This document shows positions 1-64,000 of a stretch of 64,000 nucleotides of DNA, one piece after another. Every line of letters begins with the position of its first letter. The first letter of the stretch is position 1. The stretch is from Ashinkailepas kermadecensis (lineage: Eukaryota; Arthropoda; Thecostraca; Neolepadidae). The notes below the pieces were generated by a model that did not search any database, was not told the origin of the DNA, and saw nothing but the letters and a program-made list of their open reading frames with translations. Where the stretch lies: positions 2,501 to 66,500 of the forward strand of contig JAOTOM010005059.1 in assembly GCA_034440615.1 (NCBI GenBank), written 5' to 3'. The translations under genes and the position numbers were made by a program.

Positions 1-218
1 ATCTCTATCTCTATCTCTATCTCTATCTCTATCTCTCTATCTCTATCTCTATCTCTATCTCTATCTCTATCTCTATCTCTATCTATATCTCTATCTATAT
101 CTCTATCTATATTCTATATCTATATCTATATCTATATCTCTATCTCTATCTCTATCTCTATCTCTATCTCTATCTCTATCTCTATCTCTATCTCTATCTC
201 TATCTATCTATCTATCTA

Positions 219-278
<60 letters not shown>

Positions 279-290
279 TTCTCTCTTTCT
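1..290. repeat. ATCTCT/ATCT/CT microsatellite
   Basis: Compound microsatellite: mostly (ATCTCT)n with short (ATCTAT)n and (ATCT)n stretches, ending in a pure CT run at about 223-273. It continues past the left edge of the window. Confidence 0.97.
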
Positions 291-1220
291 CGGACAATCA
301 AACAACTTACTCGAAACAAAGCCACCGACAAACCAACATGTCATGAACTATCTACGGTTTTTTTAGGGTACGAATAAGGGGAAGACTTCGGCGAGAACAC
401 AGTGGAGCACATGCATCAGCTTCTTATCAAGTCTTTTTCCAGAGAGGTCAGGCATATGCGGGAGGAAGAAGGAACACCAATCATTAGCCTAAGGAGCGTT
501 GGCCTCAAGATGAAAATCTGTCACGCCAGACAAAAAATGGATAAGTTACCAGCTAGCGCTAGACTTGCAGCCCTCCGAATACAAGAAAGGATTATTTGCT
601 CAACTGTTTGATATTGCGAAGTGCAAGTGCAAGGTTTTAAACAGGTGTCAGTGCCTGAGGAGTGGCCAAGTGTCGCTTCCAAAAATTATCTTCCTGAAAA
701 CTGGATAACCAGCCTGGCGAGCAGCAGATAGTGATCGGCAGTCGGCTTCAACGAAACCAGGTGGAGATCCAGACGTCAGCAGAGACAAAGGCGAGAGGCA
801 GAGGGCCTATAAACCATCCAGTCAGCTACCGGACACAGCCAGCACCTTGTTATAGTCAGTAGAAGCTGACGCCGGCACGTCGGTTGAAGCACCTGAATCA
901 GCTGCCGAGCTGTCTGCAGGATGTGGTACGACCTGTGACCCAGAGGTCATACAGGTGTTCTGGAAATATTAGCCTTCTGGTGTCATACAGGTGTTCTGGA
1001 AATATCTGCTGACAGCGAGCTTTTGCACTTCGTGAGCGTGCGCCTTACGTATGCTGGGAAGCCGACAGGCAGGCGAAGAGGAGGTCCGTCAGTTGCGGCT
1101 GCTGTGGGTCAACTTTCGGGCCGATGACTAGACAACGATCGACTGGGAGCGACAAGAAGCCCCGTGATTTCCTGATCGGCGTCGGCTCCGTGACTGCCGC
1201 CGACCAGAAACCTGTCGGAG
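291..1220. other. Unassigned sequence left of the 45-bp array
   Basis: No gene could be supported. A frame of about 68 codons ending at 611 (contains the peptide SFSREVRHMREEEGTP) shows no family I recognise and lacks clear splice sites. A 30-bp direct duplication containing GTCATACAGGTGTTCTGGAA occurs at about 946-1005. Confidence 0.5.
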
Positions 1221-2790
1221 AACGGTTATGAATGTACGCCGCACTCAGCGGCTGAGGCCATATGGCGTTGTCAGGAATGTACGCCGCACTCAGCGGCTGA
1301 GGCCATATGGCGTTGTCAGGAATGTACGCCGCACTCAGCGGCTGAGGCCATATGGCGTTGTCAGGAATGTACGCCGCCTCAGCGGCTGAGGCCACATGGC
1401 GTTGTCAGGAATGTACGCCGCACTCAGCGGCTGAGGCCACATGGCGTTGTCAGGAATGTACGCCGCACTCAGCGGCTGAGGCCATATGGCGTTGTCAGGA
1501 ATGTACGCCGCCTCAGCGGCTGAGGCCATATGGCGTTGTCCGGAATGTACGCCGCCTCAGCGGCTGAGGCCATATGGCGTTGTCAGGAATGTACGCCGCC
1601 TCAGCGGCTGAGGCCACATGGCGTTGTCAGGAATGTACGCCGCACTCAGCGGCTGAGGCCATATGACGTTGTCAGGAATGTACGCCGCCTCAGCGGCTGA
1701 GGCCACATGGCGTTGTCAGGAATGTACGCCGCACTCAGCGGCTGAGGCCATATGGCGTTGTCAGGAATGTACGCCGCCTCAGCGGCTGAGGCCATATGGC
1801 GTTGTCAGGAATGTACGCCGCCTCAGCGGCTGAGACCATATGGCGTTGTCAGGAATGTACGCCGCCTCAGCGGCTGAGGCCACATGGCGTTGTCAGGAAT
1901 GTACGCCGCACTCAGCGGCTGAGGCCATATGGCGTTGTCAGGAATGTACGCCGCCTCAGCGGCTGAGGCCATATGGCGTTGTCAGGAATGTACGCCGCAC
2001 TCAGCGGCTGAGGCCACATGGCGTTGTCAGGAATGTACGCCGCACTCAGCGGCTGAGGCCCATGGCGTTGTCAGGAATGTACGCCGCCTCAGCGGCTGAG
2101 GCCACATGGCGTTGTCAGGAATGTACGCCGCACTCAGCGGCTGAGACCATATGGCGTTGTCAGGAATGTACGCCGCACTCAGCGGCTGAGGCCACATGGC
2201 GTTGTCAGGAATGTACGCCGCACTCAGCGGCTGAGGCCATATGGCGTTGTCAGGAATGTACGCCGCACTCAGCGGCTGAGGCCATATGGCGTTGTCAGGA
2301 ATGTACGCCGCACTCAGCGGCTGAGGCCATATGGCGTTGTCAGGAATGTACGCCGCACTCAGCGGCTGAGGCCATATGGCGTTGTCAGGAATGTACGCCG
2401 CACTCAGCGGCTGAGGCCATATGGCGTTGTCAGGAATGTACGCCGCACTCAGCGGCTGAGGCCATATGGCGTTGTCAGGAATGTACGCCGCCTCAGCGGC
2501 TGAGGCCACATGGCGTTGTCAGGAATGTACGCCGCACTCAGCGGCTGAGACCATATGGCGTTGTCAGGAATGTACGCCGCACTCAGCGGCTGAGGCCATA
2601 TGGCGTTGTCAGGAATGTACGCCGCCTCAGCGGCTGAGGCCATATGGCGTTGTCAGGAATGTACGCCGCACTCAGCGGCTGAGGCCACATGGCGTTGTCA
2701 GGAATGTACGCCGCACTCAGCGGCTGAGGCCATATGGCGTTGTCAGGAATGTACGCCGCACTCAGCGGCTGAGGCCACATGGCGTTGTCC
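1221..2790. repeat. 45/44-bp minisatellite with internal palindrome
   Basis: About 35 head-to-tail copies of a 45-bp unit; a one-base deletion variant (GCCGCCTC instead of GCCGCACTC) gives 44-bp units. Each unit carries the perfect dyad CTCAGCGGCTGAG and usually CCATATGG. Because 45 is a multiple of three and the unit lacks stops, both strands show long open frames; I regard these as non-coding. The last unit runs directly into the exon at 2779, whose first codons (ATGGCGTTGTC) are the last part of the repeat unit. Confidence 0.95.
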
Positions 2791-3075
2791 GGGGACGAGA
2801 TCAGACGCATGGTCGACCAGCCGTTGCGGATGGAGCCACATCCCATCAACACTCGGGCTGTGGCGCGCTCGGTGAAGATGGTGACGGAGGCCTCCTCCAT
2901 CGTAGTTGGGGAGGAGAGCCGGAGACGTTTCTTTTGCGTTCGGCTAAGGCACCGTGAAGCCATGGGAGCGATAACGGAGAAACGCGACTATCGGCTGCCG
3001 AGTTGTTGGCGTTTGCACTTTGCAGGTATATCGATTACTGTATGCTGTTTGAGTTTCGATGCTTGGTTCAATTAG
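2779..3075 (+). CDS. C-terminal exon of an uncharacterised VTEAS-motif protein (partial)
   Basis: The open frame from ATG 2779 to TAG 3073 reads MALSGDEIRRMVDQPLRM, then NTRAVARSVKMVTEASSIV, then a GEESRRRFF stretch and an HREAM box. This resembles the C-terminal portion of a widespread uncharacterised invertebrate protein family, which I recall carrying an L-S-x-x-E-L-R-x-x-V segment, then T-x-A-V-x-R-x-V-K-x-V-T-E-A-S, then a G-x-E-x-R box and R-A-R-L-x-S-R. Function is unknown. An in-frame TGA lies nine bases before the ATG, so this is either a separate short frame or a terminal exon with an acceptor near 2773 (GGCTGAG, then GCCAC). The exon start is part of the 45-bp tandem repeat to its left. 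The upstream exons are not seen. It could also be a decayed duplicate. Confidence 0.5.
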   Translation: MALSGDEIRRMVDQPLRMEPHPINTRAVARSVKMVTEASSIVVGEESRRRFFCVRLRHREAMGAITEKRDYRLPSCWRLHFAGISITVCCLSFDAWFN

Positions 3076-3694
3076 TCGAGTCTTGAAGGTATCCAGCATT
3101 CCAAATATGTTGAGATATGCGCTTGCTTGTAGGTAAATGTACAAAGCCATGTTGTGTCATGTATCGATGGCACGAGATCCCGGGTGGGTCGGGGGGGGGG
3201 CTGGACACCCCTGGTTTGGTACACTTCTAATGTTAAGTTGTAATTTTCCCTATTCAATCTGAAAATATGGCCTGAAGATAAGGGACTTGGACCCATGGGT
3301 TGGTGATAGATTCTTAGTCTTGTGTGCAAGTTGTGTGTAGAAGTTCTGGATTAATATTTGTCATGAAGCTACACAAATTAAACATTCAGCTCAGTTAGGT
3401 GCATTTTATTCGCCAAGACCAGAAATATTTGTTAGAACTGTAGAATGCATGTTATGCATCAACCAAACCAAGGTTACAACTTCGCCGTTAGTGCCGTTAG
3501 TTTCGAGGGTTAAATCGATACATGCAACCAAAGTTTTATTGGCGCGAAGAAGCTCCTGTTTGGTTTTAGTGCAGAAAACATAACTATTTCATGTGTGCTT
3601 AGATGTATCCCCGTAACATCGTATCATGGCCTTTGGATTTGTGGTTGACGACACACCCAAACCAATATAGCACACCATGTTAACAGTAGATCAT
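3076..3694. other. Non-repetitive AT-rich stretch, no gene seen
   Basis: No coding signal. Contains a G run at about 3190-3199. It may include the 3' untranslated region of the exon ending at 3075. Confidence 0.4.
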
Positions 3695-4190
3695 ATCACA
3701 TACACACCGTCAACAGTACAGCACACAGCACACTGCCAGCTATAGATCGATAGAGCACACACCGTCAACAGTACAGCACACAGCACACACTGCCAGCAAT
3801 AGATTGATAGAGCACACACCGTCAACAGTACAGCACACAGCACACACTGCCAGCAATAGATCGAAAGAGCACACAACGTCAACAGTATAGCACACAGCAC
3901 ACACTGCCAGCAATAGATCGATAGAGCACACACAGTCAACAGTACAGCACACAGCACACACTGCCAGCAATATATTGACAGAGCACACACCGTCAACAGT
4001 ACAGCACACAGCACACACTGCCAGCAATATATTGACAGAGCACACACCGTCAACAGTACAGCACACAGCACACACTGCCAGCAATAGATCGATAGAGCAC
4101 ACACCGTCAACAGTACAATAATACAGCACACACTGCCAGCAATAGATCGATAGAGCACACACCGTCAACAGTACAATAATACAGCACACT
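3695..4190. repeat. 57-bp minisatellite
   Basis: About 8.7 copies of a 57-bp unit containing CACCGTCAACAGTACAGCAC and CACTGCCAGCAATAGATCG; GTCAACAG recurs at 3764, 3821 and 3878. The two right-hand copies share an insertion (ACAATAATAC). The unit is a multiple of three, which explains the long minus-strand open frames. Confidence 0.95.
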
Positions 4191-4380
4191 GCAGGGTTCC
4201 TTTATAATGCAAATATTGCTAGTCAAGCGTCAAGTCAACAGAAAAGACGGCCAGCAGCTGGCACAAAATGATGACAAGGTGCTGGAGCGACAGCGCTCGC
4301 GTTCCGGTCTGTAGAGCCGGAGACAGTCCGACACAGCCCGTGTCGGAGCGACGACGGTCGCGTTCCGGTGTGACTCCGGC
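4191..4380. repeat. Short GC-rich stretch with a degenerate direct repeat
   Basis: GCGTTCCGGT preceded by a GAGCGAC motif occurs twice (about 4285 and 4345), each followed by a CCGGxxACA segment: two degenerate copies of a unit of about 60 bp. No gene seen. Confidence 0.45.
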
Positions 4381-6190
4381 ACAGCCCGACACGACAGTAA
4401 CATCACGACAGCAACGGCACGACAGTAACATCACAACAGTAACGACACAACACCAAGATCACCACAGTAACATCACGACAGCAGGATCAGGACAGCAACA
4501 TCACGACAGCAATGGCACGACAGCAAGATCACCACAGTAACGTCACGAAAGCAGCGGTACGACAGCAAGATCACCACAGTAAGATCACGACAGCATGATC
4601 ACAACAGCAGCATCACGACAGCAAGATCACCACAGTAACATCACGACACCAACGGCACGACAGCAACATCACCACAGTAACGTCACGAAAGCAAGATCAC
4701 CACAGTAACATCACGACACCAACGGCACGACAGCATGATCACCACAGTAACATCACGACAGCAAGATCAGGACAGCAACATCACGACAGCAATGGCACGA
4801 CAGTAAGATCACCACAGTAAGATCACGACAGCAACGACACGACAGCATGATCACCACAGTAACATCACGACATATAATTAAAATAATGGTTTTTCATTAG
4901 GTATGATGTCGAAACGAGCACAGTAGGATGTTGAAATTTGCCATGGAAATTAGTGTCATTTAAAATGCTTTTGATGTCTTTCAGACTCAAATGTAAGCCA
5001 GTGGCGTACTACTGTACTACCTTCTTCCTTTGTTTTGAGATCCATAAGTCAGGAAGAACTACATTCGGGATAGCGAGAAAATACCCATGTTATAAACTGG
5101 TATTGTATGCAATATCACATTATAGGTAATCCCTTTACCTGAAATTGCATTGCGAATTGTTCGTGTATCACCATCCCTCATCGAGAGCATGAACATGATA
5201 CTTATGAACGAGATACTGTTAGAGAGGAGACACCAAAACTTCATAAGCACGCATCACGGAGTAGGATGTCGATAATTATCGGAGAAGGATGTCGAGTGAG
5301 TGTTCAACAAGTGGAATATTCCATCGTATTTCAAGAATAATTTAGCACTGTCACGACAGCAACTGCACGACAGCAAGATCACCACAGTAACATCACGACA
5401 GCAACGGCACGACAGCAACATCACCACAGTAACATCACGACAGCAACGGCACGACAGCAAGATCACCACAGTAACATCACGACAGCAACGGCACAACAGC
5501 AACATCACCACAGTAGCATCACGACAGCAACGGCACGACAGCAAGATCACCACAGTAACATCACGACAGCAACGGCACGACAGCAATATCACCACAGTAA
5601 CATCACGACAGCAACGGCACGACAGCAACATCACCACAGTAACATCACGACAGCAACGGCACGACAGCAAGATCACCACAGTAACATCACGACAGCAACG
5701 GCACAACAGCAACATCACCACAGTAACATCACGACAGCAACGGCACGACAGCAAGATCACCACAGTAACATCACGACAGCAACGGCACGACAGCAACGGC
5801 ACGACAGCAACGGCACGACAGCAACATCACGACAGCAACGGCACGACAGCAAGATCACCACAGTAACATCACGACAGCAACGGCACGACAGCAAAATCAC
5901 CACAGTAACATCACGACAGCAACGGCACGACAGCAAGATCACCACAGTAACATCACGACAGCAACGGCACGACAGCAACATCACCACAGTAACATCATGA
6001 CAGCAACGGCACGACAGCAATATCACCACAGTAATATCACGACAGCAACGGCACGACAGCAAGATCACCACAGTAATATCACGACAGCAACGGCACGACA
6101 GCAAGATCACCACAGTAACATCGCGACAGCAACGGCACGACAGCAAGATCACCACAGCAACATCACGACAGCAACGGCACGACCGCATCA
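4381..6190. repeat. 42-bp ACGACAGCA minisatellite, split by a MITE
   Basis: Units of about 42 bp built from ACATCACGACAGCAACGGC, ACGACAGCAAGATC and ACCACAGTA. The left block (4381-4872) is more degenerate than the right block (5351-6190). A 478-bp element at 4873-5350 interrupts the array. Open frames on both strands come from the 14-codon unit. Confidence 0.93.
4873..5350. mobile_element. hAT-like MITE, copy 1 (478 bp)
   Basis: Homologous along its length to 19403-19875 in the same orientation; shared blocks include GATGTCGAAACGAG, TATAAACTGGTATTGTAT, AAGCACGCA and GATAATTAT. The right end is CACTG. The left end is degraded (TATAATTAAAAT against CAGTGTTAAAAT in the other copy). The exact 8-mer TCACGACA flanks it at 4865-4872 and 5351-5358, as expected for hAT-type target duplication, but this 8-mer is also part of the surrounding array, so it is weaker proof than usual. 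No coding capacity. Confidence 0.75.
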
Positions 6191-6195
6191 CTGAC

Positions 6196-6604
6196 GTGTG
6201 GACGGACCGCTTGGCCGGCGCGTGTTGACTGCTGCACACTGTGCACAGCACGTGTCGGTTCACTACTTCCGCCGGCGCCCGGGCCGGGGCGGGGGCGGGG
6301 CGAGGGCGGGGGCCGGGGCGCGGGCGGGGCGGCCAGCGTTCCGACCTGGTGAGTTGGCTGGATGGCGCAGTGGCCGGCCGAGCGTCGGAGCGGATGCCGT
6401 CCGGTCCCACCCCCATCCGGTCCCGCCCAGCGGCCGTCCAGTCCCACCCAGCGGCCGCCCGGTCCTGTCTAGAGGCAGTGCGGTCCCGCCAAGCGGCCGC
6501 CCGTGCGCTGACGTCGGCCTGGCCGTCACGCACGATGTGCGCCAGAGCCACGGCACGGCAGGTCTGGCGGCGTCGGAGTGGCACGGAGTCCAGAGTGGAG
6601 AGGC
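6196..6604. other. CpG-rich GC island with G-run cluster
   Basis: Very GC- and CpG-rich. At about 6278-6335 the plus strand has a dense run of GGGG/GGGC tracts that could form G-quadruplexes. The open frames here are proline/arginine/alanine-rich in every frame and match nothing I recognise. It could be a promoter island, but no adjacent gene is visible. Confidence 0.5.
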
Positions 6605-7065
6605 TCGCCGATGTGGCACTCTACAAACACCATACTAGGCCAATGCACCTCCCCGTCACATCCGCCGGCTGATGTGGCATTCGACAAACACCATACCATG
6701 CCAACTACCCCCCACTGCCACAGCCGCCGCGTGATATGGCACTCGACAAACACCATACCATGCCAACTACTCCCCACTGCCCAGCCGCCGGTGATGTGGC
6801 ACTCGACAAACACCATACCATGCCACTACTCCCCCCGCCACACCGCCGGCTGATGTGGCCTCGACAAACACCATACCATCCAACTACTCCCCTGCCACAG
6901 CCGCCGGCTGATGTGGCTCGACAAACACCATACCATGCCAACTACTCCCCACTGCCACAGCCGCCGGCTGATGTGGCATTCGACAAACACCATACCATGC
7001 CAACTACCCCCCACTGCCACAGCCGCCGCGTGATATGGCACTAGATAAACACCATACCGTACCAG
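6605..7065. repeat. ~62-bp minisatellite
   Basis: About 7.5 copies of a 58-62-bp unit with CGACAAACACCATACCATGC and CCACTGCCACAGCCGCCG; ACAAACACC recurs near 6623, 6684 and 6746. It abuts the truncated left end of the transposon copy starting near 7066. Confidence 0.92.
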
Positions 7066-9111
7066 ACGCAATTTTTCTGGGCTCCACAAAAGTTTTTGGT
7101 GACTTCTTCTGAATGTTGTAAAGTCGGAGTCGCGGCATGATTTGTTGGACCCCGGCGCCATGTTTTCGTGTCCTTCCGCGAATTTGTTTGCTCCGATACA
7201 CTTTTTCTGGACCATGCGCGATTTTTCAAGGCATCTGGTGGTGTGTTTGTGGCTCCGGGGCGACTTTCTTAGATTGGACACTTGTTTCTCGGGATCTCTC
7301 CTTATTTTGGAGGGTTCCGACTTAATTATTGTCGGGTCCCGATGCAACTTTTTGGGGGAGCTACGCTGCGCATAGTTAGGGCCACCGACGCCAATTTTGG
7401 GGAGCCCCGAGGGGAATTTTTATGCCCAGACCAGAATATTTGGGATTACCTTCGGGAATTTTGAGTCCCGAGCACAATATTTAGGGACTCGACGCGAGTT
7501 CGCGGGGCGCATCGTTCGGAGCAGGGTCCGGCGCGATCTTGACCAACCCTGGCGTAATTTTCCGGACCAGGCGTTAGTTTTTGGGGGTTTCCCGTTGTAT
7601 ATATTTAGGTCCCACTATGCTAATTCTGGGGGCCTCGACGCGGATTTATGGGGCCACAGAGCGATTTGGGGAACACCGGCACGATTCTTGGAGCCCACCA
7701 CTTCAGGAGGGGGCATTTGTCTCTTTGGTACGTCACTGCGGCTGCTCAACGAGTTTTTTTTTCTCAGCCGATGACACCATTCGGAGAACTTTCATTCGGG
7801 GCCAGTTCTGGATTTTTCGGTGCTCTGGCTGATTCGATGGAATTCCCTTGTGATTTTTGGGTGTCGAGTTCTATTTTTGCAAGCCTACTGCGCGATATTG
7901 TTGGGTCCCGGTACGATTCTTCGGTCTCCTGGAGCTTTTTCTTCAGTGCCCCAACACGCTTCTTTTCCGGGGCCCGACGCGTTTCGTTGGGTCTTTGACG
8001 CAATTTGTGTGACTGCAGAGTGACAATCCGGGTAGGCATTGATTTTTGGGAAGCCAGCTGCGACTTGTGGGGATCCGACGCGACTTTTTGGACCCCAGTG
8101 ACATTTTCAAGGGGGGTGACGCGACTTTTGGGGTCTAAGTACGATATTTTGGGCTCCAGCGCCATTTGTTGGGATCTCTAGCGTGGATGTTGGTGGCCTC
8201 GACACGTTTTGGGGGCCTTTGGAGCCATTGCTGGGACCCCAGTGATGTTCCATGTTCGGACCGTTTTTTCGTTTTCCCGGCCTCATTTTTTGTGTGTTCT
8301 CGATGAGACTTCTGGGGCCAGGTACGACCTGTCGAGCCCCTAGCGTGATTTTTTGGGGACTCTGCCAGATGTTTTTGGGTCCCCGTCGTGATGTTCAAGA
8401 ACCCGGCACGACTATTTTTTCCCCCCAGCGTGATTTTCAGGGGCCCAGGTGTGAGTTTTTGGGGCCCAGCGTGATTTTTAGGGGGGCCCGGTCACACTTT
8501 TGTTGGGGCCCCAGCGCGATTTTCAAGGGCTCGGCCCGACACGCCTTTTGGGGCCAGTGTCATTTTCAGGAACCCCAGCGACACACTTTTTGTGCCCCTC
8601 AGCGGAATTTCCAGGACCCCGACCAGACCTTTTCAGGCACCATCGGAAGTTTTGGGACTCGGCGCGACTTACCGGGACACCGGTGCGACTTTTTGTTTCC
8701 CCAGCGGTATTTTCAGGGGCCCTGGTCCAATTTTTTTTTAGAGACATCAGTTGTCATTTTAGGGGCTCTGGAGCGATTTTTGAGGCCCCCAATGTGATTT
8801 TCAAGAGCCTTGGTGCAATGTTGGGCGTCCTAGTCATTTCATGAGCCACTGAGCGACTTTTTGGGGCCCCGATGTGATTTTTATCGGCACGGTGCGATGT
8901 TTGATGGCCTCGGTCTCACTTTCAGTGGCCACTATGCGATTTTGGGGGGCCTCCAATGTGATTTTTAGGAGCCCGGTGCGATTTGTGGGGCCCCAGTGAG
9001 ATTTTTAGTGAGCCTGGTGCAATTTTTCCGAACCCCGTCGCGATTCTTGGGAGCCCCACAACCTCTCAGGGGTGACTGCCCCAAATGATCCTTCCATTCG
9101 GCACGCCACTG
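7066..9111. mobile_element. Giant minisatellite-bodied hAT-like element, copy A (5' truncated)
   Basis: Collinear with 56935-58901: both contain TTTTTGGTGACTTCT near their left part, a TACGTCACTG or TACACCACTG segment followed by a T run and GATGGCACC-like sequence, the block CCTCGACACG, and GAGCCCCTAGCGTG. The body is a degenerate tandem array of ~30-bp GGGGCCCC...GCGATTTT units. The right end is GCACGCCACTG (9101-9111), matching the 3' terminus of the complete copy. The left terminus is missing at the junction with the 62-bp array. No open frame of transposase type. Confidence 0.82.
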
Positions 9112-9585
9112 TTCAAAGCTAGGGTATTATTGTGCTTTAGGGTGTTCACCAGAAAGTTTCATACACATTTTACCTTCATAAAGCAAAGAAAGCTTTTTGA
9201 AGTTGGAAAATTTTGAGACAAAAAATCGGATTACTTTTTAGGAAAATGGTTCCATTCAAAAGCAAGTTATGATATATTAGGTTAGGCTGGAGTAGGTTTT
9301 TAGTTGGAAAATTATGAGGTGAAAAAGTTAACTTTTTATAATTTGTTTGGAATTTATTTTGAAGGGAAGTCAGGCCATGCTACATTAAAAAGAAACCTTA
9401 TTTGTATGTTATATAATCTAACTCCAGGCCTCTATTGGTGTTATTTTGCTTGCCTACTGAAAAGTAAGCATCTGCAGAAGAAATGAGGAGTCGAATCATC
9501 TTAATCATGTTCATCAAACTTGTATTGGAAACAAAAATTCCAAGAACTCACAAAACACCTCAAAGCACAAATTTACTACACCTGG
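9112..9585. mobile_element. GTTAGG-rich AT-rich repeat family, copy
   Basis: Begins with GGTATTATTGTGCTTTA, the reverse complement of the right end of the element ending at 36093. It then follows the same order as 34707-35215: CACACATTTTACCTTCAT, GTTAGGCT, an AT-rich middle, and a 3' block TCCAAGAACTCACAAAA...AAAGCACAAATTTAC that recurs near 33775, 35560 and 35900. Non-coding. Confidence 0.7.
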
Positions 9586-9929
9586 CGAGCTTCCATTATC
9601 AGTTTTAGAAACTTTATCGATGGCACCAAGGATGTTTTTCCTCCTGGGTCCGTCACTGCGCGTGCCACTGCGACATCACAGTTCTCCGTCCTCGGGCCGT
9701 ACGCGGATGAGCGGAGTTCTCCGTAATATTCTAAGAACTTCAGATAGTGTTTTTGCATGATGGTGGTGTGCTTGATGTGGTGCTTTTTGTGCATAGCCAT
9801 AACCATACTGGAATACTTTTTGAAACTCAGGTAGTGCTTAGCCAAACTTGGTGGTACCTCAACACCACCTGTCAACAGTAAAAATCAACCCACGGCAGGC
9901 ATGCCGTATAATCCCCTGTCGTTGCGTGT
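9586..9929. other. Intergenic sequence, nothing recognised
   Basis: No exon or repeat recognised, apart from a CCTCCTGGGTCCGTCACTG segment near 9640 that resembles a TIR end of the local hAT-like families. Confidence 0.4.
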
Positions 9930-10440
9930 TACTCACCAGGTCCCAGCTCCAATCCCAGGCCTCAGGTGTGCCTGTATCCGCGTTGCCCGCCGGCGCAGCG
10001 GCGCTCCACCACCGTACTGAACGCGGTCACCCGACCACCTGACGCAGACTGACTGGTCGGCGTGCAGCTGCGCCTGTTCCCTCCGGCCACAGTACAGCCT
10101 CTGGCACGGCGTCTGCGGGCAGCGCCGGCACCTGCCGCCCGGGCGGCTCGGCCGGCGGCGAAGCGGCGGCGGGCGTGACCCTTTGTTCGGTGCGTGAGTG
10201 TGACCCATGCTTTGTTTCGTGGACTGCCCTGAGGCGGTGTCGGCGTCACTGCCAGACCTGTGCGCGCGACAGCGCCTGGCTGGCCCGGGTCGATCGGGGA
10301 CGAGAGGGACCGAGCGCGCTGGGCGAACTGACGACGGCAGGTTTGTCCGAGGCCGTACACGATACCTGCACGCTGAGGTGATGGGGACACGGGGTGACCG
10401 CGAACTGGCTGCCCAGGCGGGATTGGTGAGCAACACACGC
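9930..10440. other. CpG-rich island of unknown role
   Basis: GC- and CpG-rich island with several overlapping open frames. A GGTGAGCAAC donor-like site lies near 10425 on the plus strand and GGTGAGTAAC near 9936 on the minus strand. No protein family recognised. It could be a promoter or 5' exon of an unseen gene. Confidence 0.4.
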
Positions 10441-11025
10441 GCGGGTATGGGAGCAGCGGAGAGACAGAGGAACAGCTATGCCAACCTGACATCACTAAGC
10501 GGAATTGTATTTTGTTTAATATGTCTCCACATATTATTGAGTACACTTACGTGTTGGTGATGAACTAGAATGCACAGACAAGCAAACTGCAAGGTAAGCC
10601 CAATATGGCCTTGCGAGGAAAGAAACAGTTCGGTTTTTCATCAGCACGGGATCCCAAAAGTCGGGCGAGATGGTGCAAGTGCGATGAGTCATTTCTGGCC
10701 ACCATAGTCAGGCGTATTCCTTACCCGGCAGGGGCGGCGTGTTGGAGGCCAGGGTATCAGCTGACCCCTGTGAAAAGCATCAAGGTCAAGACTATCGTTT
10801 TGACCAGCCATTTCTGTGTGCGCCAATGAGAGGGCAAGTGGGCCTCGCGAACCTCCGTAAACGTTATTTGCATTGGAACAAAGCTGCATTTTTGTCCCAC
10901 ATCAGACTTAAATTCAATCCAGCGCTTTATAAGTATGTTTAGCTATCTATCAGAAAATATATACCCCAGTAGAAAACATTGCTGATAGCATCAACGTGGT
11001 AGTCAAATATTGTAGCATTAAGCGG
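10441..11025. other. Intergenic sequence, no gene seen
   Basis: No recognisable coding or repeat structure. Confidence 0.4.
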
Positions 11026-11296
11026 CTGGGACGGCCGAATCTTCATGGGGAGGAACACAATTCCTCTGAGGGCGCCTTCGGCGAAAAAAAATCGCTGAGC
11101 GGGGAAGGGTGCACTCGCATACTTTTTCTCAAAGATCATGTCCTCTGAAAAGGCGTCTTTTGGCAAACAAAAACGTTGACTGAGGGTGCGAAGGGGACGG
11201 GTGCACTCCGGCCTTCCTGAATTGGCACCTTTCTCGGTCGGAGGGCCACCATGTCCCCATGGGAAGGAGCACATTCCCCCTCTTTATCCGCCTCTG
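11026..11296. mobile_element. Small hAT-like MITE (271 bp)
   Basis: Left end CTGGGACGGCCGAAT and right end reverse complement CAGAGGCGGATAAAG are related terminal inverted repeats of the local CAGGGGCGGATCCAG type. Flanking 8-mers TTAAGCGG (11018-11025) and TTAACTGG (11297-11304) match at six of eight positions. Internal text (GTGCACTC, CGCCTTTT-like stretches) recurs in other copies at 51734 and 60167. Confidence 0.5.
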
Positions 11297-12180
11297 TTAA
11301 CTGGCGCGAATGAATGTTATGTGACATGCTTGCGAATACTTTGTTATGTTAACATCAGATTAGCACTGTGCATCAGGCCCTTCGATGATACTATGCCGGC
11401 GACGATGCGGAGGAAAATAAACGCAACTAACTTTCGATTTCGTCTCAACACATAGCATGCTTTGCTACCACGGAACTATGGGTAATTCTCTAACTACCTA
11501 CGAAGCATGGGCAACAAATGGTATGCAGCTGAAGTGGCCGCTGCTCCCTCAGCCTGCAAACGTGAGTATTGCCCTCATCTAACTTTGATCAATCATAATT
11601 ACGAAAATATTACAATTTGAGAAAAGCATGCCTAATTCCCCAGGTATAAACGGTTCCGAGGAGCGCAAACATAAGACCTTTGGGCCCGGGGCGTCGATTT
11701 GTATACTTTTGTGGGTGCCATGGCACCATCAATGTCGCGACCCCCCCCCCTCCCACTAACTTACGCTAGTTTTATTCTGATGAGAAGATAGCTAAGGTAA
11801 AAAATTAAGCACACCATGTTACTTATAATACATAGGTGATGCCAAACAGCATATTTTGCACTGAAAGGACACAGACTTGGATTGGATAGTGGAATGACTC
11901 CATCTTATGCTGCAAAAGTGAAAATTTGCACGCAAACTTGAAACAAAATAGTCAGATTTCCTTCAACTTTGCAACCACAGCTGTGCATCATAAGATGTTG
12001 CGATTAGCCGATGCTGATACATTTCAAACATAATTATCCGCAAAATCTCCAAAGCCACTGGTCAACAATTGCATCGTCATACTGATGCATGTATCAAACT
12101 AGCCTTATAAAGGTATCCACAACCAACGTCTCATGTTTGGAGAGTGGCCATGTGGGTAATAGACACTAGTCCGTATGAAA
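11297..12180. other. Intergenic sequence, no gene seen
   Basis: AT-rich, with a C run near 11741-11751. No exon or repeat unit recognised. Confidence 0.4.
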
Positions 12181-13162
<982 letters not shown>

Positions 13163-13165
<3 letters not shown>

Positions 13166-13282
13166 TTGTCGTGCTGATGAGTCTATATCAGAATACCCAA
13201 TGCTCATAGCGTTTAATGATTCAAAACATCAGGAATCAAAAGTACTAGGCGTTCAATCAATCCTCTAATTTCGGAGACTTGA
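13163..13282. other. Short spacer before the LINE fragment
   Basis: No structure recognised. Confidence 0.4.
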
Positions 13283-14820
13283 TTAAGTATGTGGGAATTT
13301 CAGGCACAGGGTGTGATAGCTGGCTAGGTTCTCCGCACTGAGTCTCCTCAGCAGATACGAAACATGGTCAAACGTTTTGCGTCCGAAAATTACTTTTGCC
13401 GAATAGTTGATTTTTTTTATGCGAGATAGGTTCTTTTTGGTTCCGTTACCATACACAAAAATACAGTGGCGGATCTGCGAGAAGACCAGGGCGTTGACCA
13501 GCGCGGAGATGACAGCAGGTGGAATGTGTCCCCTTAGATGCAATAGAACACCCAGAACTCCAAAACAACGTCGAGTCACTTCTGAGACGTGCGAGTCTCA
13601 GCTGAGCGAGCGATCGAAAATACAGAGAAGGGACACCTCTCCATGGTCACATGCGGATAGGATCGGGTCGGATTTGGAAGTCATGGCGGTTTCCGTCGGG
13701 TGGCGAGAACGGAAGCCGTGCTGAGTTGGAAAGAGGAGGTGATTTCTGACAGATAATTGTAGAGCTGCTGGTGGACGGCATGCTCTACAATTTTCGCAAT
13801 AATTGGGACAATGGAGATAGGACGGAAATTGGAAGGGCCAGAGGGATCACCGGATTTGAAGATGGGATGAACGAGGGAGTGCTTCCAAGAATCAGGAACA
13901 TCGGATTGAGTAATGCTGGAATTAACCAAATGCATGAGCACCGCAATTGTCGAGTCGAAGCACACCCTGAACATGTGGATGCTGACACCGTCCTCGCCGC
14001 AGGCCGACGAGCTGTTCATCCCGAAGACGACGGTTTGCAGCTCAGATAGCGACAACGGCTCCATGGTAAACGCACAGGCACCGACACGCGGCAAACGGCA
14101 GGAAATACTCGGAGTCGCTCCCATACGCCTAACCGCATCAGCCACGCACGGGCCTGCGCGGACGAAAAATCGGTTCAGGTCATCAGCTGTCGCATCAGGC
14201 AGCTTACGAATGGCCCGCTTGCCACCGACGAATGACCTGATATGTCGCCACATTGACCTCCGCCCATCCTCACGAATGCGCCGCTCAACATCGTCGCGGC
14301 TATCACGCCTAATCGCCGACCGTACAGCTCGGTTGGCGTCCCTGTACTCCGTAGACTGCTGTCCATAGACAGCCAGCGCACCACGGCGGCGACACATTAA
14401 AGCTTTGGTTTCATCCGATACAACCGGGGCGCTAGGGTTCCTGATGCTAACAGTCCTGATGGGAGCATGGATGTCAATGATGGGCAAAAAGATGGTAGAA
14501 AACAGTCCCACTTGAGCGTGATGGAGGGAGAATAAAAACAGAACGCCATGGAGTTCTGCACGCTTCATGAAGCAAGACATTCTGATCTGTACGGCGAGAG
14601 CATGGGGAGCGAGCAGTGGCGCCGCTCGGTCTAGATCTCGGCATATTAACAGAAACACGAAAACAAATCTATGCGGACTAAAGTTACACAATTTTGTACG
14701 GCTGTGCTTCAAAATGTCACGACAGTTGGTGATAACCACGTCAAGAAGAGAGCCAGTCGAATAGGTGGGCGATGTCACACACTGAGATTAAGAGTAATAC
14801 AAATAATCAGATGGTGCATG
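13283..14820 (-). pseudogene. Non-LTR retrotransposon ORF2 fragment (endonuclease C-terminus and reverse transcriptase), broken
   Basis: The minus-strand frame 14778-13681 has an endonuclease-end motif (PTYSTGSLLDVVIT), a long linker, and the N-terminal reverse-transcriptase block WKHSLVHPIFKSGDPSG then FRPISIVPIIAKIVEH. Just after SSFQLST the frame shifts, and a second frame continues GFRSRHPTETAM and DHGEVSLLCIFD. The palm with the catalytic F/Y-A-D-D box is missing. The sequence resumes at 13579-13283 with the thumb/C-terminal block (LVFSQIRHCIFVYGNGT, RIKKINYSAKVIFGRK). It is therefore 5' truncated, frameshifted and internally deleted. The style is Jockey/CR1-like; the clade is inference. 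No activity is expected. Confidence 0.88.
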
Positions 14821-14924
14821 CTTGCCTGGCGCGGGCGCATATTTCAGAGTTCTTGAATGGCATCAGGAACATACCTGTTTTTATTTTTACTGCAGATCTC
14901 CCCGATGTCCGCATTAACATTGCG

Positions 14925-15363
14925 TCTGACGCATAACGTGCGACTTCTGGGGCTCCGGCGCGACGTTTTGGGCCCACAGTGTGATTTTCAAGGGCAGCGA
15001 CGCGACTTTTTTGGGTCCGAGTGAATTTCTGTTTGGGCCTCGTCGTCATTTATTAGGATTCCTAGCGCGAGTTTTAGTGGCCTCGACACGTCTTGGGGGG
15101 GTGGCGACATGTTTTGGGGCTTGTGGAGCGATTGTTGGGACCCCAGAGTGATTTTCCATGTCCGGAATTATTTTTCGTTGCCCGGATTCATTTTTTTTGT
15201 GTGGTCACGATGATACTTTTGGAACCCCGGTGTGACTTGTCAAGCCCCTAGCGTGATTGTCAGGGGCCCTGGTGTAGCATTTTGATATCCCTGCCTCAGC
15301 GTGATTTCCAGGAACTCCGACCCGACTTTTTGGGGCCCCATCGTTATTTTCATGAACCCTATA
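14925..15363. mobile_element. Giant minisatellite-bodied element, copy C (fragment)
   Basis: Collinear with about 8040-8350 of copy A and 57925-58240 of copy B: GGGGCTCCGGCGCGAC, GTGTGATTTTCAAGGGCA, CCTCGTCGTCATTT, CCTCGACACG, and CAAGCCCCTAGCGTGATT in the same order. Truncated at both ends. Confidence 0.8.
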
Positions 15364-15365
15364 CG

Positions 15366-16119
15366 CAGGGGTGTAGAATCTTATTCAGTTGGGAGGATTC
15401 CAGGCCCCACAATTTGCAGCTCAGCCTCCCCAACCTGGCAGCCAGCCACCCCCCCCCCCACACACACACTTTGGAAGTCAAACCCATGGAAAATTCAAAC
15501 AATGCTGCATAGTTGTCGAGTACGACCTACTACTGGTGTTCAACCTAGGTATGTGTAACATTGCACACAATTTATGAGTGGTGACGATATCCTCGTGGTT
15601 CTTCTAAGTATTCTTTAGTTTGGTGGTGCCTGTCCTCTTTGATAAATTGAAATAGTGCAAGTAATCCTATTTTAAGTTTTCTCAAATCGATAATCACAAT
15701 GGTCATTTAGCACTGATCGCAATATGGAGTTTGCTATGATGGTTACATGTTGTTTCTTTTCGTACTGTTTTTAATCCGTTTTGATGGACGGAAAATTTGA
15801 AGTAACATATGTAAATGTCATAAAACATTAATGAAATTAAGCACAATGGGAAGCGAAAAGGGAAGAAGTCGTTTCGGCACTAAGTGGATTCTCGACTAAC
15901 CATTTCCTGATTATTTTGTCAGCGGACAGGCTAAGTTGATGGAAACTTGAAAAAAAGAAAGTAATATTTGTGAAACTAACGTTTTCTATGATGGCGAAAT
16001 AAAATGGCCCAAATCCGGGAAGAAATTGGTATTTGGAGGTACCCTAGGTTGATTGACCCAGGGCTGAGCCTCCTCCCCCCCCCCCCCAACCCAACTGATC
16101 TTGCGATCCCACACCTCTG
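15366..16119. mobile_element. Possible TIR element abutting copy C
   Basis: Left end CAGGGGTGTAGAATC with CAGTTGGG inside; right end reverse complement CAGAGGTGTGGGATCG with CAGTTGGG inside. Both arms reach G/C runs and an ACCT/AGGT-containing segment. No matching target duplication was found (CCTATACG against CCGGAGAT), so the boundaries are uncertain. The interior is AT-rich and non-coding. Confidence 0.35.
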
Positions 16120-16449
16120 CCGGAGATAGCGTAAGTTGCGTATGCTTTACTGTCCCTCTTTCCTGGCAAGGCATTATTCTTACCATCCCGATATCTAACG
16201 GACTTATTTTACATCATAGTATCCCTTATTGGATGTGAAACAGTACAGCCTACTCTGTGCTTGCAAGTGGGGGTCTTTGGAAGTTGGGTTGCATCAGACG
16301 GCCAGACGCCTTATCAGGACAGAAAAATAAACGCAATGTTAGAACTGAGCATGCCAAGCTACACTAGAAAATGTCTCAAGACTGCCAGGGAACGTCTACC
16401 GAAAGATAGTTAAGCATTGGAAGGAAATCAATCAGAAAAAAGATGAAGA
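16120..16449. other. Intergenic sequence, nothing recognised
   Basis: No exon or repeat identified. Confidence 0.4.
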
Positions 16450-16850
16450 CAAAACAACCCGCCACGTTCGCGTGCCTGCGTGAATGCGTATGAAGCCTGC
16501 CACGTCCATGTGCCTGTGTCGGTAGGTGTGAAGCCTGCCACGCCCGCATGCTTGTGTCGGTAAACGTGAAGCCCGCTACATCCGCGGGCCTGTGTCGGTA
16601 AATGTGAAGACTGCCACATCCGCGGGCCTGTGTCGGTTGGTTATTGGTTTTACGACACGTCGACCGTTGAGTCATGTAGCGTCGCCAATCTCTCACGCCG
16701 ATTGGTCGCGGGCGAAGAGTAGCGACAGGTGAGACTCGAACCCACAACCTTTCGATTGTGAGACGAGCATCTTACCCATAGACCACTTGTCCCCCACGGG
16801 CCTGTGTCGATGAATGTGAAGACCACAGGGGAACGCATTTCCGAAGGATA
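16450..16850. repeat. ~40-45-bp minisatellite invaded by a SINE
   Basis: Four to five units of the type GCCTGTGTCGGTAAATGTGA then AGCCTGCCACATCCGCGG. The array resumes after the SINE at 16797 (CGGGCCTGTGTCGATGAATG), so the SINE inserted into an existing array. Confidence 0.75.
16636..16796 (-). mobile_element. tRNA-derived SINE, family 1, copy 1
   Basis: Read on the minus strand it has a tRNA-like head (GGGGGACAAGTGGTCTATGG as A box region, GGTTCGAGTC as B box) and a tail AACGGTCGACGTGTCGTAAA ending in AACCAATAACC. Flanked by CGGGCCTGTGTCG at 16623-16635 and 16797-16809, a 13-bp duplication, although this also lies within the minisatellite unit. The head resembles a valine-type tRNA (CAC in the anticodon position); this is inference. 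Confidence 0.88.
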
Positions 16851-17040
16851 CATAACAAGGGTTAGAACCAATAAATGAGAAGTGAAACCAATCAGCCTAG
16901 CACGTCGGCATGTGTATTGTGCGCACGTGCATACCATACCATATACACACCATTTCATACCACGTACATAGCGGGCAGCGCATGTCTACCCCTCATCGCT
17001 CACAGCCAAAGGAAACCACACCTGTATACCATTCGAGACA
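16851..17040. other. Spacer between minisatellites
   Basis: Short run with CATACCATACCATATACAC and related microsatellite-like text. No gene seen. Confidence 0.4.
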
Positions 17041-17222
17041 ATAGTGTTCGGCCAGGGGCGAGTCGAGCTGACAGTGCTCAGTCAGGGGCGGTGCGAGCTG
17101 ACAGTGCTCGGCCAGAGGGGAGGCGAGCTCACAGTGTTCGGTTAGGGGCGAGGCGAGCTCATAGTGCTCGGCCAGGAGCGAAGCGAGCTCACAGTGCTCA
17201 GCGAAGGGCGAGGCGAGCTTAG
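17041..17222. repeat. 30-bp minisatellite at the Beclin 1 stop codon
   Basis: About six copies of a 30-bp unit containing GGCGAGCTCACAGTGCTCGG then CCAGGGGCGA. Its right edge includes the TAA stop complement of the Beclin 1 frame (17219-17221), so it occupies the start of the 3' untranslated region. Confidence 0.88.
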
Positions 17223-17357
17223 GTGGGCTCCGGAGATGCCGCAGGGGCCAGCTCGCCCAGTGTCGAGTCGGCGCACACCCACGCGATTCCCCACTTCAGG
17301 TTAGTCAGCATGTACTTGAGCGCCTTGGTCCAATGCTCCTCGGAATTCAGCTGGATC
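17219..17357 (-). CDS. BECN1: Beclin 1 coding exon 9 (terminal)
   Basis: Acceptor GTCCGCAG/GATCC. Encodes [27 protein letters not shown], then a short divergent tail ([18 protein letters not shown]) that is longer than the vertebrate C-terminus. Stop TAA at 17219-17221. Confidence 0.95.
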
Positions 17358-20300
17358 CTGCGGACACAAGTTTCGTCATTTCCTTGAGCACTGAGATAGC
17401 TTTCTGTTGAGATGATCGCTCGCTGGGAGTAGTCCTTGCATAGTTGTACATACAGATATCTGACAGAATGGATGAGCGCAAAAGCAAATAAAACTATGTG
17501 ACCAAAAAGTGAAAGATGGTAAACAATGTACGAGACGTGTTGGAAATGATGAAGGGGAAATGGGAAATAGGAAAATGGTTCATATAAAATGTTTTGCATG
17601 CGTTGAAATATCGCAAGTATCAGTAGGCAGTATACTTTGATACCACCTGCGCTGCTTCTGCAGCATTTTCTGGATATGCACAAGCCAAACATTACAATGT
17701 TTGGCCCCAAATAATATTGCAATGATTTTGTTAATGCATACACTAATTTAACATTCCCTACCCACATTATGACTGATATGAACCATGTCCATGTGGATAC
17801 GGTGAACTGATGATGTCGATAGCAAACATACACTTTAAAGGGGATTGCATTCCATCACTTCGGCTACAGTTGTGTACCCAGGCACCAGAAGTCAGGTAAA
17901 AACCAAGCCCGGCGCATGGCGTAGTACCACACCCGAGAGCGCTATGTAACGCAACGTGAAATGTGCATACAATCACCATGAATGTTACCTGCTCCTTGTA
18001 TACAATAGAAAAGGAACTAAAAAACATGTCCTCGATTCAGAGACGACATAAAAACAAATAGAAAACAATATAACCCGAAAACCCATTCTTCATCACAAGA
18101 GGAATACGAGGAGCGATTTAAAGCGTCGACTGATTATTTGTTTTTCAGGTCGCATCGCCCGCTGGGTTATACCGCATGCACGAGTGATTCACAGCAAAAC
18201 ATACCCACTTGTAAGAGGCCGCGGCCGCACGGCGTTCCTTCGACGCGGGCCAGCGCACCGCTAATACCGCCCAGATGTTCTCACCACGGAAACGGACAAT
18301 AAGCAGTGCCTCAACAGACCAACCATCCGGTGCTCTTACTTGACAGAGTAGGCTGTGCCCGCCTGCGGGTCTTCGATTTTTCCCTTGGACACCTTGTACG
18401 GCAGTCGGAACTTGGCATCACCAGATTCGATTTTCTCCTGGTGACAACACGCATCAAATGCTACCAAATGTTACCATATACGGACACTCCGCTCGTCACA
18501 CCACCTAACGCCACCAGTAGCGGAATCGCCTGAGGCAACGTTGGAGGCACTGCGTTGTTTTGGATGTTTGCCGTCCAGAATATCATATTCTGCGGAAAAT
18601 TACACTTTTTTTTAAAGAAAAGATAAACTGACTTGCCTGAAAATAACCGCAAACTCAGGACTGTTTGATACACATGCTCCAAATTGACCGGAAGGTGCAC
18701 AGGTCCTTGATATCAGAAACAGAGAACAAATCACCCACTCCGACAGAGAATTACTCAAAATAGTCTTCCACAAATCCAGGATTGCATCACATAGATTCAA
18801 CCGTGCGGTCTGAAGTGAAGCACAGCACACGCCACTGGCGCAGCCATGGGTGCCTGGGTCGGTCAACTAACGCCAATCCAGCGGCCGAAAAACACGCGCT
18901 TTTCCCCGTAGTGACTTTCCATCTTTTGACTGCAACATCTCTGACGACGCCAACATTGCGGAGAACCGTTGCTTTTTACGACGCATTCGACTGCTGCGTC
19001 AGATAGCGCGCCAACCTCTCACGCTGATTTGTCGCGAGTGAACTCGGTAATCCTGCCGGTTGCGAGATTCGAACCCATCATTTTACGATCAAGAATCGAA
19101 CGCCATACCGGCCGAGCCACGTCCACCCCGCCACCTTTACGAAATTCCAGGTTATAGCACTGCAATACCTCACAGTTTTGCCAAAACAGCCAAATGCATC
19201 ACCTTGGTGGCGCAGTCTGTTAATACGTCTGTTTCGAGTGCCGAAGGCTCTTTAATCAAGTTTGACACCGTGCGGGCTTATCCGCGGCTGGCTCCCACCC
19301 AGGAGATGGCAGCAACTGCGGAGTATTGACCGTGTCACGTGACTGACACTGACCGACCAGCACCCGCGGTATCGTGTTCACGGACCCGCTCTGCCATCCC
19401 ACCAGTGTTAAAATACTGATTTATCGTTAGGTGAGGGGTGTCGAAACGAGTACAGTGGGATGTCGAAATCGCTATGGAAATAATGCTGTTTAAAATATTT
19501 CGGTCCTTGAAGCCCAGTTTTGGGACAATTGCATAGTACCATATAACTATCCATTTTGCGTGTATTGAGAGGTACCTAATTTGGAGATACCGATATCAAT
19601 GATAGCGATGCAAATACCTATGCTATAAACTGGTATTGTATAACATAGCACATTATAGGCATGAAATTGCACTACGGGAATATCGTTATCACGATCCCGG
19701 ATCCGTTATGATGAGCATAAGCATGATACAAATATACGGTAGTGTTAGAAATGAGGCATGATGACTCCACAAGCACGCACCAAGAAGCACGATGCCGATA
19801 ATTATTTGGGAAGGGTGTCGACTCAGTGTTCGGTAAGTGGTATATTCCACCCTATTTCCGACTAATTTATCACTGCATCACACAGACCGTTCGGTCCGTG
19901 GCGCGCCCAGAGGGCGCGGCCTCGCCTCGTGTCAACGGAAACTTAAGAACAAGCGCGTGAACAACACTGCCTCGCAAGTGTGCCGAAAAAAAATGTAACC
20001 TCTGCCGTAGGTATGTAGTTTGTCTGCGTGCCTGTGCGAATGTGCACCGCAACCTCACGTGGAAGACCAATTTCTTTCTAACGCGAAAGCAATACAATTC
20101 GACCTCGCTAGGCTAATAAGGCGTCGTTACAAATCGAGCGAAGTTGCCTGGAGATGAACATCTGGAAGGATCGTCCAACGCGCCATTCACACGCAGACCA
20201 TTGCCATCCAGTGATCTCGGCATCACAGGATCAGGAAGGGCTCGCGTCCCCAATACACAGTGGTGGCACACACACCTGAAGCTCTCCATCCAGTGAACTC

Positions 20301-23300
20301 GGCACCACAGGATCAGGAAGGGCTCGCGTCCCCAACACACAGTGGTGGCACACACACCTGAAGCTCTCCATCCGGTGAACTGGGCATCACAGGATCAGGA
20401 AGGGCTCGCGTCCCCAACACACAGTGGTGGCACACACACCTGAAGCTCTTGCAGACATTCTAGGAAGGCTACCATTGCGGCGTCGAACTTGGTATTCCAG
20501 ATGAATTTGAAACCGCCCGCGCCGTACAGCGGTAGCTCACGGCCGTCAGCCAACACCTGGCGGTCACTCACGGCCGTCAGCCAATACCTGGCGGTCACTC
20601 ACGGCCGTCAGCCAACACCTGGCGGTCACTCACGGCCGTCAGCCAACACCTGGCGGTCACTCACGGCCGTCAGCCAACACCTGGCGGTCACTCACGGCCG
20701 TCAGCCAACACCTGGCGGTCACTCACGGCCGTCAGCCAATGCCTGGCGGTCACTCACGGCCGTCAGCCAACACCAGGTGGTAGTGGCCATGGCCAGGTCA
20801 CACTGAATCATGTCACGTGACATGGTCAGGCTCCAGGGTAACGGATCACACGGGGCCACGCTCAGAATCGGACAGCTTTCTGTGAAGTTTGATGATGCGT
20901 GCCAGTATCGTATGCTGACAGAACACTATTTGTATTCGAAACAGATTCAATAGCGTCATTTTTCCTGCCGGAAAACGTTTGTGGTGACTCTTGTTTCCAT
21001 CGCGAATATCTACACGTGAGTCTTCATCTGCACTTTAAACTTGCGAGGTTTCGTGTGTGCATTGGCAGCATTCGTGGATTTATATTTCGATGTCATGGAT
21101 TTGAATGGGAAAATTTTGTACCGTCTCATACGGAAGGTTAATGTTCTTCCCCGTTGTGGCAGTACAAACCCTCTTTTGCCCTTTACAGTAGGCTTTGGGC
21201 ATGTTTTACGAAAGATCAATGATATCAAAATGTTCCCAGTTTTACTAATATGCTTGCAGTCATTGTGCAATACCACCATTCAAACATAAGCGAGAGAAAG
21301 GAGATAATAATTTTCCATAGAGCATAATTCAGGATAGCAAAAATCCAGCATCACGCTGTTTTTCGAACCCTGAATGGCAGCCAATTACCACCAGCACCAT
21401 CGGAGTACCTACATCTATTACAATTAACAGGTACCACAATAACAGGTGCATCCAATACAACCAGCCACCATAGCATGTACACATCACACAACCAGCTGCA
21501 TCACATGCACAACTCACACAACCAGCTGCCATCACATGTACATCTCACACAATCAGTTGTTATCGCAGGCAAATCTCACATAACCAGCTGCCATCACATA
21601 TACATATCACACAACCAGCCATCACATGTACATCTCACACAACCAGCCATCACATGTACATCTCACACAACCAGCCGCCATCACAGGTACATCTCACACA
21701 ACCAGCCGCCATCACAGGTACATCTCACACAACCAGCCATCACATGTACATCCCACACAACCAGCCGCCATCACAGGTACATCTCACACAACCAGCCATC
21801 ACATGTACATCTCACACAACCAGCCATCACATGTACATCTCACACAACCAGCCACCATCACAGGTACATCTCACACAACCAGCCGCCATCACAGGTACAT
21901 CTCACACAACCAGCCATCACATGTACATATCACACAACCAGCCGCCATCACATATACATATCACACAACCAGCCATCACATGTACATATCACACAACCAG
22001 CCATCACATGTACATCTCACACAACCAGCCGCCATCACAGGTACATCTCACACAACCAGCCATCACATGTACATCTCACACAACCAGCCGCCATCACAGG
22101 TACATCTCACACAACCAGCCATCACATGTACATCTCACACAACCAGCCATCACATGTACATCTCACACAACCAGCCGCCATCACATGTACATCTCACACA
22201 ACCAGCCGCCATCACAGGTACATCCCACACAACCAGCCGCCATCACAGGTACATCTCACACAACTAGCCGCCATCACAGGTACATCTCACACAACCAGCC
22301 ATCACATGTACATCTCACACAACCAGCCGCCATCACAGGTACGTCTCACACAACCAGCCGCCATCACAGGTACATCTCACACAACCAGCCATCACATGTA
22401 CATCTCACACAACCAGCCGCCATCACAGGTACATCTCACACAACCAGCCGCCATCACATGTACATCTCACACAACCAGCCGCCCAATACGTCTCACACCA
22501 CCGCCGCCATCACAGGTACATCTCACACAACCAGCCGCCATCACAGGTACATCTCACACAACCTGCCGCCATCACAGGTACATCTCACACAACCAGCCAT
22601 CACATATACGTCTCACACAACCAGCCGCCATCACAGGTACATCTCACACAACCAGCCATCACATATACGTCTCACACAACCAGCCGCCATCACAGGTACA
22701 TCTCACACAACCAGCCATCACATATACGTCTCACACAACCAGCCGCCATCACAGGTACATCTCACACAACCTGCCGCCATCACAGGTACATCCCACACAA
22801 CCAGCCGCCATCACATATACGTCTCACACAACCAGCCGCCATCACAGGTACATCCCACACAACCAGCCATCACATGTACATCTCACACAACCAGCCATCA
22901 CATATACGTCTCACACAACCAGCCGCCATCACAGGTACATCTCACACAACCAGCCATCACATATACGTCTCACACAACCAGCCGCCATCACATGTACATA
23001 TCACACAACCAGCCATCACATGTACATATCACACAACCAGCCGCCATCACAGGTACATCTCACACAACCAGCCATCACATGTACATCTCACACAACCAGC
23101 CGCCATCACAGGTACATCTCACACAACCAGCCGCCATCACAGGTACATCTCACACAACCAGCCATCACATGTACATCTCACACAACCAGCCGCCATCACA
23201 GGTACATCTCACACAACCAGCCATCACATGTACATCTCACACAACCAGCCGCCATCACAGGTACATCTCACACAACCAGCCATCACATGTACATCTCACA

Positions 23301-26300
23301 CAACCAGCCACCATCACAGGTACATCTCACACAACCAGCCGCCATCACATATACGTCTCACACAACCAGCCGCCATCACAGGTACATCTCACACAACCAG
23401 CCGCCATCACAGGTACATCTCACACAACCAGCCGCCATCACATGTACATCTCACACAACCTGCCACCATCACAGGTACATCTCACACAACCAGCCATCAC
23501 ATATACGTCTCACACAACCAGCCGCCATCACAGGTACATCTCACACAACCAGCCGCCATCACAGGTACGTCTCACACAACCAGCCATCACATGTACATCT
23601 CACACAACCAGCCATCACATGTACATCTCACACAACCAGCCGCCATCACAGGTACATCTCACACAACCAGCCATCACATGTACATCTCACACAACCAGCC
23701 GTCATCACAGGTACATCTCACACAACCAGCCGCCATCACAGGTACATCTCACACAACCAGCCGCCATCACAGGTACATCTCACACAACCAGCCGTCATCA
23801 CAGGTACATCTCACACAACCAGCCGTCATCACAGGTACATCTCACACAACCAGCCGCCATCACAGGTACATCTCACACAACCAGCCATCACATGTACATC
23901 TCACACAACCAGCCGCCATCACAGGTACATCTCACACAACCAGCCATCACATGTACATCTCACACAACCAGCCACCATCACAGGCACATCTCACACAACC
24001 AGCCGCCATCACAGGTACATCTCACACAACCAGCCGCCATCACAGGTACATCTCACACAACCAGCCGCCATCACAGGTACATCCCACACAACCAGCCGCC
24101 ATCACAGGTACATCTCACACAACCAGCCGCCATCACAGGTACATCCCACACAACCAGCCGCCATCACAGGTACATCTCACACAACCAGCCGCCATCACAG
24201 GTACATCTCACACAACCAGCCGCCATCACAGGTACATCTCACACAACCAGCCATCACATGTACATCTCACACAACCAGCCGCCATCACAGGTACATCTCA
24301 CACAACCAGCCGCCATCACAGGTACATCTCACACAACCAGCCGCCATCACAGGTACATCTCACACAACCAGCCGCCATCACAGGTACATCTCACACAACC
24401 AGCCGCCATCACAGGTACATCTCACACAACCAGCCATCACATGTACATCTCACACAACCAGCCATCACAGGTACATCTCACACAACCTGCCGCCATCACA
24501 GGTACATCTCACACAACCAGCCATCACAGGTACATCTCACACAACCAGCCATCACATGTACATCTCACACAACCAGCCATCACATGTACATCTCACACAA
24601 CCAGCCGCCATCACAGGTACATATCACACAACCAGCCATCACATGTACATATCACACAACCAGCCGTCATCACAGGTACATCTCACACAACCAGCCGCCA
24701 TCACAGGTACATCTCACACAACCAGCCATCACATGTACATATCACACAACCAGCCGCCATCACAGGTACATATCACACAACCAGCCGTCATCACAGGTAC
24801 ATCTCACACAACCAGCCATCACATGTACATATCCACACAACCAGCCGTCATCACAGGTACATCTCACACAACCAGCCATCACATGTACATCTCACACAAC
24901 CAGCCGCCATCACAGGTACATCTCACACAACCAGCCATCACATGTACATATCACACAACCAGCCGTCATCACAGGTACATCTCACACAACCAGCCATCAC
25001 ATGTACATCTCACACAACCAGCCGTCATCACAGGTACATCTCACACAACCAGCCATCACATGTACATCTCACACAACCAGCCGCCATCACAGGTACATCT
25101 CACACAACCAGCCATCACATGTACATCTCACACAACCAGCCGCCATCACAGGTACGTCTCACACAACCAGCCGCCATCACAGGTACGTCTCACCTGGATG
25201 TAGGAATGGCTGCCAAAGGGCACTATCTTGTACTTGGAGAACTGCAGTCCGATCTTGCGAGCGAGAGCCGTCAGCAGGAGGGCCGTCTGTCCCCAGGCGG
25301 CGTTAATCTCCCACCAGTCCACCGGCACACTGGGCAGGCGGCCCAGACTGAAACACACACAACCAATCTCCCACCAGTCCACCGGCACACTGGGCAGGCG
25401 GCCCAGACTGAAACACACACAACCAATCTCCCACCAGTCCACCGGCACACTGGGCAGGCGGCCCTGACTGAGACACACACAACCAATCTCCCACCAGTTC
25501 ACCGGCACACTGGGCAAGCGGCCCGGACCATCACATACCTCGTCCACCACGCCCATCACGCAATTGATGACGGCTACGGGACTTTGGCGTGACAAAACGA
25601 ATAGCCCACACACGGACGTCAGCGACATCAGCAACTGATGACGGCTGCGGGACCTTGGCGTGACAAGACGAGCAATCCACGCAAGGACGTCAGCGTCAGA
25701 CATCATCAGCACCGTCACAAGCACTGCCGTGTGAGTTCAGAGATAGCCGAGTATCATTTCTCCGCACGACTGGTACTCAATGCAATGACAAACAGTCGCC
25801 ACACAAACAACCAAGTGCAGCAACAAGGCATTTCTTCAGACAGGACGCACCTGCAACCAAAAGTCAGTCGTGATTTCGGGGGTCAAGCATGTGAGCCGGG
25901 CGGCCGTTTGGGAGTCGTACCGGAAGTTGTTGATGGTGCCGAAGTGTCCGCTGTGCCAGATGTGGAAGGTGGCGTTGAAGACGTTGGTCTTCTTCAGCTT
26001 CTCTAGCTGTCGGGTTGTGTAGTCGAGGCGATTGGTCAGGCTGGAACACAACACGGTGCTGATGTCAAACTGCACACACACCAACCAACTGCCGACCGAG
26101 CATATTCTAGCCAGGAAACACAACACGGTGCTGATGTCAAACTGCACACACACCAACCAACTGCCGACCGAGCATATTCTAGGGCTTCTAACCACTCCAG
26201 TAATCAGTAGCAACAAACATCCCAGTCTATCATGCCAGTCCAGTGACCTGCGGTAATCCTCGTCAGCGATGATCAGCTGTTTGCGGTATGCGCAGAATTC

Positions 26301-29300
26301 CTTCCAGAAGCACTCCTCCTCCTCCTCTAGGCGCTTCTTCTCGCGCTCCTCCTTCTGTAGCTGCTGCTGCAGCTCCTCCTCCTCCAGCTTCAGCGCGCGC
26401 AGCTCACCGAGCAGCTGTTGCTCATGTCCGGCCAGCTGTGCGGTAAATGCAGCTAGTCATAATTTTCCAGCCATGAGATGGATACCTTGGGCCATAGTGG
26501 ACAGCTGTCGGACGGATACCTCGGGCCATAGTGGACAGCTGTGGGACGGACACCTCGGGCCATAGTGGACAGCTGTGGGACGGACACCTCGGGCCATAGT
26601 GGACAGCTGTGGGACGGATACTTCGGGCCACAGTGGACAGCTGTGGGACGGACACCTCGGGCCATAGTGGACAGCTGTGGGACGGACACCTCGGGCCATA
26701 GTGGACAGCTGTGGGACGGACACCTCGGGCCATAGTGGACAGCTGTCGGACGGACACCTCGGGCCATAGTGGACAGCTGTCGGACGGACACCTCGGGCCA
26801 TAGTGGACAGCTGTGAGACGGACACCTCGGGCCATAGTGGACAGCTGTGGGACGGGACACCTGGGGCCATAGTGGACAGCTGTGGGACGGACACCTCGGG
26901 CCATAGTGGACAGCTGTAGGACGGGACACCTTGGGCCATAGTGGACAGCTGTAGGACGGGACACCTTGGGCCATAGTGGACAGCTGTGGGACGGATACCT
27001 CCGCTCATAGCGGACAGCTGTGGGACGGACACCTCGGGCCATAGTGGACAGCTGTGGGACGGACACCTCGGGCCATAGTGGACAGCTGTGGGACGGACAC
27101 CTCGGGCCATAGTGGACAGCTGTGGGACGGGACACCTCGGGCCATAGTGGACAGCTGTGGGACGGACACCTCGGGCCATAGTGGACAGCTGTGGGACGGG
27201 ACACCTCGGGCCATAGTGGACAGCTGTGGGACGGACACCTCGGGCCATAGTGGACAGCTGTAGGACGGGACACCTTGGGCTATAGTGGACAGCTGTAGGA
27301 CGGGACACCTTGGGCTATAGTGGACAGCTGTAGGACGGGACACCTCGGGCCATAGTGGACAGCTGTCGGACGGACACCTCGGGCCATAGTGGACAGCTGT
27401 GGAACGGGACACCTCGGGCCATAGTGGACAGCTGTGGGACGGATACCTCCGCTCATAGTGGACAGCTGTGAGATGGATACCTTTGGTCATAGTGGACAGC
27501 TGTGGGACGGATACCTCCGCTCATAGTGGACAGCTGTGAGATGGATACCTTTGGTCATAGTGGACAGCTGTGGGACGGATACCTCCGCTCATAGTGGACA
27601 GCTGTGGGACGGGACACATCGGGCCATAGTGTACAGCTGTGGGATGGATGGAAGCAGAAGCAGCACATCCACCGACAGTAACATCCCAAGCACCACACAC
27701 CCACCAGGCCCAACATGTTCAGAATCACACACCCGCCAGGCCCAGCACCATGCGCCCACCGAATCCAGCACGTCCAGCACCACACACCTGGTCCAGTTCG
27801 GAGTCGAGCTGCTGCGAGTCGTCGGCGGCCGGCGGCGGCTCCTTGCGCAGCTGTTGCACAAACTGGCGGTACAGCGTGGCCTCCTGTCGCACGCGAGCCA
27901 GCTCCAGCTCCAGCTCGTCCGTCACCAGGTCGGCACACTCCTCACACATCGGGTGGTCCACGTCCGTGCTGGTCGACAGCATATCCAACAGCTTGGCCGA
28001 CATCTGGCAGACGCACATCAGCCAATTCAGGTGGAAGGTTTCTCAACGTCCAAATCCATTTTTTTCACACATAATCTTAACTGTCAATGTACTACATGTC
28101 TTCATAAACCGGGCGCTCGGGCGCACTCGAATTTGCTACTTCATATGTGAAGGAAGCATCAGCTATCCAATGCGGCTCTGGTCTTCCAAATGTAATTTTA
28201 TATCCCACAAAGTCTACATAATACACGAAATACGACACAAACTGTAAGTCAAATCACCTGTGTGGGGTTGATGTCTAACATCACCTGTGTGGCTGTTCAT
28301 GTAGGGGTGGCGGCTCTGCCGTCGGTGGGGTGTGGGGGCGGTGGGGTGTGGTAGTTTTTGGGTGTCTGGTGTTGGGGTGTGTTGGTGTGGGAGCTGTGCT
28401 GGGTGTGTGAAAAGTAATGCTAACCAAGCCTAAACTCAACTGAAACTGACCGAACTAATTGAGGCTTTATTTTAACTAAGACTGAGCAAATTCACTCCTT
28501 TGCTGATTGTGACCATGTCGGGGGTATGCTGTGCTGTGTTTCCCCGCCACCTCCACCACACATTCCCCAAACCCCAGCCGGCTTGATGTTGTTTGAGCTA
28601 CCGTACCTAACACGAATTTATGTGTGCGAGGTCAAAGTTTTGGGAACGGTAGCTCAAACAACATCAAGCCGGCTGGGGTTTGGGAAATGTGTGGTGGAGG
28701 TGGCGGGGAAACAGAGCACAACACACCCCCGACATGGGCACAATCAGCAAAGGAGTGAATTTGCTCAGTCTTAGTTAAAATAAAGCCTCAATTAGTTCAG
28801 TTAGTTTGAGTTGAGTTTAGGCTTGGTTAGCATTACTTTTCACACACCCAGCACAGCTCCCACACCAACACCCCACACCCACAAACTACCACACCCCACC
28901 GCCCCCACATCCCACCGACGGCAGAGCCGCCACCCCTACACTGGCGCCCAACGTGGGCGCCAGTGTAGGCGTGGCGGCTCGGCCGTCGGTGGGGTGTGGG
29001 GGCGGTGGTTTGGTGGGTGTGGGGTGTTTTGTGTTGGTGTGGGAGCTGTGCTGGGTGTGTGAAAAGCAATGCTAGCCAAGCCTAAACTGAACTGAAACTG
29101 ACTGAACTACTTGAGGGCTTGATCTTAACTCGGACTGAGCTAATTAAGACGGAGTTAAATCTCTCCTTCGTTGTTTGTGCCTATGTCGGTGGTGTGTTGT
29201 GTTGGGTTCCCAAAACTTTGACCTCGCACACATATAAATTCGTGTGAGGGACAGTAACTCAAACAACACCAAGCCGGCTGGGGTTTGGGGAATGTGTGGT

Positions 29301-32300
29301 GGAGGTGGCGGGGAAACACAACACAACACACCACCGACATAGGCACAATCAGCGAAGGAGAGATTTAGCTCCGTCTTAATTAGCCCAGTCCGAGTTAAGA
29401 TCAAGCCCTCAAGTAGTTCAGTCAGTTTCAGTTGAGTTTAGGCTTGGTTAACATTACTTTTCACACACCCAGCACAGCTCCCACACCAATACAAAACACC
29501 CCATACTCACCAAACCACCGCCCCCACACCCCACCGACGGCAGAGCCGCCACCCCTACATTCACCAGCTTTGAAGTCCCACACTTCTATATTGTACACCT
29601 AAGAACACAATATGAGACCTTGGTTTGTTCTTTCGTTGATTTTTCTTACTTCGGTGGTTCTTTTCGTGTGAGCCATTTTCTGCCGCCACCATTATTCTTC
29701 ACATTCAGAATCCTGCACGAGACTTGGAAGTCGCGAGTGTAGTACACAGACTCCAGGGTACGAGACAGCGTACGGCAGCTGAGAAGCTAAACACGATGCG
29801 ATGCAAAGCATGAAGCACAACAAAACGGCTCGTTCCAATGAGCTGTCAAAGAGCCCTTCACGAGGCAGCTGACGACACACTGGGACCATGACTGACCATG
29901 ACCTTGTGTGACACGTGGTCGGTGACTGACCATGACCTTGTGTGACACGTGGTCGGTGACTGACCATGACCTTGTGTGACACGTGGTCGGTGACTGATCA
30001 CGACCTTGTGTGACATGTGGTCAGTGCCGAGTCGGTGACTGACCATGACCTTGTGTGACACGTGGTCGGTGACTGACCACGACCTTGTGTGACATGTGGT
30101 CAGTGCCGAGTCGGTGACTGACCATGACCTTGTGCGACACATGGTCGGTGACTGACCACGGCCTTGTGTGACACATGGTCGGTGACTGACCATGACCTTG
30201 TGTGACACGTGGTCGGTGACTGACCATGACCTTGTGTGACACGTGGTCGGTGACTGACCATGACCTTGTGTGACACGTGGTCGGTGACTGACCATGACCT
30301 TGTGTGACACGTGGTCGGTGACTGACCACGACCTTGTGTGACATGTGGTCAGTGCCGAGTCGGTGACTGACCATGACCTTGTGCGACACATGGTCGGTGA
30401 CTGACCATGACCTTGTGTGACACGTGGTCGGTGACTGACTATGATCTTGTGCAACATGTGGTCGGTGACTGACCATGATCTTGTGTGAACGTGGTCGGTG
30501 ACTGACCACGGCCTTGTGTGACACGTGGTCGGTGACTGACTATGATCTTGTGCAACATGTGGTCGGTGACTGACCATGATCTTGTGTGACACGTGGTCGG
30601 TGACTGACCACGGCCTTGTGACATGTGGTCAGTGACTGATCATGACCTTGTGTGACGCATGGTCGGTGACTGACCACGGCCTTGTGTGACATGTGGTCAG
30701 TGACTGACCATGACCTTGTGTGACACGTGGTCGGTGACTGACCACGACCTTGTGTGACATGTGGTCAGTTCCGAGTCGGTGACTGACCACGACCTTGTGT
30801 GACATGTGGTCGGTGACTGACCATGACCGTGTGTGACACATGGTCGGTGACTGACCATGACCTTGTGTGACACATGGTCGGTGACTGACCACGGCCTTGT
30901 GTGACATGTGGTCAGTGACTGACCATGACCTTGTGTGACACATGGTCGGTGACTGACCATGACCTTGTGTAGCACGTGGTTGGTGACTGGCCATGATCTT
31001 GTGCAACATGTGGTCGGTGACTGACCATGATCTTGTGTAACACGTGGTCGGTAACTGACCACGGCCTTGTGTGACATGTGGTCGGTGACTAACCACGACC
31101 TTGTGTGACACGTGGTCAGTTCCGAGTCGGTGACTGACCATGACCTTGTGTGACATGTGGTCGGTGACTGACCATGATCTTGTGTAACACGTGGTCGGTA
31201 ACTGACCACGGCCTTGTGTGACATGTGGTCAGTTCCGAGTCGGTGACTGACCATGACCTTGTGTGACACGTGGTCGGTGACTGACTATGATCTTGTGCAA
31301 CATGTGGTCGGTGACTGACCATGATCTTGTGTGACACGTGGTCGGTGACTGACCACGACCTTGTGTGACACGTGGTCGGTGACTAACCATGGCCTTGTGT
31401 GACACGTGGTCGGTGACTGACCATGACCTTGTGTGACACGTGGTCGGTGACTGACCATCACCTTGTGTGACACGTGGTCGGTGACTAACCATGACCTTGT
31501 GTGACACGTGGTCGGTGACTGACCATGACCTTGTGTGACACGTGGTCGGTGACTGACCATGACCTTGTGTGACACGTGGTCGGTGACTGACCATGGCCTT
31601 GCGTGACACGTGGTCGGTGACTGACCACGACCTTGTGTGACACGTGGTCGGTGACTGACCACGGCCTTGTGTGACATGTGGTCAGTTCCGAGTCGGTAAC
31701 TGAGCATGACCTTGTGTAACACGTGGTCGGTGACTGACTATGATCTTGTGCAACATGTGGTCGGTGACTGACCATGATCTTGTGCAACATGTGGTCGGTG
31801 ACTGACCACGACCTTGTGTGACACGTGGTCGGTGACTGACCACGGCCTTGTGTGACATGTGGTCAGTTCCGAGTCGGTAACTGACCATGACCTTGTGTAA
31901 CACGTGGTCGGTGACTGACTATGATCTTGTGCAACACGTGGTCGGTGACTGACTTTGACCTTGTGTGACATGTGGTCGGCGCCAGGTCGGTGACTGACCA
32001 TGACCTTGTATGACACGTGGTCGGCGCCGGGTCGGTGACTGACCTTGACCTTGTGTGACAGATGGCCGACTGGCGTGGCGCCGGGGTCGGAGAGCACCGT
32101 GAAGCCGGTGGAGTCGGTGGCCGCCGCCGTCTGGCCGCTGTCTGTCCAGACGGCCGGCGACACGTACTTGTCGAAGCGGGCCGCCGAGTCTGCCAGGTCG
32201 CTGTCGGTGGCCGGGTAGATGGGCACTGCCGACCACACAGCTGGTCACACACCGGCACAGCCAACCGGGCACGCAACATATTCAATAGCTGTGCGACCAG

Positions 32301-32776
32301 CCAATTCTGAGTCAAATACGGCCGGAATATCGGTAGCAATTTAGTTTAGTCGTTCTACAGCGTCCAGTTGAGCGCACAACATGTAATCACACTATAAGAC
32401 ACATTACCCTGTGTTCCTGTAGCAAATATCACAGGACCGGACTATCTCGATGGTCATCACAGCAATGCGAATCGATCGGATGCGGGGAATTGATTCAATA
32501 GGATAATACGAAACTACACTATACACCCGACGAAACACTACACCAGACAACATAGCAGACACCACGCCACATCACACACAAGACACTGCACCAGGCAGCG
32601 TCGGGACGGGTGGGGACACGTCAGCGGTCGGCACGGCCACGTCAGCGACCCAAGTCTCCCAACTCACGGGAGAGCTCGGCCAGCGTGTGCTCGTTGGGGT
32701 TTGTGATGGTGTCACCCAGTCGGACTGGCATGGAGCAGCGCTGGCAGATAAAGCTGACGCACGCCTGACGCTCCAT
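17219..32776 (-). CDS. BECN1: Beclin 1 (Atg6/Vps30 homologue), nine coding exons
   Basis: Core subunit of the class III PI3-kinase (Vps34) complexes that start autophagy and act in endosome traffic. Exons, 5' to 3' on the minus strand: 32776-32668, 32225-32044, 28003-27788, 26435-26248, 26040-25921, 25347-25194, 20556-20440, 18437-18340, 17357-17219. All have AG/GT borders and phases that join without a break: 1323 nt, 440 residues plus stop; vertebrate Beclin 1 is about 450. Visible landmarks: N-terminal CQRC and later CEEC pairs, a BH3-position segment across the exon 2/3 border, a Glu/Gln-rich coiled coil in exons 3-5, [17 protein letters not shown], the evolutionarily conserved domain, a membrane-finger FIW at about residues 341-343 (FFW in vertebrates), and [20 protein letters not shown] near the C-terminus. 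The ATG at 32776 is the first in frame before the CQRC motif. Introns of 207-4637 bp are packed with minisatellites and transposons. Assignment is by recognition; it is very secure. Confidence 0.96.
18340..18437 (-). CDS. BECN1: Beclin 1 coding exon 8
   Basis: Acceptor GTCACCAG/GAGAAA; donor GTCAA/GTAAGA, phase 2. Encodes [20 protein letters not shown] then [12 protein letters not shown], matching the RFCLPYRM-GKIED region of vertebrate Beclin 1. No array borders this exon. Confidence 0.94.
18970..19125 (-). mobile_element. tRNA-derived SINE, family 2
   Basis: In Beclin 1 intron 7. The minus strand shows GTGGCTCGGCCGGTATGGCG as A-box region and GGGTTCGAATC as B box, then CAGCGTGAGAGGTTGGCG and GCGTCGTAAAA. 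The 3' half is related to family 1 (GTGAGAGATTGGCG, GTGTCGTAAAA) while the head differs. Confidence 0.7.
19403..19875. mobile_element. hAT-like MITE, copy 2 (473 bp)
   Basis: In Beclin 1 intron 7. Ends CAGTGTTAAAAT and (reverse complement) CAGTGATAAATT form short imperfect TIRs. Flanking 8-mers CATCCCAC (19395-19402) and CATCACAC (19876-19883) agree at seven of eight positions. Homologous throughout to 4873-5350. Confidence 0.82.
20165..20450. repeat. 82-bp repeat carrying the exon 7 donor
   Basis: About 3.3 copies; GGGCTCGCGTCCCCAA at 20238, 20320 and 20402 gives an exact 82-bp period. Each copy contains CACACACCTGAAGCTCT, which is the donor plus the last 10 exon bases of Beclin exon 7 (minus strand AGAGCTTCAG/GTGTGTG). 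Confidence 0.93.
20440..20556 (-). CDS. BECN1: Beclin 1 coding exon 7
   Basis: 39 codons. Acceptor ACCGCCAG/GTGTTGG; donor CTTCAG/GTGTGT. Encodes [20 protein letters not shown] then [16 protein letters not shown]. The aromatic finger is F-I-W. Both borders lie inside minisatellite units. Confidence 0.94.
20530..20795. repeat. 31-bp repeat carrying the exon 7 acceptor
   Basis: About eight copies of a 31-bp unit with CACGGCCGTCAGCCAACACC then TGGCGGTCACT. Each unit contains the acceptor CCGCCAG and the first 21 bases of exon 7. Confidence 0.94.
20796..21449. other. Non-repetitive part of Beclin intron 6
   Basis: No exon or repeat recognised between the acceptor-side and donor-side arrays. Confidence 0.5.
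21450..25193. repeat. 3.7-kb 31/28-bp minisatellite starting at the exon 6 donor
   Basis: Roughly 125 units of CATCACAGGTACATCTCACA plus CAACCAGCCGC (31 bp) and a 28-bp form (CATCACATGTACATC...) lacking CGC. On the minus strand the array begins at intron position +1: GTGAGACGTACCTGTGATGG matches the unit text. Units with TATACGTC, ACCTGCC or GTCATC mutations are interspersed in runs, indicating block duplication. The open frames of over 1200 codons here are repeat artefacts. Confidence 0.97.
25194..25347 (-). CDS. BECN1: Beclin 1 coding exon 6
   Basis: Acceptor TGTTTCAG/TCTGGG; donor CATCCAG/GTGAGA. Encodes [20 protein letters not shown] and a segment ending PFGSHSYIQ. Its first 43 bases plus acceptor are repeated three times upstream, and its donor begins the 3.7-kb array. 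Confidence 0.96.
25305..25527. repeat. 60-bp repeat of the exon 6 acceptor and exon start
   Basis: Four copies at an exact 60-bp period (GCCCAGACTG at 25341 and 25401). The copy nearest the exon is the functional exon start; three upstream copies repeat 43 exon bases. Two of those keep an acceptor-like TTTCAG or TCTCAG; the outermost has lost it. Confidence 0.93.
25560..25705. repeat. 71-bp duplication in Beclin intron 5
   Basis: GATGACGGCTACGGGACTTT at 25565 and GATGACGGCTGCGGGACCTT at 25636 start two 71-bp copies, each with GGACGTCAGCG. Confidence 0.85.
25921..26040 (-). CDS. BECN1: Beclin 1 coding exon 5
   Basis: Acceptor TGTGTTCCAG/CCTGACC; donor CTTCCG/GTACGA. Contains [20 protein letters not shown], nearly identical to animal Beclin 1. 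Confidence 0.96.
26041..26190. repeat. 73-bp duplication at the exon 5 acceptor
   Basis: Two copies of a 73-bp unit (AACACAACACGGTGCTGATG at 26045 and 26118) abutting the acceptor of Beclin exon 5. It fills most of the 207-bp intron 4. Confidence 0.92.
26248..26435 (-). CDS. BECN1: Beclin 1 coding exon 4
   Basis: Acceptor ACCGCACAG/CTGGCC; donor CCGCAG/GTCACT, phase 2. Encodes the central coiled coil, rich in Glu, Gln, Lys and Leu ([20 protein letters not shown]). Confidence 0.93.
26475..27655. repeat. 34/35-bp minisatellite in Beclin intron 3
   Basis: About 34 copies of GGACAGCTGTGGGACGGACA plus CCTCGGGCCATAGT, with GGGAC, CCTTGG and CTCCGCTC variants. On the minus strand each unit has CCCACAGCTG, similar to the exon 4 acceptor ACCGCACAG/CTGG about 40 bp away. 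Confidence 0.95.
27660..27787. repeat. Degenerate repeat at the exon 3 donor
   Basis: Minus strand GGTGTGTGGTGCTGG-type text occurs about three times, with 32-55 bp spacing, starting at the exon 3 donor (CAG/GTGTGTGG). Confidence 0.6.
27788..28003 (-). CDS. BECN1: Beclin 1 coding exon 3
   Basis: 72 whole codons. Acceptor GTCTGCCAG/ATGTCG; donor GACCAG/GTGTGT. Encodes [20 protein letters not shown] then EEC and the start of the coiled coil. In the BH3 position the usual Gly-Asp is Ala-Lys (MSAKLL). Confidence 0.95.
28300..29559. mobile_element. Double-palindrome fold-back element in Beclin intron 2
   Basis: Two adjacent near-perfect inverted repeats: 28300-28940 (641 bp) and 28964-29559 (596 bp). 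Each starts TGTAGGSGTGGCGGCTC (S = G or C) and ends with the inverse GAGCCGCCACCCCTACA. They are joined by a 23-bp hairpin centred on GGCGCCCAACGTGGGCGCC. Each palindrome has a ~45-bp loop, and the second loop (CCCAAAACTTTGACCTCGC) is the reverse complement of the first, so element 2 is inverted relative to element 1. The 4-mer TTCA flanks the whole at 28296-28299 and 29560-29563. Non-coding. Confidence 0.85.
29564..29884. other. Non-repetitive part of Beclin intron 2
   Basis: No exon or repeat recognised. Confidence 0.45.
29885..32060. repeat. 34-bp minisatellite starting at the exon 2 donor
   Basis: About 60 copies of GGTCGGTGACTGACCATGAC plus CTTGTGTGACACGT, with periodic longer units carrying CAGTGCCGAGTC or CAGTTCCGAGTC. 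On the minus strand the exon 2 end TGTCACACAAGGTCAAG/GTC and the following intron are one complete repeat unit, so each unit holds a donor-like copy (GGTCATG/GTCAGT). Confidence 0.96.
32044..32225 (-). CDS. BECN1: Beclin 1 coding exon 2
   Basis: Acceptor GGTCGGCAG/TGCCC; donor GGTCAAG/GTCAGT. Encodes [20 protein letters not shown] to GHLSHKVK. The donor choice after VK gives exactly the spacing of the human BH3 region. The last 17 exon bases and the donor are the seed of the 2.2-kb array that begins here. Confidence 0.9.
32226..32667. other. Beclin intron 1
   Basis: 442 bp, no minisatellite or transposon recognised; the only intron apart from intron 8 without an obvious repeat. Confidence 0.6.
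32668..32776 (-). CDS. BECN1: Beclin 1 coding exon 1
   Basis: Encodes [20 protein letters not shown] and continues to LAELS. The donor is CCC/GTGAGT, phase 1. The CxxC pair (Cys11, Cys14) matches the conserved N-terminal zinc-knuckle-like pair of the family. No minisatellite touches this exon. Confidence 0.94.
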
Positions 32777-33340
32777 CCCGGCGCACCCACAACGCCTTAG
32801 CCAGAAACAGCTATCCTCCAACTTCGTGAGACGTCGGCACCCCTGAAATACATATCAGTGTTTGACGCTCGCTGTCGCTGAGGTTGTGAGACGATGCAGT
32901 GTGCCAGTGGGAGCTGGGTCAGTTAACGCAAAAGCTGGCGCGCACGACCGCCATCCGAAGGAGTGCCGGACAAATGAACCAACTTGGTACAGTTCTGGAT
33001 CCAATAATGTGGAGTCAGGTTGCAAGAGAAAATAAAATGAAGTGGGAAGAAGTTGTCATGGATTAGGAAGATTGGATTGGATCCACAGCAATTATGCATG
33101 GCATTAGCCACCATTTGCTCGATGTCCGGCTGAGCATGTCAGGATCCCACTGTTCATCTGTACGTGGCACGAATGGTGACCCGACGGCTTCGCCGGCTGC
33201 GCCACAGCCGTCATGTGACCTGCTCAAGGTCGGATGAACTACTGGCAGGCAGATTTAGTGCATGCATCTGGATTGGAGCCAACACAAATGTTCCTGCCTT
33301 CTGACTTGGGCACCAATCACCTGAGCACCATGGGTGAGCC
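32777..33340. other. Region upstream of Beclin 1
   Basis: Presumed 5' untranslated sequence and promoter of Beclin 1. On the minus strand TATGTATTTCAG/GGGTGCC near 32846 is a plausible acceptor for a 5' UTR exon. No TATA box stands out. Confidence 0.4.
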
Positions 33341-33815
33341 AGGGTCATCAAGGTCAGGTTTGGTTAGGTTAGGTTGGTTTAGGTCCTTTAAGTTTGAACA
33401 TTAAAAAAAACATTCTCAAAAAAATTCAAACAAATTTTGGAAACTGTTTTTCAACAAAGGCAGGCTATGTTATGCTAGGTTAGGTTGAGTTAGGTTCTTA
33501 ACTTTGAAAATATTAAGAAACTAAATTGTTTCAAATTTTTGAAGTTTTATTTTTTATATTTTTTTATCCAAAGAGATGTTAGGCTAGGTTTGGTTAGGTA
33601 ATGCTACATTTCTATTTTATTTTTAAACATTACCTTTGATGCTGTTACCTAACTTAAAGCTCCTTTTTTGGTATTATTTTGCTGAAAAAATGAAAAGTAA
33701 GCATTTACACACAACATGAGTGGTCCCATCATCTTAGTCACATTAATAAGCATTGCATTTGACATACAAAGTCCAAGAATTCATAAAAACCTTAAAGCAC
33801 AAATCTACTGACAGG
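33341..33815. mobile_element. GTTAGG-rich AT-rich repeat, unit
   Basis: One unit of the same family as 9112-9585 and 34707-36093: AGGTTAGGTTGG start, ATTTTGCTxAAAAAATGAAA and AAGTAAGCATTTACACA in the middle, and CCTTAAAGCACAAATCTACT at the end. Confidence 0.65.
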
Positions 33816-34706
33816 TTTACATGACATGCTTCAGTGACCTCTACCATTCATTTCTTTTGCCACCAGCCCTGTATATCCTCATATATCCATATACACAAAT
33901 AAATTGTGAATCCACAATATTAGTATGTTGGTGCACCTGAGCTTATAAAGCCTGTGAACTTGTTATGGAACAATGTGGATGTGAACACCCTAATTCAATT
34001 CTAGTTCTGCTGGAATCAACAATTTATTTGGAGGGAAAATGCTGGTTGAACAAATTGCCTGAATTGATGTATGCCTCAGTATCACAAAAGACATCAAATT
34101 ATTCCAACACAAGCAAACATTTGGGCTCAAATGTAGTGTAACTACTCAAGAGACAAGCAAGACCTCAAAACATATTGCAAGTCAGATGCATTTGAAATAC
34201 AAATGTAACAGTTGAATTGCTAAGATACTACATTTATTTTTAAAAAAAAGTCACATACAAATTACTGTGTTTCTGCCACAATTACAAACATTAAGTCAAA
34301 ATCCACATAGCCATTCCCCAAAATCGAACTGACCAAAACAACCTCAACCATGCAACTCAACAGAGAGCTGCATAGTTTTAGCATACATGTCTTTTTTCTC
34401 AAAATGGCTGCACTTGATGAATTATTGGAGTTGCTGGAATACACCAAGAACATATTTTGTGAATAAAATGCAAGATTAAAGCATAACATAAGTGAAAAGG
34501 GATTAAAACAACAATATATTGGCCTACTTCAACTGGAGAAATGATTGATACACTGATATGATGATACACATGATACACTGTTGCTGCCTTTTTAAAAAAA
34601 AATGTTAAAATTATTCTCAAACCTGCATTTTCTATGTTCCAAGACCAAACTGACATAATAAGGTGGTACCATACAGTTACAACCAGCTACAAACCTCAAT
34701 TTTCAA
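33816..34706. other. AT-rich intergenic sequence
   Basis: No gene or named repeat. Short minus-strand frames (such as near 34262-34656) are AT-driven and unsupported. Confidence 0.45.
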
Positions 34707-36093
34707 TATTATTGCAATTTAAGGTAACCACAAGACAAGTTTTACACACATTTTATCTCCATGAAGCATACAAAGGTGTCAGGTTTGGTTAAGTTAGGTT
34801 TGGTTAAGTTAGATTAGGTTAAGCTTTTATTGTAAGTTAGATAAATTTGCAATTTCTTTTTGGATTTGTTTCCAAAACAGCACAGGCTAGCTTATGTTGG
34901 TTAGGTTAAGTTTATAAATTTGAATTTTTTAGACAAAAATTGTTTGAAAACTTCCCATTAAAAAATGCTTTCCGGCATGGAAGGCTAGGCTAGGTTGGGT
35001 TATGCTTCATCTTTTTTTCTTTATTTTGAACATTAGTTTCTGTGCTATATTATCCAATTCCAAGCAAGTCTTTGGGTGTTATTTTGCCTCCAAACTAAAA
35101 AGAATGCATTTGCAGAGGAAATGAGAAGTCACATCATGTCACATCATCATCACATCATTCATAAACATTGCATTAAAAAAGAAATCCCGAGAAATCAGAA
35201 ATTACCTCTTTTTAAAATTTACCCTAAAATTGATTTGAAAGCAGAGATGGTGTAATGGGTTCAAAAATGGGAATGTTGACACACCAGCAGTCCCATTTTT
35301 GGAAACTACCATTTGGTTAGGTTAGGTTAATTATGGAAATATTTTCAAAAAATGGTGTTTGAAGACATTGAGAATATAACCAAACTGCTTCCCTAACTGA
35401 TCACTTTTGATGCTATGCTATCTAACTAACTCAAAGCCACTTTGTTGGTGTTATTTTGCTCACAAACCAAAAAGTAAGCATTTGCACAGAAAATGAGTGG
35501 TCCCATCACAATCAGCTATGATGTACGTTCATAACATTGCATTGGAAATATAAATTCCAAGAATTGACAAAGGACCCAAAAGTAGAAATTTACTTTTTTG
35601 TTCTTCAAAAGCAGCTGGTATTAGGTTAGGCTACGTTCAGTTAGGTTTTTTAATTTTAACAATTTGCAGAAAATAAATTTCTGAACAATTTTTTACTTAC
35701 AATTTTTGGATTTGTATCCAAAGGTATGTTAGGCTAGGTTATGCTGTATTTAATTTGATGTCTTAAACATTTTTTTTATGCTGTTACATAACTCAAAGTC
35801 CATTTTTGGTGTTATTTTGCTCACAACATGTAAAGTGAGCATTTGCACACAACATGAGTGGTCCCATCATCTTATTCACATTCATAAACATTGCATTGGA
35901 ATGATAAATTCTGAGAATCTTAAAACACCTTAAAGCACAAATTTACAGAAAAACAAATTCCTTTAATAATTTTATTTCCACTTAAAATACCGAAACCAAC
36001 CTGACCTAAGCAAACCCAACCCATTTGTTTGCTTTAGAGGAACAAATGTGTGTAAAAACTTGCATTGTTACCATGTTAAAGCACAATAATACC
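34707..36093. mobile_element. AT-rich TIR element with internal GTTAGG units
   Basis: Left arm TATTATTGCAATTTAAGGTA then CAAGTTTTACACACATTTTA; right arm (reverse complement) TATTATTGTGCTTTAACATG then CAAGTTTTTACACACATTTG. The arms match at roughly three quarters of positions for about 75 bp. The interior holds three diverged ~400-bp units, each with GTTAGGYT-rich text and an AAAGYACAAATTTAC-type end. Non-coding. Confidence 0.6.
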
Positions 36094-39000
36094 GTAGGTA
36101 GGAGAGGGGGGGTTGCCGAACACTTAAGACATCATGCAACAAATAGTCCTACTGTCGCTCCTGCATGGCCGAACCAGTAATTGCACGGTGTTTACCGAAC
36201 GCAGAAATGGACAAGCGATCCATATTCATACAGTTACTTTCGATTAAAATCCTCTAACCACTCACAAAGAGCCACTTAAAAACAGTAAACTATTTCGTAG
36301 TGGGGTGCCGTATTCCGAACACCTGGTGCGTATCCTGCGGCTGCGTAGGATTACGAACACCTGGTGTCTAGTTTCCCGAACACTTTAATGAATGGAATAT
36401 ATCTCCACAGAAATGTTTGGTTTCATGACGAAAGTTCGTTTTTTGGTTTCTATGGAATTTTCCGATCATAATCCATGACAAATGTATTAATGAACGGCTC
36501 TATATGGGCTGGGCAGGGGCGGATATAGAAAGTGCATTAGACGACCGATAGTGTTTATTTTATTTCAGCTTTTTTATTGAAGAAGGTGCACCTGATCTGA
36601 CCGAATAGCGAGCATGATGGCTTAATATCTACCTGTCACTCAGTCAATATTTGGGAACAGCCCCCCACCCCCACCAGTGGGAGCAGGGGCGGATCCAGTA
36701 ATATCGTCTGGGTATTCGTCTGGAGGGACACTAATTTATCCGTGGGGCGCCGCTGCGAATGTCCCTGAAGGAGTGTCTTCGAGGAAAATAGTGTATCCAT
36801 CCATATTTGGGGGAGGGGGGACAGCCCATGGCATCGGTCATCACACATTACCGCCGTATTACCAGGGGTGGGAGTTTGGTTGGCATTACGCTTACCCTGT
36901 TGGCTCCGCATTGCCAATAGTCCTAGCTGTCCAGTCATAACTTACCCGCAGAGCCTTGGCGCGAACCAGTGTCTTAAATGCTTGCCATTGAACCAAACAC
37001 CCAAGTCGAACAAACATCGTATATTTCAGGCGCGGATCAAGGATTCATCATATGGGGGACACGTTTGCTCTGAGTGCCTTCTGCTGAAAATTCGTTCAGC
37101 GGGAAGGGGGTGTACTCTAGCGCCTGATCATCTCACAGGGGCATCTTTTTCTCTAACTCTAAAATGAGCGACTTCTGCTGAAAAATCCGCTTGGCCGTGG
37201 GGGGGGAGGCGTGCACCAGAGCATTAAAAAAAGTGCCTGTCCCCGCCGCATGGGCGCCACCTTTCCATGCGAGGGGGCACACACCTCCAATGGCCCCGTC
37301 TCTGTATCCGCCACTGGCATATTTGCGAGCAACGCCCCGCAAAGCCTCTGGCACACTGGGGGAGGGCTCAACTGCCGTATCCTAGCCAAAACACGGCGGC
37401 GATGATCGGCGAAGGCGGCACCGTTTGCGGCGAACGATGGGCGCAGGCATTCCGACATCGCTGCCCAAGTATTCCACCGACACAAACACTAAGCAACACG
37501 AACTAGTAACCAACACTAAGCAGGCACAGCACCGGCACGTGCCTCACACACGATGTCTGCGACGGCTTCTTCATCATCATCGTCGTCCAGCAGGTAGGCA
37601 TAATATCCCTCACACACGGCAATGAGCACTAGATGTGAACAGTTGTGGGGCACGTGTCACATTCAACCGAAGTCCTGCATAGTGAACATGCCGATAGCGG
37701 CCTTCTGCCGGCCGGGGGGGAAGCGTGGTGGAATGTCCCCTCATGACGAGATGCAGCCGACACCCAGCCGACATGTAACCGACGTAGGGCCGACGTCGGG
37801 AAGATGTCAGGTTGCTGTTGGGGCGATAGTGGCTCGCTGTCGGCTGGGGAGTGAAATGTCGGACAACGGCCCGACATTGGCTGGCCGCTATTGATTTTCT
37901 GAACCCAACCCGACATATTTTGATATTCCAGGTTTGTTCGCCGATGTCGGGCCGAGAGCGGCCCGATGTCGGCATGCCGCTTACGAGATACCGAGCTCGC
38001 CCCGACACATGCCGACGGCGGACCGACATCGGCATGTTTGCTGGGTGTCCACCCCGGTGTCGTGTTCTTGGCGCCAGCTGGCTGACCACATGACACAAAT
38101 ACAACATACGTCTTTCCTGAGTGCTGTGCCTGCCAATGTGCGCCGGGTAGTGCGCGGGAACGGTGATGCACCAGGACAGCCGTCTGACGCTCGACCGACT
38201 GGGCCGGCGGGGACATCACTGCTACTCAACCACGCCTTCGGTACGGCTGGCAGCCGCGACCCGCTGGCGTGCCTCCTGCCCCCTCTGCTGCTCATGACCA
38301 TGGCACCAGATGGGAGCCGAGATACAGGCTGGAAGGTGTTCTGTTCTCTCCTTCCCACTCGGCGTACACTGTTTTGCTGGCATGAACAAGTGTGAGACAT
38401 AGGCTTCCTCCATTTTGTCCTATTGTTCGAGCCGTGCAGGATGCTGAGGACAGAGTATGAATGACATGGCTGTGACCTGTCTCGTGGCTAGTAGCGTCGG
38501 GCGTCGCCGGATGATCACCATTCTTCGTTCGAGCTCAGTCTGCTGCAAGCAGCGAGCTGTAGCCCCTCCCCTTTCCCTCGTGGAAAGGTAGTGCCCCTCC
38601 GGCCGGGGAAAGCACCCATCCAGGAAGGCCAGTGTGCATCCTCCCCACCCTATGTTCAACAGATTTGTTAGCCACAAACGCATCTCTCAGAGAAAAACGC
38701 ACCCCTTGGGGACGAAAAGTGCCCCTTCAGTATGCTCCAGTGTACCCCTCCCCCAATTAGCGAAGTTTTCCGCCGAGGACCCTTCCGAGGAAATGTGCCC
38801 CCTCCCCAATGATAACCACTGGATCCGCCCTTGCGAAGTTTAACCTTAAAAAGGCTTCAATCCTTGGATTAAAATGCTAATTAAGTCCGTGTTCAGAATT
38901 CAGCGTACTCGTTTTAGCAGGCGCAAACACACGTGCCGTATTACGAACACCGCTGTTCGGTTCGGGGAACACACGGAAATTCGCCTGTGGCGTTTGCCGA

Positions 39001-39393
39001 ACGCTTTTCTAACCCGATAAAGACGGTGTTTAATACATTTCGGCCAAATAAAACATGGTTCAACGCAATCACAAGACTTCACTGTAGCTGCTGTGGTACA
39101 AATTATTAGTATCCGCTACGAAATACCGGTGTAATTGCAAAAAATATCCGAAGTCACTTCCTTACGATTTTCTTAAGACGACTGCTCTCGGAAGCCCGAA
39201 AATGGCGACCGCGGTGTTCGCTAGCTTCGTACACAAAGAATCGGTAGAACAAAGCGATCAGTTCTTCGTATTTCGGTAGATAAAGGTTCATTCTTTATGA
39301 ATACCGCCATCTTTTTTATATTTACGCGCTGAACGTGACGCGGTAGACGTCTAAAGGTAGGTGTTCGGCAACCCCCCCTCTTCCCCTACCTAC
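36094..39393. mobile_element. 3.3-kb TIR element, copy 1
   Basis: Left end GTAGGTAGGAGAGGGGGGGT then TGCCGAACACTTA; right end (reverse complement) GTAGGTAGGGGAAGAGGGGG then GTTGCCGAACACCTA. TIR about 33 bp with few differences. A TA dinucleotide at 36095-36096 and 39391-39392 could be the target site. The interior contains GAACACCTGGTG repeats, an internal pair of GGGCGGATCCAGT inverted sequences (about 36686 and 38819-38831) and a GTCGG/CCGAC-rich block (37740-38040). No transposase frame recognised; non-autonomous. Confidence 0.8.
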
Positions 39394-40251
39394 TGGGTGT
39401 CTAGACGCCATCACTTATAAACAATGAAATATTTGGTGCTACCAACCTAAAAGTAGCTACACTGACTAAAAAAGGCACAAGACATTGAAAAGTGGAACTT
39501 TTAGTTTTTAAATCATCGTCTTCTAACATTTACAACTCCATCCACGTCCCACCAATACCCACAACAACCAAATCCTACAGTCGCCTCGTTTGGCCTTGTT
39601 TACGTTCATTCCAAATCGCGTCGAGCGAATGCTTGCGAATGCTCACGAAGATGACGTCATAAAAATATGTTTTCGGTTTATTGTTGCCATCTTATACCAA
39701 TTTTCTGTGATAGATGTTTCGGCGGCTGTGAAATTTCTGGTTGTGACAAGGAAGGATACAGGGAGCCATTGAGGGCATGTGCCCCCATGGAAAGGTGGCG
39801 CCCCTCCATCCGGGAAAGACGCACCTTCAGGAACTTTTCGGTGCACCCCCTCATCCCACCCCCTGTTAGGAGGATTTTTGCCCAAATACGAAAATTTGAG
39901 ACGAAAACGAGCCCCTTCAGGATGCAGGATATTGGAATCCACGCCCCTCCCCCTCCCCCCACCAGCTCAAATATCTACTAATTTTTCGCCCAAAGCGCCC
40001 CTCCTAGGAAATATGACTTCAGGTTACAAATTGACTACTGATGCGAAAATGCAGAAGTAAATATTAATGAGAAAAGTGGTCCAGGTTGGTGGAGTGAGCC
40101 AGTATTGAATGAAAATGTGTCAAAATGGGAAAATTATCTGAATACGATTGTTTAGTTGAATTACGTCATATGTACGCCATGGGGAGTATGCTGCACATGC
40201 TGCATTTGTCTCCTTGGCCGCGCTAGTATTTTAGGTATTGTCAAGTCTGGG
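39394..40251. other. Intergenic sequence with a MITE-like fragment
   Basis: 39740-40010 contains GGTGGCGCCCCTCCATCC and GTGCACCCC text typical of the local CAGGGGCGGATCCAG MITEs, but no paired ends or target duplication were found. The rest is unassigned. Confidence 0.4.
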
Positions 40252-41030
40252 TACTAGTCGGTTTTACAGCGGAACTTTGCTCCCAGGTCACGTGGTCTCA
40301 GGAACAAGATAGAGGGAGAAGACCCGGCATAGTGATCTGCATAAATTAAAAGCGACCACCAAATCTAATTCACACATAAGTTTTAATAACGAACTAGGTT
40401 TTAGTATTAACGCTGCTGAAATAAGTAGAATTAAACTTACGAATATCAGCAAATTGCAATACGCTTTCTAATTTACGTCGAGACTGCACTCAGCTCTACG
40501 GTATCTGGCAGCCGACGGATGACTGCCAGATGACAGATTGGCGCTGTGGTTAAATTAGCGAAGGATGAGGTTATAAGCCAACTTCCTGAGCAACGGTAGA
40601 GAAAATGATAACAAAATTACACTTAATCGATGTCAACCAAGTTTATAAATCCATACCTGATACTGCCGACATGCTCACGCCGCACAACTAATAAGTATTC
40701 ACAACACACCCCACGAGTAGGACGCTCGTGCACCGACTGATTTGTTGCCTGCCGCGTACTGGGATATAGGTTTCGGAATATAAAATGGTTTAAGGAAAAT
40801 TATACTAAACCAATCAGTCTAAAATCGTTTTATTCTCACCACCAAGAAACAAGTTTTGTCAATGAAAAACCTGAGAAAATTGAGTGAAATCAATTCTTGT
40901 TAATGATAAATGTTCTTCGATGTACTTTTTTAGTTCATGTCTGGAATGTTTAGGTGAAGCAAGGAATGACTTGGAAGGATGAAAAGCGACTAGACGGGAG
41001 AGCAAATTGCCGCTGTAAAACCGACTACTG
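40252..41030. mobile_element. TIR element of about 780 bp
   Basis: TAGTCGGTTTTACAGCGG at 40255 is matched by its exact inverse CCGCTGTAAAACCGACTA at 41011-41028, followed inward by related TTTGCTC text. No clear target duplication. The interior is AT-rich and non-coding. Confidence 0.7.
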
Positions 41031-41189
41031 ATACAAACTAAGTAGTATTTAAGTAGTTAAAAGTATTCGTGACCGTGCTTTGAGACGAACGTGAGCTACC
41101 GTCAGTTGGTGGGTAGGTATATGTGTGTCTTGAATGGTATGATAACTGATATATGATATTTAGATACTGATACCTTAAAGACATAAAAG

Positions 41190-42319
41190 ATCAGTGCAAC
41201 TTTGAGCCACAAGGGCCCTTCTTGGTTGCACTCTGTACACTGAACCAGTTGTCCATCAAATGTGTTGATCAACTCTCCCTGGAATACAGAAAAACAAGCC
41301 CCCTATTCTTATAATGATTGTCTATGCTGTTCTTAAAGATGTTCAGTGTGTTGCTACTGACAATGGTTTCTGGCAGCTGATTCCAGTGTTCTACTACCCT
41401 GTTGGTGAAGAAGGACTGTCTTAACCTTGTCCTGCTGTGATTAACTTTAATTTTGAATTGATGACCTCTAATCGCATCATTTCTGTTAAATTCAAACAGT
41501 TCCCTGAGAATTGAGATAACCCTGTTCCTGACCATGAACAAATTTAAAGACCTCGATGAGATCTCCTCTCAGCCTTCTATATCTAAGTGAAAACATATTC
41601 AATTTCTTCAATCTTTCCTCATATGCCAGGTTGCCCATACCATTCACCATTTTTGTTGCCCTCTTTTGTACTCTCTCTAAAAGCCAACAATCTTTTTCAT
41701 AACTAGGGGACCAAGCTTGGACACAATATTCCAGATGTGGCCTGACATATGCACAATAAAGCTTCCTGATGACTTCCTCACTTTTGTATGATACATTCCT
41801 CTGTATCGCCCCAAGCATTCTTAGTGCCTTCTTCCTGGCTTCTTTGGTCTGTTCTGATGCCCCCAATTTTGTGTTCAAAATAACACCTAAGTCCTTCTGC
41901 TGAGTCACAGATAGTACTTGGCCATCCATCAAGTATGGTGCCTTCATATGCTGCTTACCTACATGCATGACTTTGCACTTATCAAAATTAAACTTCATTT
42001 GCCATTTTTTGGACCACTTCACAAGCTCGTCTAAGTCTTTCTGCAGCAAGACCTGCTCATTGTGCCCTGTCATTGCCCTAAAGACCTTCAAATCATCTGC
42101 AAATTTCAAAACCTTACTGCTTAGGCCACTTTCAATGTTATTTACAAACATAATGAACAATAGTGGTCCCAGTACTGACCCTTGGGGGACTCCACTAAGA
42201 ACATTTTGCCATGATGATTTTGTACCATTTAGCATCACTCTCTGCTGTCTATCTGAAAGCCACAACCCTATCCATTTTAGGATGTTACCCACAATATCAT
42301 GGGCCTGAAGCTGCAACAT
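41190..42319 (-). pseudogene. Non-LTR retrotransposon reverse transcriptase fragment (L2/CR1-like)
   Basis: The minus-strand frame 42319-41492 starts inside the RT domain (LQAHDIVGNILKWIGLWLSD) and includes WQNVLSGVPQGSVLGPLLF and the catalytic box KFADDLKVF, then RPHLEYCVQAWSP and the C-terminal RRLRGDLIEVFKFVHGQEQG. A frameshift near 41500 moves the C-terminal part (LFEFNRNDAIRGHQFKIK, FFTNRVVEHWNQLPE) to another frame that stops at 41269. 5' truncated, so dead, although the FADD box survives. Below 41269 a short 3' tail is likely. Confidence 0.9.
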
Positions 42320-42479
42320 TAACCATTATTGGTTAAAATATCTTTATTGGTGGATTCCTTTTACCTTCTTTGCTCAGTGTAGCCATTTTAGGTTCGTATA
42401 GTTTAAATTCAGTATTTATAAGTCATGTCGCATTCAGCAGAGGAATAGGTAGGAATAGGTAACCTACCCAGTTTAATTT

Positions 42480-42642
42480 AGGGGACAAGTGGTCTAGGGG
42501 TAAGATGCTCATCTCACAATCGAAAGGTGTGTTCAAGTCTCACCTGTCGCTACTCTTCGCCTGTGACCAATCAGCGTGAGAGATTGGCGACGCTACATGA
42601 CTCAACGGTCGACGTGTCGTAAAACCAATAACCAACCAACCT
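42480..42642 (+). mobile_element. tRNA-derived SINE, family 1, copy 2
   Basis: GGGGACAAGTGGTCTAGGGG head, GTTCAAGTC B box (one change), CAACGGTCGACGTGTCGTAA and an AACCAATAACC tail. Perfect 10-bp target duplication AGTTTAATTT at 42470-42479 and 42643-42652. Confidence 0.93.
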
Positions 42643-42652
42643 AGTTTAATTT

Positions 42653-43744
42653 GCAGTTTATGGCAATTTTGTATTTCTTTTCATTTATTTTCCAGATGCA
42701 ATGTTTAAGTAGGTACCTACCTATGTGCTTGACATGATGTGACCACTCATTTCATCTGCAAATGTATACTTTTCAGTTTGGATATAATCTATCACTCAAA
42801 AATGGACTTGAAGTTGTGTAGGTAGTATAGCATAAAAAGTATGCTGGCCGTAATGATCGCACGATGGGTCCGTACTATCGACCGTAACGACTGCACGCAC
42901 AGGCTGTACCATTGTATGTAACGAGCGCACGTATTAACGGTCTACCTACCGTTCGGCAGTGGAACGTGCATACTTTCTGTACATACGGGCGGTGCTGGCT
43001 GGGGTGGAGTGGAGGCCGATTGTGACCTCATTTGGCCCTGAAGACATTGACCTGGGGGTCATGAAATGTATACTGCGGCGAGTTCACTACAGCCGTAATT
43101 CCTCCAAATTGTGTGCTTCTAGTTTCAGATCTTTGGTGGCCGACCCCCCCCCCCCCACCCACCCCGGTGAGCATTATGTGAGAGGCATGTTGACCTGGGA
43201 TCTTCTGCACTTCCTACAGTAGAGTTGCTTGCACTCAAAATGTTATGGAATGTGGTGTGTATGGAACCAGGCTGTTGAAATAAACAACTTGAACTGGATA
43301 TGGATGCAATGTTTCATGGGGTCACAAACCCTCGCTGTGAGGTAGGTGTATGACCACTTTGGTTTGAAGATACCAAAAGTTGAATGCCTGCAGAAAGTGA
43401 GGTCTTACTGCAGGGCAGCATGAAGCTGTCATGAAACCATCTCAGTGGCTCCCGTTCATCAGAATTCCTTTCAATTGTTTATGGGACAGGGGCAGATACA
43501 AGGGGCGCTGGGGCATGTATCCCCAGTGTCCCCTCAAGTTTTCGGCCAGAGTTGCGCATTGAAGGAAGTCTGACCTTCAGTGAGCCCAAATGCCCCCTCA
43601 AATTTTTCAGGCAGAAGCACCCTTCCAAAGACAAAGTTCCACGATGACAATTCCAAATGGTCCAATTAGACATTCATTGCATGAGTAGGATTTAATGGAG
43701 TATTTCCCTCTTTACTTCCATGGACAAATATTACATCAAGCAAC
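42653..43744. other. Intergenic sequence, no gene seen
   Basis: Contains a C run near 43146-43158 and an AGGGGCAGATACAAGGGGCG segment near 43490 resembling a MITE end. No exon recognised. Confidence 0.4.
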
Positions 43745-43935
43745 TCATATGATAGTGTAAAGTAATATAAAGTGCAACATTAACCAACGGCCCTGACCAC
43801 CAACTACTGTGTGATCGGGTTAAAATTGCACTGGCACCGAGATTCGAGCCCACCACCATCTGTGCGAAAAGCAGACGCCCTAACCAACCGCCGACATGGG
43901 GTGGTCCGAATATGCAATGTAGAGCACGCCAACTG
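43745..43935 (-). mobile_element. tRNA-derived SINE, family 3
   Basis: Minus strand: GGCGGTTGGTTAGGGCGTCT (A-box region) and GGGCTCGAATC (B box), followed by a tail with GCAATTTTAACCCGATCACA and GTTGGTGGTCAGGGC. Distinct from families 1 and 2. Boundaries approximate. Confidence 0.65.
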
Positions 43936-43989
43936 AGGAGATGTTTATTTCCTCGATGATCTCCGATGAAGTTTTGCATGTTCTTTACA

Positions 43990-44373
43990 CACCACCTAAA
44001 AAGTAATGTTCAAAATAAATATGAGAATGGAACAGAACCTAACCTAACCTAGCCTAGCATTCCATCTGGGGACACAAATTCTCTTTTTAAAAATGGAATT
44101 TTTCTGAGCAATTGTTATGCAAAAATTTATGTGTAATATAAATGTGAAGTAAAAACCTTACCTAACCCAATCGAGCCTGAGTTGTTTCTCAAGGAAATAC
44201 TTCATGTCTTTTGAAAACTTGTTTTGATGGTTTTAAACATCTTTGCTAACTTACAACAAAGGCCTAACCTAACATATCTTAATCAAACCAAACCCCTTTG
44301 TATGCTTCATGAAGGCAAAATTGGTTCTAAAACTTGTCTAGTCATTACCTTAAGCTGCAATAATACTGGTACC
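43990..44373. mobile_element. GTTAGG family, right-half copy
   Basis: CCTAACCTAACCTAGCCTAG and later AATCAAACCAAACCCCTTTG to CTGCAATAATACTG correspond to the right end of the element ending at 36093, and it joins the next element at the same relative point. Confidence 0.6.
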
Positions 44374-46950
44374 TAGGGGGTGGGTGGCCAAACACTTAAG
44401 ACATTATGTACCAAATGGCTCTATAGCTTCTTCTTTCTTCTGCTTGACCAAAACAGTAATTGCACAGTGTTTAGAGGATGCAAAAATGAACAAGCTATCC
44501 ATATTTAAACAGTTTCCTTTGATGGAAATCCTTGGAAAATGTGGTTATCTAGGATTACAAACATTAAATATGTTGTTTCTGGAACACTTCAGTTAATTCA
44601 GTATATCTCATACAGAAAGGTGCTATTCCATGATGAAATCTCATTTTTAGGTTTCTGGCAAATTTCCTGATCACATGCCTTTGCACATTTATTAATAAAC
44701 AGCTCTATATGAGCTTAGCAGAGCCAGATATAGATTGTTGATGAGATGTCCAATAGTTTTACTTTGTTTTTGTTCTTTGTATTGAAGAAGGTGCACCTGA
44801 TCTGATTGAATAGTCAGGATGGGTGCTTCATATGTACTTGTCACTTAGGCAATACTTGAAACAGGCCCCCCCCCCATTATAATTTTCCTTGTGGTGTCCT
44901 GGGCAGATCCAGAAATTTCACATGGGCATTCATCTGGAGGGGCACTATTTTATTCATGGGGCACCACCATGAATGTCCCTGAAGGGCTGTCTTCAGGGAA
45001 AGTACTGTATTTGTCCCTGGTTGTGGATAGGGTACCCTTTGGCATTGGTCATTACACATTGCCCCATAATACTTTGGCTGTGAGTTTGGTTGACCCCACA
45101 TTGACCCTCTTGGCACCACATTGCCAATGGACGTAGCTCTGCTACAACCTGCACAAAGCCCAGTTTGGAAATCTGAAGTTGAGTGGAATTCGGTTCAGCA
45201 CACCCATCAGCAAGAACGAGTATCTTAAGTGATTGCCATTGAGCCAAAGAACCATGACAAACATAGTATATTCCAGGTGTGGATCAAGGATGTATTATGG
45301 GTGGGGCACATTTTCTTGAGGGAATGGTTTCAGGTGGGAAACAAATATTGAGTGGGGGCATGCTAGCATCCAGTGCCTTTTTGTATCAAACTTGCATCTT
45401 TTCCTCTAAACAGAGCACATTTTCGTTCTGAAAGCACATCCGAACCTTCCAGAAATGACCTATTCAGGGAGAGGCATGTGCCCTGAATCTACTCCTGGTA
45501 TGTTCGCAAGCAATGCACAGCAAAGCCACTGGCACACTGGGGGAGGGCTCAACCGCCTGTCTCCACACGAGAACACGGCAGCGACGATCAGCGAAGGCAG
45601 CACAGTCCGCGGCGAACGATGGGTGCAAGCATACGGCAATACGGCAATACACACTGGATGTGTACAGTTTTGGGAAGGCGTCACGTTCATTCCAAGCCCT
45701 GCCCAGTGAACATGCCGACTTCGGTCCAGTGTCGGTTGGGGAGTGGAATGTCAGCCGATGCCAATATGCAGCTCATATCCAGCCGACATGTAGCCGACGT
45801 GGGACCTATGTCGGGAACATGTTGGAACGCTGGCTGTGGAGTGAAATGTCGGGCAGCGACCCTACGTCGGCTGGCCGCTATTGATATGCCGAACTCAATC
45901 CCACATATGTTGATACTCCAGGTCAGTCTGTCGATGTCGGGCCGAGAGCGGCCCGACGTCGGCATGCCGTTTACGAGATGCCGAGTTCGCCCCAACACAT
46001 GTCGACGGCTGGCCGACGTCGGCATGTTTACTGGGGGTCCACCCGGTATTATTGGCACCAGCTGGCTGAACATTTGACTCAAGTCCAATTTGCGCCTTTC
46101 CTGAGTGCTGTGGGCGCCAATGTGCGCCGGGAACGGTGTTGCAGCAGCACTCGGCAGCCGGCTGACGCTCGGCCGACTAGGCCGGCGGGGACACGGCTGC
46201 TACTCGACCACGCCGTCGGGACGACTGGCGGCCGCGACCTCGCTGGCGTGCCTCTTGCCTTCTCTGCTCCTCATGAAGATTACGCCAGGCGGGCGCAGGG
46301 ATGTAGGCCGGAAGGGTTTCTGTTCTCTTGTTCCCACTCGGCGTACACTGTTTTGCTGGCATGAACAAGTGTTCGGCAAAGGCCTCCGCCGTTTTTGCAC
46401 GCTGTTCGGGCCGTGCAGGATGCTGAGGACAGCAGATGAAGGACACCAACTGGACGTGGCTCGTCGCTAGTGGTGTCGGGCGTCGCCGGCTGGTCACCAG
46501 TGATAGCTCGAGCTCAGTCTGCTGGAAGCAGCGAGCTGCAGCTCCCCCCCCCCCCCTTCGTTATGGAAAGATGGTGCTCCTCCGGCCGAGAAATGCGTCC
46601 CTCCAAGAAGGCTCTGGTGTATCCTCCCCATTCTATGCTCAGCAGATTTGTTAGCCACAAACGCATCTCTCACGAAAAAATACACCCCTTTGGGACGAAC
46701 AGATCCCCTTCAGAATTCTTAAGTGTACCCCTCCCCACTTAGCGAATTTTTCCGCCGAAGGTGCCCCTCCCCCTCAAATGATAGTTACTGGTTCCTACCC
46801 TGCCAAGTACAGCCTTTCGGTCTTGAAATGCTGGTTATGTCCGTGTTCGGAATTCAGCACACCTGTTTTAAAAGGCGCAGATACACTTACCCTTTTCCGA
46901 ACATCGCTGTTCGGTTGGGGGAAGACACGGAAAATCCCCTGGGTGTGTTA
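44374..46950. mobile_element. 3.3-kb TIR element, copy 2 (3' truncated)
   Basis: Collinear with 36094 to about 38995: CAAACACTTAAGACATTATG, GGTGCACCTGATCTGA, the GGGGGAGGGCTCAACYGCC block, GTCGGGCCGAGAGCGGCCCG, GGCGTACACTGTTTTGCTGG and the end CGAACATCGCTGTTCGGTT. The 3' terminal ~400 bp including the right TIR is absent. The left end (GGTACCTAGGGGGTGGGTGG) is diverged. Confidence 0.8.
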
Positions 46951-47358
46951 ATTGTGTCCAGTATTGTCCAAAATATACAAAAATATGCATTCCTGGGCAT
47001 TTGCAACATTTACGTTGTACAGATTTTGGATGAACAGCAACCATGCATGGTAATTTTGGGCACCACTGGCAGGTATTGATGAAAGCTGCCCCATTCAGAA
47101 AACAAGTTCATTATATGGGACACTTACCAGAGCTTTGGATGGCATGCTAAAGGTGAGAATACAATTTATTAAATCATATTCAATTACTGTAACCTGGGTG
47201 TATAGAGCATAGTTATCTAGGCGTGCCAGGTACATAGGTACTTACGTGTTGTGTACATCCTAGGCCTGTCTCGTAAGGTCTCTTGTGTAGCTAGAGACTG
47301 GATATTGATATCAAGTGGGAAATGTATGGACGCTCGATTCTGATTCTTGATGCAGTTC
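46951..47358. other. Intergenic sequence, no gene seen
   Basis: No recognisable feature. Confidence 0.4.
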
Positions 47359-47519
47359 GGGGGACGAGTTGTGTAGGGGTAAGTTGCCCGTCTCATAATC
47401 GAAAGGTTATGGGTTCGAGTCTCACCTGTCGCTACTCTTCGCCCGCGGCTAATCGGCGTGAGAGATTGGCAACGCTACATGACTCAACGGTCGATGTGTC
47501 GTAAAACCAATAACCGACC
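47359..47519 (+). mobile_element. tRNA-derived SINE, family 1, copy 3
   Basis: GGGGGACGAGTTGTGTAGGG head, GGGTTCGAGTCTCACCTG B-box region, ACGGTCGATGTGTCGTAAAA and AACCAATAACC. Flanked by GATGCAGTTCGGG (47349-47361) and GATGCGGTTTGGG (47520-47532), an imperfect 13-bp duplication. Confidence 0.9.
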
Positions 47520-47532
47520 GATGCGGTTTGGG

Positions 47533-47956
47533 GGCTTAAGATATATTTTGAGTATAGGCTGTGCTCATCGGTGGAGAATGCACTGTTGCAGGTGCAGCAA
47601 CAATAGCTACTGCAACACCAACTTTGCCCAAGTTGTCTTAATTTGAAACAGCAACATTTGTGTTCCCAACCACCAATGTTACTATTTCAAGCACCATGTT
47701 TTGGGTGATCTTCCACCACATGCCTCTTACACCAAGAGGCGATATGCCCCTTACACCATGACATAAAGTGGACTTTGGGACGTTGTTTTCTACTGGTAGC
47801 ATTTGGCTGCTCCCGGCAGCGTATCGCCATATTCCGGGACATGGTGATGGCGTTCACAAACAGCAGTCAGTCACCATGTGCGGTCCCTTCCCCAGACTCG
47901 CGAGGCACTGTGTTTAGCCCGAGTGCCCTGCTTGATCGGTGGACGAGTGGCCCGAG
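47533..47956. other. Region upstream of TBCC
   Basis: Presumed promoter and 5' untranslated region. No core promoter motif stands out. Composition shifts to GC-rich just before the ATG. Confidence 0.4.
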
Positions 47957-49036
47957 ATGGCCGAGCTGGCTGCTGCCGGGGACGCGGCGCCGTCGCCGTC
48001 GCCGTCCGCCGACGTGATCGGCACCTCGCTGGACGTCTCGGACAGGCGTCGCCAGCTGAACGAGCGGCTGGACGAGCGGCACCGCGAGCGGCTGCAGACG
48101 CAGGCGCAGCGCCGCCACGAGCGCGCCGCCGGCGTGGTCGAGTCGGAGCGCGCCGACTACTTCTGGGCGAGTCTGGCCGCCGAGGAGTCGGCGGCGCTCG
48201 CCGGTCTGGCCGTGCTGGCGGGCGCCGACCGGGCCGCCGTCGGCGACGCGCTGGACGCCGCTAGTCGCCGCCTGCAGGCCGTCCACCGCTTCATCGCCGA
48301 CGCGGCCGCCTTCCTGCCCGCCTTCGAGCTGCGGCGGGCGCAGCAGCGCGCCAAGAAGCTGCAGGAGAGCATCCAGCGGCGCCAGGACGAGCTGGTGCCC
48401 AGGCAGCGGTTCGGCTTCCGCGGCAAGCGGGCGGAGCGTGGCGAGCCGCGGCGTGAGGTGGAGGTGGCCGTGACCGAGCCGGTGTCGGTGAGCGCCGCCG
48501 CCGCCGATGAGTGCGGCTTCCAGGGGCGCCGTGACGAGCGGCTGTGGCTGTCTGGCGCGACCGTGACGGGCCGTGACGTGACGCTGAGCCGTCTGAGCGG
48601 CTGTCGGGTGCTGGTGACCGGCGCGCCGGCCACCGTCCACCTGTCGCAGCTGCGCAGCTGCCGGCTGCTGCTCGGCCCGGTCGCCACGTCAGTGTTCCTG
48701 GAGGATTGCGACGACTGCACGCTGGCGGCCGCGTGTCAGCAGCTGCGCGCGCACACCAGCCGCCGCTGCGACGTGTACCTGCACGTCACCAGCCGCGCCG
48801 TCATCGAGCACTGCGACCAGCTGCGCTTCGCGCCGTACAACCTGACGGGAGCGCTCGTGGAGAGCGACTGGGCGGCGACCGGCCTCAGTCGCAGCGCCAA
48901 CAGCTGGGACGACGTGGACGACTTCAACTGGCTGTCCAAGGCGCAGAGGTCGCCCCACTGGAGCGTGCTGCCCGAGCGGGAGCGGGTCGCCAGCTGGGAT
49001 GACGACGTGCACGAGGACGACCGTCAGCGTGACTGA
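47957..49036 (+). CDS. TBCC: Tubulin-specific chaperone C (tubulin-folding cofactor C)
   Basis: Single-exon frame of 359 codons plus TGA. TBCC acts with cofactors D and E as a GTPase-activating factor on beta-tubulin, releasing assembly-competent alpha/beta dimers in the cytosol. The N-terminal half (about residues 25-130) is an Arg/Glu/Ala-rich helical segment as in the spectrin-like TBCC N domain. From about residue 190 comes the cofactor C (C-CAP) beta-helix: repeating short strands (LSGATVTGRDVTLSRLSGCR), then FLEDCDDCTLAAACQQLRAH, in which Arg264 is in the position of the family's catalytic arginine finger. NSWDDVDDFNWLSKAQRSPH and WSVLPERE match the conserved C-terminus. Start: ATG 47957 in a GAGATGG context; an in-frame GTG lies 18 bases upstream but is unlikely. 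Length is close to the human protein (346). Strongly GC-rich compared with its flanks. Human TBCC is also intronless, so the single exon is not evidence of a retrocopy. Confidence 0.95.
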   Translation: MAELAAAGDAAPSPSPSADVIGTSLDVSDRRRQLNERLDERHRERLQTQAQRRHERAAGVVESERADYFWASLAAEESAALAGLAVLAGADRAAVGDALDAASRRLQAVHRFIADAAAFLPAFELRRAQQRAKKLQESIQRRQDELVPRQRFGFRGKRAERGEPRREVEVAVTEPVSVSAAAADECGFQGRRDERLWLSGATVTGRDVTLSRLSGCRVLVTGAPATVHLSQLRSCRLLLGPVATSVFLEDCDDCTLAAACQQLRAHTSRRCDVYLHVTSRAVIEHCDQLRFAPYNLTGALVESDWAATGLSRSANSWDDVDDFNWLSKAQRSPHWSVLPERERVASWDDDVHEDDRQRD

Positions 49037-50034
49037 CGGTCGGCTTCTGTCATTCCCAGCTGCATTTCTGGTCGTCGGTGTGATAGTTTTGCTTGCAACA
49101 GCTTTAGCCCTCAGTCAGGTGCACTGCCGACCGGGTTTTGAGCCAGCCGCTGTGCCCACAGACGCAGTACGGGTGGTTGTGTCCCGTGCATCGCCACTCA
49201 TATATCGAGCGAACATCTGCTTCTCGGTATATGACGTTCATATTCGCGCGTCACTGGCATAAGAACGGGAGGGGCAGAGGAGCAGCGTATTCTCAAACCC
49301 GGGAGTGTTATAAATTTAGACTTATTGCATTTTAGAAGACGTCATTCAAACATCGCATTTCCTCCTCACTCCATCCCTGGAGTCGCGTTCTCACCGCTTT
49401 TGAACACGGTAATCGACTGGTGTATTTAACGATGCAATCTTCGCTGGGACACATGTGGCGTCGGTTTCAATGCTTTTGGTCTAGAAAGACTCCCGAGAAC
49501 TGTTCGGGCCCTGCCGCCGTCCGGTAGCTGGTATGCCACACGAAGCGTGTGCTAGTTCCCAGTTGGTCTGTGATGTCTGCCGAACACTGCTGCGTGGCTC
49601 GGGCCGGCCCAGGTTCAGGGAGACGGTGGCAACATGTACCAGCACACCATCTGAACATTGGCGCCGCCAAGCGCAGTGCGCAGTGTTCTGCGTTGTTCCA
49701 ATTTTTTTTTAGAGCAGGACGCTGAAATTGATGCGATAATGTCGGTGGGGACTCTGCAGAGGTGGAAGGGCTCGTGTTGCGGAACGGCGTATTGCAGTGT
49801 CCTTATTCAGAAGTTTGTGTTGAAAACGACCCAAGCCATGGAAAATATTAACATCTTGAGTCAGACAGACCACATTTTTTTGATGGTGTCATGTGATTAC
49901 CGTCCTGGTCAGTCGTCATTGCGAAATACAACGAAAATCGGATCGTTCCAGATTTTTTTTGTATGTTCGATGCCACCATCGACGTCCAGGTTCGGGATAA
50001 TGATTATTGGACATCACACTGAAGAAACCCAGTG
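49037..50034. other. Downstream of TBCC, no gene seen
   Basis: Includes the TBCC 3' untranslated region. A frame of about 85 codons overlapping the TBCC end (48999-49262) has a hydrophobic stretch but no ATG and no family match; I do not call it. Confidence 0.4.
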
Positions 50035-50063
50035 TCGTAAAACCAATAACCAACCAACCAAGC
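50035..50063 (+). mobile_element. 29-bp 5'-truncated SINE insertion (family 1 tail)
   Basis: TCGTAAAACCAATAACCAAC plus CAACCAAGC, identical to the 3' end of the family 1 SINE, flanked by a perfect 14-bp duplication GAAGAAACCCAGTG (50021-50034 and 50064-50077). Confidence 0.92.
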
Positions 50064-50077
50064 GAAGAAACCCAGTG

Positions 50078-51539
50078 ACATTCTTCACTGAAGATCCAAG
50101 TGCTTCGGAAATATGCACAAATATACTGTGGTATAATTATTAATTTATATTATGTATATACATATATATTATATAATGTTATATATAATAGAATTACTAA
50201 TATAATTGGTGTGACCAATATTGTTATTAAGCCGGATACGTATCCACTGGAGGGGAAATTTGCCCTCCAGTTGGCATGTTTTTCCAATCCCTGTGACAAT
50301 AATAAGGGAGTTAATTATGCAATGTTAGCGCACGGATTACTTGCATATGAAATGGTCTGATAATGGTATGAAATGAAATGGTCTTTGATAATAAAGTTAT
50401 TATCCCACCTGGAAATTAAGTTCGACATACTGATGTTTTGTGGTGCTCGTGAACTTGAATCTCCTTTCCTGTCCATGGGTGGCGCCACGTGTTTTGGACA
50501 GGGGGAACGGTAAGGTAGGTGTACCAAATTCTGAAAATCGTAAGGGCCAATTCATGGAGGAAATGGGAGGGCAGAAATCGATTTGTAAGCCCGAAATAAT
50601 CATCGGCAAGAGATGAGTCAAGATGCGGGAAGTCCCCACTAAACGTACTGAACCGATATATATGCGGAGCGGGACGTAGCCAAGAAATGTACAGGGAAAG
50701 GGTGAATTTTGCGAAGGGACCCACCCGGATTACCCCATTTTTTAAGGATTTCGACCACTTTATTTCAAAAAGGTTCGGTCTCCCTTTTTTAAACCCACTT
50801 GCTACTTCTTTAGTCCGTATTGGGGTCCGGATCGACTGATGAATGTTACGTGGATGGATGGCGGCGGGTGATCTCCACAACTTGAAACTCTGATTCGGCC
50901 TCGTCGCCATCCATCTTCAATGAGTCGGCAGTGCGGCAGTATGGAGGTGCACTGTCTCTCGTGCTGACGATTACGATACGAGCGATTACCCATACCCGTG
51001 ACCGAATCGATTTGCATGCTTTGCCCAGCGCTGTCGGCTAATTTTCGGAGCACTCGTGATTTGATGAGGTTCGCTTATGCTCAGTCAGGGTCACCTTGCC
51101 CAGAGTGTCACTTTTTTAACGCAATTTAGTAATCACCTGTCCACTTGCTCAAACCACACAAAGGTGTCAATAATCGCATAATTTTGTTTAAAAAATCAAT
51201 GCTATCTGTCCCAAATGGTAACGATCTGTGCGTGCGTTGTATATAAAAGTGTCACTCATTACATTGTCGCACACGTCTCGTTTTCGCTCATGGCCCTTGT
51301 TAAGTTACTTATTCTCACTGCTGGTTGATCGCTCCCTTCACTATGAGACGTAGTAATAGCGAAATGATAGTCGTTTATTCGGGTGGAGCAGCATGTACCT
51401 GCCTCGCTCCGAATCCAACTATATAGTTTGTATTACTAGTCTTCCGTTTGCTTACTTATTTGCCACGCTGGTTGATCCTTCTTCCTATGCGACATAGCTT
51501 ATTGCGTTGCCATAGTTTACTGCTTATTGGCACAGTATT
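50078..51539. other. Intergenic sequence, no gene seen
   Basis: AT-rich stretch around 50140-50220, then mixed sequence. Minus-strand frames near 50416-50910 show no family match. Confidence 0.4.
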
Positions 51540-51733
51540 CTGGAAAAGATAAGTAACTGCTTGTGAGGGCCCGCAAACTGACGTAAAAGTTCGCAGGCAT
51601 TCGTAAGGGCCAGTAAACTTCCGTCAGGGGCGGCAGATGTTGGTTATCGCCCGTCCGTATGCACTCGTAAAGGCCGGCCGTAGACATTCGTAAACGCCCA
51701 TAGACGCTCGTAATAGTCCGTAGGTGTTCGTAG
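51540..51733. repeat. Degenerate CGTAARGGCC-type repeat
   Basis: Repeated short phrases such as CGTAAAAGTTCGCAGGC, CATTCGTAAGGGCC, ACTCGTAAAGGCC and CATTCGTAAACGCC spaced by 25-40 bp. The same text resumes at 52806-52870 beyond an inserted element. Confidence 0.6.
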
Positions 51734-52805
51734 CAGGGGTGGCTCTAGTAATTCCCATGGCGGCACTTCGTCTCTGGAGTTACGCCATTTCTTCGGAGGG
51801 GAGCCTCCGGCTGAGATTTCGAGGGGTGCACTCGAGCATACTGAACTTCCAAGGGGTGCCTCTGGTTGAAAAATTCGAGGGGTGCCCTCCAGCACACTGA
51901 AAGGGCGCCTCTTCTGGCTGAAAAGATGGAGGGATGATACACTCGAGCCTTTCCTGGAGGCGTCTTTTCCAGGCCAAAGGGGAGCCAATTTCCATGATTC
52001 TCGCTTGTACGGTAACTGGTTCTCAATTTTAACTCTTCTCAACCACCAAGGTCTCAAATCTAGCAGCCGTTAATGCCCTTGTATTGACCGGGCTGAGTAT
52101 TAAACAATACGGTGAACACTTCAACAAAAGTTTCAACAGTTTCTTCTCCAAAGATAAACACCAGCGCCTTCCTTTTTAAGTTCGTACCTCCAAATCACCA
52201 GGCACCCATGACGGACAACCGTCCAGCGTCTGCACGTCTACTCAACTTCACCTGCTCGGCTACATCTTACCGCCTCGACCGTCCAGTCGCATCTAAGGGC
52301 CGAGCCGCGCTCGCGAAATGGGTACCAGTCGCTCACAGGGGGGGGGGGGGGATACAAGGAATTGGCTCACCGGGCCACCGCCTTGGTCTGCCATTGGGTG
52401 GCATCTATTGTACCACACCGCGCAGGGAGGGGTTCGGTCGTCTCACTCCAGGCACGCCCCACATGTACGGCATGGTGCAATGGTGATGCGGGTGTCGCAA
52501 TGATGACACCCGACTGTGTCAGGGCGCAATGACACAGCATCTGCCGGCCGGACGGGCACATCGCTACCGGATCTAAATTAAGCATAATACACCCTGCGTC
52601 AGCCAGGGCTCGGGGCGTCGACTGCAACGTCAGCGTGAGCCGGCGCCGGCCGAAGGGCGAGGGCTTCCGCTCGAGGGGATAATGACGGGAATCGACGAGT
52701 CTGGACACATGGGAGCCAAGCGCATTCCGAGAGATGGGTCCGAAGTTGACTTTGTTGCACAGGCCCCAGTGACCTCTCCTCCTCCCCTCCCTGTATCCGC
52801 CCCAG
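51734..52805. mobile_element. hAT-like non-autonomous element (1072 bp)
   Basis: Left end CAGGGGTGGCTCTAG; right end reverse complement CTGGGGCGGATACAG. 8-bp target duplication GTTCGTAG (51726-51733) and GTTCGAAG (52806-52813), seven of eight identical. It splits the CGTAA-type repeat. No transposase frame. Confidence 0.82.
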
Positions 52806-52813
52806 GTTCGAAG

Positions 52814-53881
52814 GGACCAGCAGACGTTCGTAAGAACCCTTGGGCCCGTAGACCTTCGTAACGGTCCTCACCAAGGCCTAAAAGAGAGCACTGGGGCGCC
52901 TAAAATGCACCAGGAGCCCCGGGATGGGACACAAATCCCAACATGTTTGTCGTTGTTCAATTATATGCTGGAAATTGGCCTCGCCGGAAAATCGTGGCCG
53001 TTAGCAAAGGGTTTTTATTCGGAACATTATGGTTCATGGGAATTTGGGAAATCATGGTTCGACTCATGTCCATGGAGACCCACGTCCACCCGAACTCCTG
53101 TTTTTTTTCCATGGAGAGACCTGTTCTAGCCAGGGGCCATGCCCCCTCCCCCAAACAAAAATATGGCTGCGCCGCTGGGCAACGGTCGAAAATCGGAAAT
53201 TCTGGTGCTTAATTTGCGGCTGTATTATTTAAGGGAGCATGAGTTTCCGGCGCAGTTCAGGTTGTCGATACACTTCCTGCGAAAAATGAACCGGTTCCCA
53301 GATTTATGCATTGTATTGTACCTCACAATACTATTTTCTCCATATTTACGGCACTGTGCGAATTGCGCATCACTTCTTAGATGCTTTAAAACGGCGATTT
53401 GCGAATCACGGGCAAACAGCCCTAGTGCGTGGCGAAAGCTAACCAAGTTAGCTTCTAATTGTTTCGGGTCGAATATCTAACTTGTATTTGGATGGCTGCC
53501 ATCATGTCGACGTGATGGAACGAATCATTTGAAATGCAAAGTGGCAAAGCAGCATTCAAATACAAGCAGCTCTTGCACGAGTTCAGCCGGGAAGTTCACA
53601 AATGCCAAACGCTGTGACTTCTGCATGATCGCTTTCGTCTGCCGAGGGTGTCGCCACCCTCACCAGCGTCCAGGACTAATGTCCGCGTAGCCGGCACCTG
53701 TACTGGTGCTTTGGCGCACGCCCGGGGTGGCACCGTAACGTGAGCACCATGCTGTGGGTCGCGTTACGTGTGGTGCCTGTCCGGGGGAGGTGCTGCAGGC
53801 CGGCGGCTGTCCGGCCACTGTGGGGAGGTGCCGGCCGGCGGGTGCGACTCACTGCCGAAGGAGCTCCCGACTGGCGGCGTC
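52814..53881. other. Upstream region of amnionless
   Basis: No upstream exon recognised. CCAGGGGCCATGCCCCCTCC near 53131 looks like a MITE fragment. The last ~250 bp are GC-rich and probably hold the promoter and 5' untranslated region of the gene starting at 53882. Confidence 0.4.
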
Positions 53882-53901
53882 ATGGCGGCCTCCAGCGTCA
53901 T

Positions 53902-53932
<31 letters not shown>

Positions 53933-53933
53933 G
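53882..53933 (+). CDS. AMN: Amnionless exon 1 (signal peptide)
   Basis: ATG then a hydrophobic core of nine CTG leucine codons; donor GCGG/GTAAGC, phase 1. The pure (CTG)9 tract is itself a trinucleotide repeat. Confidence 0.85.
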
Positions 53934-56900
53934 GTAAGCCACGCGGACATTGGTGGATGCGCCGGGGCGTTCAAGACCCTCCCTAGGTTCGTTGGACCTT
54001 CCCTGGGTCCTCCCGGGTATACCTCCCGTGCTGAGACTCCAAAGCTCGATGATCTTTCTATCATTATATTATATTCAATATATTATATTCAATCTCGATG
54101 ATCATTCTATGTTGCTTTTTTGCCTGATACAAGGACAATTATAGCTATTGACCCCCCCCCCCTTGAATCTCGAGAGGGCTCCACCTATGCCCGGGTAACT
54201 CCGGTGCAGCGGGGCCACGTTCAACAGAATGCATTTCGTACATCTCCAGACAAGCTGAGGCTGCAATCGGTGTTTCTCGCCATTTGAGGTGCCACCAATT
54301 TCACGGGTTGATGCTCCGGAGTTGAGGCGTCCGGTCAGCTCGTCGGATGAATTGTTATTATGCCTGTTGTGTGCACAAGATTCACCAGAATTGAGCGTCA
54401 ACCATGACGAGAGGTGAACTAGACATCCACCGCTGAATAGTTTTGACAAAACGAGTGAAATGCTTCGGATATTCGTAAAGAAGTTAGCACGTCTTACAAC
54501 ACGATGATATGAAGACAAATAATACGACATTCATTTCATTTCCCAAACATTTTTTTCCATGTCGACAGTCATGGGGTGCCCCGTCCCAGAGCTGTGGTGC
54601 CACGTGACGTGTGACGTTGGCCATCGCTGTCGACAGTCATGGGGTGCCCCTCCCAGAGCTGTGGTGCCACGTGACGTGTGACGTTGGCCATCGCTGTCGA
54701 CAGTCATGGGGTGTCCCGTCCCAGAGCTGTGGTGCCACGTGACGTGTGACGTTGGCCATCGCTGTCGACAGTCATGGGGTGCCCCGTCCCAGAGCTGTGG
54801 TGCCACGTGACGTGTGACGTTGGCCATCGCTGTCGGCAGCGACGCGCATCGCCGTCCGCGGGACAGTTGTCAAGAGCTGGGGTCGAGATCGGAACGTCGA
54901 CACTGGTGCCAACTGGGCGGGCGGCCGGCGGCCCTGTCCCGGACAGGTGGCGCACTTCCCCCAGCATCGCCCGCTGGCGGTGAGTGACCTCACTCGGCAG
55001 TTCCGCAGGTGTTGACACGACACCGACATGCTGCCCAATGGTGTCGTGCACTTCACTCACACGCTGTCCAATGGTGTCGTGCACTTCACTCGCACGCTGC
55101 CCAGTCGTGACGTACACTTCACTCACACGCTGCCCAGTCGTGACGTACACTTCACTCACACGCTGTCCAGTCGTGTCGTACACTTCACTCACACGCTGCC
55201 CTGTCGTGTCGTGCACTTCACTCACACGCTGCCCAGTCGTGTTGTACACTTCACTCACACGCTGCCCAGTCGTGACGTACACTTCACTCACACGCTGCCC
55301 AGTCGTGACGTGCACTTCACTCACACGCTGCCCAGTCGTGTTGTACACTTCACTCACACGCTGCCCGGTCGTGTCGTGCACTTCACTCACACGCTGCCCA
55401 GTCGTGTCGTACACTTCACTCACACGCTGCCCAGTCGTGTCGTGCACTTCACTCACACGCTGCCCAGTCGTGTCGTACACTTCACTCACACGCTGCCCAG
55501 TCGTGTTGTACACTTCCCTCACACGCTGCCCAGTCGTGTCGTACATACACTTCAGCTACTTCGAACCCCGTGCTTCGTTTAATATTCCGTTCGGGAAGTC
55601 ATTGCTCAAAATGTTATTTTCTTTCTCTCGCCCCCTACCCGTCAGATGGTCCGCACCAAATGTGGGCAATTGTATACTTCGGGCAGTGGCGTACCTAGGA
55701 TTTGCCCTAGGGAGGGCGCCAACAGATTTGGAGGACACCTACACCATTTGTGTTTTAAGTCTCCGGATTTCGACCACCTTTGCAATGGTCTCCTTTTTTT
55801 CAAAATAAAATAATTAGTGGTAAACTTAAGTGTCCAGTGAAGGTGACCCAATTTACCACCATAGATTCTCAGTCACCAAACTTCAACCCTACTCCCCCAT
55901 CTTGTTCGAGGGTTTTTCTTTTGGTACCATTGATAAGTCACCTCACACTGCTGAAATTACACCTACGCAAATCACTAAAAAAATGTTCTTTAAAAAAAAT
56001 TAATTCCATGCACTCCAGCTAATTACACCTGGTCGTCAAAACGCCAACGTTCGTGCACGTGTACACTAGCCTTGCGAATTCGGCATATTTTCCACACTTC
56101 GTGCGATTCTTTGACTTCCGCTAAGCCTCCTACGTTTTGCTAATTGCTGTCACATGATATTCGTGTGCCTTATTTGACGTTAGGAATGCTTTGTATGGTG
56201 GTTCGCTTTGAAAATCCGATGAATTCCATTCGCTGATTAGTTTTCTTCTTTCCACATTTTCTGGTGGTTAAGAAATCCGGAGACCCGTTGAGCTTTGATG
56301 CATCTCATTTCATTGGTTAAATATGCTCCCAGATTGGCTGCCGAGCCAAGGTCCTAGCTATGTTCGGAGGTCCTAGCTCTCCTTAATTTTTGGACTCGTT
56401 GGGTTTTTTCTCGTCTGCAGATGTGCTTTAGGGCTCCAGTCAATTTGTGTTAGGGGCCCGGCACATTTTTGAGACGCTGGCTCTTTTTTGGAGGTTTGTG
56501 CTTTTTGTGCATCGACGATGTTTTCGAGGTATCGACGAGTTTTCGAAGACAACGATGTGTTTATTTAGTGCCCGGTCCTTCTTTAGGGCCATGCCACTTT
56601 TTGAGGGCCCAGCCTGCTTTTGAGGCCCCTATGCAGTCTCATGGCCCCGGTGTGCTTTGAGGGTCTCGTTTTTTTTTAGAGAACCCGGCGTGCTTATTTA
56701 GAACTGCAACGCATGGTTTAAGGCTCCGGCGCTTTTTGCGAGGCTCGGTCCGCTTTGGAGGGCCCGGTGAATTTTCTGCCTCCTGGTATGTTCTTAGGAT
56801 CCAGCTGTTTATTTGGGGCTCTTGACGCATATTTGTAGGACCCCAGCACGATTTTGTGGCTCCGATATAATTTATCGGGGTCCCTGCGCGACCTTTCGTG

Positions 56901-59694
56901 CCAAGGCGCTTGATTCCGTGGTGACCCGACGCCAGTTATCTGGTCTCGACAAAATTTTTGGTGACTTCTGAATTTTTATGTCCGAGCCACGGCCTGATTG
57001 TTCGCGCAGCCGGCGCCGTAGTTTTGTGTCCCGCCGCGATTTTTCGAGTTCAGGTACTTTTTTCGGGGCCGTGCATATGTTTTTATGCATCTGGTGGGAT
57101 GTTTGGGGCTCCGGAGATATTTTCCTGGCTCGGACATTTATTTTTCGGAATCTCTCATAATTTTGGAGGGCTTTGGCTTGCTTATTGTCCGATCCGATGC
57201 GATTCTGGGGCCCCGCTGCGCTTATCCAGGGCCATGGACTCCAAATGTTTGGAACCTCGAAATACATTTTTGATGCCCGTGCAGAATTTATGGGTCTACC
57301 GACTTGGATTTTCAGTTCCGAGTGTGATATTTTGGAGGCCCAGCGCGAGTTCGCGGGGCGCGTTGTGCTTAGCTGGGCCCCAACGCAATTTTGGCTGTCC
57401 ACGGCGCAAATATTCGGGACCGGTGCAGGCTTTTTGGTGCCCACTGTATTCATTTAGAGCCCCCTACGCAAATTCTGCGGACCCCGACGCGAATCTATGG
57501 GGCCCGAGAGCAATTTTTGGGAGCATCGACCTGATTCTTGGGAGCCCACCCCTTCAGAAGGGGGTGGGGGGCATTTGCGTCTCGGTACACCACTGTGGCT
57601 ATACTCAATGTTTTTTTTTAGTCGATGGCACCTTTCAGAGTAGAAAGGCCCTTAGGATAATTTTCTGTCGGGTCCTGTTCTGAATTTTCCGGAGCTCGGG
57701 TCAATTCGGTGGAATTTCTTTTATATCTTTGGGGGGGGGTCAAATTATATTTTGTGTTAGTCCCCTGCGATATATTTTCGGGCCCTGGTACGAATCTTCG
57801 GGCTTCCGGTGTTTTTTTTTCGGCGCCCCAACGCGTTTCATTTCCGGGGCCCAACGCGTTTTTGGGTCTTTGACTCAATGGTTGTGACCACAGAGTGACA
57901 TTCCGGAAGGAATGTATTTTGGGAAGCGAACTGCGACTTGTTAGGCTCCGGCTTCGGCTTTTTGGCCTCCAGTGTGATTTTCAACAGCAACGGCTGGACT
58001 TCTTTTTAAAGTCTAAGTGTGATTGTGTGGCCTCGTCGTCATTTGTTGGGATCCCTAGCGCGGGTTTGGTCGCCTCGACACGTTTTTGGAGGTCCAACAC
58101 GTTTCGGGGGCTTTTGGAGCGATTGTTGGGATCCCATAGTCATTTTTCATGTACGGACTGTTCTTTAATTACCCCGGCTTCATATTTTTGGGGGTCCCGA
58201 TGTACTTTTGGGCCCCCGTTCGACCTGTCGAGCCCCTAGCGTGGTCTTCAGTGGGCCTGGCGCGACTTTTTGGTACCCCCGGCTCTGCATGATTTCCAAG
58301 GGCCCCGGCCTGACCTTTTGGGAGCCCCAGCGCAATTTTCAGGAGCCCCGGCCTGATCTTTTGGACGCCCAGCGTGATTTTCAGGGGCCCAGCCCGTCTT
58401 TTTTGGCCCCCATAGTGATTTTCAAGGACCCAGTCGCGACTTTTGTGGGCTCCCAGCGTGACTTTCGGGGACCCAAGTGTGAACTTTCGAGGTCCCCGGC
58501 GTGATTTTCAGGGGTCTCAGTCAGACATTTTGGACATCGTGACATTTTGAACATCGTGCCCAAAACGTTGTGCCTCAGCACGACTTTTTGGGGGTCCAGT
58601 GGTATTTTAAGGAGCCCCGGTCCTACTGTTTGGAGCTCCAGCGTTATTTCTAGTGGCCAGATCGATTTTTTTTAGGTCCCCAATGTGATTTTCAGGGGCC
58701 TTGGTGCGATTTGGGGTCATTTTCAGGGACTCCTGCTCGACTTTTTGTGGCTCTCAATATGATTTGTGTGGCCCTGGTGCGATTACTGGAGGCCTCAGTG
58801 GGATTTTTAGTGAGTCTGCCGCAATTTTTCCGAAGCCCAAAACCTCTCATAGGGGGAGGTGGCAACTGCTCCAAATGCCCCTCCCTCTCGGTACGCCACT
58901 GACTTCGGGAGTGCTTTGGCTTTGGCACCTCCATGTGTGTAAAGCACTGTTAAAGTTAGCACGGGATCCTACGGGTGTGGGCGTCCCTGATTATTGCCAG
59001 TGCCTTCAAGCGCAGCAGCAAAATCGCCCACAAAATCGCCCACAGCGCGTTTGTCCGATTGTCCAGTGGTGGTGCAGTGCGCCTCACCTCGACGTTCCCC
59101 GCTGTTTTGCCACATGTCGGTCGGGAATGCCCCACTCGGCCAGCCTGATATCCCCACCCCCCTCCAGCCGCCTCGACGTGCCCCGCTGTTTTGCCACATG
59201 TCGGCCGGGAATGCCCCACTCGGCTTGACTGATCCCGTCCCTGCCGCCGCGGGTGGGCCGGTCCACATCGATACCGATACCGGACAACTGTGGCGGTGTC
59301 GCCGCGGGCCATGGTTTGTCACGTCAGTGCCGCATCGACCTGTCTGGCTTTTCTGGCTGAACACATCTGGCTGTTCCTCGCCCACCAGGGGCGGATCCAG
59401 GCATTTTCGTGGTGGGTCACATTTCTTCGGGAGAGCGACTTGAACATAAAGTCGTTTTCTGCCAGCCCCGCCTGCTCCGCTGGCGCTGTCCCGGCGCCAG
59501 ACTGACTTAGCTGGCAGCAGCAGAATGGCTATGTGCGGTTTCAGCTGAAACGGAGGGACAGCGCACATCACAGCCTCCGGACGCCTGATGCACTGTGGTT
59601 CGGCTACGAGCTGCCAAGTTTGGCCGACTGACACTGTATAGCAATACCTGGCTACTCAAACTTCCCAGTGCAAGCGTGAGACCGAGATTGCACA

Positions 59695-59727
<33 letters not shown>

Positions 59728-61752
59728 ACGCACACGCACACGCACACGCACACGCACACACATACACACACACATATGTATATATATATATATATTGAGA
59801 TGGAGAGGGAGACTTGCACTGTGGTTCCGCCACGGGTCGCCAGGTTTACGTCCAGCGGAGGCTGTTGTCGCGTCAGCTTGTGCTTCCGACCAACGGAGAG
59901 ATGATGCTGGCTGACGGCGCGTACGTCGCGTTCACCGATTCCGTGTCGCCGGCAGACACCCGCTGCCAACACTCAGGTCAGCGGCACTCAGGTCAGCGGG
60001 ACACAGGTCAGTGGCACTGTTGTCAACGATAATTGGGACCGAGGTGGTCAGAGTGACGCAGGTCGGTGGGACCGAGGTAAGCGTGACCTAGACCAGTGGG
60101 ATCGAGGTAAGAGTGACGCAGGTCAGTGGAACTCGACGTCTGTCGAGGCTGCCAGAGACAGTGGCCCCGGGCCGGTTCCAGAAATTTCCATGGTTGCACA
60201 TGTCTGTAGGGGTGCCACTGCGAAAGAACCTGGAGGGTTCTTCCGCAGGAACCGGAAGGTAAAGAACCCTTTACCTTCCGAGGAGCTCCTCTGGCTGAAA
60301 ATTCGACGGGGTGCACTCGAGCCTTCCCAAAGGGACGCCTTTTCCCGGCTGGAGGTGCGCCACCTTCCATGGAGGCACATGCCCCAGTGCCGCCTTGCAT
60401 CCGCCCATGCAGTGGCCTAATCAAATCGGGAACATCGTCCCTGACGGGCTATGTGCCTGGGTGCTTTATGATCGTGGCAGTTGCCACGCCGTAAGTCAGC
60501 TAGCGATAGCGAGCTGCGTGGCGAGCTATACAGACCGTGACGAATAATTGATTTAGCCTATGTCCTTCGGCCAAGAGCGTTGTAGTTTATGGAAGGGTAT
60601 GCCATGGCTACTTGGAGGCATGGTTGTCGCGACGGATTTTGAATCGAGAGTACAAGAGGACTTTTAGTTTGATTTGAAATGAAATTGCCATGAAACGCCA
60701 CAGGCTTAAATTTCACGAAGTTTTGGGAGCGTCTCCACGTCCACCGAAGTGGTGGCGGCCACGCTTGTTCTGAGTTTTCAACATTCGAAAATGCATTCAC
60801 CAAATGGACGCCCATGCATTATTGTTAGCCTAACGATTTGTCCCGAATGTTCGCTGTTGACTTGGGGAGCGGCGTCGGAGCTAATCAGCACTGCTACGCA
60901 CTTCAAGCTGCTGTTGGACGAGCTGACCGTGCCGCTCGCCTGGTGCGTGACGTGTGCCGCGTGTGTCAGGCGGCGGCACTGTGACGTGTGCCGCGTGTGT
61001 CAGGCGGCGGCACTGTGACGTGTGCCGCGTGTGTCAGGCGGCGGCACTGTGACGTGTGCCGCGTGTGTCAGGCGGCGGCACTGTGACGTGTGCCGCGTGT
61101 GTCAGGTGGCGGCACTGTGACGTGTGCCGCGTGTGTCAGGCGGCGGCACTGTGACGTGTGCCGCGTGTGTCAGGTGGCGGCACTGTGACGTGTGTCGCTG
61201 TGTCAGGTGGCGGCACTGTGACGTGTGCCGCGTGTGTCAGGTGGCGGCACTGTGACGTGTGCCGCGTGTGTCAGGCGGTGGCACTGTGACGTGTGCCGCG
61301 TGTGTCAGGTGGCGGCACTGTGACGTGTGCCGCGTGTGTCAGGCGGCGGCACTGTGACGTGTGCCGCGTGTGTCAGGTGGCGGCACTGTGACGTGTGCCG
61401 CGTGTGTCAGGTGGCGGCACTGTGACGTGTGCCGCGTGTGTCAGGCGGCGGCACTGTGACGTGTGCCGCGTGTGTCAGGCGGCGGCACTGTGACGTGTGC
61501 CGCGTGTGTCAGGCGGCGGCACTGTGACGTGTGCCGCGTGTGTCAGGCGGCGGCACTGTGACGTTCGACGCTGGCGACGGCAGCAGCTGGTTTGACGCCG
61601 GCTCGTGGCGTCAGCGGTTCACTCCGTCTCCGGTGCCGGACGCCGAGCGCGTGCCCTGCCCGTCCGACCGCGTGCTGTTCCCGGACAACATCACGTACCG
61701 CGCACTGGTGGACCGCCCAGTCACGGTGGCGGCGCTCACGCTCGGACCGCAC
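53882..61752 (+). CDS. AMN: Amnionless, N-terminal part (four exons; continues past the window)
   Basis: Amnionless is a type I membrane protein that pairs with cubilin in endocytic uptake. Exons found: 53882-53933 (signal peptide MAASSVM followed by nine Leu and Ala), 54840-54979, 59844-59976, 61547-61752. Phases join cleanly (1, 0, 1, 0), giving 177 codons so far. The second exon has KSWGRDRNVDTGANWAGGRR then PCPGQVAHFP, the first W-x(n)-N-W-x(n)-PCP module. The third has LVLPTNGEMMLADGAYVAFT, matching the LLPLDGELVLASGA segment. The fourth has SSWFDAGSW then DAERVPCPSDRVLFPDN, matching the second module with DAERVPC. The order agrees with vertebrate amnionless. The cysteine-rich part, membrane segment and cytoplasmic tail should lie beyond 64000. 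Intron 2 contains a 3.2-kb transposon. Identification is by recognition, supported by the phase agreement. Confidence 0.9.
54561..54840. repeat. 68-bp repeat ending at the amnionless exon 2 acceptor
   Basis: Four copies (GTCGACAG at 54561, 54629, 54695, 54763; the next position, 54831, is the true acceptor GTCGGCAG). Each unit carries CACGTGACGTGTGACGTTGG. Confidence 0.94.
54840..54979 (+). CDS. AMN: Amnionless exon 2
   Basis: Acceptor GCTGTCGGCAG/CGACG; donor CTGGCG/GTGAGT. It abuts a 68-bp array whose units end with the same CTGTCGRCAG. Confidence 0.88.
55030..55555. repeat. 33-bp minisatellite in amnionless intron 2
   Basis: About 16 copies of TGCCCAGTCGTGTCGTACAC plus TTCACTCACACGC. It starts about 50 bp after the exon 2 donor. 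The unit is a multiple of three, hence long frames on both strands. Confidence 0.95.
55684..58901. mobile_element. Giant minisatellite-bodied hAT-like element, copy B (complete, 3218 bp)
   Basis: Left end CAGTGGCGTACCTAGG; right end reverse complement CAGTGGCGTACCGAGA. Perfect 8-bp target duplication ACTTCGGG at 55676-55683 and 58902-58909. The first ~650 bp are unique; 56340-58860 is a degenerate array of ~30-bp units of the form GGGGCCCCAGCGTGATTTTC, alternating with GACTTTTTGGG-type half-units. No transposase frame in any reading direction. It sits in amnionless intron 2. Confidence 0.92.
58910..59689. repeat. Intron sequence with an ~80-bp duplication
   Basis: CCGCTGTTTTGCCACATGTC near 59098 and again near 59179, each followed by GGGAATGCCCCACTCGGC, marks two copies of an ~80-bp unit. 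An AGGGGCGGATCCAGG segment at 59390 is a MITE-type end without a partner. Confidence 0.65.
59690..59798. repeat. CA / CG / CACGCA / TA microsatellite
   Basis: (CA)n, (CG)n, (CACACG)n and (TA)n blocks in a row, ending about 45 bp before amnionless exon 3. Confidence 0.95.
59844..59976 (+). CDS. AMN: Amnionless exon 3
   Basis: Acceptor GGTCGCCAG/GTTTAC; donor CACTCAG/GTCAGC, phase 1. The donor plus the last seven exon bases is tandemly repeated at 15-bp spacing just downstream. Confidence 0.88.
59968..60014. repeat. 15-bp repeat of the exon 3 donor
   Basis: CACTCAGGTCAGCGG occurs twice, followed by the variant GACACAGGTCAGTGG: the exon end plus donor repeated. Related CAGGTCGGTGGGACC text continues to about 60130. 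Confidence 0.85.
60167..60409. mobile_element. hAT-like MITE (243 bp)
   Basis: Left end CCGGGCCGGTTCCAG; right end reverse complement CATGGGCGGATGCAAG. Perfect 8-bp duplication CAGTGGCC at 60159-60166 and 60410-60417. Same family style as 51734-52805 and 11026-11296. Confidence 0.82.
60418..60945. other. Amnionless intron 3, unassigned part
   Basis: No exon or repeat recognised. Confidence 0.4.
60946..61564. repeat. 34-bp repeat of the amnionless exon 4 acceptor
   Basis: About 18 copies of GTGTGTCAGGCGGCGGCACT plus GTGACGTGTGCCGC. Each holds the acceptor GTGTGTCAG and the first 18 bases of exon 4; only the last copy continues into exon sequence (TTCGACG). Confidence 0.96.
61547..61752 (+). 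CDS. AMN: Amnionless exon 4
   Basis: Acceptor GTGTGTCAG/GCGGCGG; donor CCGCAC/GTGAGT, phase 0. The first 18 bases plus acceptor form the 34-bp array to its left; the donor is duplicated 56 bp downstream. Confidence 0.88.
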
Positions 61753-61845
61753 GTGAGTGGTGGCGCGCGCACGCTGTGAGTGGTGGCGCGCACACGCTCG
61801 GACCGCACGTGAGTGGTGGCGCGCACACGCTGTGAGTGGTGGTGT
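61741..61845. repeat. 56-bp duplication of the exon 4 donor
   Basis: CTCGGACCGCACGTGAGTGG is present at 61741 and again at 61797, so the exon end plus donor is duplicated. Confidence 0.88.
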
Positions 61846-62439
61846 TTCCGAGCTGATAATACACGGTACGAAATATGGTACATAGCAGAAGTTAGCATTA
61901 ATTATATGTGGACATAATTTATGCCGTTTCATTCAGTCCTTGCGTCAGGGAGGCTTATATTCTCGTGCACAAGGGGACGTTTCCCAAGCCTCGGTGAGGG
62001 TCATGTAAATATTCTCATCTTCTACTGGGATAAGTTTTTACTTCCATCTCCTTTCTTTTTCTGCCCCGGTACACATTTTCACGCATGGACACAGATTTAT
62101 TGTGGTGGCGGCTCTAATATGGCGTTGAAACATGTTTCTATGTATGCTTTTTTCGACAAAGAAGTGACAACATACTTCATATCAGGCTAGACAAAAATGT
62201 AGCCAAAATATGGCTTGGTATAGAGCAACCGCACAACCATACCGACAATCAACCAGGAAATATTTGGTCTCATACATCCCCTCATCCCCACCCTTTGCGA
62301 AGACGACCGAGAATCAATCACATGAGATAATATGACCCCCTGACATAGCCACTGCAAACACACATCGACATAACGACAAACGCGCCGTGACACCACGGCT
62401 GGCCAACTCCCACTGGCAGGTGGGGGATGGTGCCACACA
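61846..62439. other. Amnionless intron 4, unassigned part
   Basis: No further amnionless exon recognised. Confidence 0.4.
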
Positions 62440-62795
62440 GCCGGCAGCTGGAGAGGTGTCACACAACCGTCAGCTGGAGATGGTGTCACACAACCGTCAG
62501 CTGGAGATGGTGTCACACAACTGTCAGCTGGAGATGGTGTCACACAACCGTCAGCTGGAGATGGTGTCACACAACCGTCAGCTGGAGATGGTGTCACACA
62601 ACCGTCAGCTGGAGATGGTGTCACACAACTGTCAGCTGGAGATGGTGTCACACAACCGGCAGCTGGAGATGGTGTCACACAACCGTCAGCTGGAGATGGT
62701 GTCACACAACTGTCAGCTGGAGATGGTGTCACACAACTGGCAGCTGGAGATGGTGCCACACAACCGACAGCTGGAGATTGTGTCACACAACCGCC
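62440..62795. repeat. 27-bp minisatellite
   Basis: About 13 copies of CAGCTGGAGATGGTGTCACA plus CAACCGT; CAGCTG in every unit. The unit is a multiple of three with no stops, giving open frames on both strands. Confidence 0.95.
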
Positions 62796-63080
62796 GGGGC
62801 CTTGTGAACACCACCCATGGTGTTTTCGACACCGCCCCGGGTATTTTCTTCCTTGCTGACATTAATATCCAGATAACTAGATGCTACATAGCAGCCGTTG
62901 AGCTTTCAGCATTCAGTATTTACTGCGGCCGAGTTATGCGCCCTATGTACGATCAAGATATAATATCCGCCATGTTTATGTGCTGAGTGCGGTTTTCCAT
63001 TCCATCCATCGTTTTCATAACACGACACCCCTGCCACCTTATCGGGTTAATTGCCAGCTGACACTCACCGAACGCGGCTA
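62796..63080. other. Spacer, no gene seen
   Basis: No exon or repeat recognised. Confidence 0.4.
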
Positions 63081-63484
63081 CCGGACGGAACGGGACGGAA
63101 CGGGACGGAACGTAACGGGACGGAACGGGACGGAACGAAACGGGACGGAACGGGACGGGACGGAACGGAACGGAACGGAACGGGACGGAACGGGACGGAA
63201 CGGGACGGGACGGAACGGGACGGAACGGGACGGAACGGGACAGAACGGAACGGAACGGGACGGAACCGAACGGAATGGAATGGAACGGAACGGAACGGAA
63301 CGGAATTGAACGGAACGGGACGGAACGGAACTGGACGGGACACGGGACGGAACGGGACAGAACGGAACGGGACGGAACGGGACGGAACGGGACGGAACGG
63401 AACGGGACGGAACGGAACGGAACGGAACTGGACGGGACGGGACGGAACGGGACAGGACATGATAGGACAGGACAGGACAGGACC
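63081..63484. repeat. GGAAC/GGGAC pentanucleotide satellite
   Basis: About 400 bp of mixed (CGGAA)n and (CGGGA)n pentamers, ending in GGACA pentamers at 63455-63482. Confidence 0.96.
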
Positions 63485-63779
63485 CAGACAAGCTGCTGGT
63501 CGACACGAACATACACGACGGCAGTACATCCGACGGTCGTTCCGCAGACAGGCTGTTGGTCGACACTAACATCTAACGACACAACAGTCAACATACAATA
63601 CATCTCGATCTTCATGTTCCCAAAACCATTAGTCCCATCATGTTCGCACCGAACGGTGCGAACACTTCCAGACAATGCGTGTGCTTCCGCTCCCCACTTT
63701 TGCTGCTACCGGAACTTCGCCCATGAATGTCGCGCGTGTTGTAAAGTATGTGGAGCACAGAAGACGAGCCGTTCTGAGG
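63485..63779. repeat. Spacer with ~60-bp duplication
   Basis: AGACAAGCTGCTGGTCGACA (63486) and AGACAGGCTGTTGGTCGACA (63545) mark two diverged copies. A short inverted repeat GTTCGCACC/GGTGCGAAC lies at 63642-63663. No gene seen. Confidence 0.5.
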
Positions 63780-64000
63780 GGAACCAGGCCACCAGGCACA
63801 CAAAGGCCACTAAGTGGAGGAGAACACCACCAGGCCACCAGGCCACACAACACAGGCCACTACGGCGGTGGAGGAGAACACCACCAGGCCACCAGGCCAC
63901 ACAACACAGGCCACTACGGCGGTGGAGGAGAACACCACCAGGCCACCACGGCGGTGGAGGGGAATACTACCAGGCCATAACGGCGGTGGGGGAGAACACA
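63780..64000. repeat. Minisatellite running off the right edge
   Basis: Units of about 55 bp with GGAGAACACCACCAGGCCAC and CAGGCCACTACGGCGGTG; incomplete at the window end. Confidence 0.9.

Follow-up and report, generated by a model that had tools for sequence, protein, structure and literature searches.

Minisatellite arrays concentrated at exon-intron borders in genes of the barnacle Ashinkailepas kermadecensis

Minisatellite arrays in genes of A. kermadecensis begin or end at splice borders more often than chance placement in the present introns would produce. When the window and five genes from elsewhere in the same assembly are pooled, 13 of 37 borders pass the position test described below (9/23 and 4/14, respectively). 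The window is the whole stretch of DNA that was analysed, 64,000 nucleotides of contig JAOTOM010005059.1 (positions 2,501 to 66,500, assembly GCA_034440615.1). The copies lie on the intron side of the border, and in most arrays they include the splice site together with exon bases. These arrays are mirage-type minisatellites, here in an arthropod. The best explanation, to which we assign a probability of roughly 0.6, is that a duplication at the junction grows toward the intron while selection preserves the exon-edge copy, and that the births of such arrays are biased toward junctions.

Two intron-containing genes of the window carry the evidence. The Beclin-1 gene (17219..32776, minus strand) was assigned from an intact frame of 440 amino acids and 84% identity to the Beclin of Pollicipes pollicipes; Amphibalanus amphitrite follows with 83%, and these two barnacles are the best relatives. 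Its coding exons 1 to 5 lie at 32776-32668, 32225-32044, 28003-27788, 26435-26248, and 26040-25921, and exons 6 to 9 at 25347-25194, 20556-20440, 18437-18340, and 17357-17219. All eight introns are GT-AG. No relative gap was found within 10 amino acids of the eight junctions against either barnacle Beclin, and the exon edges are therefore correctly placed. The Beclin exons match only the window locus (C4562:2501-66500) in the assembly of 907,663,968 bases and 4,689 contigs, and no Beclin relative turned up when viral contigs were scanned. Amnionless is represented by exons 1 to 4 (53882..61752, plus strand), located at 53882-53933, 54840-54979, 59877-59976, and 61547-61752, which match PF14828 (E 2.4e-21) and PDB 6gje (E 1.9e-12). 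A third gene, TBCC (47957-49033), is apparently intronless, with no introns inside its frame; tandem repeats finder (TRF) reports no array in 34823-51651, the region around it. Open reading frames at 41495-42325 and 13684-14787 appear by eye to be reverse-transcriptase remnants, and a tRNA-Val-like sequence at 16719-16794 may belong to a short interspersed element. Repeats of about 21/42 bp, strongly decayed and of the GGGCCC...GATTTT type, are seen at 7100-8900 and 56400-58900, with one block in amnionless intron 2.

Hand-merged TRF arrays cover 57.8% of the intron bases in Beclin and 31.6% in amnionless. Exon bases are counted here as the stretch over which the adjoining copy matches the edge of the exon. 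In Beclin (all on the minus strand), the exon 2 donor adjoins a 34/45-bp array of about 60 copies (29889..32060) with 17 exon bases, 15 of which match. The exon 6 acceptor has a 60-bp array of four copies with 43 exon bases (25305..25528). From position +1 of the exon 6 donor, a 31-bp array of about 125 copies extends without any exon base (21442..25193). Exon 7 is bordered on both sides, with a 31-bp array of about eight copies at its acceptor (20529..20781; 21 exon bases, 20 matching) and an 82-bp array of three copies at its donor (20204..20449; 10 exon bases). In amnionless (plus strand), the exon 2 acceptor is preceded by a 68-bp array of four copies that ends exactly at the AG and has no exon bases (54560..54839). 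The exon 4 acceptor has a 34-bp array of 18 copies with 18 exon bases (60947..61564), and the exon 4 donor has a 56-bp array of two copies with 21 exon bases, 20 of them matching (61725..61842). At the exon 3 donor, a 15-bp array (59970..60018) includes 7 exon bases and passes at the looser threshold only. In seven of these arrays, the copy adjoining the exon reaches across the border and matches 7 to 43 exon bases; two others abut the border exactly, namely those at the Beclin exon 6 donor and the amnionless exon 2 acceptor.

The sequence-only reading had listed 11 such sites in Beclin 1 and amnionless, and the gene models and TRF arrays bear out nine of them. The other two are weaker than had been claimed. 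The 72-bp duplication near the Beclin exon 5 acceptor (26045..26182, minus strand) stops 4 bp before the exon, and the AG is not copied. The Beclin exon 3 donor scores 26, which is below the best score of other introns (28) and is reached one-sidedly by 8% of random intron positions. A 34-bp array in Beclin intron 3 (26480..27648, minus strand) lies 44 bp from exon 4; it is interior and was excluded from the border arrays. By eye, the exon 4 acceptor resembles a decayed unit of this array; the test was weak (p 0.03), and the site was not counted.

The copies largely retain the splice dinucleotide. GT is present in 56 of 60 copies of the Beclin exon 2 donor array, and AG in 6/7 copies at the Beclin exon 7 acceptor and 17/17 at the amnionless exon 4 acceptor. 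Donors were scored with general splice-site weights. By these weights, the exon 2 donor in use outscores all 60 of its copies, whereas copies equal to or better than the used site occur at the Beclin exon 7 donor (2/2), the amnionless exon 3 donor (2/2), and the amnionless exon 4 donor (1/1). Use of the next copy would lead to stops at the Beclin exon 7 acceptor and donor and at the amnionless exon 4 acceptor. It would remain open and in frame at the Beclin exon 6 acceptor (20 additional residues) and at the first copy of the exon 2 donor (15 additional residues). The conservation of the protein suggests that splicing uses the exon-edge copy.

The position test takes 40 bases around a point and requires a copy on one side only. 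Of the 23 window borders, 9 had copies solely on the intron side; among positions drawn at random from these introns, 154 of 3000 had one-sided copies (5.1%), which makes a 7.6-fold excess at borders (P 1e-6). At a looser threshold the counts were 11/23 borders and 241/3000 random intron positions. The intergenic background of the window was 53/3000 (1.8%). In a shuffled-query test, 11 of 23 borders had p below 0.01, and 10 of these beat every other intron. A second approach used 28 hand-merged intronic TRF arrays with units of at least 12 bp, an array within 5 bp of a border being counted as touching. Ten of the 28 touch a border and 18 touch none. The expected number was 2.6 when whole arrays were placed at random (P 6e-6) and 3.3 when single units were placed in array-collapsed introns (P 1.3e-4).

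The excess recurs in other genes of the assembly. A 300-kb sample (30 stretches of 10 kb), holding 132 merged arrays over 11.6% of its bases, was taken from elsewhere in the assembly. Five genes could be recognised in it, and 4 of their 14 borders pass, against 149 of 3940 random sample positions (3.8%; P 0.0015). The genes are few, and their borders were placed by eye with the help of homology, codon scores, and GT-AG. The acceptor of an FGGY kinase gene (L010) passes with a 61-bp unit that includes 23 exon bases, the sole clear border-spanning array outside the window; its downstream frame appears broken by eye. The acceptor of a galactokinase-like last exon (L017) passes with a 47-bp unit in about 10 copies. 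L010 and L017 had drawn attention through their abutting arrays, which is a caveat on selection. A donor in an ankyrin gene (L025) passes with a 68-bp unit in about 23 copies, from position +3, and the exon iv donor of an HCO3 transporter (L003) passes with a degenerate copy missed by TRF. A cadherin gene (L022) completes the set. Since 4/14 borders pass in these five genes, the border arrays are not a quirk of two genes.

The name given to L017 is our reading of the peptide, and no further galactokinase exons were found in its Pfam-searched frames; that of L025 comes from a Pfam search, in which its frames gave ankyrin and nothing else. Exon finding by codon usage in the 300 kb was abandoned. 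Reversed sequence scored like the real one in a first version and nearly so above 22 in a second, so only open reading frames with recognisable protein content were used. Low-complexity frames (L003 5224, L005, L009, L010 5356), retroelement-like frames (L026, L030), and unassigned frames (L010 7936, L019, L023, L027) were dropped. One stretch, L028 (G000:C2200:30001-40000), has ten arrays in 10 kb and no recognised gene.

How far chance can account for the border arrays depends on the length of the introns when the arrays were seeded. The claim that random placement would rarely hit borders so precisely overstates the case: it holds against the introns as they are now, the comparison with random intron positions having given a clear excess, and it does not hold for introns of 200 bp or shorter, which give the same count. 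In the unit-placement test with all 28 arrays, P rises to 0.10 when introns are limited to 300 bp and to 0.40 at 200 bp, so that an intron length of roughly 200-300 bp or less at seeding would leave the excess non-significant. At the 200-bp limit, 9.0 touching arrays are expected against the 10 observed. Short ancestral introns would therefore allow a purely selective account, in which duplications arose at random, those in exons were lost, and the surviving units overlapped borders by chance. The present introns do hold later insertions and decayed repeats, and the share of exon sequence in the unit fits a uniform distribution (KS P 0.54, n=7), both in line with such an origin. However, the published mean intron lengths of barnacles, as given in their sources, are 706 bp in Balanus improvisus, called an underestimate by its source, and 2,077 bp in Pollicipes. 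This account would also require a far higher birth rate of arrays per base in genes, one-sided ends occurring at only the intergenic and sample frequencies given above (1.8% and 3.8%). We consider it unlikely, although it is the strongest of the competing accounts.

The spread of the exon share has a further consequence. Since it fits a uniform distribution, the ends of the units are not fixed to the junction. Both kinds of boundary are affected, 6 of 18 donors and 7 of 19 acceptors passing in the pooled set (P 1.0). The spread exon share and the equality of donors and acceptors speak against a mechanism that relies on cutting at splice sites.

The edges of coding sequence offer a comparison with borders that are constrained and not spliced. 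Of eight start and stop codons, none reaches the main threshold; for TBCC, the start was probed at a point 6 bp into the frame. The looser threshold is passed by one, the Beclin stop codon, where a 30-bp array of six copies begins although no splice site is present (17043..17219, minus strand; score 28 against the main threshold of 32). The counts of 0/8 coding ends and 13/37 splice borders point to splice junctions and not to coding edges in general, but the difference is not significant with these small numbers (P 0.08). A constraint edge as the sole cause of the arrays receives no support from the start and stop codons.

The array at the Beclin stop codon is also what would be expected if border arrays accumulated through retention. 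An array whose exon-edge unit is under selection could not be lost and would re-seed repeatedly, and border arrays would then build up even if births were unbiased. This idea agrees with the pattern at three acceptors, where the consensus is best matched by copies beside the exon and the far copies are decayed. The polarity is mixed, however, because variability in the array of the Beclin exon 2 donor is highest beside the exon. The failure of all eight coding ends at the main threshold also speaks against retention. Furthermore, the border arrays do not differ in divergence from six other arrays (P 0.47), so a longer survival of border arrays is unsupported. Retention without biased birth thus seems improbable. 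Mirages are characterised by a concerted evolution that does not extend to the array edges; among the barnacle arrays, the edges are diverged in some and not in others.

Two units were searched in the 908-Mb assembly, and no copy above 81% was found elsewhere among the scored matches. The best of these was 78% for the Beclin exon 7 acceptor unit and 81% for the exon 6 donor unit (in C4119). These two arrays therefore grew in place. The match in C4119 belongs to another array (G000:C4119:203078-204656), which is 76-81% like the exon 6 donor unit.

The arrays could, in principle, mark newborn introns made by tandem duplication of exon sequence containing AGGT. The units do hold exon bases along with AG and GT motifs, and models of this kind have been published for lancelet globins (PMC3087553) and potato (PMC4974935), as these sources present them. 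Against this, none of 11 introns has donor and acceptor ends that are clearly copies of one another (lowest p 0.03, none below 0.02), and the arrays on the two sides of Beclin intron 6 show no relationship (p 0.53). Such an origin is highly improbable here.

The reading we prefer is a junction duplication followed by growth into the intron. A short duplication that straddles or abuts the splice junction is the likely start. The array would then extend into the intron through slippage or unequal exchange, and it would be tolerated as long as selection keeps the exon-edge copy working. Births would be raised near junctions in transcribed genes instead of being uniform. Selection accounts for the single copy at the exon edge and for arrays on the intron side, and it does not by itself explain the excess relative to intron interiors. 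Because selection alone predicts no excess at borders and the divergence data give survival no support, a junction-biased birth is favoured. The two processes offered by the sequence-only reading therefore fare differently. For nucleation at junctions, the excess is real and recurs in other genes, and a birth bias appears to be the better reading of it. Selective tolerance explains which copy stays functional, but by itself it offers no reason for borders to exceed intron interiors.

Ordinary intronic minisatellites resemble the barnacle arrays, with units of 15-82 bp, homogenised copies, and variable copy number. Unlike them, the barnacle arrays have ends that cluster at splice junctions, with a 7.6-fold excess relative to positions drawn at random from those introns. 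The founding paper on mirages is said to concern the lancelet Adh locus. As described for amphioxus, mirage minisatellites of Adh, globins, troponin C, and PGBD5 span exon-intron boundaries, both 5' and 3' (PMC3087553, PMC3902484). Their units are 10-160 bp long, and many copies keep the AG or GT (PMC3087553, PMC3902484). The lancelet authors proposed mirages as a possible source of new introns. On these descriptions, the barnacle arrays and the lancelet mirages have in common boundary-spanning repeats, copied exon bases, both kinds of boundary, and retained AG or GT. The barnacle arrays differ in the arthropod host, in their occurrence at 13 of 37 borders, in reaching about 125 copies, and in that some merely abut the border. 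Lancelet mirages are reported to differ in length between alleles, to be somatically unstable, and to leave normal splicing undisturbed, whereas the barnacle arrays are known from the sequence of one assembly. In the potato RdRp gene, a tandem duplication crosses an intron-exon boundary, with splice signals in the copy (PMC4974935). The barnacle arrays also cross boundaries, but they have many copies and give no sign of a new intron.

In the literature searched, such arrays are described only in lancelets, gene by gene. A genome-wide process in barnacles, linked to transcription or splicing, may seed tandem duplications at splice junctions and so turn a sizeable fraction of exon edges into growing arrays of decoy splice sites, and it may have arisen separately in lancelets; we offer this broader possibility tentatively. 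With arrays in an arthropod, seven genes examined in one assembly, and a measured excess, a junction bias of tandem duplication becomes testable. The same holds for a second question, how the spliceosome chooses among dozens of near-identical sites. The border arrays are, in addition, potential raw material for shifted or new introns.
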